A model generated the notes under the pieces. That model saw only the letters and a list, made by a program, of their open reading frames with translations. It was not told where the DNA came from and made no database searches. From Paenibacillus sp. URB8-2 (GTDB lineage: Bacteria; Bacillota; Bacilli; Paenibacillales; Paenibacillaceae), in NCBI RefSeq assembly GCF_013393385.1, contig NZ_AP023239.1, forward strand, positions 62,001-126,000: a stretch of 64,000 nt of DNA, read 5' to 3'. This document shows, piece after piece, positions 1-64,000 of the stretch. Every line of letters starts with the position of its first letter. The stretch's first letter is position 1. The position numbers and the translations under genes are program-made.

Positions 1-525
1 CAGGCAACGCGTATCGTGCGCAGCATGATTATGGAATACGGCATGAGCGAGAAGCTCGGACCGATGCAGTTCGGCACATCCCAAGGCCAAGTATTCTTGG
101 GCCGGGATATCGGACACGAGCAGAATTACAGCGACTCGATCGCTTACGAAATCGACCAGGAAATGCAGCGGTTTATCACGGATTGCTATGACCGATGCAA
201 AGCGCTGTTGAAAGAGCACGCGAAGGAAATGCACCTGATCGCCGGTACACTGCTGGAGAAAGAGACGCTGGAGCTTGAACAGATCAAAGAGCTGATTGAG
301 CAGGGCTATCTGACTGAAGACGGCAAGCCGGCGGATAGCGTGGCGAATGAAACCGCAGATCCGGTTATCGATTCAATCGGCGACGTAAAAGTGCGCATTC
401 AGGGCAAATCCGAAGAGCCTCATGCTACTTTGGGCGATTCGCCCAAAGACATTCCGAACAATCCGCAGCAAGGCGGGGAGGACGGAAATGACGACGGCAA
501 GGGCGGCGGAGCAAGCCTGAGCTAA
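1..525 (+). CDS. ftsH: ATP-dependent zinc metalloprotease FtsH, C-terminal part (5' truncated)
   Basis: Open from the first base of the window, so only the end of the protein is present (about 174 residues). The visible part is the C-terminal helical region of the protease domain: the segment with MEYGMSEKLGPMQFG followed by a GRDIGHEQNYSDSIAYEID-like stretch is typical of FtsH. The HEXXH zinc site and the AAA module lie upstream, outside the window. The tail ends in a low-complexity Gly/Asp/Lys run, as is common in Firmicutes FtsH. FtsH is a membrane-anchored protease for misfolded and regulatory proteins. Being followed by nad genes and coaX-hslO-cysK fits the conserved ftsH neighbourhood of Bacillales. 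A terminator follows directly. Confidence 0.93.
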   Translation, partial: QATRIVRSMIMEYGMSEKLGPMQFGTSQGQVFLGRDIGHEQNYSDSIAYEIDQEMQRFITDCYDRCKALLKEHAKEMHLIAGTLLEKETLELEQIKELIEQGYLTEDGKPADSVANETADPVIDSIGDVKVRIQGKSEEPHATLGDSPKDIPNNPQQGGEDGNDDGKGGGASLS

Positions 526-560
526 TCGAAATTTTGTTGCAGGCCAAACAACAATCTGAT

Positions 561-593
561 CCGGAGAACGAAGTCGTTCTCCGGATTTTTTTT
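561..593 (+). terminator. Rho-independent terminator after ftsH
   Basis: Perfect stem CCGGAGAACG / CGTTCTCCGG followed by a run of eight T. It separates ftsH from the nad operon. Confidence 0.93.
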
Positions 594-696
594 GGAATAT
601 GGGAAAGGTTAAGCTGTGTTGCGATAATCGGCTTTAAGGCCCGGCAATGAAGCAAGCTCCCGTAATTCGCCGCTTTTGTAGAGTGTATCCATTGGA

Positions 697-725
697 TTGA
701 CAGGGCGTAGAACGTTGTGTACATT
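697..725 (+). promoter_or_regulatory. Sigma-A promoter of the nadABC-coaX operon
   Basis: TTGACA at 697-702, 17-bp spacer, TACATT at 720-725, which puts the transcript start near 732 and leaves a leader of about 115 nt before nadA. I see no clear operator for the NAD repressor NiaR. The rest of 594-846 holds no gene I can support. Confidence 0.7.
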
Positions 726-846
726 AGTGATAAATATTACGAACTATATATCGTTTACAAAACGCCGATTTACTTTTAACATTCTGGTTATGTGCAGATT
801 TAATATGCCGGCGAGAGGGCCGTCAACATAAGGGGGAAATTGTACC

Positions 847-1785
847 GTGGAAGCTCTGGCGCTGGAGCGCAAGCAAGAACAGAACCGTGAACTGCGTGAA
901 CGTCTTGAACATCTGAAGAAGGAACGGAATGCTATCATCTTGGCTCATTATTACCAGCGCGATGAAATTCAGGAAGTTGCCGATTTCCGGGGGGACTCTT
1001 TTTTATTGGCTCAAAAGGCCGCGGCGACAGATGCGGAAGTCATTGTGTTCTGCGGCGTTCACTTTATGGGTGAAAGCGCCAAAATTTTGGCGCCTGACAA
1101 GACGGTCCTTATTCCCGACGAGCGCGCCGGCTGTCCTATGGCCGATATGGTCAACGTGGACGGTCTTCGCAAGCTGAAAGCGAAGCATCCGAACGCCAAA
1201 GTGGTCACCTACATCAACTCCTCTGCCGAAATCAAAGCGGAGACGGATATATGTTGTACTTCCGCCAATGCCGTTCGGGTTATCGAGTCGCTGGATGCGG
1301 AAGAAATCATCTGGGTTCCGGATAAGAACCTGGGCCACTACGTTCAGGAGAAAACCGGCAAGAAGCTGATCATTTGGGAAGGTTACTGCAATACCCATGA
1401 TATGCTTACGGTCAAGGATGTTGTGGAAATGAAGGCCAAGTATCCGAATGCCCAGTTTGTCGTTCACCCCGAGTGCCGACCGGAAGTCGTGGCTATGGGC
1501 GACTTTGTCGGCAGCACTACCGCCATTATCGATTACTGCAAGAAATCGGACGTTCAGGAATTTATCGTGGGGACCGAGGACGGCACAGGCTATCAGCTGC
1601 GCAAGGACAGTCCCGATAAAGACTTCCATTTTGCCTCCAAGTTCCTGGTATGCCCTAATATGAAAGTCAACAATCTCAAAAAATTGGTAAAATGCCTGGA
1701 GACGATGAAGCCGCAGATTTATGTGCCGCCCGCTGTCGCAGACAAAGCCAGAAAATCCCTAGAGCGCATGCTACAAGTCCGGTAG
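847..1785 (+). CDS. nadA: Quinolinate synthase A (NadA)
   Basis: Condenses iminoaspartate (from NadB) with dihydroxyacetone phosphate to quinolinate in de novo NAD synthesis; a cytoplasmic [4Fe-4S] enzyme. 312 residues, within the family range. The likely cluster ligands are Cys96 (in AGCPMADM), Cys210 (in HPEC) and Cys269 (in CPNM). The N-terminal AHYYQRDEIQ motif is typical. The start is a GTG at 847 preceded by AAGGGGGAAA at good spacing. It is the first gene of nadA-nadB-nadC; nadB follows after 40 bp. In B. subtilis nadBCA lies elsewhere, so placement next to ftsH is a lineage feature. Confidence 0.96.
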   Translation: MEALALERKQEQNRELRERLEHLKKERNAIILAHYYQRDEIQEVADFRGDSFLLAQKAAATDAEVIVFCGVHFMGESAKILAPDKTVLIPDERAGCPMADMVNVDGLRKLKAKHPNAKVVTYINSSAEIKAETDICCTSANAVRVIESLDAEEIIWVPDKNLGHYVQEKTGKKLIIWEGYCNTHDMLTVKDVVEMKAKYPNAQFVVHPECRPEVVAMGDFVGSTTAIIDYCKKSDVQEFIVGTEDGTGYQLRKDSPDKDFHFASKFLVCPNMKVNNLKKLVKCLETMKPQIYVPPAVADKARKSLERMLQVR

Positions 1786-1825
1786 CATGCGCTACTCTTT
1801 CATTGAAACAGGTGAATAAGCGGTC

Positions 1826-3442
1826 ATGATTCCACAATATTTGGTTGATTTCGACCTGCGGGAGCTCCCAACCGTAGAAACAGATTGCATCGTCATCGGC
1901 TCCGGCATTGCCGGACTGTTCACAGCTATCAAGGCCAGTGAGGATCGGCGGGTCATTATGATTACGAAGAAGTCGCTGATGGAGAGCAACACGCGTTATG
2001 CTCAAGGAGGGATCGCCGCCGTAATCGCGGAGGACGATTCGCCGCTATACCATCGGCAGGACACTTTAATGGCCGGCGCCGGGCTGTGCTCCTCGGCATC
2101 CGTAGATGCGCTCGTGAATGAAGGCCCGGAAGGCGTACGCGAACTGATACGGCTTGGAACGCTGTTTGACAAGGAGGACGGCGTTCTGGCGCTGACGCAG
2201 GAAGGGGCGCACAGCCACCGGCGGATTCTGCATGCGAATGGAGACGCAACCGGGTATGAAATTGTGCGCGCGTTGGTGCAGCAGGTATTGGAACACCACA
2301 ATATTGAGGTATGGGACGACCATTTTGTGATCGATCTGATAACCGATGACGGTGAGTGCGTTGGAGCGCTTGTACAAAAACCGAACGGAGAGCGCCTTTT
2401 TTTGAAGGGGGATGCGACGGTCCTCTGCTCCGGCGGAGCGGGTCAATTGTACCGCTATACAACCAATCCCGAGATTGCGACGGGCGACGGAGTAGCAATC
2501 GCATACCGGGCGGGCGCACATATCCGGGATATGGAATTTATTCAATTCCACCCGACGGCGCTCAGTTACCCCGGCGCTCCCCGGTTTTTGATATCGGAAG
2601 CGGTGCGGGGCGAAGGGGCTGTGCTGCGCAATATCAAGGGTGAGCGCTTTATGGAGAAATACCATGAGCTGCTTGAGCTGGCGCCCCGCGACGTTGTGGC
2701 CCGGGCGATTGTCAGCGAGATGGAAGAAACGAAATCGACCTTTGTCTATTTGGATATCACCCATGAATCCGCGGATATGGTGAAGCATCGGTTCCCGACG
2801 ATATATAAGACTTGCATCGGCTACGGTTTGGACATTACAAGCGACTGGATTCCGGTCGCTCCGGCTGCCCATTATATGATGGGGGGCATCAAGACCGATC
2901 TGAATGGGGAGAGCAGCATTCCGAGGCTTTTTGCCTGTGGCGAGGTATCGTCCACGGGCGTGCACGGCGCAAACCGGCTGGCCAGCAACTCTCTTTCGGA
3001 GGCGATCGTCTTCGGGCGGCGCATTATCGAGCGGGTCCGCAGCCTGCCGAAGCTGAACAAGACGCATATATCCGCGGGCTGTGATCAGGGGCGTCAGGAG
3101 CATCCGACACAGGCTATGGTGGAGCGCCGCCTGAAGCTGCAGAAGATCATGGTACGCTATGTCGGACTGCGGCGGAATGAAGAGATGCTGCTCAAAGGAC
3201 TTGAAGAGTTGAACCGTCAGCTGCCGATTTTTGGAGGAGCGCTGACCAAACGTGAAGATTATGAATTCGCCAACATGCTGATCTGCAGCCTGCTTGTTAC
3301 GGAATCGGCGCTGGCGCGCGAGGAGAGCAGGGGGGCTCATTACCGGGAAGATTTTCCGCAGCGGGATGATGAGTATTGGCGTAAGCATTTGCTCCAGATT
3401 CGCGAGCTGGGCATAGTGGAGGAGACAAGCGATGATGTTTAA
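1826..3442 (+). CDS. nadB: L-aspartate oxidase (NadB)
   Basis: FAD enzyme that oxidises L-aspartate to iminoaspartate, the first step of de novo NAD synthesis. 538 residues. The dinucleotide-binding motif GSGIAGLFTA is near residue 27. The FAD/substrate signature of the succinate dehydrogenase/fumarate reductase flavoprotein family follows (TRYAQGGIAAV, GAPRFLISEAVRGEGA, and ACGEVSSTGVHGANRLASNSL). The C-terminal helical domain is present. The ATG at 1826 agrees with the usual N-terminus. The 3' end overlaps nadC by 11 bp, so the two are translationally coupled. Confidence 0.96.
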   Translation: MIPQYLVDFDLRELPTVETDCIVIGSGIAGLFTAIKASEDRRVIMITKKSLMESNTRYAQGGIAAVIAEDDSPLYHRQDTLMAGAGLCSSASVDALVNEGPEGVRELIRLGTLFDKEDGVLALTQEGAHSHRRILHANGDATGYEIVRALVQQVLEHHNIEVWDDHFVIDLITDDGECVGALVQKPNGERLFLKGDATVLCSGGAGQLYRYTTNPEIATGDGVAIAYRAGAHIRDMEFIQFHPTALSYPGAPRFLISEAVRGEGAVLRNIKGERFMEKYHELLELAPRDVVARAIVSEMEETKSTFVYLDITHESADMVKHRFPTIYKTCIGYGLDITSDWIPVAPAAHYMMGGIKTDLNGESSIPRLFACGEVSSTGVHGANRLASNSLSEAIVFGRRIIERVRSLPKLNKTHISAGCDQGRQEHPTQAMVERRLKLQKIMVRYVGLRRNEEMLLKGLEELNRQLPIFGGALTKREDYEFANMLICSLLVTESALAREESRGAHYREDFPQRDDEYWRKHLLQIRELGIVEETSDDV

Positions 3443-4307
3443 CGGTTACAATGAACAACTGGTGCAATCGATCAAGAATTGGCTAAAAGAAGATGTCGGC
3501 TCCGGAGATGTGACGACGCTGACGACGATTGCGCCCGGACATCAGTCCAAGGGTATTATTCATGCAAAAGAAGAAGGCGTGGTATGCGGCATTCCCGTCG
3601 CGGAGCTGGTGTTCGAGGTTGTCGACCCAAACCTGTCCTTCACTGCACTGGTGAAGGAAGGAGAACGGGTGGCAAAAGGAACCGTGCTCGCGGAGGTCGA
3701 GGGCAGCACTCATGCGATTTTGACCGGAGAGCGACTTGCTCTGAATTTGATGCAGCGGCTCTCGGGTGTGGCTACGCGGACGGCTTCGTTCGTGCAGGCG
3801 CTCGAAGGGCTGCCAGCGAGGCTGGTCGACACGCGTAAGACAACGCCGGGACACCGGATACTGGAGAAATACGCCGTACGCATCGGCGGCGGCGCCAATC
3901 ACCGGTTCGGCTTATACGATGCCGTAATGATTAAAGATAACCATATCAAGGGGGCCGGCGGCATTCAGAAGGCCGTCAGCAGAGCCCGTGCCAATATTCC
4001 GCATACGATGACAATTGAAGTTGAGGCCGAAAGCCTGGAACAGGTAGAGGAAGCGCTGGCAGCAGGCGCGGATATTATTATGCTGGATAATATGTCGCTT
4101 GCATTAATGAAAGAGGCCGTGCGCAGAATTAAGACGAAGGCGCCGCATGTGAAGACAGAAGCCTCGGGCAATGTGTCGCTGGAAACGGTTCGCGGCATCG
4201 CCGAAACAGGCGTTGATGTGATTTCCGTCGGACGGCTCACCTATTCTTTTTCCAGTTTGGATATCAGTCTGGATCTGAATGCGAAGAAGGAGGGCGCTTT
4301 GTCATGA
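3432..4307 (+). CDS. nadC: Nicotinate-nucleotide pyrophosphorylase, carboxylating (NadC)
   Basis: Quinolinate phosphoribosyltransferase: quinolinate + PRPP gives nicotinate mononucleotide, CO2 and PPi. 291 residues. Visible family motifs are LKEDVGSGDVTT near the N-terminus, ARLVDTRKTTPGHR (phosphate/substrate binding), DAVMIKDNH and the barrel segments IEVEAESLEQ and DIIMLDNM. ATG at 3432 lies inside the nadB stop region; a second ATG at 3435 is also possible. The 3' end overlaps coaX by four bases (ATGA), so NAD and CoA genes form one transcription unit. Confidence 0.96.
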   Translation: MMFNGYNEQLVQSIKNWLKEDVGSGDVTTLTTIAPGHQSKGIIHAKEEGVVCGIPVAELVFEVVDPNLSFTALVKEGERVAKGTVLAEVEGSTHAILTGERLALNLMQRLSGVATRTASFVQALEGLPARLVDTRKTTPGHRILEKYAVRIGGGANHRFGLYDAVMIKDNHIKGAGGIQKAVSRARANIPHTMTIEVEAESLEQVEEALAAGADIIMLDNMSLALMKEAVRRIKTKAPHVKTEASGNVSLETVRGIAETGVDVISVGRLTYSFSSLDISLDLNAKKEGALS

Positions 4308-5071
4308 TGCTGGCCGTGGATATCGGCAATACGAATATTGTGCTTGGGGTTTACCGGCAGCGGGAACTCCTGCACCATTTCCGGCTTAGCACGGGGCGTC
4401 AATCGACCGCGGATGAATACGGGATTATGATTTACAACTTGTTTAATATGTCGGGTCTTTCCGTGAAAAATGTGGAAGGAGTGATCATTTCTTCCGTCGT
4501 TCCTCCGCTGGTGCACGTGATCGTGGAGATGTGCGTGAAATATATCGGCAAAGAGCCGCTGGTAGTGGGGCCCGGAATCAAGACCGGGCTCAATCTGCGT
4601 TATGAGAACCCCCGGGAAGTCGGCGCGGACCGGATTGTGAACGCCGTGGCCGCCATTGAGCGCTATCAATGTCCGCTCGTCGTTGTCGACTTCGGAACCG
4701 CCACGACGTTCGACTGTATCGACGGCAGCGCCAATTATCTTGGAGGCGCCATCGTGCCGGGCATCGGAATATCTACAGAGGCGTTATATCAGAGAGCATC
4801 CAAGCTCCCCAGAATCGAGCTGGAGAAGCCCAAGAAAGTCATCGGCCGGAATACCGTGCATGCGATGCAGGCCGGTATTATTTTCGGCTATGCCGGACAG
4901 GTTGAAGGGATTGTAAGGCGAATCAAGGCCGAGATGAACGCTCCCGAACTGAAGGTTATCGCGACAGGCGGACTGGCGCCGCTGATTGCGGGCGAGACGG
5001 AGTGCATTGACGAGGTCAATTCGATGCTTACGCTGGAAGGACTGCGCATCATTTACGCTCGCAATCAATAA
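4304..5071 (+). CDS. coaX: Type III pantothenate kinase (CoaX)
   Basis: Phosphorylates pantothenate in the first committed step of CoA synthesis. The type III enzymes belong to the ASKHA fold and are insensitive to CoA feedback. 255 residues. Family motifs: MLAVDIGNTNIVLGV phosphate loop at the N-terminus, GADRIVNAVAA, and VVVDFGTATTFD followed by GGAIVPGIGIS. Starts at an ATG that overlaps the nadC stop. In B. subtilis coaX lies between ftsH and hslO, as here apart from the nad insertion. Confidence 0.96.
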   Translation: MMLAVDIGNTNIVLGVYRQRELLHHFRLSTGRQSTADEYGIMIYNLFNMSGLSVKNVEGVIISSVVPPLVHVIVEMCVKYIGKEPLVVGPGIKTGLNLRYENPREVGADRIVNAVAAIERYQCPLVVVDFGTATTFDCIDGSANYLGGAIVPGIGISTEALYQRASKLPRIELEKPKKVIGRNTVHAMQAGIIFGYAGQVEGIVRRIKAEMNAPELKVIATGGLAPLIAGETECIDEVNSMLTLEGLRIIYARNQ

Positions 5072-5109
5072 ACTCGAAATTGAATCGAGAACAGGAGGGC
5101 TAGGCACCC

Positions 5110-5991
5110 ATGCAGAATAAAAAGGACCGGTTGGTTCGGGGAACGGCACTCGACGGCAGGGTACGGGCTTTTGCGGTTCGTACAACAGAACTTACAGCAG
5201 AGCTGCAGCGCAGACATGATATGTATCCGACGGCAACGGCAGCACTCGGACGCACGGTTACCGCAGCCGCCATGATGGGAGCCATGCTCAAGGGCAGGGA
5301 AATGATCAATATACAGGTCAAAGGAAACGGTCCGATCGGGCAAATTGTCGCAGAGGCAAATGCAGAAGGGGAAGTCCGCGGCTATGTCCAGAATCCTCAT
5401 GTTCATCTGCCAAGCAACAGTTTAGGCAAGCTGGACGTGGCGGGAGCAGTTGGAACCGAGGGCTTTATCCATGTGATTAAGGATCTCGGCCTGAAAGAGC
5501 CTTACCGCGGCAGTGTGCCGATTGTTTCCGGCGAGCTTGGCGACGATTTCACGTATTACTTTGCCGTGTCGGAGCAGACGAATTCCGCGGTCGGGCTCGG
5601 CGTGCTGGTCGAAGCGGACAACAGCGTCAAGGTGGCGGGCGGTTTTATTATTCAGCTGCTGCCGGGTCTGAGCGATGAGGAGATTACGGAAATCGAAAAA
5701 AACTTAAGTTCGACCCCTTCGGTCACGGCACTGCTGGATCAGGGAATGGAACCGGAGGAAATGCTGCGCCAAATTTTGCCGGATACGGAAGTGCTGGACG
5801 AAATGGCGATCACGTTTAAATGTCATTGCTCCCGCGAACGGGTGGAGCAGACCCTGGTAAGCCTGGGCAGATATGAACTGGAGCAGATCATCGAGGATGA
5901 CGGCAAGGCAGAAGTGGTATGCCACTTCTGTAATGAAGCCTACTCTTTCAACAAGACCGAACTGCAGGAAATTCTCAATCAAGCGAAATAG
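5110..5991 (+). CDS. hslO: Redox-regulated chaperone Hsp33 (HslO)
   Basis: Cytoplasmic holdase activated by oxidative unfolding. 293 residues, standard length. The C-terminal zinc centre is complete: Cys238 and Cys240 (CxC) plus Cys271 and Cys274 (CxxC). The N-terminal domain has the typical RGTALDGRVRAFAV start and a GPIGQIVAEAN segment. The ATG at 5110 has AGGAGGGCTAGG upstream. It follows coaX by 38 bp and precedes a foldase gene by 6 bp, the order also found in B. subtilis (coaX-hslO-yacD-cysK). Confidence 0.96.
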   Translation: MQNKKDRLVRGTALDGRVRAFAVRTTELTAELQRRHDMYPTATAALGRTVTAAAMMGAMLKGREMINIQVKGNGPIGQIVAEANAEGEVRGYVQNPHVHLPSNSLGKLDVAGAVGTEGFIHVIKDLGLKEPYRGSVPIVSGELGDDFTYYFAVSEQTNSAVGLGVLVEADNSVKVAGGFIIQLLPGLSDEEITEIEKNLSSTPSVTALLDQGMEPEEMLRQILPDTEVLDEMAITFKCHCSRERVEQTLVSLGRYELEQIIEDDGKAEVVCHFCNEAYSFNKTELQEILNQAK

Positions 5992-5997
5992 GATCGT

Positions 5998-6939
5998 GTG
6001 GGGATGACGAGACAGGAATGCGCTCTGCGCAAGGCCGTTCTCGTTCTGGCCGGGTTCATCCTTCTTCTTGCCATCCTTCTCATATGGGAATGGCGAAAGG
6101 AACAAGGAACGGACGGGAACGATGAAGGCGGAAAAAGAATAGCGAATGTGGCGGGCCAATCTATTACGCAGCGTCAGTGGCAAGATGAGCTTCAAAAGAG
6201 ACATGGCGACGAAGTGCTGCTCGTGATGCTTAACCGGATTGCGGTGGGGGCCGAGGCCAAGAAACTCGGGATTTCCATCTCCGATCAGGAAGTCGACCGG
6301 GAACTGAAGACGGCGGCTTCCGGATACGGTTCGGAGGAGCAGTATTATGCGCAGATGGAATCGGAGCTTGGCATGTCCAAGGAGGAAGTCCGCGAAGAAA
6401 CCGCATACAGACTTAGGCTGCAGGCGGTGGCAACGGCCGGAATTGTAATTAACGACGGGGAAATCGATGAGTATTTGCAGCAGAATCCGGACCGGTTCCG
6501 GCCCGTCAAGGAGATTGGGCTGTCGATCATCAAGGTTAGTTCCTATATGGAAGCGGAGCGGGCCTTGGACCGGCTGGAAGCCGGGGAAGATTTTGCTGAT
6601 TTGGCAAAAGAGATTTCTATTGACGAGGACAGCAGACTTCACGGAGGCCGGGTCGGCATGGTGGAGGAAGACGACCCTTTTTGGCCGCAGGAACTGCTCA
6701 AGACAGCGGCGGGGCTAAATCCCGGAGATGTTGCCGGTCCGTTTCAGATTGAGGGCGGTTATGCCGTAATCCAAACGGATAAAGTAACCGTTCCGCAGAT
6801 GCCGGACGACCGGGAAATCAGGGATCAGGTCCGCAAGGAGCTTGCCTTGGAGCAGGCTCCGCCGCTGCAGCAGGTCGAGGATGGTCTGCGCGCCAAATAT
6901 GGAGTAGCAATAGATGTTGACAAGGGACTACAAGATTGA
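5998..6939 (+). CDS. Membrane-anchored peptidyl-prolyl isomerase, parvulin/PrsA type
   Basis: Extracytoplasmic folding catalyst, the positional equivalent of B. subtilis YacD. 313 residues. One N-terminal membrane segment (about residues 14-32, LVLAGFILLLAILLIW) is followed by a SurA/PrsA-like N-domain (IANVAGQSITQRQWQDEL). A parvulin rotamase core comes next, from about residue 170 to 280 (EIGLSIIKVSS, EDFADLAKEIS, GGRVGMV). No lipobox Cys is seen, so it is an uncleaved anchor rather than a lipoprotein. The start may be GTG 5998 or ATG 6004; both have a weak ribosome-binding site and probably rely on coupling to hslO. Confidence 0.85.
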   Translation: MGMTRQECALRKAVLVLAGFILLLAILLIWEWRKEQGTDGNDEGGKRIANVAGQSITQRQWQDELQKRHGDEVLLVMLNRIAVGAEAKKLGISISDQEVDRELKTAASGYGSEEQYYAQMESELGMSKEEVREETAYRLRLQAVATAGIVINDGEIDEYLQQNPDRFRPVKEIGLSIIKVSSYMEAERALDRLEAGEDFADLAKEISIDEDSRLHGGRVGMVEEDDPFWPQELLKTAAGLNPGDVAGPFQIEGGYAVIQTDKVTVPQMPDDREIRDQVRKELALEQAPPLQQVEDGLRAKYGVAIDVDKGLQD

Positions 6940-6945
6940 TAATAT
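6917..6945 (+). promoter_or_regulatory. Sigma-A promoter of cysK
   Basis: TTGACA at 6917-6922, exactly 17 bp, TAATAT at 6940-6945. The -35 lies within the last codons of the foldase gene. The transcript would start near 6952, giving a leader of about 230 nt. Confidence 0.8.
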
Positions 6946-6960
6946 GAGAGTAACGTAAAA

Positions 6961-6983
6961 CCTACTGATTTAGTCGGATTAGG
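6961..6983 (+). promoter_or_regulatory. Candidate Rrf2-family (CymR/IscR-like) operator in the cysK leader
   Basis: CCTACTGATTTAGTCGGATT is an imperfect palindrome around ACTgatttAGT, resembling sites bound by Rrf2 regulators such as IscR and CymR. It lies immediately after the predicted transcript start, where a bound repressor would block cysK. CymR controls cysteine genes in B. subtilis with the help of CysK. The match to a specific regulator is inference. Confidence 0.45.
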
Positions 6984-7165
6984 ACGACGGCCCTACATCA
7001 ACCGTCGTACAGCGCGGGGCTTGGCGCGCGGCGTTTTCTATACTTTCGGGGGCAGACCCGGCATGACCAATGTTGAACTGAGGGCGGCCGCTGATGACCC
7101 AAGGGGCAAATGCTGAAGACTTAGGTCACAAGTAACACATTCTTTTTATCTCATTTATCATTCTT
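6984..7165 (+). other. Long structured cysK leader
   Basis: Begins with a 7-bp hairpin ACGACGG/CCGTCGT (6984-7008), then GC-rich sequence. A 17-codon open frame (ATG at 7063, stop at 7114) has Cys as its last codon but only a poor ribosome-binding site. I find no T-box motif, SAM-box core or intrinsic terminator here, so the role of the leader is open. Confidence 0.35.
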
Positions 7166-7180
7166 AGGAGGTTTTTGCTC

Positions 7181-8119
7181 ATGTCTAAAGTGGTCAATAA
7201 TGTAACCGAGCTTATTGGAGGAACTCCGCTTGTACGCTTGAACCGGATTGTGCCGGAAGGCGCAGCGGAAGTTTATGTGAAGCTCGAATACCAGAATCCG
7301 GGTTCCAGCGTTAAGGACCGTATTGCAGTCAGCATTGTGGAAGAAGCCGAGAAGGAAGGCCGCCTGAAACCGGGAGATACGATTTTGGAAGCGACCAGCG
7401 GCAATACGGGTATCGGTCTGGCAATGGTAGCTGCGGCTAAAGGATACAAAGCTATTATCGTTATGCCTGAGACGATGAGCTTGGAGCGTCGCAACCTGCT
7501 TCGCGCTTATGGCGCGGAATTGGTTCTGACTCCGGGATCGGAAGGCATGAACGGCGCGGTCAAGAAAGCCGAAGCCATTCTGGCCGAGAATCCTAGCTAC
7601 TTTGTTGCCGAGCAGTTCAAGAATCCGGCCAACGTGAAGATTCACCGTGAAACGACGGGACCGGAAATCGTGGAAGCGATCGATTCGATCGGTGGATCGC
7701 TGGACGCTTTTATTGCGGGTATCGGTACAGGCGGAACGATCACCGGCGCCGGCGAAGTGCTGAAGGAGAAATATCCGGACATTAAGATCTATGCGGTAGA
7801 GCCTGCGGCTTCGCCAATTCTTGCGGGCGGCAAACCGGGCCCTCACAAAATTCAGGGCATCGGAGCCAACTTCATTCCTGACATTCTGAACCAAAATGTT
7901 TACGATGAAATCATTCATATAGAAAATGATGAAGCTTTTGAAACGGCGCGCCGTGTAGCGAAGGAAGAGGGCATTCTGTCCGGTATATCTTCGGGAGCCG
8001 CTATTTTCGCAGCAATCAAAATCGCCAAAGAACTGGGCGCTGGCAAACGTGTCGTTGCGATCGTTCCAAGTAACGGCGAACGTTACCTCAGCACGCCGCT
8101 GTACAACTACGAAGCTTAA
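7181..8119 (+). CDS. cysK: Cysteine synthase A (O-acetylserine sulfhydrylase)
   Basis: PLP enzyme that makes cysteine from O-acetylserine and sulfide. 312 residues. The PLP lysine is Lys45 in [11 protein letters not shown]; the substrate loop TSGNTGIG and the glycine-rich phosphate loop [13 protein letters not shown] are intact. The start is the ATG at 7181, 9 bases after AGGAGG (7166-7171). An in-frame TTG at 7175 is too close to that site. It has its own promoter and terminator, so it is monocistronic. In Bacillales CysK also acts as a partner of the repressor CymR. Confidence 0.97.
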
Positions 8120-8156
8120 TTGATTTTTTCATCGATAATTTAATGTAATGTACGGC

Positions 8157-8208
8157 AAAGAGCCTTTGACTTCCGCCTGTGAGCGGTTGTTTAAGGCTCT
8201 TCTTTATT
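8157..8208 (+). terminator. Terminator after cysK
   Basis: Stem AAGAGCCTT (8158-8166) / AAGGCTCTT (8193-8201) followed by a T-rich stretch. Confidence 0.8.
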
Positions 8209-8344
8209 TTGGAAAAGCATAAGCTTTGCGCTTTAGCTCCGGCCTTGCCGTTTGGTATTGGGCCTATCGGTTCTAGCTTATTCCGTATTTTGAACTTTAC
8301 AGCCATTCTTACCCGGCAAAAATAAGCGGCCCTTGCGGTTAGGC

Positions 8345-8374
8345 TTTTCAAAATTGGCGAAAATACAGTATACT
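8345..8374 (+). promoter_or_regulatory. Probable promoter of the pab-fol operon
   Basis: TTTTCA at 8345-8350, 18-bp spacer, TATACT at 8369-8374, about 40 bp before the pabB start. The -10 lies in a perfect 10-bp palindrome, CAGTATACTG. Confidence 0.45.
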
Positions 8375-8413
8375 GACAGGCAAATAGCTATTGAGGCGTT
8401 TAGGAGGATGAAC

Positions 8414-10108
8414 TTGGAGATCGTTGTGGGATGGAAGGAATGGGAGCAGTGGGCCGGCGATGGCTGGAACACCCTGCCTCTGATCATACGATCGCAGCAT
8501 GGCCCGGGCGGACTGCCCCGCTCATGGAAAAAGGCATGGGAAATCGCATCGCCTTATTCCGTAGTATTGGAAAGCGGAAAGGGAGGACGCTATACGTATC
8601 TCGGATTGCGCCCTTCGTCTGTGCTGACAGGCAAAGGGGAGCGCGCCGAGGTGCTGTGGACCATAGGCGGCTGTGATTCGGGAGCGGGCAGCTCGGCCGA
8701 AGTAGAAACCGGGGTGCTTGGGGGTGCGCCGCTTGAGGTGCTGCGCCGATGGATGGCGCCTTTTACCGCTCCCCGTCCGGATAATTCCATCCTTCCGCCG
8801 TTTACGGGGGGCTGCGTAGGCTTTCTGTCTTATGATGTGGTCCGCTCGCTGGAACGTCTGCCTGCCGCTTCGGAGGATAACCCTGGATTTTCCGATTATC
8901 TCTGGATGCGGCTGGATGAGATATGGATTTACGACCATGAGGAGGATCAGCTGTACTGCGCGGTACACACCTTAATCCCTTCAGAGGATCGCATTGGACA
9001 AGAAGCTCCAGGGAATGGGGCATATACGGGGGAGACTCCTTCCGCGAATCCTCCCTCGGGAGCTGTGTCCGTTGAAGGACTCAGGGCGCTTTACGAAGAG
9101 TCGCTGGACAAAGCGGAGGGAATGCTAAAGCAGTGGCGGGAAATATGCGACGCGGCGGAGGCCGTAGAGGAGGCCGGTGCGGACAATCCGCATGTTCCGC
9201 ATATCCCCGCAGCGGCCGAATCCGGCGAATGGCCGGGGATGTCCTCGGCCTTCACCAGGGAGAAGTTCCAGCAGGCTGTGCTGGATATCCAGGAATACAT
9301 CCGCCAGGGCGATGTATTTCAGGTGAACCTTTCGCTTCGGCAGGAAGCGAAGCTGAACTCCTCGCCGGAGGAGGTGTACGAGTGGCTGCGCAGGCTCAAC
9401 CCGTCCCCGTACATGGGGCTGCTGCGCTCGCCCGGCTTCGCGCTGTCCAGCGCTTCGCCGGAGCTGCTCGTCAAGCTGCACGGGGACAAGGTGAGCGCGC
9501 GGCCAATCGCCGGCACCCGGCGCAGAGGCCTGACTCCCGCGGAGGACGCCGCCATGGAGGCGGAGCTGCGCGGGAGCGTCAAAGAGACGGCCGAGCATAT
9601 TATGCTCGTCGATCTGGAGCGCAACGACATCGGCCGCGTCTCTGCGTACGGCTCGGTTCACGTACCTGAGCTGATGACCGTGGAGCGATACTCACATGTC
9701 ATGCATTTGGTCTCCCAGGTCAATGGGCGGATCGCAGAAGGCAAGGATGCTTACGATACGATCGCGGCGATGTTTCCGGGCGGAACGATTACGGGAGCGC
9801 CGAAGGTAAGGACGATGGAGATTATCGAGGAACTGGAGCCGGTCCGGCGGGGTCCGTATACGGGTTCGATAGGTTGGATTGACTACGGCGGCAATATGGA
9901 ATTAAATATTATTATACGAACGCTTGTCGTAAAGGACGGAACAGGTTATATTCAGACGGGCGCGGGCATTGTGATCGATTCCGATCCTTACCGCGAATAC
10001 CGGGAATGCCACAATAAAGCCAAAGCCATCGTCAAGGCGGTCCTGTGCAGCGAGGCGGCATGGGAGAAGCGGATGGGCGGCGGCGCGGAGGGAGCGAAAG
10101 AAACATGA
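8414..10108 (+). CDS. pabB: Aminodeoxychorismate synthase component I (PabB)
   Basis: Converts chorismate with ammonia (from PabA) to 4-amino-4-deoxychorismate for folate synthesis. About 564 residues. The C-terminal chorismate-binding domain has SPELLVKL, the [11 protein letters not shown] segment, [16 protein letters not shown] and the signature [12 protein letters not shown], ending with [10 protein letters not shown] choose the TTG at 8414: AGGAGG at 8402-8407 sits 6 bases upstream, while the ATG at 8408 abuts it. Operon position before pabA and pabC separates it from trpE. The 3' end overlaps pabA (ATGA). Confidence 0.92.
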
Positions 10109-10686
10109 TACTGGTTATCGACAACTATGACTCTTTTACGTATAATCTCGTGCAGTATTTGGGGGAGTTGGGCGAGAAGGTCGAGGTGCGCCGCAACGAT
10201 GAAATCACCGTCGAAGAGATTGAAAAGATGGCGCCGGACCATATTCTGATCTCTCCGGGACCGTGTACACCGAATGAGGCGGGTATCAGTCTCGAACTGA
10301 TTGACCATTTTAAAGGAGTAATCCCGATCTTCGGCGTTTGCCTCGGTCATCAGGCGATCGGACAGGCATTCGGCGGCAATGTTATTCGAGCGGAGCGTCT
10401 GATGCATGGCAAAACCTCGCCGATCCATCATAAAGGAGGCTCTGTCTTCGAGGGATTGGAATCGCCGTTTACCGCAACCCGGTATCATTCTCTGCTGGTG
10501 GAGCGCGAGAGCCTGCCGGGTTGCTTGGAAATTACGGCCGAAACGGCGGAAGGCGAGATTATGGGACTTCGCCATAAGGATTATCCGATTGAGGGCGTAC
10601 AGTTCCATCCGGAGTCGATTATTACCGATCACGGCCATACGATGCTGCGCAATTTCCTGAAACGAAAAGCCGGAAAGACGGTATGA
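10105..10686 (+). CDS. pabA: Aminodeoxychorismate/anthranilate synthase glutamine amidotransferase (PabA/TrpG)
   Basis: Class I glutamine amidotransferase that supplies ammonia to PabB. 193 residues. The nucleophile is Cys79 in [12 protein letters not shown]; the oxyanion motif is [11 protein letters not shown]; the His/Glu pair is in VQFHPESI near the C-terminus. In B. subtilis this protein serves both folate and tryptophan synthesis. Starts in the pabB stop (ATGA) and itself overlaps pabC by four bases, indicating tight coupling. Confidence 0.95.
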
Positions 10687-11561
10687 ACTATATAGGAGTT
10701 AATGGCGGCGTCGTTGACGCCGCGGATGCCGTGGTTTCCGTCAGGGATCACGGCTTTTTGTACGGCATCGGTCTGTTCGAGACGTTTCGGACATACGGCG
10801 GGAGACCTTTTTTGCTGGAGCGGCACCTGGAACGTATGGCGGAAGGCTGCCGCCAGCTCGGCATTCCTTATGAGCCCGACACTGCTAGCCTGACGGACTG
10901 GGCCAGGAAGCTCATAAAACGGAATGGGCTGCAAGAAGCTTATGTCCGTTTTACTATAACTGCCGGCGAGGATGCTTTGGGTCTTCCTACGGGAGACTAT
11001 ACGCATCCGAATCAGGTGCTGTTCGCCAAAGCGCTGCCGCAGCGCCCCGCCGAACTCGATACGTATGGCAAAGAGCTGCAACTGCTCAAACTGCGCCGGA
11101 ATACGCCGGAAGGCAAGGTGCGCTTCAAGTCGCTGCATTATATGAATAATATTTTAGCCAAAAGAGAGCTGACGCTCTACCCGTCCGCGGCCCGCGGCGC
11201 CGAAGGTCTAATGTTAACCGAGCGCGGAGTAGTGGCGGAGGGCATCGTCAGCAATGTGTTTTTCGTGAAAGAGGGCCGTTTGTTCACACCGGATGAGTCT
11301 ACGGGCATACTCCCGGGAATTACCCGGGAAATGGTGATGGAGCTTGCACGGAGCGAAGACCTAGAGGTTGAAACCGGAGCGTATTCATGGGAAATGCTGA
11401 GTACGGCGGACGAAGTTTTTTTGACCAATTCGATTCAAGAGATCGTACCGGTAACCGTTCTATGGAAAGAGAGTGAACGTAGGGCGGTCGGAAGCGGGAC
11501 TGCAGGTCCCATCACTTCCTTGCTTCTTAAGAAATATCGACAGAAAGCGGGCGGAGAGTAA
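10683..11561 (+). CDS. pabC: 4-amino-4-deoxychorismate lyase (PabC)
   Basis: PLP-dependent fold-type IV lyase giving p-aminobenzoate and pyruvate. 292 residues. The PLP lysine is in [11 protein letters not shown]. The family segments [16 protein letters not shown] and [16 protein letters not shown], and the late segment [14 protein letters not shown], are present. Overlaps pabA at its start and touches folP at its end (shared base 11561). Confidence 0.95.
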
Positions 11562-12403
11562 TGAAGCCTACACTTTATTCGCGAAAATATAATTGCGGCC
11601 CGACTGAACTTGCTTTGGGAACGCGGACTTTGGTCATGGGAATCCTGAATGTCACCCCGGATTCATTCTCAGACGGCGGACTTTGGGACAAGCCCGAAAC
11701 GGCGGTCCTCCATGCGCTTCAGATGGCGGAGGAAGGTGCTGACATTATCGACATCGGCGGCGAATCGACGCGTCCCGGACATGAACCAGTGAGCGCTGAT
11801 GAGGAATTGACGCGTATCCTTCCCGTTATCGAGGCGATTCACCGGGCTGCGCCGCAAATCCCTTTATCGGTCGATACGTATAAAGCGGAGGTGGCGAAGC
11901 AGGCGATTGCCGCCGGAGCACATATTATTAACGACATCTGGGGCTGCAAAGCCGACCCCCTTATGGCAGCGGTCACCGCCGAAGCCGGCTGTCCGATCAT
12001 ATTGATGCATAACCGGCATGAGCGGAATTACACCGATTTACGGGCCGATATGATTGCAGACCTGCGCGAAAGCATCGATTTGGCTTTACAGGCGGGAGTC
12101 CAGGCGGAGAAAATCATCCTCGATCCCGGCATCGGCTTTGCCAAGGATTATCATGAAAATTTACGGGCGATGATGTCGCTTGACTCTTTGACCGAGCTCG
12201 GCTATCCCGTGCTGCTTGCCACGTCGCGCAAACGGTTTATCCGTACGGCGCTTGACCTGCCGGTAGACGATTTGGTCGAAGGTACTGCGGCAACTGTGGC
12301 TTTGGGCATCGCGCAGGGCTGTCAAATTGTACGCGTTCACGATGTGCGACTGATCAAACGGACCGTAACGATGTGTGACGCCATGCTTTACTCTGGTCAA
12401 TAA
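11561..12403 (+). CDS. folP: Dihydropteroate synthase
   Basis: Joins p-aminobenzoate and dihydropterin pyrophosphate to dihydropteroate; the sulfonamide target. 280 residues. Both family signatures are seen: MGILNVTPDSFSDGG near residue 28 and DIGGESTRPG near residue 62. IILDPGIGFAK and the terminal VRVHDV complete the barrel. Third step of the pab-fol cluster. Confidence 0.96.
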   Translation: MKPTLYSRKYNCGPTELALGTRTLVMGILNVTPDSFSDGGLWDKPETAVLHALQMAEEGADIIDIGGESTRPGHEPVSADEELTRILPVIEAIHRAAPQIPLSVDTYKAEVAKQAIAAGAHIINDIWGCKADPLMAAVTAEAGCPIILMHNRHERNYTDLRADMIADLRESIDLALQAGVQAEKIILDPGIGFAKDYHENLRAMMSLDSLTELGYPVLLATSRKRFIRTALDLPVDDLVEGTAATVALGIAQGCQIVRVHDVRLIKRTVTMCDAMLYSGQ

Positions 12404-12427
12404 ATAACGAAAGGCGGCACCGCCAAA

Positions 12428-12790
12428 ATGGACAAAATGAAGCTTCACCGCATGGAATATTACGGTTACCACGGCGTTTTTGAAGAGGAACGCAAGTTGG
12501 GCCAGCGGTATTATATTGATTTGGAGTTTGAAATGGACTTAAGCGGAGCGGGACTGAGCGATGATCTCCAGCAGACGGTAAACTACGCAGAGGCGCATGC
12601 GTTGGTTAAAAATATTGTCGAAATGGAGTCCTATAAGTTAATTGAAGCTTTGGGAGAACGTATTGCATCTGCCTTACTTGACACTTATACTATTATCAAC
12701 GCGGTAACGGTCAAGGTGACCAAGCCGCATCCGCCGTTCGACGTTCATTTCCAGGGAGTGACTGTGGAACTGTTCCGAACGAGAAAGTGA
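12428..12790 (+). CDS. folB: Dihydroneopterin aldolase
   Basis: Cleaves dihydroneopterin to 6-hydroxymethyl-dihydropterin and glycolaldehyde. 120 residues, standard size. Typical features: MEYYGYHGVFEEERKLGQRYYID at the start (shown here only as landmarks HGVFEEE and LGQRYYID), TVNYAEAHALV, and the C-terminal VKVTKPHPP. AAAGGCGGC upstream serves as ribosome-binding site. It lies 24 bp after folP. Confidence 0.95.
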   Translation: MDKMKLHRMEYYGYHGVFEEERKLGQRYYIDLEFEMDLSGAGLSDDLQQTVNYAEAHALVKNIVEMESYKLIEALGERIASALLDTYTIINAVTVKVTKPHPPFDVHFQGVTVELFRTRK

Positions 12791-12800
12791 GAACCGATTC

Positions 12801-13349
12801 ATGAGTAATCATTCCCCCTCTGAGCAGTCAGAGGCTTATATTGCTTTAGGGGCCAATTTGGGAGACCGCGAAAAAAGTCTAAAAGAGGCGCTTGCCCTCC
12901 TTAATGCCCATACAGATATTCAGGTTATGCGCTGTTCCGGCGTATACGAGACCGAGCCTGTCGGTTATTTGGATCAGCCGAATTTTTTAAATATGGCGGC
13001 AGCCGTGCGCACATCGCTGATGCCTGAAACGCTGCTGAATGTGATGCTGGAGATTGAGAATCAGCTGGGCCGGGTGAGGGAGATACAGAACGGTCCGCGG
13101 ACGGTGGATTTGGATTTGCTGTGGATGGATGGACAGACTATGAATACTCCGCATTTGACTCTGCCGCACCCCCGTATGCTGGAACGCGCATTCGTGCTTT
13201 TTCCGCTCCGCGATATCGTGCCGCAGGATGAACCGTCCGGGCTCTTGGAAAAAGTAACGGACGCGCTGGGCAAGTTAGACGGAAGGGAAGGAATCAAGTT
13301 GTGGACAACAAGCGGGTGGGAAGGCGGATTCGGGCATTCCGCAAGCTAA
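12801..13349 (+). CDS. folK: 2-amino-4-hydroxy-6-hydroxymethyldihydropteridine pyrophosphokinase (FolK)
   Basis: Transfers pyrophosphate from ATP to the pterin alcohol, giving the FolP substrate. 182 residues. HPPK motifs: LGANLGDREKSL near the N-terminus and the signature NGPRTVDLDLLW near residue 94-105, then LPHPRMLERAFVL. It reads 49 bp into the next gene in another frame, an overlap also seen with yazB in B. subtilis-type clusters. Confidence 0.95.
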   Translation: MSNHSPSEQSEAYIALGANLGDREKSLKEALALLNAHTDIQVMRCSGVYETEPVGYLDQPNFLNMAAAVRTSLMPETLLNVMLEIENQLGRVREIQNGPRTVDLDLLWMDGQTMNTPHLTLPHPRMLERAFVLFPLRDIVPQDEPSGLLEKVTDALGKLDGREGIKLWTTSGWEGGFGHSAS

Positions 13350-13513
13350 AGGGCTATACTCAACAGGAGTTGGCGGACCGCGCCGGCATTTCGCTCACTG
13401 TGCTTGGAGCGGTAGAGCGGGGAAATCGACGTTTGGAAGATCAAATTTTAGATAAAATTGCGATAGTTTTGGAGGTCGGGGTCAAGGAATTGACCGACTT
13501 ATCCTCAATATAA
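13301..13513 (+). CDS. yazB: Small XRE-family helix-turn-helix protein (YazB-like)
   Basis: 70-residue protein that is essentially one Cro/C1-type HTH domain: [22 protein letters not shown] is the first two helices and [15 protein letters not shown] the recognition region. GTG start at 13301 with AAGGAA upstream, inside folK. Position between folK and dusB equals B. subtilis yazB. DNA target and role are unknown; conserved linkage to folate genes is the only functional hint. Confidence 0.85.
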
Positions 13514-13527
13514 AGGAAGTGAACAGC

Positions 13528-14550
13528 ATGCTTAAAATCGGCAACATCGAAATGAAAAACCAGGTTGTGCTCGCGCCCATGGCCGGCGTCTGCAATCCGG
13601 CTTTCCGGCTGATCGCCAAAGAGTTCGGAACCGGCCTGGTCTGCGCGGAAATGGTCAGCGACAAGGCGATTGTGCATGGCAACAAGCGGACACGCGAAAT
13701 GCTGTTTGTCGACGAACGCGAGAAACCGCTGAGCTTGCAGATTTTTGGCGGGGACCGCGAGTCGCTTGTCGAAGCGGCAAAGGTAGTTGATAAAGAAACG
13801 AACGCCGATATTATCGATATCAATATGGGCTGCCCCGTGCCGAAGGTAACAAAATGCGACGCCGGCGCCCGTTGGCTTCTTGAGCCGAACAAGATTTATG
13901 AAATGGTCTCCGCAGTTGTCGATGCTGTCGATAAGCCGGTGACCGTCAAAATGCGGATCGGCTGGGACAGCGAGCATATTTACGTCGTGGACAACGCGCG
14001 CGCGGTGGAACGGGCGGGAGGCCAGGCGATCAGCGTGCATGGACGGACGCGCGAGCAGCTGTACACCGGACACGCGGATTGGAGCTATATCCGTCAGGCC
14101 AAGGAAGCTGTGTCTATTCCGGTAATCGGCAACGGCGATGTGCAGACGCCGCAGGATGCCAAAGCCATGCTGGATCAGACCGGCTGCGACGGCGTGATGA
14201 TCGGGCGAGGTGCGCTCGGCAATCCGTGGATGCTGTACCGCACCGTCAAGTATCTAAGCACCGGAGAGCTGCTGTCCGATCCATCCCCGAAAGAGAAGAT
14301 CGAGGTCGCCATTTTGCATATGGACCGGCTGGTCGCGCTGAAAGGCGAAGCGGTGGCTGTGCGCGAAATGCGCAAGCATCTGGCCTGGTATTTGAAAGGT
14401 CTGAAAGGCGCGGCCCGCGTAAAGGATGTTATTATGGAAGAAACGAAACGGGACGAAATGGTGCGGATTTTAAGCGATTTTGTCGACAAGGTTTCGGAAG
14501 AAGAATCGGGCGATGTAGAAGGCGCTGAAGCGTCCGTTTCTGCGGTATAA
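13528..14550 (+). CDS. dusB: tRNA-dihydrouridine synthase DusB
   Basis: FMN enzyme reducing uridines in tRNA. About 340 residues. Motifs: [15 protein letters not shown] near the N-terminus, the active-site Cys region [31 protein letters not shown], and [11 protein letters not shown] for FMN phosphate binding. I use ATG 13528, which matches the usual MLKIG-type N-terminus and has AAAGGAAG about 9 bases upstream; an in-frame GTG at 13519 is too close to that site. The C-terminus has an acidic extension. Confidence 0.94.
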
Positions 14551-14601
14551 CGCCTGCTGTCGTGCTTTATTTGGATGCGCCGGACGATACGAAGGCTGTC
14601 A

Positions 14602-14630
14602 TTGACATTTTGTAACGGTTCCCATATAAT
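14602..14630 (+). promoter_or_regulatory. Strong sigma-A promoter of greA
   Basis: Full consensus TTGACA (14602-14607), 17-bp spacer, TATAAT (14625-14630). It leaves a leader of about 110 nt. Confidence 0.88.
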
Positions 14631-14749
14631 TTCACAGTATAAATTCGCCGTTTCAAATAATGCAAGGCAGCGGAGGGTTCTTATCCCTTCGGATTCGCAT
14701 ATAGTTATGGTGTTTTCAATAAATGTATACGACAGGAGAATCGGTTAAG

Positions 14750-15229
14750 ATGAGCGATAAAGAAGTCATCCTTACCCCGGACGGACTCAAGCGTCTGGAA
14801 GAGGAATTGGAGAACCTCAAATCCGTTAAGCGCCGCGAAGTAGCCGAGCGGATTAAAGTAGCTATCGGATATGGAGATATAAGCGAAAACTCTGAGTATG
14901 AAGATGCCAAGAACGAACAGGCTTTTATCGAAGGCCGCGTCATTACCTTGGAGAAAATGCTTCGCAACGCCCGCATCATCAACAGCGATGAAATCAACAC
15001 CGAGGTCGTCAGCGTCGGAGTAACGGTTTCCGTAGAGGACATGGAATTCGGGGATGTCATGGAGTACACGATCGTCGGCAGTGCCGAATCCGATCCGCTT
15101 AACAACAAGATTTCCAACGAAAGTCCGGTTGGCAAAGCCATTATCGGGAAGAAAAAGGGCGCTGTCGTCGATGTCAACGTGCCCGCAGGCGTTATTCAAT
15201 ATAAAATCATTGATATTAAGATGAAATAA
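14750..15229 (+). CDS. greA: Transcription elongation factor GreA
   Basis: Stimulates RNA cleavage by backtracked RNA polymerase. 159 residues. N-terminal coiled coil ([17 protein letters not shown]) with the tip acidic motif [13 protein letters not shown], then the C-terminal FKBP-like domain ending in [17 protein letters not shown]. The ATG at 14750 follows AGGAGA; the in-frame ATG at 14723 lacks a ribosome-binding site. Its position between dusB and lysS differs from B. subtilis. Confidence 0.96.
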
Positions 15230-15319
15230 ATTGCGGATCTAAACGTCCGATCGCACTCGACTGCGCAGCCGGCGATGGTTGATTATACCGGACTGACGCA
15301 GACGGGAAACCGTTTGGAT

Positions 15320-15343
15320 AAGCTTCCTTAGGGAAGCTTTTTT
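15320..15343 (+). terminator. Terminator after greA
   Basis: AAGCTTCC-TTAG-GGAAGCTT followed by TTTT. Confidence 0.88.
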
Positions 15344-15415
15344 CAGGATATAAGAAAGATTAGGGTTCTAAAGGAACGGTCTACACAAGGTTCAAATCTG
15401 TTTTTGAAGGGATGA

Positions 15416-16942
<1,527 letters not shown>

Positions 16943-16970
16943 AGAACAGATTCTATCTATATAGAAGATA

Positions 16971-17014
16971 AAACCCAGGGGAGCGGCGAAGTGTCGGGCT
17001 TTCCTGGGTTTTTG
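16971..17014 (+). terminator. Terminator after lysS
   Basis: AAACCCAGG / CCTGGGTTT stem (16972-17011) with TTTGATTTTTT after it. Confidence 0.88.
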
Positions 17015-17033
17015 ATTTTTTCCTATAATACTA

Positions 17034-17062
17034 TTGCAATCTATTAATAGATATGGTATATT
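17034..17062 (+). promoter_or_regulatory. rRNA promoter P1
   Basis: TTGCAA, 17-bp spacer, TATATT. First of two tandem promoters with the same spacing and near-identical hexamers, in an AT-rich region. Confidence 0.78.
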
Positions 17063-17117
17063 CTAATTCCGGCCAAGAAATACGAGTTCTGCTTCAAAAA
17101 GAAATTAAAAAAAGAGC

Positions 17118-17146
17118 TTGCATTAAACGGTCCGATATGATATATT
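17118..17146 (+). promoter_or_regulatory. rRNA promoter P2
   Basis: TTGCAT (17118-17123), 17-bp spacer, TATATT (17141-17146), 84 bp downstream of P1. The leader after it contains a CTTTGAAAACTGAAC stretch typical of Firmicutes rRNA leaders. Confidence 0.82.
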
Positions 17147-17366
17147 ATAAAAGTTGCTGCTGAGACATTAAGTTGAACGGCGACAAACAAGTTTGATCTT
17201 TGAAAACTGAACAACGAGTGAGTGGGAATTCGCTTTAGCGAGTTCCAAAATGAAGAGAATGCAAATTCTCGTCAGATGTTTCAAAATGAGCTTATCGCTC
17301 TATCGATAAACTTTTCGGATGGTTATTTTCTCGGAGTGATCCGGGTGGTAACCTCACGAAAAAACC

Positions 17367-22101
<4,735 letters not shown>

Positions 22102-22227
22102 AATTTCTAAAATGCAAAGTTTCGTTTCGAATCCAGTTTTCAGGGAGTAAGATTCCTGTAGCGCGTTTTCTGTAGTCGATGATTTTCCTGAAGAGATTCG
22201 GGAAGCGAAGCGACCGGAAAACATCCG

Positions 22228-22344
22228 TTTGGTGGCGATGGCGGAGGGGTCCCACGCGTACCCATCCCGAACACGACCGTTAAGCCCTCCAGCGCCGATG
22301 GTACTTGGACCGAAGGGTCCTGGGAGAGTAGGACGCCGCCAAGC
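22228..22344 (+). rRNA. rrf: 5S ribosomal RNA
   Basis: 117 nt from TTTGGTGGCGATGGCGGAGG to GACGCCGCCAAGC. Terminal helix TTTGGTGGC/GCCGCCAAG pairs. Contains the conserved CCGAACACGACCGTTAAGC segment. Confidence 0.96.
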
Positions 22345-22350
22345 ACATGA

Positions 22351-22382
22351 ACCACTGCTGAAATTCAGCAGTGGTTTTTTGT
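22351..22382 (+). terminator. Terminator of the rRNA operon
   Basis: ACCACTGCTGAA/TTCAGCAGTGGT perfect stem followed by TTTTTT, directly after 5S. Confidence 0.94.
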
Positions 22383-22522
22383 ATACTTTATTTGATTCTG
22401 GTAAATCCTATCTTTTTATCGCTGAAATGGACGCAACTGTACGCTGATGATGGACAAATAGCCGGGGATTTGTTCACGGCAGCGCCGATTTTTTCAAAGA
22501 AATCCCTGCTCATGTAATGTTC

Positions 22523-22551
22523 TTGACAGTACAAAAGGCCTTTGCTAAGAT
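22523..22551 (+). promoter_or_regulatory. Sigma-A promoter of guaB
   Basis: TTGACA, 17-bp spacer, TAAGAT. It leaves a leader of about 165 nt. I looked for a purine riboswitch core and found none. The rest of 22383-22721 holds no gene. Confidence 0.75.
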
Positions 22552-22691
22552 GGCAATAATATATTTTTGGACATACCGCTCCAACTTACTTTGACGATTA
22601 GAACCAGTGTACTTCCAGATCGGCATATCTGTCCTCCGTGGATGGACTTGAGACGAAGTATGTTCTTTTTTATAAAGTTCGCGGGCCGTGA

Positions 22692-24179
<1,488 letters not shown>

Positions 24180-24200
24180 GTGATACAAAATTTAAAATAA

Positions 24201-24239
24201 GGACGGTCAGGACGAATTTCGGCCTGTCCGTCTTTTTTT
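24201..24239 (+). terminator. Terminator after guaB
   Basis: GGACGGTCAGG / CCTGTCCGTC stem followed by TTTTTTT. Confidence 0.88.
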
Positions 24240-24306
24240 GATTGTACCCCTGTGTTAGAATAGAACAAGCAATTGAGATGATTATCATAAGGAGAGTTTA
24301 AAACCA

Positions 24307-25695
24307 TTGAAGTTTAAGACTAAATCCAGTGTGAAGCAAATGGCAGTGAAGACAGCAACAGCGGGTCTGCTTTTAAATATGCTTGTGTTATCCCCTATTC
24401 CGGCGCTAGCCGAAAGCGTTCAGACGCCGGTTCCGGCAACGGCTGATACAACCGCCACACCGGCTGCGGCTGGAATCCCTGTAACCATTCCTTCGGTTCA
24501 ATCGCTTGGTTTGAATCTGAAATCGGCCGTACTATTTGAGCCGACGACAGGACAAGTCCTTCTGTCGCTGAATGCGGATGTGCCGCTTCCTCCGGCCAGT
24601 ATGACGAAAATGATGACGGAATATCTCATCGCCGATGCCGTCAAGAACGGCAAATTGTCATGGGATCAGAAAGTAACCGTTGCTGAGAATGCTGCCAAGC
24701 AGACTGGCTCGCGTATTTATTTGGCCGAGGGAGATCAACATACCATTGAAGAACTGTACATAGCCATGGCGGTTGGCTCAGCCAATGATGCTACCGTCGC
24801 GCTGGCCGAAACGCTTTCCGGTTCGGAACAGGAATTCGTCAAGCTGATGAACGAGACCGCCCAGAAGATGGGGATGAAGACAGCGTATTTTATCAACTCG
24901 ACCGGGCTTAGCCGTGAAGATATGCCTGCCAATTTCCGTCCGGATACGGATAAGGAAACGGTAATGTCGGCAATGGATGCGGCGATTCTTGCCCAGCATA
25001 TTGTTACCGATCATCCTGATTTCTCGAAATATACGACCATTCAATCGTACAAATTCCGCGAACGGGATTCGGCACCTATGGTAAACTATAACTGGATGCT
25101 GGAAGCGAACCAAAATATCCCTAACTTTAAAGCGTACGCCTATCCCGGCCTGGACGGCCTGAAGACGGGACATACCTCCAGCGCGGGCAACTGCTTTACG
25201 GGAACTGCTGTGCGCGACGGCATGCGCCTGATTAGCGTGGTTATGGGAGCCAACTCCGAAGCCCACCGCTTCACAGAGACGAAGAAGGTGCTTGATTTTG
25301 GATTTAACAATTTTGAAGTCAAGCAGGTGGTCTCAGCCAAAGCAACCGTTGCCGGTCATGAGACGGTTCCGGTTGAGAAAGGCAAGGAGAGTACGGTGCC
25401 GGTGGTAACCGACGCAGGCGCGACCTTTGTCGTTCCGAAGGGAACGGCTTCTCCGCAAGTTACGTCGGCGGTACAGGTCAACGATGCATCGACGCTGGTT
25501 GCGCCGATCGCCCAAGGCACGAAAGTGGGGAAGGTTACCTATACGTATAAAGTGAACGGAATAGGGACCCAGCAAAAAACGGTCAATCTCATTACATCCG
25601 AGAAAGCGGAGAAAGCCGGTTGGTTCAAGCTGCTCTTCAGAGCGATTGGAAGTTTCTTTAGCGACATTTTTTCGGGAATTAAGAATTTGTTCTAA
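24307..25695 (+). CDS. dacA: D-alanyl-D-alanine carboxypeptidase (PBP5-type)
   Basis: Trims the terminal D-Ala from peptidoglycan stem peptides; secreted and held at the membrane. 462 residues. Signal peptide with cleavage after PALA (about residue 35). SXXK is Ser98-Met-Thr-Lys101, SXN is Ser158-Ala-Asn160, and KTG is in GLKTGHTS. The second beta-rich domain and a C-terminal amphipathic anchor (WFKLLFRAIGSFFSDIFSGI) follow. The TTG start at 24307 has AAGGAGAG about 10 bases upstream. The guaB-dacA-pdxST-serS order is as in B. subtilis. Confidence 0.95.
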   Translation: MKFKTKSSVKQMAVKTATAGLLLNMLVLSPIPALAESVQTPVPATADTTATPAAAGIPVTIPSVQSLGLNLKSAVLFEPTTGQVLLSLNADVPLPPASMTKMMTEYLIADAVKNGKLSWDQKVTVAENAAKQTGSRIYLAEGDQHTIEELYIAMAVGSANDATVALAETLSGSEQEFVKLMNETAQKMGMKTAYFINSTGLSREDMPANFRPDTDKETVMSAMDAAILAQHIVTDHPDFSKYTTIQSYKFRERDSAPMVNYNWMLEANQNIPNFKAYAYPGLDGLKTGHTSSAGNCFTGTAVRDGMRLISVVMGANSEAHRFTETKKVLDFGFNNFEVKQVVSAKATVAGHETVPVEKGKESTVPVVTDAGATFVVPKGTASPQVTSAVQVNDASTLVAPIAQGTKVGKVTYTYKVNGIGTQQKTVNLITSEKAEKAGWFKLLFRAIGSFFSDIFSGIKNLF

Positions 25696-25731
25696 ATTTT
25701 AAAGATAAGCACTTAATTCCGAGTAAATGGC

Positions 25732-25760
25732 TTGTATATTTAGCCGCCATGCGGTAAAAT
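25732..25760 (+). promoter_or_regulatory. Promoter of pdxST
   Basis: TTGTAT, 17-bp spacer, TAAAAT, about 40 bp upstream of pdxS. Confidence 0.7.
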
Positions 25761-25801
25761 AAAAAGTTAGATTAAGATAGATTATCGGGAGGCTTGAAGA
25801 T

Positions 25802-26683
25802 ATGGAAACAGGAACATCGAGAGTTAAAAGGGGTATGGCAGAAATGCAGAAAGGCGGCGTCATCATGGACGTCATGAATGCGGAACAGGCTAAAATTGCC
25901 GAAGCTGCAGGCGCTGTTGCCGTTATGGCTCTGGAGCGTGTGCCATCCGACATTCGTGCAGCTGGCGGCGTCGCCCGTATGGCCGACCCAACCATCGTGG
26001 AAGAGGTTATCAAGGTTGTAAGCATCCCCGTTATGGCCAAAGCCAGAATCGGTCATTATGTAGAAGCCAAGGTGCTGGAATCCCTGGGAGTCGACTACCT
26101 GGACGAAAGCGAAGTGCTGACTCCTGCGGATGAAGTATTCCATATTGATAAACGTGAATTTACCGTGCCTTTCGTCTGCGGAGCGAAGGATCTGGGAGAA
26201 GCGCTGCGCCGTATCAGCGAAGGTGCGTCCATGATCCGTACCAAAGGCGAGCCGGGAACCGGCAACATCGTAGAGGCTGTACGTCATATGCGCTATATCA
26301 ACAGCCAAATCCGCAAGGTTCAAAATTTATCGAAGGACGAGCTGTATGCCGAAGCCAAAAATCTTGGCGTGTCTTACGACCTGCTGCTTGAAGTTCATGA
26401 GCTTGGCAAGCTTCCTGTCGTTAACTTCGCTGCAGGCGGCGTGGCCACTCCAGCCGATGCCGCACTGATGATGCATCTGGGAGCGGATGGCGTATTTGTA
26501 GGCTCCGGTATTTTCAAATCGGACAACCCGGAGAAATTCGCCCGTGCTATTGTTGAGGCGACTACCCATTACACCGATTATAAGCTGATCGCCGAAGTGT
26601 CCAAGAACCTTGGCGCAGCGATGAAAGGCATTGATATTGCAACTCTGACCGCAGCCGAACGGATGTCCGAGCGCGGCTGGTAA
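25802..26683 (+). CDS. pdxS: Pyridoxal 5'-phosphate synthase subunit PdxS
   Basis: Synthase subunit of the DXP-independent vitamin B6 pathway: ribose 5-phosphate + glyceraldehyde 3-phosphate + ammonia gives PLP. 293 residues, highly conserved. Catalytic lysines are in VMAKARIGH and [13 protein letters not shown]. The TIM-barrel start [15 protein letters not shown] and the phosphate site [15 protein letters not shown] are intact. Forms a dodecamer with PdxT, encoded 18 bp downstream. Confidence 0.98.
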
Positions 26684-26701
26684 TAGAGAGAAGGGTTTGA
26701 A

Positions 26702-27286
26702 ATGAAGATAGGAGTGCTGGCGCTTCAGGGCGCTGTAACGGAACATATTGTGAGCATCGGCAAGACGGGAGCCGAAGGGACGCCAATCAAGCGGATAGAG
26801 CAGCTTGACGAGGTGGATGGACTGATCATTCCCGGAGGCGAGAGCACAACCATCGGCAAGCTGATGCGCAAGTACGGCTTCATTGAAGCAATTCGCGAGT
26901 TTGCAGGCCAAGGCAAGCCGGTCTTCGGGACATGTGCCGGACTTATTGTGCTGGCAAAGGAAATTGCGGGCGGAGAGTCGGCACATCTGGAACTGATGGA
27001 TATTACCGTGGCACGGAATGCCTTTGGAAGACAGCGGGAAAGCTTTGAATGCGACCTGGATGTAAAAGGAATTGAGGAACCGGTCCGGGCAGTGTTCATA
27101 CGGGCTCCGCTTATTGAGAAAGTTGGTCCGAATGTGGATGTGCTGTCCGTCTATAAAGACGAGATTGTAACCGCGCGTGAGGGTAACTTGCTTGTGTCTT
27201 CTTTTCACCCGGAATTGACGGATGATTACCGGCTGCATCAGTACTTTACGGATATGGTACAGGCTGCCGGTACGGCCGAACAGTAA
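26702..27286 (+). CDS. pdxT: Pyridoxal 5'-phosphate synthase glutaminase subunit PdxT
   Basis: Class I glutaminase that channels ammonia to PdxS. 194 residues. Motifs: PGGESTTIGKL oxyanion region, nucleophile Cys in FGTCAGLIVLAKE, and the His/Glu pair in SSFHPELTDD. Cotranscribed with pdxS. Confidence 0.97.
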   Translation: MKIGVLALQGAVTEHIVSIGKTGAEGTPIKRIEQLDEVDGLIIPGGESTTIGKLMRKYGFIEAIREFAGQGKPVFGTCAGLIVLAKEIAGGESAHLELMDITVARNAFGRQRESFECDLDVKGIEEPVRAVFIRAPLIEKVGPNVDVLSVYKDEIVTAREGNLLVSSFHPELTDDYRLHQYFTDMVQAAGTAEQ

Positions 27287-27308
27287 AACTGCATATATAA
27301 ACATCCTG

Positions 27309-27344
27309 ACTCTTTCAAAGCCTTCACCGGCTAATTGAAAGAGT
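27309..27344 (+). other. Strong hairpin between pdxT and serS
   Basis: ACTCTTTCAA-AGCC-TTCACC-GGCT-AA-TTGAAAGAGT, a 14-bp stem. No T run follows (TAGGGCTGTTTC), so it is at best a weak terminator and might instead be a processing or pausing site in a pdxST-serS transcript. Confidence 0.6.
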
Positions 27345-27370
27345 TAGGGCTGTTTCAGGAGGGAAATGTC

Positions 27371-28660
27371 GTGTTAGATGTTAAAATATTGCGCACCGAT
27401 TATGCCAAGGTTGAGGAGGCGCTCGACAAACGCGGCAAATCGCAGGATTTGATCTCCGGATTTCCGGCACTGGATCTTCGCCGCCGCGAACTGCTTCAGG
27501 AGACGGAAAGCTTGAAGAACCGCCGCAACACCGTCTCGGGCGAGGTCGCCAAGAGAAAGAAGAGCGGAGAGCCGGCCGATGAGCTGATTGCCGAAATGCG
27601 GAACGTATCGGACCGGATTAAAGAACTGGACGATGAAGTGCGGGATCTGGAAAATCAAATTTCCGAGCTGATGCTGAGCATTCCGAACATTCCCCACGAG
27701 TCGGTGCCGGTAGGCAAATCCGAGGAAGAGAATGTGGAAGTGCGCCGATGGTCGCAGCCGCGTGAATTCGGCTTTACACCCAAGTCTCACTGGGAGCTGG
27801 CGCAGAATCTGGATATCCTAGACTTTGAGGCCGCTGCCAAGGTGACGGGATCGCGTTTTGTGTTTTATAAAGGTCTGGGAGCCCGCCTAGAGCGCGCGGT
27901 GATCAACTTTATGATGGACCTGCATAGCGGGGAGCATCATTACGAGGAAATGCTGCCGCCGTATATTGTCAATAAAGACAGTCTGTACGGCACGGGACAG
28001 CTTCCTAAATTCGAAGAGGACCTGTTCAAGCTACGCGACACGGAGTATTACCTGATTCCGACGGCCGAAGTGCCGGTAACGAACTATTACCGGGAGGAAA
28101 TCCTGAACGCTTCCGATTTGCCGAAGTATTTTGTCGCTTACAGCTCCTGCTTCCGCTCGGAAGCCGGTTCGGCCGGACGGGATACCCGAGGGCTGATCCG
28201 CCAGCATCAATTCAACAAGGTAGAGCTGGTCAAGCTGACATCGCCGGAATCCTCTTATGAAGAGCTTGAGAAAATGACGGCGAACGCCGAAAGCGTACTG
28301 CAACTGCTCGAGCTGCCCTACCGCGTGCTGGCGCTCTGTACGGGCGATATGGGCTTTACCGCGGCCAAGACCTATGATCTCGAAGTTTGGCTGCCGGAAA
28401 GCGGCATGTACCGTGAAATTTCGTCCTGCTCGAATACCGAGGACTTTCAGGCCCGGCGGGCCAACATCCGATTCCGCAAGGAACCGAAAGCCAAGCCGGA
28501 ATTCGTGCATACGCTCAATGGCTCGGCTTTGGCGGTAGGACGCACAGTAGCTGCCATTCTGGAGAATTATCAGCAGGAGGACGGCAGTGTGCTTATTCCG
28601 GAACGTCTTCAGCCTTATATGGGCAACGTGAAGGCGATACGGCCAAAGACGAACCAGTAA
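27371..28660 (+). CDS. serS: Seryl-tRNA synthetase
   Basis: Charges tRNA-Ser. About 429 residues. The N-terminal long antiparallel coiled coil (about residues 30-110) binds the tRNA variable arm. Class II motif 2 is [21 protein letters not shown] (landmarks FRSEAGSAG and RGLIRQHQF); motif 3 is [23 protein letters not shown] 27371 ([10 protein letters not shown]) follows GGAGGG by 7 bases and matches the normal start; in-frame codons upstream would run through the preceding hairpin. No T-box leader is present. A tRNA-Ser gene lies just downstream. Confidence 0.96.
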
Positions 28661-28666
28661 ATGGAG

Positions 28667-28696
28667 TTGCTTCCGTATAGGCTAATATGGTACAAT
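28667..28696 (+). promoter_or_regulatory. Promoter of tRNA-Ser
   Basis: TTGCTT, 18-bp spacer, TACAAT, 29 bp before the tRNA. Confidence 0.7.
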
Positions 28697-28725
28697 CTCT
28701 AATGCATGTGATATTTGCAGCATAT

Positions 28726-28814
28726 GGAGAGGTACCGAAGCGGTCATAACGGGGCGGTCTTGAAAACCGTTAGGGTGCAAGCCCACATGGGTTCGAATCC
28801 CATCCTCTCCGCCA
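28726..28814 (+). tRNA. tRNA-Ser (anticodon UGA)
   Basis: Acceptor stem GGAGAGG/CCTCTCC, long variable arm typical of serine tRNA, anticodon loop CTTGAAA giving UGA, T-loop GGTTCGAATCC, and an encoded CCA. B. subtilis also has a tRNA-Ser after serS. Confidence 0.97.
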
Positions 28815-28846
28815 TATCCTTTATTTTTGAATATGTAAGAGTACAG

Positions 28847-28875
28847 GCCGTTTCCTTCGGGAGACGGCTTTTTTA
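28847..28875 (+). terminator. Terminator after tRNA-Ser
   Basis: GCCGTTTCC-TTCG-GGAGACGGC followed by TTTTTT. Confidence 0.92.
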
Positions 28876-28979
28876 ATATTTGGCGAGACCCTTGCTAAAG
28901 CGTACATGGAGTACAGGAACCAGAGAATAAAAAGCCCGCTTTCTCCGCAATGTATTAGAGAAGGAGGCTGATTACATTT

Positions 28980-29321
28980 ATGGATCAACAATTACAGCTG
29001 GACCAGCAGCAGCTCGTATCCGCTTGGCAGGAGCGTCTTCCCTCTTTTATGGATGACGGAGACAGCTATTCCGTACAGGCTGACGAAGCCGACCGGAAGA
29101 GCATGCTTATTCATTTCAACGCGGCGGGACGCCAGAGCTACTCTCTGGACTTTCGCTGCACGTATGTAGACAGCCGGGAGGTTGCGGTTGACCTTGTTGA
29201 TGTCGAGCGGGCCGGACTGCATACCGATGAGCGGACCGACGCCGTACAGCAGCTGGCGCAGCGGTACACGCGGCAGATTCACGAGTGCGCACAAGCGCTG
29301 AAAGATGTTACCAATCCCTAA
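28980..29321 (+). CDS. Conserved hypothetical protein, 113 residues
   Basis: I do not recognise the family. The protein is acidic and hydrophilic, with a Gln-rich start (DQQLQLDQQQ), no signal peptide and no membrane segment. The middle looks like a beta-sheet (SMLIHFNAAGRQSYSLDFRC) and the C-terminal third is helical (TDAVQQLAQRYTRQIHECAQ). AAGGAGG lies 12 bases before the ATG. It is 19 bp upstream of sspP and probably cotranscribed with it, so a link to spores is possible but unproven. Confidence 0.7.
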   Translation: MDQQLQLDQQQLVSAWQERLPSFMDDGDSYSVQADEADRKSMLIHFNAAGRQSYSLDFRCTYVDSREVAVDLVDVERAGLHTDERTDAVQQLAQRYTRQIHECAQALKDVTNP

Positions 29322-29340
29322 CCTAAAGGAGGACGAGAAC

Positions 29341-29493
29341 ATGAGCAAGCCGAAGACAATTCAGGTTCCCGGAACACAGCCCGCGGTAGACGAAATGAAG
29401 ACGCGTCATAACAGTGACGGTCCGGAGCCGCTTTCCGGCTCCAAGAAGGTGAAGCAGGCAAATCACGTCAGCCATAACAACCCGCAAGGATAA
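29341..29493 (+). CDS. sspP: Small acid-soluble spore protein P family
   Basis: 50-residue, Lys/Asn/His-rich peptide. The central GPEPLSGSKKVKQANHVSHNN strongly resembles B. subtilis SspP (GQPEPLDGSKKVKNRNH). SspP is a minor, forespore-expressed protein of the spore core. The ATG at 29341 has a near-perfect AAAGGAGG upstream. The N-terminal half differs from SspP, so the assignment rests on the C-terminal half and on size. Confidence 0.75.
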   Translation: MSKPKTIQVPGTQPAVDEMKTRHNSDGPEPLSGSKKVKQANHVSHNNPQG

Positions 29494-29583
29494 CATTTTA
29501 CTGGAAATGGTTTATCCGGGGAAGTAAATCGTTTATCATTAGATAGGGGGAGATAGTTCTTTAATTGGGAGAGGAGAGAAAAA

Positions 29584-30672
29584 ATGTTTAAAAAGTGGGG
29601 AATTTCCGCAGCGGCGATGCTGCTTGCAGCAGTCGTAATCCTTCCAGGGTGCGGAAGCAAACAGGCTCCGAAGGAAGCGCTGCAGGGAGCGGCAAGCAAA
29701 GCGGCTGCAATGACTTCTTATGAAATGAAGAGCAAGTTCGTTATCAATAACCTGACGATTGATGCGCCAAGCGAGCAATCTACGGGGATGACGGCACAGG
29801 TGCTGAGCATGCTCAAGAACGCGGACATTTCGGTCGATGGCGTGTATCAGGCCGATCCGATGCAGACGGAAATGACGCTGGTATTGAATTTAAAAGGCGA
29901 TATGACGATGAGCTTTACCATTCCGATGGTGATGACGACGGAGAAGCTGTATGTTAAGATTCCGAGCATTCCGTTCCTCCCTATTCCGGAAAATGTCGTA
30001 GGTAAGTTCGTGATGCTTGACCTGAAGAAGCTTGCGGAACAGGAAGGCACCGAATTTAATCCGGGCATGCTGGATACGCAAAAGACCCAGAAGCTTTCCA
30101 ACGAGGTGCTGAGCACACTGCTGGCCGAATATGACGAGAGCAAGTATTTTAATAACATCGATCCCAAAGATGCGAATCTGCCGGAGGGCGTAGACGCCAA
30201 GCAGGTGGTGCAGTTCCAGATTACCAATGAGAATGTGAAAGAAGCCGTTACTATCTTTGTCAACAATGCACTGCCGAAAATTTTGGACATTCTGTCCAAG
30301 GAAGAGTACAAGAATCTGCTCCAGATCGACCAGAAGCAGTTGGACGAAGCCAAGGCAGACCTGCAGAATAGCGAGAAGAAGGCGGAGTTTGACAAAAACC
30401 TGGCTAAGCTGGACCAGTATCTGGCCGTGAATCAGTTCCGCTTCAACACGGCGATCAACAAAGACGAATTCCCTGTTTATCAGGATCTGGCGCTGGACGT
30501 CAAGATCACCAATCCGGATGACGGGACAAAAGTAGGATTGTCGCTGACCGGCAGCAATCAATACAGCAAGATTAATGAAAAGCCGGCATTCAAAATCGGC
30601 ATCCCCCAAGGCAGCGACGTCATTACCGAGGAAGAGCTGCAGCAGCAGCTTGGCTCGCTGGGTTCCTATTAA
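29584..30672 (+). CDS. Lipoprotein of unknown function (DUF6612-like architecture)
   Basis: 362 residues. Type II signal peptide with lipobox ILPGC (Cys23). The mature part alternates beta segments and charged helices: repeated Met/Thr-rich beta stretches (SYEMKSKFVINNLTI, QTEMTLVLNLKGDMTMSFTI) and a lysine-rich helical region near residues 230-280. This pattern resembles the LolA/LppX-like fold of extracellular lipoproteins, but no motif fixes a function. Upstream AGGAGAGAA. Monocistronic, with its own terminator. Confidence 0.75.
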   Translation: MFKKWGISAAAMLLAAVVILPGCGSKQAPKEALQGAASKAAAMTSYEMKSKFVINNLTIDAPSEQSTGMTAQVLSMLKNADISVDGVYQADPMQTEMTLVLNLKGDMTMSFTIPMVMTTEKLYVKIPSIPFLPIPENVVGKFVMLDLKKLAEQEGTEFNPGMLDTQKTQKLSNEVLSTLLAEYDESKYFNNIDPKDANLPEGVDAKQVVQFQITNENVKEAVTIFVNNALPKILDILSKEEYKNLLQIDQKQLDEAKADLQNSEKKAEFDKNLAKLDQYLAVNQFRFNTAINKDEFPVYQDLALDVKITNPDDGTKVGLSLTGSNQYSKINEKPAFKIGIPQGSDVITEEELQQQLGSLGSY

Positions 30673-30720
30673 CCAAGAAGAGCCCAAAGCAGCATATTCA
30701 GAAGAGTTTGTCAGTTTGCT

Positions 30721-30766
30721 AAAAACCCCGTATAAAGCGCAGATACGCTTTATACGGGGTTTTTAG
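30721..30766 (+). terminator. Strong terminator after the lipoprotein gene
   Basis: Perfect 18-bp stem AAAACCCCGTATAAAGCG / CGCTTTATACGGGGTTTT around a CAGATA loop. The arms carry A and T runs at both ends, so it can act in both directions. Confidence 0.92.
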
Positions 30767-30883
30767 TAAGAGTTTTTAAGTTCTTCTGGGGTCCTCACAA
30801 TACCTGGGCAGCCTCGAAGCTAAGTCTCCGCTTTGTGGGGCCCATTGTATCGATCCGCGACCTAAGCCCTGAGCGGCAGACGG

Positions 30884-31462
30884 TTACATCGGCGGATTTC
30901 CCGCAGAGGAAGCCTCATCGGCCAAAAGGGCGTAAGTCCGGTGATCCTGCCACTGTCCATTGATCTTAAGGAAGCGGCGCGCAATGCCTTCCGGCTGAAA
31001 CCCATTCTTCTCCAAGACCCTTCTGGAAGCGTCGTTATGCAGGAGAATGGCGGCTTGCAGCCGGTGCAGACCGAGTACCTGAAAAGCATATTCCGCCGCC
31101 AGGCCGACAGCTCCCGTCATAAACCCCCGCCCTTGATGCTTATGGTCGATAAAATAGCCGAGATCGGCAAACTGGCCCACCCCGCGTACAATGTTGTTGA
31201 TGGCAATCTGTCCGATTAAACGTTCCTCTTCGGCAGAATAGATTCCGAACATATACGCTCTGTCCAGTTCCTCATCCTCCATTCGCTGAAGAATGAGCTG
31301 CTTTTGGCCTTTCAATGTAAAGAAGTCGTCTTCCCTCTCGGGCTCATAGCGGCTGTGGACGCTGCGGTTGCGCAGACGCAGTTCCAGCAGGCTCTCCGCG
31401 TTCTGAGAGCGGATCGGGGCAAGATAAATCCCGGCCGATTGATTAGTTAAAATGAATGACAT
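30884..31462 (-). CDS. GNAT-family N-acetyltransferase, RimJ/RimL type
   Basis: 192 residues. The acetyl-CoA binding motif is the region DLGYFIDHKHQGRGFMTGAV (Q/R-x-x-G-x-G/A loop at about residues 105-120). The later LGLHRLQAAILLHNDASRRVLEKNGF is the RimJ/RimL signature for N-terminal acetylation of ribosomal proteins, but such proteins also modify small molecules. It starts 6 bp after tadA ends, so the two are cotranscribed. Confidence 0.85.
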   Translation of the reverse strand: MSFILTNQSAGIYLAPIRSQNAESLLELRLRNRSVHSRYEPEREDDFFTLKGQKQLILQRMEDEELDRAYMFGIYSAEEERLIGQIAINNIVRGVGQFADLGYFIDHKHQGRGFMTGAVGLAAEYAFQVLGLHRLQAAILLHNDASRRVLEKNGFQPEGIARRFLKINGQWQDHRTYALLADEASSAGNPPM

Positions 31463-31468
31463 TGCCGC

Positions 31469-31987
31469 TTATTCCTCCCTGGCATTTTTCTGCAGGCGCT
31501 CCTGCCGAAGCCGGCGGAAGAAGGAGGTCAGGAGTCCGGCGCATTCCGCCTGCCTAATGCCGGATATGACTTCGGTCCGGTGGTTGAACCGCGGTTCCTC
31601 CAGCAAATTCATCAATGTCCCGGCGCAGCCTGCTTTCGGATCGGGCGTGCCGTACACCGTAAGCGGAACCCTGGACTGCACGATGGCTCCCGCGCACATC
31701 GGGCACGGCTCGAGTGTAACGTATAAAGTGCATTCCAGCAGTCGCCAGGAGTTCAGCGCGGCGCTCGCTTCGCGAATCGCCACCATTTCCGCATGGGCTG
31801 TGGAATCCATCGTCGTTTCGCGTAAGTTATATCCTCTTCCGATAATCTGGCCATTCCTGACAATGACCGCACCGATCGGGACTTCGCCCAGCGCCTCCGC
31901 TTTTTGGGCTTCCGCGATTGCTTCGCTCATCCACCGTTCATGTTCTTCCTGCTGCCCAGAGGATGTCCCATTATCCCAGTTGTTCAA
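31469..31987 (-). CDS. tadA: tRNA-specific adenosine deaminase (TadA)
   Basis: Deaminates A34 of tRNA-Arg to inosine; essential in most bacteria. 172 residues with a short N-terminal extension. Zinc/catalytic motifs: His65-Ala-Glu67 and Pro94-Cys95-x-x-Cys98. TTG start (complement of 31985-31987) with GGAAAGGAAG upstream. In B. subtilis tadA (yaaJ) also lies shortly after serS/tRNA-Ser. Confidence 0.95.
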   Translation of the reverse strand: MNNWDNGTSSGQQEEHERWMSEAIAEAQKAEALGEVPIGAVIVRNGQIIGRGYNLRETTMDSTAHAEMVAIREASAALNSWRLLECTLYVTLEPCPMCAGAIVQSRVPLTVYGTPDPKAGCAGTLMNLLEEPRFNHRTEVISGIRQAECAGLLTSFFRRLRQERLQKNAREE

Positions 31988-32050
31988 AAGATTCTTCCTT
32001 TCCGCTCCGGGCCGGATTGTTCTGCGAACGAGTATTCGTTCTTAACAAAT

Positions 32051-32133
32051 TGTGCATAACTCTGTGGAAAACCCGGTTGTTATCCACAATTTTATACACA
32101 TGGGGGATGTTGATTTTGTTTATATGTGCATAA
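32051..32133. promoter_or_regulatory. DnaA-box cluster between tadA and a histidine kinase gene
   Basis: Four perfect TTATNCACA boxes in 83 bp: 32051-32059 (minus, TTATGCACA), 32080-32088 (plus, TTATCCACA), 32092-32100 (plus, TTATACACA) and 32125-32133 (minus, TTATGCACA). A near match (TTTTCCACA on minus) lies at 32063-32071. Such clusters bind DnaA. The region is the divergent intergenic space, so DnaA could act on either gene. Confidence 0.8.
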
Positions 32134-32308
32134 CCTGTGGACTCTTTCTATCCTATTGTAGAGAAGTAGCGATGGATTTTCAATGTTGAGAAAACGGAAT
32201 GCTTCATATAAATGCTTTTAAATGCTTTTCAAATGGAAGGGCAGAAGGTATGATAATTATTGAATAAACGCTAGGAATGACCAGCCGGCTAAGAGGTGAA
32301 AAATTAGC

Positions 32309-34630
32309 TTGTCCATAAAAACGAAGCTTTCTGCCATAATATTCGGCTCCGTACTACTGATTCTGGCACTGAATTTGACTCTTAATTCCTATGCGACCCG
32401 CAATAATCTGCGAGGCGAGGCCGAGAGAAACATGAAGACGGCGGCCATGCAGATTGCCGTTTCCGTAGAACAGAGCAACTACAGCTCCAATTATGCGGAA
32501 CAGCTGATAGCGCAAAATTTGCGAATGGCCGCTATTTTGATATCCAATGATTTGGACCCCGACATAGCGAACGTAACGAATGCCGAATTGAAGAAACTGG
32601 CCTCGAAAGTAGGGGTTTCCAATATATCGCTGCTGGTCAGGACCAAGGACGACATTGTGGTGAAGAAGTCCTCCGACCCCAAAGAACTAGACTTACCTAC
32701 AAAAGGCTTTGGATTTTGGTATACGGCATTTGTTGATCTGTTCGAAGGAAGGGAAGTATCGGTTGCCAAAGGGCAGCGATTGGAGCATTTTTGGTCCGGT
32801 CCTTTTGAGTATTCATCCTCCAATCCCGAGTTTATCGAGAAGTGGGGTTATTACTATGACGGACGAAGCAATTACATTATCGATCCGTATATCCGCAGCA
32901 CGTCTATTAGCGATTATGTCAGAATTATGAGTCCGGAAGAAATTGTGAAGCAGACGATGGAGGTCAACCCTGATATTCTGGAAATTACGGGCATCAATCC
33001 CTCCACATTCGGTTCTTCCACTATGGATCCGGACGGCACCGACAGTGTCAATGTCAAACTGCGCAACCGGCCGATTATGTACGGTACCTACCGGTTTGGA
33101 GACGTAGAGCGGGACAAATGGGCGGTGAAAGAAGCACTGGCCAAAAAAGAGCCCGTAATGGTGGATGCGACGGCGCGCGGTGTAAGGGTGATGAAGAGCT
33201 TTATTCCGGTTACCCTGCCCGATTCGGGCGCCTATGTTATCAGCGTGGTGATCGATTACTCGGTCATTACGTCGGTTATTAGAGAACAATTATGGAACAA
33301 CATCCGGAGTTCCCTCCTGCTGCTTGCATTGTTCCTCGCGGGAAGCTACATTCTGGCGGGTTTTATTATTCGGCCCATTCAGGCGATACTCACCAAGGTT
33401 CAGGACGTCTCCCGGGGTAAGTTCGAGCCGCCGCTGGAGGTCGGAAGCAGGGACGAACTGGGGCAGCTGGCGCTGCGCATTAACGCCATGACGCGAAATC
33501 TTGCCCTGCACACAAGCCGTCTAAGGCAGACACTTGAGGAGAACCGGGAGGTAAAAGAGCATCTGGAGTCGGTGATCAACGGTACTTCCGATGCGATCCA
33601 TACGTCGGATATGACCGGCAGGATCATCAGCGTTAACCGCGCTTTTGAAGAGCTGTACGGCTGGAGAGAACGCGAGGTTGTAGGCAGGATCATCGATCTC
33701 GTTCCGGACTCCGCATCTAAGGAAGAGGGGACGCGGCTTCAGTGGCTGATTCGGGGAGCACATCTGCCTCCGACGGAGACGCTGCGTTTGAAACGGGACG
33801 GATCTGTCGTCGAAGTCAGCGTCAGCACCTCTGTCATACGGGACGAAGAGGGCAAGCCGCTGTCCTTCGTGCATGTTTCACGGGATATGACGGAGCGGAA
33901 CCGGATGGAAGAGCTGCTCAGACAGTCCGAGAAGCTTACTACCGTTGGTCAGCTTGCCGCCGGCGTTGCCCATGAAATCCGGAATCCGCTGACGACGCTG
34001 AGGGGTTTTTTACAGCTCCAAAGGGAAAAACAGATGCTTGTCCCCCTGCATGTGGATTTGATGCTCTCAGAACTGGAGCGGATCAATCTGATTGTCAGCG
34101 AATTTCTTATATTGGCCAAGCCGCAAGCGGTGCGGTTTCAGCAAAAGGACGTCTGTCAAATTCTGCATGATGTAATCTCCTTGCTGGACAGTCAGGCCCA
34201 TTTGCATAATATCGAGGTCAAGGATGAGTTTGAAATAACTCCGGCAATGGTACACTGTGAAGAGAACCAACTAAAGCAGGTATTTATCAATATTATCAAA
34301 AACGGAATTGAGTCCATGTCCGCAGGCGGAACGCTAACATTGGAACAGAAGCGTATCGAAGATTCAATCGTTATTGTCATTACCGATGAGGGAGAGGGCA
34401 TCCCGGCGGAGATGCTGCCGAAGCTTGGACAGCCGTTCTTTACGAACAAGGAGACGGGGACGGGACTTGGCCTGATGATCAGCCAGCGGATTATTCAAGC
34501 CCATAAAGGAATGATGGAGATTGAAAGTCAGGTCGGCCGGGGAACCTCGGTAACGATTGCGCTCCCGGCCGCCATTGAGACCGCGGGACCTGTCAACGCA
34601 GAAGCCGGTACAGGAAAAGAAACGGAGTGA
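32309..34630 (+). CDS. PAS-domain sensor histidine kinase
   Basis: 773 residues. Membrane segment at residues 8-28, a large extracellular sensor region to about 330, a second membrane segment (330-353), HAMP linker (about 353-405), PAS domain (about 418-535), HisKA with phosphoacceptor His555 in [18 protein letters not shown], and an ATPase domain (N box [11 protein letters not shown] boxes DEGEGIP and GTGLGLMI). The TTG start has AGAGGTG about 10 bases upstream. No response regulator gene is adjacent; orphan PAS kinases with this H-box in spore formers often feed Spo0F, so a sporulation kinase is possible. It has an adjacent DnaA-box cluster. Confidence 0.9.
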
Positions 34631-34640
34631 CTATACCAGC

Positions 34641-35342
34641 ATGAGAATTAACAAGTTTATCAGCGAGACCGGCTACTGCTCGCGGCGTGAGGCGGATAAG
34701 CTGGTGGAAAGCGGCCGGGTGACCATTAACGGTGAACGCGCCGTGCTCGGCAGCCAGGCTGAAGCGGGAGATGATGTGCGGATAGACGGGAAAAGGCTGG
34801 AGAGCGAATCCCAGACCGTTTATATCGCACTGAACAAGCCGGTCGGCATTACTTCAACAACAGAGGGCCACATTAAAGGAAATATCGTGGATTTTGTCGG
34901 ACATCTTGAGCGGATATTTCCAATCGGTCGGCTGGACAAGGATTCGGAAGGTCTGATCCTCCTGACCAATGATGGGGATATCGTAAACAAAATACTGCGC
35001 GCAGAAGGCCGGCATGAGAAGGAGTATGTCGTCACCGTGGACCGTCCGATTACGCCTTCCTTTGTCGCCGGAATGTCCAGCGGGGTAAAGATTCTTGGAG
35101 AGAAGACGCTGCCCTGTCAGGTTACCCGGATGACGGAGCGGGTATTTCGAGTTATCCTGACCGAAGGGAAGAACCGGCAGATCCGCAGGATGTGCAGCGC
35201 CTTCGGCTATGAAGTGCGGCGGCTGCAGCGCATTCGAATCATGAATATCCGCTTGGGGAACCTTCAGGTAGGCAAGTGGCGCGATCTTACGCCGGCGGAG
35301 AAGAAAGAGCTTGGCGACATGCTGAGTTATAAGCTTCAATAA
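34641..35342 (+). CDS. rluF: Pseudouridine synthase, RsuA/RluF family
   Basis: 233 residues. N-terminal S4 RNA-binding domain ([21 protein letters not shown], landmarks INKFISE and CSRREAD), then the catalytic domain with the Asp motif [17 protein letters not shown] and the C-terminal [11 protein letters not shown] signature. Best match is the RluF-type enzyme that modifies 23S rRNA near U2604; RsuA/RluB specificity cannot be excluded from sequence alone. ATG at 34641, 10 bp after the kinase, with GGAGTGA upstream overlapping the kinase stop. Confidence 0.88.
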
Positions 35343-35396
35343 AAGACTCCAGCGATCAAGACTCCAGAGCCGGTGCTCTAAGCGATGGACACAAAT

Positions 35397-35447
35397 AAAG
35401 AGCTGCTTTCGGCCCCGATGCGGGTGATGAAAGCAGCTCTTTGAATT
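35397..35447. terminator. Bidirectional terminator between rluF and motB
   Basis: AAAGAGCTGCTTTC / GAAAGCAGCTCTTT stem between two converging genes; T-rich flanks on both strands. Confidence 0.85.
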
Positions 35448-35497
35448 TTATAAAAACATAGAAGGGGCAACACTACTCTGCCGCCGGCTAAGCGCCG

Positions 35498-36304
35498 TCA
35501 TTTGGCGGATAGCGCAGTACTCTTATTCTCCTGGTACTTGCGGAGAATGGACACTTCCACCCGGCGGTTCTTCGCCCGTCCGGCGGCGGTCGAGTTATCG
35601 GCAATCGGATGGTATTCGCCGTAGCCAATGACGCTGAACTTCTCCGGTTTCAGATAGGGATTCATTAGCAGAATCTTCATGAACTGCAGAGCCCGGTTGG
35701 CGCTAAGATCCCAGTTGGAGGAGTATTCGCTGTTGGAAATCGGAATGTTGTCGGTATAACCCTGCACGACCACCTCGTAATCCGGGAACTGCTGAAGCAT
35801 TTGCGAGATCGATCTTGCGAGCTGCCGGGATTCCGGCTTGACGTTGGCCTGGCCGGAGGCGAACAGCGCGTTGTCGCTGATCGTAATCAAAAGCTGCGAT
35901 TGGTTCAGTTTCGTACTGAGCAGATCGGTAAGGCCGTTGTTCTTGATATACTGGTCAAACTGCTTCTTCAGCTTTTCCAGTTCCTCCTGTTCCTTCTTGC
36001 GGAGCTTGTCGAGATCGGCCTCGGTGCTGTTCTTTTCAGCGATAGTGTTCAGCTTTTGAGCTTTGCCTTGATCCAAATCGCTGTTGGTAGGGGCCATGGA
36101 TGAATGATCCAGCACTCCCGTTCCTCCATTGAGGGCGGAGCTGAACGCTTGGGCCATTTCCTCGAATTTCTTCGCATCCGTTGCGCTCATGGCGTACAGC
36201 ACCAGAAACAGGGCGACGAGCAGCGTCATCAGGTCGGAATAGGGGAGGAGCCAGGATTCGTCGGCGTGCTCCTCATGATCCTCGTGTCTAGTCTTTTTGC
36301 TCAC
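35498..36304 (-). CDS. motB: Flagellar motor stator protein MotB
   Basis: Stator subunit that anchors MotA to peptidoglycan. About 268 residues. One membrane segment with the proton-carrying Asp in ESWLLPYSDLMTLLVALF; a linker with a Lys/Glu-rich coiled coil; a C-terminal OmpA-like peptidoglycan-binding domain (VVQGYTDNIPISN, NWDLSANRALQFM). I choose the GTG at 36304: AAGGAAGG lies 8 bases upstream and the N-terminus matches B. subtilis; the GTG at 36313 touches that site. Overlaps motA by 17 bp. The OmpA domain and Asp are intact. Confidence 0.95.
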   Translation of the reverse strand: MSKKTRHEDHEEHADESWLLPYSDLMTLLVALFLVLYAMSATDAKKFEEMAQAFSSALNGGTGVLDHSSMAPTNSDLDQGKAQKLNTIAEKNSTEADLDKLRKKEQEELEKLKKQFDQYIKNNGLTDLLSTKLNQSQLLITISDNALFASGQANVKPESRQLARSISQMLQQFPDYEVVVQGYTDNIPISNSEYSSNWDLSANRALQFMKILLMNPYLKPEKFSVIGYGEYHPIADNSTAAGRAKNRRVEVSILRKYQENKSTALSAK

Positions 36305-37091
36305 GGGAGGCACCTTCCTTCTCGTTCAGCTTGGCGCGTTCCGCAGGGGTCAGAAACACGGAAAGCTTCTGGTTGATCGCAATGGTGGATACGCCTGACT
36401 GGATCGATAGGAGACCCTCCAGCATCATCATTCGGATCTGGATTTCCTGTTTGGAGAGACGCTTCAGCTTGTTGGACATCGGGTGCCAAAGCACGTAACC
36501 GGTAAAAATACCGAGCAGCGTAGCGATAAAGGCCGCGCCGATGGCGTGTGCGAGCTTCTCCATCGCGCTCATGTCCGCAAGGGCGGCGATCAGACCGATA
36601 ACGGCTCCAAGCACCCCGAGGGTAGGCGCGTACATGCCGGCCTGGGAGAAGATTAGCGCGCCTGTTTTATGGCGCTCTTCGGTTGCGTGGATATCTTCAA
36701 GCAGCACATCCCGGACAAACTCCTGGTCGTTGCCATCGATAATCATCCGCATGCCGCTTCGCAGGAAATCATCCTGAATCTCTTCGACCTTTGACTCAAG
36801 CGCCAGCAGGCCTTCGCGCCGCGTAATGGAGGCCCACTCCATGAACATGGTGATGACCTCTCCTTTATCGATCAGCTTCTTCCCGCCGAGAAACAGAATT
36901 TTGAACAATTTCGGCACTTTTTTGATTTCCGACATCGGGAAGGCCATGAACAGCGATGCTGCGGTACCTACAAGAATGATGGTAAAGGCGGCGGGGTTGT
37001 TTAACGATGCCAGCGGGGCTTGTTTGAGGTACATACCATAAACCACCGCTATTATACCGAGCACTAGACCAATAATTGAAGAAATCTGCAT
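36288..37091 (-). CDS. motA: Flagellar motor stator protein MotA
   Basis: Proton channel half of the flagellar stator. 267 residues. Four membrane segments (two N-terminal, two around residues 150-210), a cytoplasmic loop with charged residues (ERHKTGALIFSQAGMYAPTLGVLGAVIG), and the conserved pair of prolines around the third segment. ATG at the complement of 37089-37091, with GAGGTG upstream. First gene of motAB; I could not confirm a sigma-D promoter upstream. Confidence 0.95.
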   Translation of the reverse strand: MQISSIIGLVLGIIAVVYGMYLKQAPLASLNNPAAFTIILVGTAASLFMAFPMSEIKKVPKLFKILFLGGKKLIDKGEVITMFMEWASITRREGLLALESKVEEIQDDFLRSGMRMIIDGNDQEFVRDVLLEDIHATEERHKTGALIFSQAGMYAPTLGVLGAVIGLIAALADMSAMEKLAHAIGAAFIATLLGIFTGYVLWHPMSNKLKRLSKQEIQIRMMMLEGLLSIQSGVSTIAINQKLSVFLTPAERAKLNEKEGASREQKD

Positions 37092-37289
37092 TTGTACACC
37101 TCGTCCATGAGTATTAAAAGTGATCTCGCGAATGCCGCGTCTATCATCCTTGAGTGGGCGGCGGGCTTACTGACGGAGAACAACTATGTCTATTCTTATT
37201 TATCGACAGCCGGCCCTTTTTTGTGAAGGCATTTAGGCTATAATGGATGAGGAAAGGGTATTCATAAGTTATGAAGCGGAGTGATAGCG

Positions 37290-37583
37290 GTGGGTGTAAA
37301 GCATGGAAGAGATTATGGAGATATTTTACGAGATCTGACCAAAGCGGTTGAGCTTATACCGGACAGTTACCTTTTTTTCGAGATGGAACCGGGTGAATGG
37401 GAGGAGCTGCCCCGTGAGTCCAAGCTGGAAGTATGGGAAGCGCTGGCGGAAGATTTATTCTTTGCCCTCGGGAATGAGCCGGTCATTCATGTCGGCAGCG
37501 GCGTCGTGATCTACGACAAGGATGCGCACCGCATCAACATTTTGGTCGGTGAAGAAGATTTGGAATCGGTAACGTTGATCTAA
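37290..37583 (+). CDS. Conserved hypothetical protein, about 97 residues
   Basis: Small acidic soluble protein with no signal peptide or membrane segment. Not recognised. The segment HRINILVGEEDLESVTLI ends the protein, and DLFFALGNEPVIHVGSGVVIYD looks like a beta-alpha-beta unit. GTG 37290 is chosen because GGAG lies 8 bases upstream; GTG 37281 is possible. Divergent from motA. Confidence 0.6.
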   Translation: MGVKHGRDYGDILRDLTKAVELIPDSYLFFEMEPGEWEELPRESKLEVWEALAEDLFFALGNEPVIHVGSGVVIYDKDAHRINILVGEEDLESVTLI

Positions 37584-37712
37584 GCAGGCAGAAGCAGAAA
37601 AAGCGGCCGCATTTGCCGCAGTCTGTCCTCCATGTTAAAATTGATAGTGTCTGAGGTATATTTGCCGGGATTCAAGAATACATTAAACCGAAAATAAGCG
37701 TTTTTCCTGGCG

Positions 37713-37750
37713 CATCCCTTGGACGAAAGAACCTGAGGGATGTTTTGTTT
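37713..37750 (+). terminator. Terminator before phhB
   Basis: CATCCCT / AGGGATG stem followed by TTTTGTTT. It would end transcription of the small gene at 37290. Confidence 0.65.
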
Positions 37751-37804
37751 AACGGGAAGGCTAAAGGAACTTAAACGGCTGCTTTTCAAGGGAGGAAACA
37801 TAAA

Positions 37805-38092
37805 GTGTTATTAACCGAGGGAGAACTGCATGAGCAGGTGGGCAAGCTGGAAGGCTGGAAGCTGGACAGCGGGGCCATGGTGCGCAAATACCAGTTCAAC
37901 GATTTTATGAAGGGTATTGCGTTCGTGGATGAGGTGGCCGCCATCTCGGAGGCGTTCGACCATCATCCGCATATCACGATCGATTATAAAACGGTAATTC
38001 TGCGGCTTACAACAAGCGAGGAAGGCGGCATTACCGCGCTCGACGTGCGTGAAGCCCATGAGTTTAATGAGGCGTTTGAGAAGACCCGTTAA
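37805..38092 (+). CDS. phhB: 4a-hydroxytetrahydrobiopterin (pterin carbinolamine) dehydratase
   Basis: Dehydrates 4a-hydroxy-tetrahydropterin; 95 residues, normal length. The family signature is the His-rich DHHPHITIDYKTVILRLTT region with the catalytic His residues, plus the N-terminal GWKLDSGAMVRKYQF. GTG start at 37805 with GGGAGGAAAC upstream. No phenylalanine hydroxylase is nearby, so the physiological pterin partner is unclear; in many bacteria it serves molybdopterin or folate chemistry. Confidence 0.9.
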   Translation: MLLTEGELHEQVGKLEGWKLDSGAMVRKYQFNDFMKGIAFVDEVAAISEAFDHHPHITIDYKTVILRLTTSEEGGITALDVREAHEFNEAFEKTR

Positions 38093-38151
38093 ATGAAGGC
38101 CCGTTAATTACGAGGAAACCCGATAGACGACAGGAGAAGAGTTTTATTAAA

Positions 38152-38200
38152 AATACGCCCCTGTGCCAGGAAGCATTATGCTCCTGCGCAGAGGCGTATT
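38152..38200 (-). terminator. Terminator of the cytochrome c gene
   Basis: Long stem based on AATACGCC / GGCGTATT with further inner pairing (CTGTGC.. / ..GCGCAG, CAGGA/TCCTG). On the minus strand it is followed by a T-rich tract. It may also stop phhB transcription. Confidence 0.85.
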
Positions 38201-38213
38201 GTTGTCTTGGCAC

Positions 38214-38570
38214 TCATTTTTTCTCGGACAGCCACATGGCGATGTTGGCAATCTCCTCCGGAGCCAGCTTATCATTGAAGGAAGGCATTTGTCCCCGTCC
38301 TTTGGTAACGATGCTGTAAATCTGCTCGGCCGTATGCTCGCTGCCTTCCTTTTGCAGATTGGGTCCGACTCCGCCCTGAAGCTGATCGCCGTGGCAGGTG
38401 ATGCAATTGGCTTTAACTGTCGCTTCCGCTTTGGCGGGATCAGCCTTAACGGTCGGCATGGTCGGATTGTTCTGCTCGGCGACCTGCTCTTTTCCGGGCA
38501 GTGTGAACATCAGTATAACCGCAAAGGCGCAGGCAGCGAAAAATAATCCGCTCATGATCCACTTTTGCAT
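38214..38570 (-). CDS. Membrane-anchored c-type cytochrome
   Basis: About 118 residues. N-terminal uncleaved membrane anchor (SGLFFAACAFAVILMF), a short linker and one haem-binding motif Cys-Ile-Thr-Cys-His in VKANCITCHGDQLQGG. The axial Met is probably in GQMPSFND. Resembles CccA-type cytochrome c550 of Bacillus, an electron carrier on the outer face of the membrane. I use the ATG at 38570 (GGAGG about 10 bases upstream) rather than the TTG at 38576. Confidence 0.92.
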   Translation of the reverse strand: MQKWIMSGLFFAACAFAVILMFTLPGKEQVAEQNNPTMPTVKADPAKAEATVKANCITCHGDQLQGGVGPNLQKEGSEHTAEQIYSIVTKGRGQMPSFNDKLAPEEIANIAMWLSEKK

Positions 38571-38673
38571 CCCCAATCGTCCTCCCCTATGTAAGCTGCT
38601 TCTCTAATTATAACGGATGGTGAAGCGTTATCATAGGGTTTGTGACAAAAAAATGAACGGTGGTCCGTCCGAT

Positions 38674-39174
38674 TCAGCTTTTATGGAGGGATTTATCATA
38701 GACCATGCAGTAAAAGGGCTTATCTCCATTTGGCGTCCGGCGTTCGTAGGTATCGGTGATCGTAAAGCCGCATTTGCGGTAGGCCCGGATGGCTCTTTGA
38801 TTCCAGGTAAGAACTTCAAGATCGACCTCTCGACTGGGATATCGTTTCAGCGCCTCTTTTACAACCGCTCCCACAAACAAATGGCCGAGGCCATGCCCGC
38901 ACAATTCGGGACGCATACCGATCCCCAGACGCACCGTGCCTTCCATCGGAAAAAGCTGGGCGAAGCCGCAAAGTTTGTCCTCTTCGTTCAATACCGAAAC
39001 ATACTGCTCCCTCCGAATCCGCGGATCTCCGAATTCAATGCCGAGCGCCTCCATTTGATCCCAAGACAGCCAGCCGTAAATATTATAGGGCGCCTTGTAT
39101 TCCCAACCGCAGATATCCCTGGCATGCGCAGATGTCATGGGCCCGACATGAAAGATGATATTAGAGCTAATCAT
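38674..39174 (-). CDS. GNAT-family N-acetyltransferase
   Basis: 166 residues. The acetyl-CoA loop is in RLGIGMRPELCGHGLGHLFV (about residues 82-100), followed by VLTWNQRAIRAYRKCGF, the usual motif B. Substrate cannot be told. ATG at the complement of 39172-39174, GGAGAGGAGG upstream. Transcribed alone toward the cytochrome gene. Confidence 0.85.
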   Translation of the reverse strand: MISSNIIFHVGPMTSAHARDICGWEYKAPYNIYGWLSWDQMEALGIEFGDPRIRREQYVSVLNEEDKLCGFAQLFPMEGTVRLGIGMRPELCGHGLGHLFVGAVVKEALKRYPSREVDLEVLTWNQRAIRAYRKCGFTITDTYERRTPNGDKPFYCMVYDKSLHKS

Positions 39175-39362
39175 ACGTTCAGCGACCTCCTCTCCCCGCA
39201 GGGGAAAACCTTTTATATTAAATTATATACAAAAAAAGGTGATTTCGACGCAAAAACTTTGCAGTTAGGAGAGAACCTGGCGAGCGAATAAATTTTAGGA
39301 GTTTGGCCGAAAGCGCTCAGCCATGTTTGACGAATGCCGGAGGGGGTAAAATAAGAATAACA

Positions 39363-39464
39363 CAAGAAAGAAACGGTTCCGCCATCCTTTTGGAGACGAT
39401 GCCCGTTCTAGTTGAAATATTAGACTAAACGATAAGCGCGTAGCTTATAAGTTCTTATATTAAA
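39363..39464 (+). repeat. Degenerate copy of the double-hairpin repeat (locus 1)
   Basis: Aligns with the 99-bp unit at 44.3 kb: AAGAAAGAAACGG start, hairpin I (AACGG/CCGTT with inner CATC/GATG), then GAAATATTAG, inner hairpin ATAAGC-GCGT-A-GCTTAT and a closing TTCTTATATT. Many substitutions, but the outer pairing of hairpin I and the inner hairpin are kept. Same orientation as the 44.3-kb array. Confidence 0.75.
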
Positions 39465-39487
39465 ATAAAAACCCCTCGCCGGGGTTA
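39465..39487 (-). terminator. Terminator of the first NlpC/P60 gene
   Basis: On minus: AACCCC-GGCGA-GGGGTT followed by TTTATTTT, directly next to the repeat. Confidence 0.8.
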
Positions 39488-39516
39488 AATCCGGGAAGGG
39501 GTCCTATAGGGCAGTA

Positions 39517-40008
39517 TTACTGCACATCATCATTGTCTTCAGAATCAACGGCTACGGATTGATAAGCGCTGGAGCCCATCACCCGTTTGGCGCCGACAAA
39601 CCGGCTGACATAATAACTGTCGCTCAGGGAAGTGACGGTAACGCCTTTCGAAGAGGAAGCATGGGCGAACTTTCCGGAGCCGATATAGATGCCGACATGG
39701 GAAATGCCTTTTCCGGAAGTGTTAAAGAATACAAGATCGCCGGCTCTCAGATCGCTGCGGGACACGGCATCTCCCATTTTGAACTGGGAACCCGACTGAT
39801 GCGGCAGATCGATGCCCATCTTATCGAACACGTACATGGTGAATCCGGAACAATCGAATCCGCTTGTGCTCGTGCCGCCGGATACGTATTTGGTTCCGAT
39901 AGCGCCGTCAATCACTTTATCCATTTTCGAATCGGCAAATGCGCTGCCTGCTCCGAGTGTGAGAACGATGGAAAAGCTGAGGAATGCTGCCGCCAACTTC
40001 TTCTTCAA
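39517..40008 (-). CDS. NlpC/P60 endopeptidase (c-di-AMP riboswitch controlled), copy 1
   Basis: Secreted peptidoglycan hydrolase cutting D-Glu/meso-DAP bonds. 163 residues. Signal peptide (cleavage after AFA, residue 25), then a bare NlpC/P60 domain with nucleophile Cys53 in FDCSGFT, His104 in SHVGIY and third residue His116. No LysM or SH3 domain. C-terminal acidic tail. TTG start at 40008, AAGGAG about 9 bases upstream. Paralogue of the next gene; both lie behind the same class of riboswitch. Confidence 0.93.
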   Translation of the reverse strand: MKKKLAAAFLSFSIVLTLGAGSAFADSKMDKVIDGAIGTKYVSGGTSTSGFDCSGFTMYVFDKMGIDLPHQSGSQFKMGDAVSRSDLRAGDLVFFNTSGKGISHVGIYIGSGKFAHASSSKGVTVTSLSDSYYVSRFVGAKRVMGSSAYQSVAVDSEDNDDVQ

Positions 40009-40019
40009 AAGATTTGACT

Positions 40020-40160
40020 CCTTCCAAATGCCTGCGAGGTTAGCTTAAGGATTCGGTAGAAGGTCCCCTATGACCCCTCTCTTGAACAGGAGGTCAATTC
40101 ACCCAAAGATGGTTCCCCCGCTTCCCTGATGGTCAGGGAACTCGGCACATACTGTATAGT
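40020..40160 (-). ncRNA. c-di-AMP riboswitch (ydaO-yuaA) upstream of NlpC/P60 copy 1
   Basis: Reading on minus: GCGGGGGAACCA, then GGGTGAATT, then GTCATAGGGGACC, CCGAATCC, and AAGCTAACCTCGCAGGCAT. These are the conserved blocks of the ydaO-yuaA family in the right order. It ends about 12 bases before the start codon. Binding of c-di-AMP usually turns such genes off. A minus-strand TATAAT (complement of 40167-40172) fits a transcript start near 40160. Confidence 0.93.
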
Positions 40161-40458
40161 GTCCGGATTATAGTGGGTAGATCATGACAAAATTATCGTC
40201 AAAATGTTAATAATCATTACAAAAATGTTACTATAAACTCATTGCGCTTATTGTAACAAACCTTTTGTTGGTTGGCAATCACTTTTAACATAGTAAAATT
40301 CGATTTTGTAGCGCTTACATTTGTGAATTCACTTAGAAACACTGGATAAAAATCGTGTTTTTATGCTAAAAATTTTTTTTGGCGTTGTTTTTTGCAAAAG
40401 CTGGTTCAAGCCGCCGAAATAGGTGTATAGCTAAACTATATACAGAAAAAAGGAAAAA

Positions 40459-40491
40459 CCCGGAAATGATTAGCGAGATCATGTTCCGGGC
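40459..40491 (-). terminator. Terminator of NlpC/P60 copy 2
   Basis: On minus CCCGGAAC-ATGATC... / ...TTCCGGG followed by TTTTTCC. The remaining gap 40173-40458 is AT-rich with no gene. Confidence 0.82.
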
Positions 40492-40501
40492 AAGAGATTA
40501 A

Positions 40502-40984
40502 TCAATCGTAAGCCACGGCTTGGTATGCGTTTGTGCTCATGACACGTTTGGCGCCGACATAACGGTTGGCCCAATAGGACTGGCTAAGCGAGCTGATGGT
40601 CACGCCGCGTGAAGAAGAGGATTGCGCGAATTTGCCGTTGCCGACATAAATGCCGACATGGGAAACGCCGTTTCCGAGCGTATTGAAGAATACTAGATCT
40701 CCTGAGCGCAGTTTGCTGCGCGATATGGAAGTTCCTACTTTGAATTGCGCTTTGGATGTACGAGGAAGGGTAAGTCCTACTTTTTTGAAAACGTATTTGG
40801 TAAATCCGGAACAATCGAACCCGGCTGTGCTCATTCCACCGGTTTTATATGAGGTTCCCAAAGTTTTTGCAATAACAGTGTCCATTTTCGAATCTGCGAA
40901 AGCGCTTCCTGACCCCAGAGTGAAAACCATCACAAGGCCTATCGCAGCGGCTGCGAGTTTTTTCTTGATATGTTGACCTTTCAA
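40502..40984 (-). CDS. NlpC/P60 endopeptidase (c-di-AMP riboswitch controlled), copy 2
   Basis: 160 residues, close paralogue of copy 1 (shared GSAFADSKMD, DCSGFT, SHVGIY, VGAKRVM). Signal peptide to about residue 30, then only the catalytic domain: Cys58, His109 and a third residue that is Gln121 here instead of His116. TTG start at 40984 with GGAAGGGG about 10 bases upstream. Each copy has its own riboswitch and terminator, so they are separately transcribed; tandem duplication with the regulatory RNA is the simplest origin. Confidence 0.93.
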   Translation of the reverse strand: MKGQHIKKKLAAAAIGLVMVFTLGSGSAFADSKMDTVIAKTLGTSYKTGGMSTAGFDCSGFTKYVFKKVGLTLPRTSKAQFKVGTSISRSKLRSGDLVFFNTLGNGVSHVGIYVGNGKFAQSSSSRGVTISSLSQSYWANRYVGAKRVMSTNAYQAVAYD

Positions 40985-40994
40985 AGCTTGTGTT

Positions 40995-41125
40995 CCCCTT
41001 CCAATGCCTGCGTGGTTAGCTTAAGGATTCGGTTTGAAGGTTCCCTATGACCTCTTTGTTACAAGATCAATTCACCCAAAAAATGGTTCCCCCGCTCCCC
41101 GGTGCCCGGGAATTTGGCTAGTTAT
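40995..41125 (-). ncRNA. c-di-AMP riboswitch (ydaO-yuaA) upstream of NlpC/P60 copy 2
   Basis: Same blocks as the first: GCGGGGGAACCA, GGGTGAATT, GTCATAGGGAACC, CCGAATCC, AAGCTAACCACGCAGGCAT. Loops differ from copy 1 (for example the stem loops around TTGATCTTGTAAC), while the core is almost identical. Confidence 0.93.
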
Positions 41126-41288
41126 GCACCAGAACAATCGACTTGATTCATCATCATACGACAAGATAACAAAATAGTTTTAAAAGATTACAAACTTGTC
41201 ACCTCAACACAAGCCTCATTGTATCAGACGATTTGGGGTTTGGCAAATTTAATTTAGCGGACGAAATATTTGCCAATATAAAAATAAA

Positions 41289-41329
41289 AAAGAGTTCAGA
41301 TTCCTGTCACGGAATTTGAACTCTTTTCG
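41289..41329 (-). terminator. Terminator of the 41.4-kb membrane protein gene
   Basis: AAAAGAGTTCA-GATTCC / GGAATT-TGAACTCTTTT stem with T-rich sequence on minus. The gap 41126-41288 upstream shows nothing else beyond AT-rich DNA that should hold the promoter of NlpC copy 2. Confidence 0.85.
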
Positions 41330-41361
41330 CCTGTTATGCATAAATGATAGGGTGTTTCTAA

Positions 41362-42192
41362 TTATGAATCCTTCGTTTTGCTGCGCCATAGATGATATTG
41401 CGCCGACAATCCCCACATATCGAATAAAGTGGAAGGGAGAGGCGCAAGCTGCCTAATGAAGAGCGCGGGCAGTCCGGGACTGAGAAACCCCGTCACCGCA
41501 GATACAAGAAAGATCAAGAGCCCCCCTAACCCGAACAGAATCCGCAGCGCCGCGGAGGGCAAGAAGCAGCGCATTGCGGTCAGTAGCGAAGCAAGTATTC
41601 CGGTGCCGCCTGTGTAACCGAACTGCATATATAGCAGGATCAAGCGAATGATAAACACGTAAAGCAGCCATGCGAGAATATACGGAAGAATCTGCAGCAG
41701 CAGCCCCGGCTCCCAGTAGGATGACAGAATGAGTCTGTATCCCTTCGGCAGAAGCCAGTATAGGGGAAGAAGGGTCAGAACCCATTCGGCGGCGCTGAAG
41801 AGCAGAACGGGCAGCCCGTACTTTTTCATGCCGGGAAAAAAGAACAGCCCGCGTTCACCCCGGCTCTCCTGATGCAACTCATGCAGCAGCCCGGCTCGGA
41901 TGAACGGCGTAGCCAGCAGGCGCACGCCCGCCAGAATAAGCAGTGTCCACAACCAACGCCGCACATCGGGTTCGGAAGACAGGCTGAGCTGGGCATCGAT
42001 ATAATACAGCAGCCTGCCTGCTGCACTGCCGCCGGCATTCTCGGAAGGGTAACGCAGCAGCGCGGGAACAACAGCCGACCTTACAAAGCGGTACAGAAAG
42101 TAGCCCCAGAGCAGCCGGTAGATAAAGAGCAGAATCAGTATATAGAGCTGTTCCTTGATGCTGCCCCAGCCGCGGATTATCCATTTTCTCAT
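41362..42192 (-). CDS. Multi-pass membrane protein of unknown function
   Basis: About 276 residues with five or six hydrophobic segments: near residues 14-32, 80-100, 120-145, 165-190 and 215-250. The loop between the first two holds a charged region. I do not recognise a family. ATG 42192 is chosen (GAGG 7 bases upstream); GTG 42201 abuts that site. It starts a few bases after the M1 peptidase stop, so it is probably cotranscribed and may assist that secreted enzyme, but this is inference. Confidence 0.75.
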   Translation of the reverse strand: MRKWIIRGWGSIKEQLYILILLFIYRLLWGYFLYRFVRSAVVPALLRYPSENAGGSAAGRLLYYIDAQLSLSSEPDVRRWLWTLLILAGVRLLATPFIRAGLLHELHQESRGERGLFFFPGMKKYGLPVLLFSAAEWVLTLLPLYWLLPKGYRLILSSYWEPGLLLQILPYILAWLLYVFIIRLILLYMQFGYTGGTGILASLLTAMRCFLPSAALRILFGLGGLLIFLVSAVTGFLSPGLPALFIRQLAPLPSTLFDMWGLSAQYHLWRSKTKDS

Positions 42193-42202
42193 TCGATTCA
42201 CC

Positions 42203-44197
42203 TCACCAGACGAAAATGCCGAGCACAGTTTCGATCGCGTTTGTCAGGCTTAGCGTCCAGCGGGAAACGAGGGCCGAGGGGAGAGCCGCTTTTCTGAAGT
42301 TGTTGATATGCTTGTTCTCCAGCAGGACTTCGTGACCCGGGTCCACCTCGGCCGAAACAAGAGGAGCCGCAGAGGAGAGCCGGAACGAAGTTTTCCCTCC
42401 CTGGCCATCCCAGACTTTATGCAGCGTGTGGCCGTCGGCGAAGGTGAACTTGACGCTCACGCCGGAATACAGGCTGCCCTTATTGGCGACGGTTGTCAGC
42501 GACTCGTAGACGCCGCTTTTACTTTTGCTTACAGTAATATCCTCAACGGAGAAATCGGGAGCGCCTCCGCCGTATACGTAACGGTCGAAGTAATCCTGCC
42601 ACGATTTTTTGGTCACCTTTTCCACAATTTTTTGAAAATCGGCGGTGCCCGGGTGACGGAAACGATATTTGCGGGCATAAGAGGACATAATGGAATCCAT
42701 TGTCTTGGCGCCGACCTGCCGTTCGATATCCTTGAGCACCAGCTTGCCCCGAATGTAGACGTTCTGGGTGTAGACATTCGCGCTGCCGTATTTCCAGGTA
42801 TCCAGAGTCAGCGGCTTGGGTTTCGTAACGAGACTGGCCTGTAGAGGAAGATTGGAGGCGAGCCCGTATTCCTGCTGCATCAGCCTGTCCTCGGCATAGG
42901 AGGTAAAGCTCTCGTCCAGCCAGGCTTCCTCGAACTCGTTGCTGGCCACCATTCCATAGAAGTACTGATGCCCGATTTCGTGAATCACCGTCCGTTCCAG
43001 CGAAGTATCGGCAGAGCCGCTCTCCGCGCCGAAGGCGGTGATTAAGGTGGGATACTCCATGCCTCCCGCTCCATTGCCCGCTTTGGGCGGAACGACGATG
43101 GACAGCGTGGTATACGGATAGGGGCCGTACCATTTACTGAAAGCGTTCAGCGCAGCCTCGGCGGCCTGGAAATAGCGCTCCTCCAGATTTTTATGCAGGG
43201 GGTCCAGATACAGCTTGATCCGAACGCCGGGCACTTCCGCCGAGGAGTAGGCTTTTTCCGCATACACAAAGTCCGGAGAAGCGGCCCAGGCGAAATCATG
43301 CACGTCATCGGCATAAAATTGATATATTTTTCGTCCCTCTGCAACTTTGGCGTTCCTAACGGGAAAACCGGTTGCAGCCACGGTATAATTCGCGGGAACG
43401 GAAATGGCCACGCTGTATATCCCGAAATCGCTGTAAAATTCGGAGGTGCCGTGGTACTGGTGCAAATTCCAGCCTTCTTCCCCCCTGCCCCGCGCCCCTG
43501 CGGGCTCGTAGACGCTCAGCTTCGGAAACCACTGCCCTGCCATGACAAAATCGCCGGATTCCCCCATGCGGGCAAATATTTTCGGCAGACGCACTTCAAA
43601 CCGCAGCTTGACCGTAACGCTTTCTCCGCCGTTCACCGGCTGCGGCAGATGGATCTTGATCAGGGTCTTGTCTTCCGGGTTGCCGTCGTCGGGCTGGACG
43701 TACTGCATCCGGTGCATCAGGGAGACGCCGTCGGTCGTTCGCACATCGGTCAGCGTTATCGATCCGAATCCGTCCTGGGGCATGCTGTCGCTGCGCAGCT
43801 TGCCGCCGGATTCTTTCATGAAGGTCGTGCTGTCTGATGCAAAGGCATTCGGGTACAGGTGGAAGTACAGATCGCTCACCGGGTTCTTGCCGGGATGGGT
43901 CCACGTTACCGTCTCGGCGGCGGTCAGGGTGCTTGTGCCCGGATCGAGCTGCACGCTGATGTGGTACTCCGCCACTCTCCGGCTGAGAGCCGGGGCGGAG
44001 TTGGCGGCCGGAGGAACGGGCATAGCGGGTTTGCCTGCCTGTTCCTGGCGGGGACTGGCCGGGGACTTGGCCGTTTCCGGAGCGGCGGTATAGTGGGAGA
44101 CCGGGGAAGATCCGGATAGCGCCCATATTCCTCCGCCCAGCAGACAGAGGGCGGTCAGGGCGGCGAAGAGATAAGTCGTACGGAATCGTCGCTTCAT
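42203..44197 (-). CDS. M1-family metallopeptidase, membrane-anchored
   Basis: 664 residues. N-terminal membrane segment (TTYLFAALTALCLLGG), a Pro/Ala-rich linker to about residue 75, the M1 beta-domain, and the thermolysin-like catalytic domain: exopeptidase-type GGMEYPT (379-385), zinc motif His406-Glu-Ile-Gly-His410 and Glu429 (HEXXH-18-E spacing exact). A second hydrophobic stretch at the C-terminus (WTLSLTNAIETVLGIFVW) may be an anchor. Probably an extracytoplasmic aminopeptidase. Followed by the membrane protein gene. Confidence 0.92.
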   Translation of the reverse strand: MKRRFRTTYLFAALTALCLLGGGIWALSGSSPVSHYTAAPETAKSPASPRQEQAGKPAMPVPPAANSAPALSRRVAEYHISVQLDPGTSTLTAAETVTWTHPGKNPVSDLYFHLYPNAFASDSTTFMKESGGKLRSDSMPQDGFGSITLTDVRTTDGVSLMHRMQYVQPDDGNPEDKTLIKIHLPQPVNGGESVTVKLRFEVRLPKIFARMGESGDFVMAGQWFPKLSVYEPAGARGRGEEGWNLHQYHGTSEFYSDFGIYSVAISVPANYTVAATGFPVRNAKVAEGRKIYQFYADDVHDFAWAASPDFVYAEKAYSSAEVPGVRIKLYLDPLHKNLEERYFQAAEAALNAFSKWYGPYPYTTLSIVVPPKAGNGAGGMEYPTLITAFGAESGSADTSLERTVIHEIGHQYFYGMVASNEFEEAWLDESFTSYAEDRLMQQEYGLASNLPLQASLVTKPKPLTLDTWKYGSANVYTQNVYIRGKLVLKDIERQVGAKTMDSIMSSYARKYRFRHPGTADFQKIVEKVTKKSWQDYFDRYVYGGGAPDFSVEDITVSKSKSGVYESLTTVANKGSLYSGVSVKFTFADGHTLHKVWDGQGGKTSFRLSSAAPLVSAEVDPGHEVLLENKHINNFRKAALPSALVSRWTLSLTNAIETVLGIFVW

Positions 44198-44278
44198 ACT
44201 GTAATTCCTCCCGTTGACAAGCTTCTACGGGATGTATATGTTGGCATTCGCCGTATTATTAGCTAAAATTAAATTATT

Positions 44279-44588
44279 CAAGAAGAAACGACTTCGCCGT
44301 CCTTTTAGAGACGGTACCGTTTCTCGTAGAAATATAAGACAAAATAATAAGCGCACAGCTTATACATTCTTATATTTCAAGAAGAAACGGCTTCGCCGTC
44401 CTTTTAGGGACGGTACCGTTTCTCGTAGAAATATAAGTCAAAATGATAAGCGCACAGCTTATACATTCTTATATTTCAAGAAGAAACGACTTCGCCGTCC
44501 TTTTAGGGACGGTACCGTTTCTCGTAGAAATATAAGACAAAATAATAAGCGCACAGCTTATACATTCTTATATTTCAAGAAGAAACGT
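44279..44588 (+). repeat. Tandem array, three 99-bp units plus a partial fourth (locus 2)
   Basis: Unit boundaries (the CAAGAAGAAACG start) fall at 44279, 44378, 44477 and 44576, an exact 99-bp period. Each unit has hairpin I (AAACGG..GCCGTCC-TTTTAG-GGACGGT.CCGTTT), then hairpin II (GAAATATAAG / CTTATATTTC) enclosing hairpin III (ATAAGC-GCAC-A-GCTTAT). Units differ at only a few positions (for example ACGAC versus ACGGC). It fills the gap between the M1 peptidase and ywhD; no gene is supported there. Confidence 0.95.
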
Positions 44589-44652
44589 CTGACAGCGTTC
44601 TTGAAGGACGCCTATAAACCATTAATTTATATACCAGGGAAGGGAGTGCGGC

Positions 44653-45159
44653 ATGGACAACAAGCAGCCGGATGGCAAGAAGCAGATTGCTTTGAATATT
44701 GTGAACGCCAAAAGCAAGCATAAAGGATTCGGAGCGGGTTCGATCGAACTGAACAACGTGTCGCCTGTAATTATCGACGGAGGCGAAGCGGTCATCGACA
44801 TTGGCGCCATGCACGCCAAGAGCAAGGTGGAGAAGGGGATCAAGTTCTCCATGAACCGCGAGGATGTGCAAGACGGCAGACAGGTCTGGGTGGTCTGGGT
44901 AGCCGTTGAACGCACGCAGGAAGGCCAGCATTACGCAGGGTTGACCGCATGCGAGATGTGGATTGACAGCGCGGCGAAGCGCGGCTGGAAGATCCTTGCG
45001 GATCATGTGAACAAGCTGGACTCAGCGCTTAAGCGGCGAATTGTTGTCGAGGGGCTCGGCGCGCAGGAGAAAGCGGCGCTGAAGTCGCTGCTCATCTCGC
45101 ATAACGCGGACTGGTGGAACGCGTCGCCCGAGGAACTGAAGCAGGCCCTCGAAGGCTGA
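44653..45159 (+). CDS. ywhD: YwhD family protein
   Basis: 168 residues, cytoplasmic. Matches B. subtilis YwhD in order: KHKGFGAGSIELNNVSPVI, IGAMHAKSKVEKGIKF, TACEMWID, ILADHVNKLDSALKR. No biochemical function is known. B. subtilis ywhD is next to the class A PBP gene pbpG; here a class A PBP lies 3 kb away, so the linkage is partly kept. ATG 44653 with GGGAAGGGAG upstream. Confidence 0.88.
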   Translation: MDNKQPDGKKQIALNIVNAKSKHKGFGAGSIELNNVSPVIIDGGEAVIDIGAMHAKSKVEKGIKFSMNREDVQDGRQVWVVWVAVERTQEGQHYAGLTACEMWIDSAAKRGWKILADHVNKLDSALKRRIVVEGLGAQEKAALKSLLISHNADWWNASPEELKQALEG

Positions 45160-45228
45160 ATACGGCGGTAAGATCTTAACCTTGTGCGGATATGAAGAAC
45201 CGTTACACGCGAAAAAAGTACACGCGAA

Positions 45229-45278
45229 AAAAGGCTTCGCCTTTCCTTGCTTACAAGGAAGAGCGAAGCCTTTTATAT
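45229..45278 (+). terminator. Terminator after ywhD
   Basis: AAAAGGCTTCGC / GCGAAGCCTTTT stem with inner TTCCTTG / CAAGGAA, then TATATAT. It lies between converging genes and may serve both. Confidence 0.9.
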
Positions 45279-45300
45279 ATAGACATCGGGACAGCCGTTT

Positions 45301-45774
45301 CTACCGGCCGTTTGCGAACTTTCGCTTAAGCTGGCTGACTCTGGCCTGGCTGATGCCGAGCATCACGGCAAGTTCCTTCTGATTGGCGGAGGGATACTCC
45401 TGCATCGTTTGTTCCAGCCGATCGCGAAGTTCATCCGATTTGGTTCTCTTTTTGCCTGCGTAAAGATCCGAAGAGGGAACATGAATCTCCTCATCCGGCT
45501 CCTGTTGCGTTGCCTGGTCATCCAGACCGGGGTTCACCAGCTCCTGAAGGCAGCGGCCGCAGATGAATTGATCCTTGAAATAGATGACATTGTCCAGACT
45601 CCTGCAAAAGGTACATTCCGTTGAAGTGTATTTCCGCAATACAATAATGTGATCGTCCAGAATGAAAAACTCGATAGGATCCCCAATGTCGATATTGCGC
45701 GTCATACGGATTTCTACGGGAACCACAATGCGTCCAAGATTGTCTAAACTTCGGATCATGCCGGTATCCTTCAT
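45301..45774 (-). CDS. AbrB-like regulator with zinc ribbon and C-terminal HTH
   Basis: 157 residues in three parts. Residues 1-50: an AbrB/SpoVT swapped-hairpin domain (GMIRSLDNLGRIVVPVEIR, landmarks LGRIVVP). Residues 53-80: two Cys pairs, CTFC and CGRC, a likely zinc ribbon. Residues 115-157: a helix-turn-helix (KELAVMLGISQARVSQLKRK). B. subtilis AbrB is only 96 residues and lacks the last two parts, so this is a multi-DNA-binding fusion. ATG with GAGGG upstream. Targets unknown; a transition-state role is inferred only from the first domain. Confidence 0.85.
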   Translation of the reverse strand: MKDTGMIRSLDNLGRIVVPVEIRMTRNIDIGDPIEFFILDDHIIVLRKYTSTECTFCRSLDNVIYFKDQFICGRCLQELVNPGLDDQATQQEPDEEIHVPSSDLYAGKKRTKSDELRDRLEQTMQEYPSANQKELAVMLGISQARVSQLKRKFANGR

Positions 45775-45838
45775 CCCATGTCCCTCATTTATATCTTCAG
45801 ATTTGGTGGTATTTAATTATTATAACAGTAAATGTATT

Positions 45839-47041
45839 TTAAGATAAAGGGGAAAGCATGTACGTAAAATGAATCTTCTGCCCTTCAGTGAAGGATGTCC
45901 ACTCGAAAGAAAGCAGATCTCCCGAGCGTCCTGTATAGGCCAGTTTGTCGCCGGGATAATCGATTTCGGTGTCGGGATACGCCTCGAGCCAGGCTTGATC
46001 GGCCGCGCTAAGCAGCTGCTTGTAGAGCTCGACGGTCTGGCCGCTGCGGCGATCGATCAGAATGAGCGTACCTTTCTGAAAGGGCCGGACCAGCATAAAG
46101 TCGGTATCCACGGCTTCTACCGCGAAGGCATCATTGATGCCGGTAAGCTCCAGCAAGTTATACGTTTTATAAATATGGCCGTCCGGATTGACAAGCATGA
46201 CTGTCTGCCCGTCGACCATGACCACATTGCCCTGAAAAGCAAAGATGTCCCGTTTCATTCCGAGCATGCGGGGGTTCCAGTAATGGGTCTTTGCCTGACG
46301 TACCAGGGAACCGCCTGAAACAAGCGCGCGCCAGCGGGTGTTATTAATATGCGGCTCACCGCTGGCATTCTCGATTTCGACGGCATAACTGGCAGGGTTG
46401 ATCCGGCGCGCGGACAGGCTCGCCCAGTCGAGATCGGCAACCCGGATTACACCTGCCCGGATCGGCACAGAGCCGCTCGGTCCGCTGTACAGGACGCCAT
46501 GCTCCCGGTTCAGCCAGAACAGCTCTCGTCCCGCTGACGTCATCATATATTTTGGTGTATAAGCCACGGAGAACCGATTGCCGCCGTTCCAGGCGACGGG
46601 AAGGCCGAAAGCCTTGGAAAACAGCTTATCCGGCACATACGTCACTCCGTTCCGGACCAGCGTCTCAGCGCCCAGCATAATCGTCTTCCCTGCCGCAGTA
46701 TAGACCTTCGGCTGGCCGACCTTCAGGCTGACGGCCTGATACAGCCCCGTCACCTCAAGGCTGGATTTGCCCGGATTCCACAGCAGCTGAAGATCCAGAG
46801 AAGAAGAGAGATCTTTCAAAGGGACGTACGTGGCGCCGTTCTCCTGAAAGCCGGCATGCTCCAGGGCCAGCCCGTTCAGAACGGGTGCTTTTTGGGCCGT
46901 CGACGGTGCAGCTGCCGATGCAGGGGACGGAGCGGCGGCGGATGCCCCCTCGGCCGGCGCAGCGGCAAGAAGCAATGCGGCAAGAGAGGAAGCGGCGAAC
47001 AGGGCGGCGGTTCTTCTGGAGACTTTGCTTTGGACAATCAT
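45839..47041 (-). CDS. Secreted protein with copper-amine-oxidase N-like (stalk) domain
   Basis: 400 residues. Signal peptide (AALFAASSLAALLLAAAPAEGASA, cleavage near 33), an Ala/Pro/Ser-rich linker, then two beta-rich repeats of the Cu_amine_oxidN1 type (GATYVPLKDLSSSLDLQLLW and GVTYVPDKLFSKAFGLPVAW), common in extracellular Paenibacillus proteins. The rest, about 220 residues, looks like a beta-propeller-like or beta-rich domain with no recognised motif. Probably a cell-surface protein; function unknown. Confidence 0.8.
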   Translation of the reverse strand: MIVQSKVSRRTAALFAASSLAALLLAAAPAEGASAAAPSPASAAAPSTAQKAPVLNGLALEHAGFQENGATYVPLKDLSSSLDLQLLWNPGKSSLEVTGLYQAVSLKVGQPKVYTAAGKTIMLGAETLVRNGVTYVPDKLFSKAFGLPVAWNGGNRFSVAYTPKYMMTSAGRELFWLNREHGVLYSGPSGSVPIRAGVIRVADLDWASLSARRINPASYAVEIENASGEPHINNTRWRALVSGGSLVRQAKTHYWNPRMLGMKRDIFAFQGNVVMVDGQTVMLVNPDGHIYKTYNLLELTGINDAFAVEAVDTDFMLVRPFQKGTLILIDRRSGQTVELYKQLLSAADQAWLEAYPDTEIDYPGDKLAYTGRSGDLLSFEWTSFTEGQKIHFTYMLSPLS

Positions 47042-47118
47042 GACTTACCCTCTTTCTTTCTAATAAATGGAAAATCTTCACTCTATATAGTGACGAATGA
47101 GGAATAAAAAAGTTGCAG

Positions 47119-47162
47119 AATGAAAAGCCTCTCCTTGGGTTCACATAAAAGGAGAGGCTTCT
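47119..47162 (-). terminator. Terminator of the mpg gene
   Basis: AAGCCTCTCCTT / AAGGAGAGGCTT perfect 12-bp stem; TTTTC on minus. Confidence 0.85.
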
Positions 47163-47206
47163 ATTGGGGTCTATTCACTTTTACCCAAATAACTGAAGAA
47201 GAAACG

Positions 47207-47893
47207 TTACAAGCGGTCCTCTGTCCAGATGAAGGGCTCGGCCCGGCTGTCATGCACCGATACGTACGGGTTATCCCTGATGTAGAAGCGCCAGGGAAGG
47301 GCCGCATACTCTTCCGCGTAAGGAATGTTGATACGCGGAGCCTGGACAATGGGAAGACCGCGCGGATCATCGCCGCTCTCCAATCGGAGCGGTCCGCCGG
47401 GCTGGTCGAGAAGCAGCCCGCTCAGGCTTCTGTCGATGCGCAGCGCCCGGCACAGCTTGCCCGGGCCGCCGGAAAGGTCAGACGGCTTGCGGATGGCAGT
47501 TCCGCGATTGGCGGCCATAAGCTGCGCATCCCGGGGAGAGAGAGGCTCCACCGCGCGGATCAGCACCGCGTGGGGATCGTTCTCCCCTGCTGTGACTATA
47601 TTGAAACAATGATGCATCCCGTAGATGAGATACACATAAGCGGTTCCTCCGGCGCGGAACATGACGTCGGTGCGGTCCGTCCGCCGTCCGCCATAGGCGT
47701 GGCTGCCTTTGTCTTCCGCTCCGCCATAGCTCTCCGTCTCCACGATCCGGCAGCGGATCTCTCCGTCCTCCGTGAGGCGGACGAGATGCTGGCCGAGCAG
47801 CAGCGGCGCCGCATGGAGCGCGGACAGGGCATAAAGGGAGGATGGAGGCAGACCTTCAGGCTTGCGGCAGTCATTTTGGTTAATAGGTACCAC
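47207..47893 (-). CDS. DNA-3-methyladenine glycosylase, AAG/Mpg family
   Basis: Base-excision repair enzyme removing 3-methyladenine and hypoxanthine. 228 residues. Family motifs: RIVETESYGGAEDKGSHAYGG (active-site Glu and the DNA-intercalating loop), YVYLIYGMHHCFNIVT, VLIRAVEPL, LSGGPGKLCRALRID. GTG start at 47893, with AGAGAGGTGG upstream. Related to B. subtilis AlkA-unrelated YxlJ. Monocistronic. Confidence 0.92.
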   Translation of the reverse strand: MVPINQNDCRKPEGLPPSSLYALSALHAAPLLLGQHLVRLTEDGEIRCRIVETESYGGAEDKGSHAYGGRRTDRTDVMFRAGGTAYVYLIYGMHHCFNIVTAGENDPHAVLIRAVEPLSPRDAQLMAANRGTAIRKPSDLSGGPGKLCRALRIDRSLSGLLLDQPGGPLRLESGDDPRGLPIVQAPRINIPYAEEYAALPWRFYIRDNPYVSVHDSRAEPFIWTEDRL

Positions 47894-47933
47894 GTATAGA
47901 GGCCACCTCTCTTACAAAAGCGGATAGAAGCCG

Positions 47934-48043
47934 TTCTTCTTGAAATATCAGAAAGTATAAGCTTCGCGCTTATCCTTAACCTGATATTTTTACGAGAAAC
48001 GGATGCCTTCCTCTTCCAGAGGACGGCGAAGCCGTTTCTTCTT
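47934..48043 (-). repeat. Double-hairpin repeat, variant B (locus 3)
   Basis: In reverse orientation to the 44.3-kb array. Reading on minus it begins AAGAAGAAACGGCTTCGCCG as in the array, but hairpin II is AAATATCAG / CTGATATTT instead of AAATATAAG / CTTATATTT, and hairpin I has a different inner stem (GCC/GGC, CCTCT/AGAGG). Lies between mpg and the PBP gene. No other feature in 47894-48096. Confidence 0.92.
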
Positions 48044-48096
48044 GGCTTGATGTGTCTTATCGTACCGGACCTTTACCCGCCGTGCAAGGGCAGGAA

Positions 48097-50172
48097 CTAA
48101 TTGAGCCACCAGCGCTTGATATCGCTCCACCAGGAATGGTCTTCTCCGGAAACGCCGCCCTGCTTGGCGTCATTTCCCGCCGCCTGCCCCCCTTCTTTGC
48201 CGCCTCCGTGCAAATCGCAGTAGGCGGTTGGCTCGGTGCCGCTGATAAAGGTCTCCAGCACCTTATCCGGGCAGGCCGCGGTGGCCAGTTTGCCGGATTC
48301 GGGGTTGATGTAGACGCTGACGACGCCGTCGGGAATCGGAAAAATCTTCGGAGGCACATTCTCCAGCGCCTTTTCCGTATACTGCGCAAAAATCGGCGCC
48401 GCCCGTCTTCCTTCGGTAGTCGTAATATCGCGTCCTTTGTCATAGCCTACCCAGACGGCGGTGGCCAGCTCCGGTGTAAAGCCGACCATCCAGGCATCTG
48501 TATCCGTCGTTCCGGTCTTGCCGGCGACGGGACGCTTGATCAGCGAGGCTACCCGGTTGCCGGTTCCCCCCGTCTCGAACACGCCTTCCATCAGCCGGGT
48601 CAGCACATAGGCGGCTGCCGGTGAGACGATGCTTTCCCCTCCCGTCTTGGGCGCTTCGTACAGTATGTTCCCCTTGGCGTCCGTAATCTTCAGGATGGCC
48701 GTCGCCGGCATCTTGATGCCCCCGTCCGCGATCACAGAGAAAGCTCCGGCCATTTCCAGCGGGCTGACCGGCGAGGCGCCGAGCGCAAGCGAGGGCACGT
48801 CCGAAAGCGGGCTGGCGATGCCCATCTTGCGCGCCATTTCGATGACCTTTTCCGGCCCCACCTTCATGATGGTATTGACGGCGTAAATATTGTCCGAGGC
48901 CGCGATCGCCTGGCGCATGTTGATCTCGCCGAGGTATTTATCCCCAAAATTCCGGGGCTGGTACGTCTTGCGGTTGTTGTCGTAATGGAACAGAGTCGGC
49001 TGGCTGTTGAAGATGGTAAGGCCCGTCATTTCCTTCGCGGACAGCGCGGTCAAGTACATAATCGGCTTGAAGGAGGAACCGGGCTGGCGGGTCGTCGCGA
49101 GCGCATGATTGAATTGGTTGGCCCGGTAATTGACGCCTCCGACCATGGCCTTGATATAACCGGTCCTGGGATCAATGGAGACGAGCGCCGTCTCCAGGCC
49201 GCCCGCTCCTGCCATCCCCTGTGCCACCGCTGCTTCCGCCGCCTGCTGCATATCCGGATCGAGCGTGGTATATACGCTTAGCCCTTCCAGCTCCAGCTCG
49301 CCTTGGCCGATGCCGAGCAGCTTTGCCGCCGCGGCGCCGACATAGTCGCGGAAGTAGGGTGCGGATACCGATGCCGTCTGCTCTTCGCGGGGTTTTATAT
49401 CCAGATTCTCCGCCGCCGCCCGTGTGGCCTCCGCCTGTGTGATTTCGCCCATCTCTACCATGGAGGACAGGATGATCTTCTGGCGATTTTTGGCGTTGTC
49501 CAGGTGATTGTACGGCGAATAATACGTCGGCCCTTTCGGAATGCCGGCCAGGAGCGCGCTTTCCGCAAGGTCGAGTGAAGCGGCGGGTTTGCCGAAATAC
49601 ATCCGGGAGGCCGCCTCGACGCCGTATGCGCCGTGGCCGTAATAGATTTCATTGAGGTACATGCGCAAAATGTCGTCCTTGCTGTACTTCATCTCCAGCT
49701 GCAGCGTATAAAATGCTTCTTTCGCCTTGCGGGTCCACGTTTTTTCATGGGAAAGATACAGGTTGCGGGCAAGCTGCTGGGTCAGCGTGCTGGCGCCCTG
49801 GGAGCGGCTTCCTTTTTCCAGATTAACCAGCACCGCCCGCCCCATGCTCTTGAAATTAAATCCGGTATGCTCATAAAACTTGCGGTCCTCCACCGCCAGC
49901 GTCGCCTGAATCAGCAAAGGGGATATATCTTTAAGCCCCACCGGATCGTGGCTGCGCCCGTCGGCAGAGAAGACGGCCAGCACATTTCCACGGGAGTCCA
50001 GCAGTCTGGAGCGGGCATCGTCCGGAATCGGCGGGAGGTCCTTCTGGTATAAATAGCCTAGCAGCGCGCCGGCGGTGAGAAGCAGCAGGACCGCGGTACC
50101 GACCAGCAGCCGGAGGGCTCTGCGCCAGCGGCTTTTTTTCCGTACAGGCTTATCGGAAGATTGAGACGGCAT
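48097..50172 (-). CDS. pbpG: Class A penicillin-binding protein (bifunctional)
   Basis: 691 residues. Short cytoplasmic tail, membrane segment (residues 21-40), glycosyltransferase GT51 domain with catalytic Glu95 in VEDRKFYEHTG and RSQGASTLTQQLARN, then a transpeptidase domain: Ser366-Ser-Phe-Lys369, Ser426-Asp-Asn428 and Lys552-Thr-Gly554. Polymerises glycan and cross-links peptides. Size, domain order and nearby ywhD suggest the PBP1a/PBP2d (PbpG) line, which acts in spore-peptidoglycan assembly in B. subtilis; the symbol is by synteny and tentative. ATG at the complement of 50170-50172. Confidence 0.92.
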   Translation of the reverse strand: MPSQSSDKPVRKKSRWRRALRLLVGTAVLLLLTAGALLGYLYQKDLPPIPDDARSRLLDSRGNVLAVFSADGRSHDPVGLKDISPLLIQATLAVEDRKFYEHTGFNFKSMGRAVLVNLEKGSRSQGASTLTQQLARNLYLSHEKTWTRKAKEAFYTLQLEMKYSKDDILRMYLNEIYYGHGAYGVEAASRMYFGKPAASLDLAESALLAGIPKGPTYYSPYNHLDNAKNRQKIILSSMVEMGEITQAEATRAAAENLDIKPREEQTASVSAPYFRDYVGAAAAKLLGIGQGELELEGLSVYTTLDPDMQQAAEAAVAQGMAGAGGLETALVSIDPRTGYIKAMVGGVNYRANQFNHALATTRQPGSSFKPIMYLTALSAKEMTGLTIFNSQPTLFHYDNNRKTYQPRNFGDKYLGEINMRQAIAASDNIYAVNTIMKVGPEKVIEMARKMGIASPLSDVPSLALGASPVSPLEMAGAFSVIADGGIKMPATAILKITDAKGNILYEAPKTGGESIVSPAAAYVLTRLMEGVFETGGTGNRVASLIKRPVAGKTGTTDTDAWMVGFTPELATAVWVGYDKGRDITTTEGRRAAPIFAQYTEKALENVPPKIFPIPDGVVSVYINPESGKLATAACPDKVLETFISGTEPTAYCDLHGGGKEGGQAAGNDAKQGGVSGEDHSWWSDIKRWWLN

Positions 50173-50402
50173 GATACCATGCTCCTTTGCAAAAGATGGA
50201 TTCTTCTATTCATTATGGGGAAGGAAGAGTTCGGATATTCATGAAGGCTGAGGAAACGGCGCGTGACCTATTGCGGCACCGGCCTCCGGTGAATAAATTG
50301 TCTCCGTTTTGTGATTATTATTAGGTGGATGCCTGTACGACTTTGGCGGTATACCTTTTAGAGTAGTGCGAGAGCCGGGTAATAGATGAAGGAGGTGCTA
50401 AC

Positions 50403-51569
50403 ATGATATGGACTAAAAGATTACGAAACAAAGCGCTGCTGCTTCTTTCGGCGGCCCTGTTGGCTTTGACCGGCTGGAGCGCGGAGGCGCCTCGGGCGGT
50501 ATCGGCGCAGGCGCCCGTCTGCGGCACCGGCGATCACGGACTGCTCCAGGAGCTTCAGAAAAAGCATTTAAAAGCCGATGAATCGCCGCTGGTCTTCTCC
50601 GATATTCAGTTTTTGGGCGCAAATACGGGCCGCGCGGTGGGAAACGGCTTCATGATCGGAACATCGAATGGCGGCTGTACGTTTCAGACGATTTATGAAG
50701 GCCAGTGGTCTTTCCGGAAAATTGATTTTCCCGACAATGTCTATGGCTGGGCGCTGGCGTCCGTTCAGGACGGACAATCCGGCTATTTGATCCGGACGAC
50801 GGACGGAGGTTCACACTGGAAGCGGCTGTCAAACGGTCCGGTCAGTTTTACAAAAATCGATTTTATCGACCGGCAGCACGGATTTGCGTATGATTGGGCC
50901 TTTGCCTACTACACCAGCGACGGAGGGGAGAGCTGGAACAAGATTCGGATCCCCGCCAACACCCGCGGCGCGGTCTTCACAAGCCGCAGCAGCGGCTGGG
51001 CGGTAACGGTCGCTCCGGGCGCGGGCTACCGGGTCATGAAGACGGCAGACGGAGGTAAGAGCTGGTCGCTTAAGCTGAAATCAGCGTTCTCCTATCCGGT
51101 ATTCGGCGATATTTACGCTAAGGGCAGTCAGGTATGGACGGTGTTGTACGGGGACACCGGTATGTCCCAGACGTCCTATTCTCTGTACGCCAGCGCTGAC
51201 GGCGGCGGGAGCTGGCGGCGTGTTATCGCCCAGTCGACGGCGGGCGGCGGACCGGCGCCGGGAAGCGGCGGGAATCCGCTGGCGAAAGGTCCGGTCTCCG
51301 GCAAGCCCGGCAATATGCAGCTGGCGGGCGGCGGCGCCTTCCTGCTCGGCTATTCGCCGGCCGGGGAAGAGGTCGGCGTAGGCCGCTCTTACACGGGTGG
51401 CAACCAGTGGAGCAACCTGCCCGGCATTCCGGGATTTGACGGGGTGATTTCTTTCACCGGAGCCAAGGAGGGCTGGCTTGCCGTTAGAGGGCAGCGGCAG
51501 TCTTCACTATATGCCACGCAGGACGGCGGCTACACATGGCAGCTGAAGCTCTCTTTTAATACGAAGTAA
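50403..51569 (+). CDS. Secreted Asp-box beta-propeller (YCF48/sialidase-like fold)
   Basis: 388 residues. Signal peptide (LLLLSAALLALTGWSAEA). Five Asp-box (BNR) motifs of the form S/T-x-D-G-G-x-x-W: TTDGGSHW, TSDGGESW, TADGGKSW, SADGGGSW and TQDGGYTW, each closing a propeller blade. No catalytic sialidase residues could be assigned, so a binding or assembly role like YCF48/HCF136 proteins is as likely as an enzyme. A Gly/Pro-rich loop lies near residue 290. AAGGAGGTG lies upstream of the ATG. Divergent from the PBP gene; the 230-bp gap between holds no clear feature. Confidence 0.82.
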   Translation: MIWTKRLRNKALLLLSAALLALTGWSAEAPRAVSAQAPVCGTGDHGLLQELQKKHLKADESPLVFSDIQFLGANTGRAVGNGFMIGTSNGGCTFQTIYEGQWSFRKIDFPDNVYGWALASVQDGQSGYLIRTTDGGSHWKRLSNGPVSFTKIDFIDRQHGFAYDWAFAYYTSDGGESWNKIRIPANTRGAVFTSRSSGWAVTVAPGAGYRVMKTADGGKSWSLKLKSAFSYPVFGDIYAKGSQVWTVLYGDTGMSQTSYSLYASADGGGSWRRVIAQSTAGGGPAPGSGGNPLAKGPVSGKPGNMQLAGGGAFLLGYSPAGEEVGVGRSYTGGNQWSNLPGIPGFDGVISFTGAKEGWLAVRGQRQSSLYATQDGGYTWQLKLSFNTK

Positions 51570-51656
51570 GGTAGCATTCGGAATGCGGAGCATCCCGGGA
51601 ATAGGCGGCGCAAGCACGGCGGGTGCTGAATGGGAACACCTTAAGGAATAAAACAT

Positions 51657-51700
51657 GGGGGGGACCGAAGCCAGAAATGGCTGCGGAGCCCCCTTTTTAT
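51657..51700 (+). terminator. Terminator after the Asp-box protein gene
   Basis: GGGGGG..AGCC / GGCT..GCCCCC stem followed by TTTTT. The stretch 51701-51900 shows no supportable gene. Confidence 0.85.
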
Positions 51701-51900
51701 CTGCTTCAATCTAGCGGAACCGGTCGGGGCGAGTGTGATTTTGAAGTGCGGTATGTTAAAATTCTACATAATCCAAGTGCAGCCTTCTGCCGGAAAGTTC
51801 AATGCCTTTCTACATTAGAGAAGTTGGTGAATGGCTGCGGGGGATTCAGGCGATCGCTCTGCAACGCTTTGACTGAATTTGAATTTCATTAATATAGCGA

Positions 51901-51929
51901 TTGAATTGGCCCGATGAACTGATTATAGT
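51901..51929 (+). promoter_or_regulatory. Promoter of ywiB-argS
   Basis: TTGAAT, 17-bp spacer, TATAGT, about 60 bp before ywiB. Confidence 0.65.
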
Positions 51930-51991
51930 AATACAATGGGAAAGATGACGGCCCGCGCGGAAGCGGAGCCGCGAAGAATGGAGGGGCGAGG

Positions 51992-52435
51992 GTGCCAGAT
52001 AACCAGCCGCATAAATATGGCGTTTCCGTTACGCTCGCCAGCCTGCACGAAGGAGAGACAAGCGTTCTCAGCGTCGGCGGCGAGGCCGTACAGAAGGGGC
52101 CGCAGCTGTATATCCGTTTCGAGGAGCCCGGCCAGGGACCGGAAGGCCCTGCAGACTCCGTACGGACAACGATCAAGATTCTGGATGAAGAGCTCCGGAT
52201 TATCCGTCATGGCGGAGTCGAGTCCGAGCAGTCTTTTCGGAGCGGGCATCGTCTGCCTGGATTTTACCGGTCTCCATATACCCAATTCAATCTTTCCACC
52301 GAGACAAGAACGCTCGGCATCTCGAGGCAAGGACGTTCCCTGACGGTAAAATGGGAATACGAATTATATATGTACGACGAGCCGTCTGGACAGTTTGCCA
52401 TCAGTTTGCATATACAGGAGGAACCCAAAAGATGA
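51992..52435 (+). CDS. ywiB: DUF1934 family protein (YwiB)
   Basis: 147 residues. A small calycin-like beta-barrel protein without signal peptide: YLRTKV-type strand pairs seen here as [27 protein letters not shown] and [13 protein letters not shown]. Function unknown; in Bacillales it is constantly linked to argS, as here, where the stop overlaps the argS start (ATGA). GTG start at 51992 after GGAGGGGCGAG. Confidence 0.85.
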
Positions 52436-54117
52436 AACAAAGTCAAAATCCGCTTGCCCTGATCAATGAAAGGGTGAAAGAAGCCATCGCCGATGCGGTT
52501 GTCGCAGCCGGTTTGGTTCAGCGGGAAGAGCTTCCGAGCATTGTGCTGGAAGTGCCGAAGGACAAAGCTCATGGCGATCTGGCGACAAACGCCGCCATGC
52601 AGCTGACCAAGATCGCGAAGCGCAATCCGCGCCAGATCGCCGAGGCGATTGTGGAGCATCTGGATTTGAGCAAGGCCTCGATTGAAAAAGCGGAAATCGC
52701 CGGCCCGGGATTCATTAACTTTACGCTGTCCAAGTCTTACCTGTATCCGGTCATCGCTCTTTCCCTGGAGCAGGGGGATGATTACGGCCGCACCGACGCC
52801 GGTCAGGGACAGAAGGTTGAAGTCGAGTTCGTCAGCGCCAACCCGACGGGCAGCCTGCACCTTGGCCATGCCCGTGGAGCAGCCGTAGGTGATGCGCTAT
52901 GTAACGTACTGGATTTCGCCGGATACGAGGTTACGCGCGAGTATTATATCAACGACGCAGGCAACCAGGTCGCCAACCTGAGCAAGTCGATCGAGGCCCG
53001 GTATTTGCAGGAGCTGGGCCAGTCGGCGGAAATGCCGGAGGATGGCTATTTCGGCGAAGACATCAAGGGCTTTGCCAAAGAGCTTGTTGCCGAAAAAGGC
53101 GATTCGCTGCTGGAGATGACGCCCGGAGACCGGGCCGCCTTTTTCCGCACTTACGGGCTGGAGAAGGAATTGGACAAAATCAAGCGCGACCTCGGACGAT
53201 TCCGCGTGCCTTTTGACATTTGGTTCAGCGAAACCTCACTGTACGAGACCGGGGAAGTGCTGCGCGCGCTGGACGAGCTGCGGGACCGCGGCGAAGTATA
53301 CGAGCTGGACGGCGCCACCTGGCTGCAGACCACCAAGTACGGCGACGACAAGGACCGCGTGCTGATCAAGAACGACGGCACTTATACGTACCTTACGCCG
53401 GATATCGCCTACCACAGCGATAAATACGGCCGTGGATACGACAAAATGATCAATATTTGGGGCGCCGACCATCACGGATACATTCCGCGGATGAAAGCGG
53501 CGATGGCTTCGCTGGGCAACGATCCGGACAAGCTGGTCGTACTGATCGCCCAAATGGTCAGCCTGTTCCAGGACGGTGAGAAGGTGAAAATGTCCAAGCG
53601 GACCGGCAAAGCCGTAACGATGGAGGATTTGATGGATGAAGTCGGCGTCGACGCGATCCGCTATTTCTTTACTATGCGTAGCATGGATTCCCATCTCGAC
53701 TTCGACATGGATCTCGCCGTTTCGACCTCAAACGAAAATCCGGTATTCTATGTACAATACGCGCATGCGCGTATTTGCAGCGTATTCCGTCAAGCTGAGG
53801 AGCAGGGTATTACCCTGCCGGAATTGGCCGGAATCGATTACTCGAAGCTGACGGCGGAGCACGAATACGCCCTGCTGCGCAAAGTCGGCGAGCTTCCTTT
53901 CGAGGTTGCCCTGGCCGCCGAGGGTTACGCGCCGCACCGCCTGGTCCGCTATGTGTACGAGCTGGCGGCGCTCTTCCACAGCTATTACAAAGCGGAGCGC
54001 GTCATCACCGAAGACGCCGCCCAGACGCTCGCGCGGCTCGCGCTCCTTGGCGCCGTTCGCCAATCCATCGCGAACGTGCTGCGCCTTGTTGGCGTGACGG
54101 CGCCGGAACGGATGTAG
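52432..54117 (+). CDS. argS: Arginyl-tRNA synthetase
   Basis: Class I synthetase for tRNA-Arg. 561 residues. HIGH motif as [12 protein letters not shown] near residue 142, KMSKS variant KMSKRTGKA near 388, N-terminal Add1-type tRNA-binding domain and C-terminal anticodon domain (DALR type, [13 protein letters not shown]). The ATG at 52432 has AGGAGG 10 bases upstream; the longer in-frame reading upstream overlaps ywiB and is unlikely. Confidence 0.97.
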
Positions 54118-54168
54118 GCGCCTTATACCCAATACGCGCATCCAGCCGCGTTTAACCGCACGCAAGCC

Positions 54169-54197
54169 AGAAGCCGCCCCCCGGGGCGGCTTCTTTA
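54169..54197 (+). terminator. Terminator between argS and the S8 protease gene
   Basis: AGAAGCCGCCCC / GGGGCGGCTTCT perfect 12-bp stem with TT after it, between converging genes. Confidence 0.88.
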
Positions 54198-54231
54198 TAA
54201 TGCATTTATAAGCTGAATGCCGACTCGGCCT

Positions 54232-55422
54232 TCAACCCGGCATTCGCGGCGCCGACCCAGCGCCTGTCGGCCTTTTTGCCCGCGCCCGCAGCAGGCGCAT
54301 CGCGTCTACCGTACCGCCGCCCAGCGTAACACGGCGCTGGCCCTTTCGCAGCAGCAGCGGCGATGAGGTGCGGCGCAGCGCCAGCTTCAGCTCCCGGGGC
54401 GTAATCCCCGGGCGCAGAGCGAGCAGCAGGGCGGCGGCTCCCGTCACATGGGAGGTTGCCATGGAGGTGCCGCTCATTTCTTTGTAGCCTTCCTTCGGCC
54501 AACAGGAAGTGACATTTTCCCCCGGGCCGTATACGTCGATATAGGAACCGTGGTTGCTGAAGGAGGCGACGCGGCGCTTGCGGTCGATAGCGCCAACGGC
54601 AATGGCCTCGCTGTACCGGGCCGGGTAGTCTCCCCCCCGTTTCCCGTCATTGCCCGACGAGGCAATAATCGGAATGCCGGCACGGTAGGCTTTGACGACA
54701 ACGTCATGCAGCGCATTGCTGCGGCTTTTCATTCCGAAGCTCATGTTAATGAGATCGATCCGGTTCTGAACGCACCAATCGATGGCGAGCACGATATCGG
54801 ACACAAAAGCCGAGCCGGTATGATCGAAGGCTTTGACCGGATAAATCAGGGAACGCGGCGCCACCCCCATCATGCCCCGCATGCCGCCAGCGGCGGCGAG
54901 CGTTCCGGCGATATGCGTGCCGTGCCCGTTATCATCAATAGGAAGCATGCCGCGATGCAACAGATTCACTCCAGAGGCGAGCGAACTCTTAAGATCGGGA
55001 TGGAGGAAATCCGCTCCGGTGTCAATGACGCCGATTTTAATATGAACGCCGGTCGATCTCGACCATGCCTGGGGAGCGCGAATCGCCCTGACGCCCCAAG
55101 GCAGAGAGTGCGAATTCTTATTCGCGGCAGGAGACAGGGTATGTGAATGGATTTGAATGCGCAAATCCTCTTCGACGGCGACCGCTTCGGCATATCTTTG
55201 CATCAGCTTCACGGCTCCGGCCGCCGGCACAAAAAAGGCCCGGATCAGTGGAGACACTTTGACCCTGCGCAGTCCGGGCCGGCGTGACTTCAGGAATTTC
55301 CACTGCGACAGCGCTCCGGCATACTGACGGGGATCGTGAAAAGTAACGATTCGCCGTTCAGCGTTTCCGGGAGCGGCCGCTGCTTCTTCAAGCACCAGTT
55401 TCCAAAATTCGTGAAAGTCCAT
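54232..55422 (-). CDS. Subtilisin-like serine protease (S8), apparently without signal peptide
   Basis: 396 residues. Catalytic triad complete: Asp134 (GVIDTGADFLHPDL), His167 (DDNGHGTHIAG) and Ser320 (MSGTSMATSH), with the oxyanion Asn in SSGNDG. Residues 1-105 form an inhibitor_I9-like propeptide region (AVAVEEDLRIQIH before the mature start). The N-terminus MDFHEFWKLVLEEAAAA is polar, with no hydrophobic core, so export is not by a classical signal; it could be an intracellular subtilisin or use another route. ATG at the complement of 55420-55422. Confidence 0.9.
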   Translation of the reverse strand: MDFHEFWKLVLEEAAAAPGNAERRIVTFHDPRQYAGALSQWKFLKSRRPGLRRVKVSPLIRAFFVPAAGAVKLMQRYAEAVAVEEDLRIQIHSHTLSPAANKNSHSLPWGVRAIRAPQAWSRSTGVHIKIGVIDTGADFLHPDLKSSLASGVNLLHRGMLPIDDNGHGTHIAGTLAAAGGMRGMMGVAPRSLIYPVKAFDHTGSAFVSDIVLAIDWCVQNRIDLINMSFGMKSRSNALHDVVVKAYRAGIPIIASSGNDGKRGGDYPARYSEAIAVGAIDRKRRVASFSNHGSYIDVYGPGENVTSCWPKEGYKEMSGTSMATSHVTGAAALLLALRPGITPRELKLALRRTSSPLLLRKGQRRVTLGGGTVDAMRLLRARAKRPTGAGSAPRMPG

Positions 55423-55524
55423 TGTTCTGCAATCCCCTCCTGCTGCCGTGCTTCCATATTTTATGAGGAGGGGGAGAAGCCCGCGTGGGAACTTGCCTTT
55501 TTTTGCTGAAATAGGCCGTCTGTC

Positions 55525-55645
55525 GTGTCAAAAGAGAGTCCAACACATAAAATAGTGTAAGAGGGAAGGCCCTCTTTGAAACAACGCCGAGCTAATCCTT
55601 GGCGTGGATACAGTCAGGTGCGGAGGAGCTTCCTCCGCCTTTTTC
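55525..55645 (+). ncRNA. Candidate small RNA (promoter, two hairpins, terminator)
   Basis: GTGTCA (55525-55530), 17 bp, TAAAAT (55548-55553) would start a transcript near 55560. It then shows GAGGG-AAGG-CCCTC, CGCCGAG-CTAATC-CTTGGCG and a terminator GCGGAGGA-GCT-TCCTCCGC followed by CTTTTTC (55620-55645). No open frame. No Rfam family that I can recognise matches. It may instead be a leftover of a lost gene, since nothing transcribed in this direction lies upstream. Confidence 0.4.
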
Positions 55646-55785
55646 TTAAAATATAAGAATTTATAAGCTGCGCCCTTATTTATGGGCTTTATATTCGATT
55701 AGAAACGGATGCCTGCAGGCGATACGCAGTATCGCTCGCTTCGGAAGCATAAGCTCCGGAGAGGATGGCGAAGCCGTTTCTTTTT
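55641..55785 (-). repeat. Double-hairpin repeat with enlarged hairpin I (locus 4a)
   Basis: Same order of parts as the other copies on the minus strand: AAACGG..CCGTTT outer stem, AT-rich hairpin II (AATATAAG / CTTTATATT) enclosing ATAAG/CTTAT. The loop of hairpin I carries about 40 extra bases (TGCAGGCGATACGC... to ...AAGCTCCGG) that themselves contain inverted pairs such as GCGATAC/GTATCGC. Confidence 0.8.
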
Positions 55786-55887
55786 GAAATATCAGAAAGT
55801 ATAAGCTTCGCGCTTATCCTTAACCTGATATTTTTACGAGAAACGGATGCCTTCCTCTTCCAGAGGACGGCGAAGCCGTTTCTTCTT
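55778..55887 (-). repeat. Double-hairpin repeat, variant B (locus 4b)
   Basis: Nearly identical to the 47.9-kb copy, directly fused to copy 4a and sharing its AAGCCGTTTCTT junction. Same orientation. The rest of 55888-56152 shows no gene. Confidence 0.93.
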
Positions 55888-56152
55888 ATCTCCGCACATC
55901 TTCGCCGTCCGGTTGACAGCCACTTCGGAATCGGCGGTATTTTTTCGAGGCTCCGTCCACCCGGTTTTTCTCGGGGAAACTTCAATAAACGGTTGATACC
56001 GGCCTTCCGAAATCAGGGGCATCCGTATGCGCCAATTTGACTTGCATTTTGTTCCCAAATAGGTTTTACTTAGGTTTGTCAATGAATGTTAACGAAATAA
56101 CGACTGAATAAAGCCATAGCGTGAACAATGCGTGAGAGGAAGTGTCCCGAAA

Positions 56153-56719
56153 GTGAGTACGCCACTTAATTTGAAGCTGGATCCTGAAAAAATCAAAGAA
56201 ATGCCGATGGTGGACTTGGCGTTTCTGATTCTGAAAGCGGCCAATACGCCGTTCTATTACCGTGACCTGATGGCCGAGGTGGCCAAGCTGCGCGGAATGT
56301 CCGAAGAAGAGATCAACGATACGATTGCCCAGTTATATACCGAAATTAATATCGACGGGCGTTTTGCCTGTGTCGGAACCAACCTGTGGGGTTTGAAGCG
56401 CTGGTATCCGCTTGAGCGCTCCGACGATCCGATTGGCAACTCCAAGCGTCCGCGCATCATTAATGATGAAGACGATGATTTGGACGATGACGATTTCACC
56501 GAGGAGGAAGACTCCTACTCCGGCGATGACGAAGACTTCGACGTGATCGACGAGGACCGCGACGATCTGTATTCCGACGATGACAGCGATGAGGAAGTCG
56601 ACGAAGAAGTCGTTATAGACGATGAGGATATAGACGAAGAGGAAATTGAAGACGATGAGGAATCCGAGGAAGAGGCCGACGATGAAGCTTCGGATGATGA
56701 AAACGACGACAAATTTTAA
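56153..56719 (+). CDS. rpoE: RNA polymerase delta subunit (RpoE)
   Basis: Firmicutes-specific subunit that speeds RNAP recycling. 188 residues. N-terminal HARE-HTH-like domain (residues 1-90: MVDLAFLILKAANTPFYYRDLM, landmarks MVDLAFLI and YTEINIDGRF, WGLKRWYP), then about 95 residues almost purely Asp/Glu, as in B. subtilis. GTG 56153 is chosen: GAGAGGA lies about 12 bases upstream; the in-frame ATG at 56132 has no site. Adjacent to pyrG as in B. subtilis. Confidence 0.95.
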   Translation: MSTPLNLKLDPEKIKEMPMVDLAFLILKAANTPFYYRDLMAEVAKLRGMSEEEINDTIAQLYTEINIDGRFACVGTNLWGLKRWYPLERSDDPIGNSKRPRIINDEDDDLDDDDFTEEEDSYSGDDEDFDVIDEDRDDLYSDDDSDEEVDEEVVIDDEDIDEEEIEDDEESEEEADDEASDDENDDKF

Positions 56720-56820
56720 GACGCTTCCGTCCAATAATTCTTCCTTGACATCAACAAAGCCGACAGAGTAAACTATTTGATGGGCTTATGATGAATTTAA
56801 ATTCTATATTTTCAAAAATA

Positions 56821-56857
56821 AAAAGTGCCCCCGGTTCTGCGGGTGTCACTTTTTTGT
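56821..56857 (+). terminator. Terminator after rpoE
   Basis: AAAAGTG..CCCG / CGGG..CACTTTTT stem and T run. The rest of 56720-57035 holds no gene, and I see no pyrG attenuator of the GGGC-start type. Confidence 0.8.
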
Positions 56858-57023
56858 TTTTTAGATATCATTTTGATGCCGGATAACGCTGTTATGACGC
56901 AAGTCGGACCAACGTGAGGGCTTCCCCGAGAGATTTAGGCGATTTTGAATTTCTCCGTTTTGCCGCTCTGAAAACGGGTTACGATAACATCATATATCGC
57001 CTGATTTTACGGAAATTATTTAG

Positions 57024-58643
<1,620 letters not shown>

Positions 58644-58685
58644 GATCGGCTGGCGTTTTCCATATCCGGATCTCCGGAGATTAAG

Positions 58686-58736
58686 GGGGTGTCCCAAAAG
58701 CCATGAAATGGCTACTTGGGACACCCCTCGTTTTTT
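58686..58736 (+). terminator. Terminator-like hairpin at the left IS end
   Basis: GGGGTGTCCCA / TGGGACACCCC stem around a second hairpin AGCCATgaaATGGCT, followed by CTCGTTTTTT. It would end pyrG transcripts and keep them out of the transposase gene. Confidence 0.8.
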
Positions 58737-58940
58737 GAGTAGGATTTAGGTAAGCACTTGGTGTGGACGCTCCGCGAACGGACCGTTGTTCCAATCGCTG
58801 TTGTGTCCAGATTTTTTTCATTCCCCTTAGCGGTGAAAATCCGGACCCAAAGGCGACCGCTACCGCTTTTCCACAATCGTTCCGTCCCCTCCGCTGCTTT
58901 CAGCTGTAACTGTTACTAAAATTCTTTCTTGAAATCACAA

Positions 58941-59004
58941 AAAGAAATCGCCCTTTGGTAAAATGGAAGTACCACCCACCATCTCTAAAAGGAGCGATTT
59001 CTTT
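58941..59004 (+). promoter_or_regulatory. Hairpin sequestering the transposase ribosome-binding site
   Basis: 58941-58956 (AAAGAAATCGCCCTTT) pairs with 58988-59004 with one bulged A (58993), a 16-bp stem. The 3' arm contains AAAGGAGC, the Shine-Dalgarno sequence, and the first bases of the TTG start. A transcript started upstream would fold and block translation; one that starts inside (a TAAAAT lies at 58959-58964) would lack the 5' arm. Confidence 0.75.
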
Positions 59005-60562
59005 GTACATTCAATATACCATGGACCAACTTTTCCTGCCAATGGATTTAGAAGAAGACATTCCAGAAAATCACCTCGTTCGTGTCATCAACACTGCCGT
59101 AAACCGCCTGGACGACTCGATCTTTGATGCCGCTTATCCCGGTGGTGGCCGCGACAGCTACCACCCCAAAATGCTCACCAAAGTCACTATTTATGCCTAC
59201 ACCCAGCGCATCTACTCTTCCCGGCAAATGGCCAAAGCTGTGCGGGAGAACATTCCCTTCATGTGGCTGGCCGGACGACAACGCCCGGACTTCCGCACCC
59301 TTAACCGCTTCCGTTCTCAGCGGATGAAGGATGTCCTCGAAACCGTATTTACCGCCGTTCTTCAATTTCTGGCGGACGAAAAATACATCTCCCTGGAGCA
59401 TTACTTTGTCGATGGCACCAAGATCGAGGCCAATGCCAATCGCTACACGTTTGTTTGGGGCAAAGCGGTCAGCAAACATAAGACCAAACTGCAAGAGAAC
59501 GTACACGCGCTGTTTGCCACCATCGAAGCTGCAGAGAACCAAGAAGAAGCGAAACACCAAGGCAACGATCTCGCTGAACTTGGCGAGTCCTCAGCGATTA
59601 GCGCCGAGAAACTCGAACAAGTGACCCAGGAACTCGAAGCCCGGCTTCTGAACAAGCCTAAAGATAAACTCCTGAAGAAAGCGGTTCGTAAGCTTCGAAA
59701 AGACCTGCTTCCCCGGCTGCTGAAGTACGAACAGTACCAAGCGTTGCTCGGCGACCGGAATAGCTTTAGCAAGACCGACCCGGATGCGACCTTCATGCGA
59801 ATGAAGGAAGATCACATGCGAAACGGTCAACTCAAACCGGGATACAATGTTCAGATTGGGACCGAAAACCAGTTTATTTTAGCCTACAGTCTACACCCAA
59901 GACCGACCGATACCCGCTGCCTACAACCGCATATGGAAAAGGCAAGGCAGATGCTTGGCAAACTCCCACAGACGGTCATTGCAGATGCAGGCTACGGCAG
60001 TGAAGAAAACTACGCCTATTTGGAAAAGGAAGAGATTCAGGCTGTGGTGAAATACGGCAGCTACCATCAAGAGAAGAGTAAAGCCTGGAAAGAGAAGGTC
60101 GGAAGGATTGAGAACTGGGCGTATGACGAAGCCGAAGATACGTGGACCTGTCCGGCCGGACAAATGCTGCATTTCCGCAGAGAAAGCAAGGAAACCTTGG
60201 CAAGTGGGTATGAAATTCGCAAACGTCATTACCGAAGCCAAAACTGCGACGGTTGCCCACTGAAGGACCGTTGCACCAAAGCGGCAGGAAATCGGGAAGT
60301 GGCCGTCAGTCTGGAACGGCTAAGGTACCAGAAGCAGGCTAGGGAAATGTTGCGAAGTGAAGATGGCTATGCTTTGACGGTACGGCGAATGACGGAACCG
60401 GAAAGCGTATTTGGACAACTGAAGAACAACCGAGGGTTCCGGCGTTTTCTGCTTCGCGGCATGGAGAAAGTGACGCTTGAGGTCGGGTGGCTTTCACTTG
60501 CCCATAATGTGCTGAAGCAAGCCGCAGTGGACCAAAAACGCAAAGCAGCGATTCTCCAATAA
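59003..60562 (+). CDS. IS1182-family transposase
   Basis: About 519 residues, intact. N-terminal DUF772-type domain (FLPMDLEEDIPENHLVRVINTAV, GGGRDSYHPKMLTKVTIYAYTQ, FRTLNRFRS), the DDE-type catalytic core (YFVDGTKIEANANRYTFVWGK with Asp, VIADAGYGSEENYAYL with Asp, and a late Glu in TEPESVFGQLKNNRGFRRF), and a Cys cluster (CDGCPLKDRC). A Lys/Glu-rich coiled region separates the first two parts. TTG start at 59003, 8 bases after AAAGGAGC; longer in-frame readings upstream have no site. Expression is probably limited by the hairpin above. Confidence 0.92.
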   Translation: MYIQYTMDQLFLPMDLEEDIPENHLVRVINTAVNRLDDSIFDAAYPGGGRDSYHPKMLTKVTIYAYTQRIYSSRQMAKAVRENIPFMWLAGRQRPDFRTLNRFRSQRMKDVLETVFTAVLQFLADEKYISLEHYFVDGTKIEANANRYTFVWGKAVSKHKTKLQENVHALFATIEAAENQEEAKHQGNDLAELGESSAISAEKLEQVTQELEARLLNKPKDKLLKKAVRKLRKDLLPRLLKYEQYQALLGDRNSFSKTDPDATFMRMKEDHMRNGQLKPGYNVQIGTENQFILAYSLHPRPTDTRCLQPHMEKARQMLGKLPQTVIADAGYGSEENYAYLEKEEIQAVVKYGSYHQEKSKAWKEKVGRIENWAYDEAEDTWTCPAGQMLHFRRESKETLASGYEIRKRHYRSQNCDGCPLKDRCTKAAGNREVAVSLERLRYQKQAREMLRSEDGYALTVRRMTEPESVFGQLKNNRGFRRFLLRGMEKVTLEVGWLSLAHNVLKQAAVDQKRKAAILQ

Positions 60563-60600
60563 CGGGAGAATCACTGCTTTGCTGACTTTTTACGATTTTT
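60544..60600 (+). terminator. Terminator of the transposase gene
   Basis: AAAGCAGCGATTCTCC / GGGAGAATCACTGCTTT overlapping the stop codon, then TTTTTACG and TTTTTT. Confidence 0.75.
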
Positions 60601-60797
60601 TAGAATGAAGAAAGCTGTCTCTGACGTAGAAGAACTACTTATGGGACAGCTCCTTTTTTTAGGGGCTAAGGGGCCAGGCAATCCCTGAGTATGTTTAGGG
60701 TCGAGGCCGAACTTCGTTGAGTGGTCTTTCCACTTGGGGGCGGCAACTTGCATTTGTACTGTTTTATGACGTATAATTACGCATTTTTTACCATTTA

Positions 60798-60827
60798 GCA
60801 GGAGTTTCGTGGTCAAGCACGAATTAT
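60798..60827 (+). promoter_or_regulatory. Candidate sigma-H promoter of spo0F
   Basis: GCAGGAGTT at 60798-60806, 11-bp spacer, CACGAATTA at 60818-60826. This approximates the sigma-H pattern RnAGGAwww-N11/12-RnnGAATww, with mismatches. B. subtilis spo0F is known to be sigma-H driven. Confidence 0.4.
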
Positions 60828-60903
60828 AGTTCTTCGTATGGATTTATGCGAAGACCGTCGGACGCGGTAAGGTGGATCGGCCACATATCAGGGAGGGTTA
60901 CGA

Positions 60904-61296
60904 ATGGAAAAAAAGAAAAAGAAAGTATTGATCGTCGATGACCAAAACGGGATTCGAATCCTGCTTATGGAGGTTTTTAATAGCGAAGGCTACACGACTT
61001 TTCAAGCAGCTAACGGAAAAGCGGCTTTGGATATTGTGCGCAGCGACTGCCCCGATCTGGTTCTCCTCGACATGAAAATCCCGGGAATGGACGGACTGGA
61101 AATTTTAAAGCATATTAAAGAGATCAATACGGAGATCAAGGTAATCATGATGACGGCGTACGGTGAGCTGGACATGATCAAGGAAGCGACGAAGCTCGGA
61201 GCGCTTATGCATTTTACCAAGCCATTCGATATTGATGAAATGCGGGTGGCGGTCAATGTGCATTTACGTACAGGTTCTGTTGACCATTACAGTTAA
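60904..61296 (+). CDS. spo0F: Sporulation phosphorelay response regulator Spo0F
   Basis: Receives phosphate from sporulation kinases and passes it to Spo0B. 130 residues: a single receiver domain with no output domain. Acidic pocket Asp12-Asp13, phosphoacceptor Asp56 in [24 protein letters not shown] with conserved Thr, and the Lys in [10 protein letters not shown]. Matches B. subtilis Spo0F nearly line for line ([17 protein letters not shown]). ATG 60904 with GGGAGGG upstream. The following fbaA and murZ are also in B. subtilis order. Confidence 0.95.
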
Positions 61297-61301
61297 AGCT
61301 G

Positions 61302-61332
61302 GGGATTCTGCGATAAGCAGAGTCCCTTTTTT
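61302..61332 (+). terminator. Terminator after spo0F
   Basis: GGGATTCTGC-GATAA-GCAGAGTCCC followed by TTTTTT; the T run merges into the next repeat copy. Confidence 0.9.
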
Positions 61333-61434
61333 GAAATATCAGAAAGTATAAGCTTCGCGCTTATCCTAAACCTGATATTTTTACGAGAAACGGATGCCTT
61401 CCTCTTCCAGAGGACGGCGAAGCCGTTTCTTCTT
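61327..61434 (-). repeat. Double-hairpin repeat, variant B (locus 5)
   Basis: Almost identical to the 47.9- and 55.8-kb copies (one visible change, CCTAAACC for CCTTAACC). It begins inside the T run of the spo0F terminator. The stretch between it and the fbaA promoter shows no gene. Confidence 0.93.
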
Positions 61435-61618
61435 AAGGGACTTCCGCCGGCTCGGGATTGGCAGTCACATGATACTTTCCGGATGTATGCTTGTGGATCA
61501 TTTGGGGTAATAAAAAGAAGACCGGATCGCAACTTTATCTTAACACCAGAGGGTTGGGCGAATTATGTCCCGCCGGGACATATTTTTGTCTAAACTATTT
61601 AGTATTTGAGACAGGTTG

Positions 61619-61627
61619 TGCTATAAT
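61619..61627 (+). promoter_or_regulatory. Extended -10 promoter of fbaA
   Basis: TGcTATAAT, an extended -10 with no good -35 at 17 bp; about 60 bp before fbaA. Confidence 0.7.
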
Positions 61628-61686
61628 AGGCCTGTATGTGATGTCGGCTTTAAAAAAGCGAGAAACCATTTTTAGGAGGATGAATT

Positions 61687-62541
61687 ATGCCATTGGTATC
61701 GATGACAGACATGTTGAACAAAGCTCTTGCAGGAAAATACGCGGTTGGTCAATACAACATTAACAACCTTGAATGGACCCAAGCAATTTTGGGCGCAGCA
61801 GAAGAAGAGAAATCCCCTGTTATTCTTGGTGTATCCGAAGGCGCAGCGCGTCATATCGGCGGATTCAACACTGTGGTTAAAATGGTGGAAGGTCTTATTC
61901 AAGACATGAAAATTACGGTTCCTGTAGCGATTCACCTCGACCATGGATCCAGCTTTGACAAGTGTAAAGAAGCCATCGACGCCGGATTTACTTCCGTTAT
62001 GATCGACGGCTCCCACCATCCGATCGAAGAGAACATCGAGATGACCAAGAAAGTCGTTAATTACGCTCACTCCAAAGGTGTTTCCGTTGAAGCCGAGGTT
62101 GGTACGGTTGGCGGACAGGAAGACGACGTTATTGGCGGCATTATGTACGCCAAACTGGATGAGTGCGTAGCTATCGTAAAAGAAACTGGCGTTGATGCCT
62201 TGGCTCCGGCGCTTGGTTCCGTACATGGACCTTACCTCGGCGAGCCTAACCTTGGATTCAAGGAAATGGAAGAAGTTCGCGACGCTGTTCAAATTCCGCT
62301 TGTTCTTCATGGCGGCACAGGCATCCCGAAACATGACATTGACAAAGCGATCTCCCTTGGCACTTCCAAAATCAACGTAAACACCGAGAACCAAATCGCA
62401 TTCGCCAAGGTTGTCCGCGAAGTGCTGGCAGCTAAACCGGACGCTTATGACCCACGTACGTTCATCGCACCGGGCCGCGAAGCCATCAAACAAACGGTTA
62501 TCGGCAAAATCCGCGAATTCGGTTCCAACAACAAAGCTTAA
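61687..62541 (+). CDS. fbaA: Fructose-bisphosphate aldolase, class II
   Basis: Zinc enzyme of glycolysis/gluconeogenesis splitting fructose 1,6-bisphosphate. 284 residues. Zinc His residues are in [10 protein letters not shown] and in the later LHGGTGIP; the DHGSSFDKC loop and the segment [13 protein letters not shown] are present. The codons are more uniform than in the neighbours, as expected of a highly expressed gene. ATG 61687 with TTAGGAGGA upstream. Confidence 0.97.
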
Positions 62542-62606
62542 TCGTGTATAATGGGCAAGTCAGCTTCAATCGGTTATAATGAATGGAATAGCGTCATTTG
62601 GAGAGC

Positions 62607-62628
62607 ACACCGCTTAGACGGTGTCTTT
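62607..62628 (+). terminator. Short hairpin after fbaA
   Basis: ACACCG-CTTAGA-CGGTGT followed by CTTTCC; a weak terminator at best. Confidence 0.5.
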
Positions 62629-62676
62629 CCATTTAAATACAGATAATTCATATCCTTTCGGATCAAGCGATGCGGG

Positions 62677-62714
62677 CAGCGGGGCTGCGTTTCAGGCAGC
62701 CCCGCTGTGCTTTC
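62677..62714 (+). terminator. GC-rich hairpin between fbaA and murZ
   Basis: CAGCGGGGCTGC / GCAGCCCCGCTG, a perfect 12-bp stem followed by TGCTTTCCC. The T run is short. Confidence 0.6.
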
Positions 62715-62789
62715 CCGCCATTTTTTATGATGCGTCAGCTATTATTATGAAAAGCAGCTGCAATACATCTAGGGGGAACCAGATAATCA

Positions 62790-64000
62790 ATGGAAAAATT
62801 AATGATTGGCGGTGGGCGTCCGCTGCAAGGCATGGTGACGATCAGCGGTGCAAAGAACAGTGCGATTGCGCTCATACCTGCGGCGATTTTGGCAGAATCG
62901 GAAGTTGTCCTGGATAATTTGCCCTCCCTTAGCGATGTGGCCGTCTATTCTGAAATTCTTCAAGAGCTTGGCGCCGAAGTATCCTGGTCGGGCAGCCAAA
63001 TGAGAATCGATCCTTCCCGAATCATTTCCATTCCTATGCCCAACGGTCCTGTCAAGAAGCTTCGGGCTTCTTACTACATGATGGGAGCGCTCCTCGGACG
63101 CTTCAAAGAAGCGACCATTGGACTTCCCGGAGGCTGCAATTTCGAACCAAGACCTATCGACCAGCATATCAAGGGATTCGAAGCGCTTGGTGCGACCGTC
63201 TCCAACGAACATGGCGCCATTCATTTATATGCCAAGGAACTGCGCGGCGCGAAGATTTACCTCGACGTATCCAGCGTTGGTGCGACTATTAACATTATGC
63301 TTGCGGCTTCCCGGGCCAAAGGCTCTACCATTATCGAAAATGCGGCCAAAGAGCCTGAGATTATAGATGTAGCCACTTTACTTAATTCCATGGGCGCCGT
63401 CATTAAGGGTGCCGGAACCGAAACGATCCGGATCGAGGGCGTCTCGGAGATGCACGGGTGCCGTCACTCCATTATCCCCGACCGGATTCAGGCGGGAACC
63501 TACATGATCGCTGCGGCTTCCACGCGCGGCAATGTGCTTATTGACAATGTGATTCCCAAGCATCTGGAGGCGCTGACCGCCAAGCTGCTGGAAATGGGCG
63601 TCGAAGTGGAAGAACTCGATGAGAGCATCCGCGTCATCGGCAAAGCGGTCTACGAACCGGCCGATGTTAAGGCGCTTGTCTATCCCGGCTTCGCTACCGA
63701 TCTTCAATCGCCGATGACCACGATGCTGACCCAGGCGAAAGGCGTGAGTGTGCTTAGCGATTTCGTTTACAGCAACCGCTTCAAGCATGTTCCGGAGCTA
63801 TTGCGTATGGGAGCGAAGATACGCGTTGAAGGAAGGTCGGCCATTATTGAGGGCAACAGACTGAATGCGGCCAAAGTCAAAGCGGCCGACCTTAGAGCCG
63901 GCGCCGCGCTCGTCATTGCCGGACTGACCGTTGAAGACGGAATAACGGAAGTGACGGGGGTCGAATATATTGACCGCGGTTACGACAATCTGGTATCCAA
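62790..64000 (+). CDS. murZ: UDP-N-acetylglucosamine 1-carboxyvinyltransferase (MurZ type), 3' truncated
   Basis: First committed step of peptidoglycan synthesis: transfers enolpyruvate to UDP-GlcNAc. 403 codons are present; the window ends a little before the normal stop (family about 420-430). Lys22-Asn23 in GAKNSA and the fosfomycin-target Cys116 in [18 protein letters not shown] are intact; [16 protein letters not shown] and [12 protein letters not shown] follow. Bacillales carry two homologues; the fbaA-murZ order and GGC-N/H context point to MurZ (MurA2). ATG 62790 after AGGGGGAACC. Confidence 0.93.

Follow-up and report, generated by a model that had tools for sequence, protein, structure and literature searches.

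The double-hairpin repeats of the 64-kb window (the whole stretch of DNA that was analysed) are not an artefact: they belong to a large family of small mobile elements that was active recently and follows two targeting rules in an unusual combination. In its own genome the element is mostly inserted 3′ of T-tracts, many of which belong to intrinsic terminators; its orientation relative to the tract is fixed, and it is biased towards the lagging-strand template. We consider it probable that the repeat is a non-autonomous element of ~100 bp with hairpins at its ends, moved in trans as single-stranded DNA to the 3′ side of T-tracts. The first-pass annotation described the repeat and missed both the terminator target and the replication-strand bias.

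All eight units at five loci that had been described there, with their double-hairpin plan, are present in the window (Table 1); B copies run opposite to A copies. The remark that none lies in the first 39 kb holds for a model search of the window and is unremarkable, because the genome averages about one locus per 41 kb. The terminator abutting the degenerate unit passes the strict terminator test used below with a stem score of 12, and the inserted piece at 61.33 kb, judged by its empty site, is 61334-61435. Two c-di-AMP riboswitches (RF00379) lie on the - strand at window positions 40014-40157 and 40990-41129, each preceding one of two similar consecutive genes.

Table 1. Repeat units and associated features (window positions; the last two rows give G000 coordinates).
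Feature	Position	Strand	Basis or locus
Degenerate A-like unit	39365..39462	+ (A orientation)	model match, 75.3 bits; fold z -1.4
Terminator (T-rich tract and hairpin) of a - strand gene, abutting the 39.4-kb unit	39463..39501	-	sequence
A-type unit 1, tandem array (period 99)	44280..44377	+	model match
A-type unit 2, tandem array	44379..44476	+	best model score, 116.2 bits
A-type unit 3, tandem array	44478..44575	+	model match; genome comparison
Remnant of a further hairpin I, edge of the 44.3-kb array	44577..44612	+	sequence
Unit-end remnant (GAAGCCGTTCTTCTTG) immediately ahead of B unit	47927..47942	-	sequence
B-type unit, among 15 identical genome copies by model score	47943..48043	-	model match
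Terminator hairpin (55620-55638) and T-rich tract ahead of double unit	55620..55648	+	sequence, flank list
Unit with longer hairpin I	55649..55785	-	model match; genome comparison
B-type unit, tandem with 55649..55785	55787..55887	-	model match; genome comparison
Terminator hairpin (61301-61326), six T, G, ahead of unit	61301..61333	+	sequence; G013/G033 empty site
B-type unit	61334..61434	-	model match; genome comparison
Copies split by the first IS110-family element	G000 375935, 1121047, 1581108, 4630909, 4868548, 5068014		L105, L118, L128, L180, L182, L188
Copies split by the second IS110-family element	G000 2089624, 3279349		L134, L160

We use A orientation for the direction in which the A copies were originally read and T reading for the opposite one. 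A unit in the T reading consists of AAATATMAG, hairpin III, the closing arm of hairpin II and a short linker, after which come hairpin I (AGAAACGG...CCGTTTCT) and TCTTR. A-type units carry AAATATAAG and B-type units AAATATCAG; the inner parts of hairpin I are exchangeable, and one form is ~36 nt longer. Folding was computed for five units, in two cases for both strands, and six of the seven foldings lay far below shuffles (z -3.8 to -7.0); the 39.4-kb copy folded near chance (z -1.4, 18 of 200 shuffles equally good). No Rfam family matches the units at the gathering score, and the weak matches at a lax threshold are to eukaryotic families.

The exchange of an A-T for a C-G pair in hairpin II, proposed from the window, is real: among 114 distinct rows, 70 have A-T and 34 have C-G at this pair (19 antisense or partial rows were dropped from 146, leaving 127, of which 114 are distinct). 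Covariation above background is clear in one alignment and weak in another. In alignment A2, which was model-fitted to the structure and holds 146 rows from 98 of 119 stretches rather than all copies, the share of paired cells is 91.3%, double changes number 238 vs 37-66 in slid controls, and the covariation score is 0.183 vs at most 0.051, figures that include the 19 antisense or partial rows. The plain MAFFT alignment A1 has 85.4% of cells paired vs 40-49% in slides, 13 double changes vs 6-34, and a score of 0.081 vs at most 0.090 (the slide with 34 double changes). RNAalifold recovered only 4 pairs on A1 because the arms of hairpin I are misaligned there. Since neither double changes nor score on A1 rise above one slide, the covariation claim rests on the structure-fitted A2. 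Non-Watson-Crick cells on the A strand comprise 78 G-T and 117 A-C (30 of these in one doubtful column), so that there is no clear wobble preference on either strand.

A covariance model built from 39 copies was used to search the genome (150 candidates scored) and gave at least 148 copies at 135 loci on the element's own 5.58-Mb chromosome (E ≤0.01), where copies <300 bases apart were grouped into one locus and loci hold 1-3 units. One extra weak copy was found in 400 kb of evenly spread own-genome sequence, and an 18-base motif scan of the collection returned at least 119 stretches. Further copies were sought in related genomes and were found by BLAST in 30 of 36 genus relatives, two of these with a single match, as well as in three genomes from a second genus within the order, for a total of 34 of 60 genomes with the own genome included. 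When 45 of 80 listed records were run with the model at E ≤1e-4, a unit was present in 26 of the 32 records counted as Paenibacillus (one carries the name Bacillus sp. FJAT-28004) and in 0 of 13 records of other groups. The B unit had no match in phages or plasmids; A units match one plasmid record, of Paenibacillus polymyxa. A five-unit tandem array lies at 2218173-2218671 in the relative G012. Within a partial coverage of the literature on Paenibacillus and related topics, no title or abstract opening was found that describes the family.

The flanks of the 148 copies define the target. In the T reading, units mostly start immediately 3′ of a T-tract and mostly end in CGTTTCTTCTT, followed by G or A. 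A strict intrinsic terminator lies directly upstream of 76 of the 133 first units (those not behind another unit); the same rule is passed by 118 of 1208 control T-tracts, by 8 of 1500 random places and by none of the opposite element ends. The last 12 bases before the unit are T-rich in 108 of 133 first units and, by the rule used, not in the other 25. The strict test is failed by 57 first units; among 45 of these that were read by eye, many resemble terminators with longer loops. Fifteen units stand directly behind another unit. The unit's own end (hairpin I and TTTCTTCTT) is terminator-like, so that units could insert behind units and give tandem arrays. The edge bases of A and B units in the own genome are swapped: B units have a T-tract and G before them in 32/40 and A after them in 35/40, A units have A before in 28/53 and G after in 42/53.

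Orientation follows replication. GC skew in the own genome is positive in 10/10 stretches below 2.75 Mb and negative in 10/10 above, which locates the origin close to coordinate 0 and the terminus around mid-chromosome. One orientation rule fits 122 of the 135 loci (cut at 2.86 Mb): the T reading points in the direction of fork movement, which makes the T-reading strand the lagging-strand template. The co-oriented background is 205 of 299 ORFs (≥150 aa, in 400 kb) and 60 of 95 predicted terminators; units with a strict terminator follow the rule in 74 of 76 cases (cut at 2.75 Mb), an odds ratio of 22 relative to terminators in general (p 1e-8). In the genome G033, 12/12 copies agree within 800 kb around coordinate 0, assuming an origin there as in the own genome, with which G033 is colinear near the origin. 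The bias is weaker in G012 (108/137 loci at the best-fitting split, 25/30 by local skew) and in G001 (39/48 copies at the best single cut, 22/30 by skew). This weaker bias of older copies counts against a strict rule.

Comparison with other genomes identified both empty and partly filled sites. At 61.33 kb G013 and G033 are empty, and the terminator and T-tract continue straight into the sequence beyond the repeat. At 55.6 kb both units are missing from G033, whereas G013 carries the first (55649..55785) and lacks the second; the 44.3-kb array has three units in the own genome, one in G013 and none in G033; and the B unit at 47.9 kb is missing from G033. Thirty further near-origin loci were compared with G033, the flanks being colinear in 24 and not in 6. 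Eleven of the 24 were judged to be clean empty sites; the remainder are common to both genomes (339853 is one example), have decayed in part or have diverged too far for a call. With 61.33 kb these make 12 clean comparisons, 8 of which fit an insert AAATAT...TTCTTR (7 uniquely, 1 tied), while the other four, including the A-type sites 341417 and 5470686, fit boundaries shifted by up to two bases. The 12 clean junctions are all free of visible target duplication. Fifteen identical copies of one unit occur at different places in the own genome, which points to recent movement. The median identity to the nearest neighbour is 97% for the 148 own-genome copies; it is 95% in G012 and 83.5% in G001 for the best 30 copies; copies are all decayed in G001 and fairly fresh in G012, and G033 has near-consensus B copies. 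Taken as sequence evidence, the empty sites, identical copies and copy-number differences show that the element moves and inserts precisely. Selection on structure or mobility had been offered as alternatives in the first-pass annotation; mobility is now well supported by these observations, and selection on a one-strand RNA is unsupported.

The element's terminal base is associated with the first base of the linker. In the own genome 118 of 136 such pairs are Watson-Crick (C-G 54, T-A 64, T-G 10, C-A 7, C-T 1), a fraction of 0.87 vs 0.03-0.54 at neighbouring linker positions, and the association is also present in the non-B copies alone (p 2e-5). The pair is Watson-Crick in 23/26 copies in G001 (p 0.014; neighbours 0.19-0.58) and in 25/29 in G012, where it hardly varies and a position two bases further along does equally well (0.90), so that G012 does not single out the terminal pair.

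Candidate enzymes were sought by six-frame profile search, absence meaning no match at E ≤0.001. Of the 24 repeat-bearing relatives 17 had a detected Y1 transposase, as did 3 of the 8 repeat-poor ones (p 0.12), a count that excludes G014 (four repeat matches, five Y1 matches); the seven repeat-bearing relatives in which Y1 was not detected include G012 and G001. All checked genomes with fresh copies, namely the own genome, G013 and G033, have Y1 genes. The own genome contains seven near-identical IS200-like elements (PF01797; L032-L038). By eye, all seven lie directly behind terminator T-tracts. The strand sense of six agrees with that of the repeats; the remaining one (2865348) is near the terminus, exactly between a terminator and a repeat.

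Neither a parent element nor a mobilizer gene emerged from the candidates tried. Comparison of IS200/IS605 ends with the repeat gave no parent match (36 Y1 loci searched with the model, ~10 read by eye), and the examined ends of the IS200/IS605-type elements in the own genome differ from those of the repeat. Weak model matches beside Y1 genes at L279 (G028) and L276 (G034) were considered as parents; positions 1150-2200 and 1130-2200, respectively, hold a terminator, one half of an old repeat, an IS with its usual ends and the other repeat half, an order that identifies an old repeat into which an IS200-like element has inserted. Repeats in two groups have long left flanks in common and were considered as autonomous parents; both groups proved to be IS110-family insertions (the second by eye). 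A mobilizer gene between two close repeats was also sought: the ORFs there look cellular and unrelated, apart from one IS110 transposase, and from names given by eye we take them to be unrelated cellular genes. Six repeat copies are split in hairpin II by one IS110-family element whose copies are at least 98% identical, and others by a second such element (Table 1), so that the repeats double as landing sites for two IS110-family elements.

By analogy with IS608 and its relatives we infer a single-stranded DNA intermediate and an HUH-type enzyme, and we conclude that the repeat probably works like a single-strand transposon, an origin from IS200/IS605 being a candidate only. Possibly, although this is on the unlikely side, the repeat descends as a PATE from an IS200/IS605 element and is moved in trans by the TnpA of that element, whether still resident or lost in recent times. 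The shared mode of insertion and kind of target with the IS200-like elements of the own genome argue for such a derivation, as do the presence of Y1 in every fresh-copy genome checked and the purely decayed copies of G001, which lacks a detected Y1. However, the IS200/IS605-type ends examined are unlike the repeat, the L279 and L276 matches are nested insertions, and Y1 goes undetected in 7/24 bearing relatives, including G012 with its fairly fresh copies; the association has p 0.12. Somewhat more doubtful is a new class of element that transposes as single-stranded DNA into terminator hairpins on the lagging-strand template through an enzyme beyond the Y1, RAYT and reverse-transcriptase families, perhaps host-encoded, and whose own 3′ end mimics a terminator and thereby generates tandems.

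Retro-insertion, in which a reverse transcriptase acting in trans would copy the element RNA into DNA at the T-tract in the manner of group IIC introns, appears improbable. The terminator target and lagging-strand preference are common to class C group II introns, and among 13 genomes RVT_1 has three genes in the own genome and 18 matches in G012; however, RVT_1 is absent (E ≤0.001) from the repeat-bearing G001, G016 and G033, the last with near-consensus B copies, which argues against a reverse transcriptase as mobilizer, and the window contains no group II intron match. We regard it as very improbable that the repeat is a structured RNA or secondary terminator under selection at gene ends, its copies spread by recombination: strong folding, the position behind terminators and the terminator-like end are consistent with such a role, whereas many sites are empty in relatives, orientation tracks replication beyond gene orientation, and a one-strand wobble preference is not clear. 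Least credible of all is a REPIN-type repeat mobilised by a RAYT (TnpA_REP), a link that the first-pass annotation had suggested. The repeat is indeed short, intergenic, hairpin-forming and present in many copies, but no RAYT above the NCBIfam cut-off was found in the own genome or in 35 relatives (22 of the genus), and the suggestion is unsupported.

In the single-strand transposition that we favour, the hairpin and T-tract of a terminator would be recognised while they are single-stranded in the lagging-strand template. A trans-acting enzyme would recognise both end hairpins, excise the element and join it 3′ of the T-tract, in the manner of IS200/IS605 TnpA. IS608 uses guide pairing, to which we liken the terminal pair of the repeat; pairing of the first linker base with the last element base may help to set the 3′ cut. 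Units would likewise insert behind units and build the tandem arrays. The element thus appears to read two genome signals, transcription terminators and the direction of replication, and reading both would let it settle where harm is small. Tandem self-targeting, the terminal base pair and the missing enzyme make the mechanism directly testable, and should Y1 enzymes turn out to play no part, the range of known routes to single-strand transposition would be extended.

We conclude that this high-copy family matches no known family that was found; the nearest are PATEs, REPINs, bcr1 and, with respect to target, group IIC introns. Group IIC introns insert directly behind intrinsic terminators and prefer the lagging strand. 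The repeat resembles them in its position behind intrinsic terminators (76/133 first units) and differs in its length of ~100 bp, in having no Rfam ribozyme match at gathering in the window and in the three repeat-bearing genomes in which no reverse transcriptase was found. The BOX elements of pneumococcus are modular, structured intergenic repeats with a variable number of units, properties shared by the repeat, whose sequence and build are different. With REP/REPIN sequences the repeat has in common hairpin formation, intergenic location and high copy number, whereas the lack of a RAYT over the cut-off, the two dissimilar hairpins per unit and the terminator target distinguish it. Unlike a classical MITE, it ends in AAATATMAG and TTCTTR, with no terminal inverted repeats and no duplication. 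IS200/IS605 elements are described as having end hairpins, no inverted repeats and no target duplication, and as inserting 3′ of a short target with use of the lagging-strand template (PMC7290912, PMC6006769). The repeat shares with these elements and with PATEs the end hairpins, the lack of inverted repeats and target duplication, the placement 3′ of a short target and the preference for the lagging-strand template, but no recognisable end sequence with the elements examined. By its published description, bcr1 is the nearest small repeat of a related group: it is reported as small, chromosomal, present in many copies and with mobile features, its mobilizer being unclear, and as specific to the B. 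cereus group with TTTAT motifs (PMC6542083). The repeat is likewise small, chromosomal, high in copy number and endowed with mobile features, and is set apart from that description by flanks that consist of T-tracts followed by varying bases instead of TTTAT.
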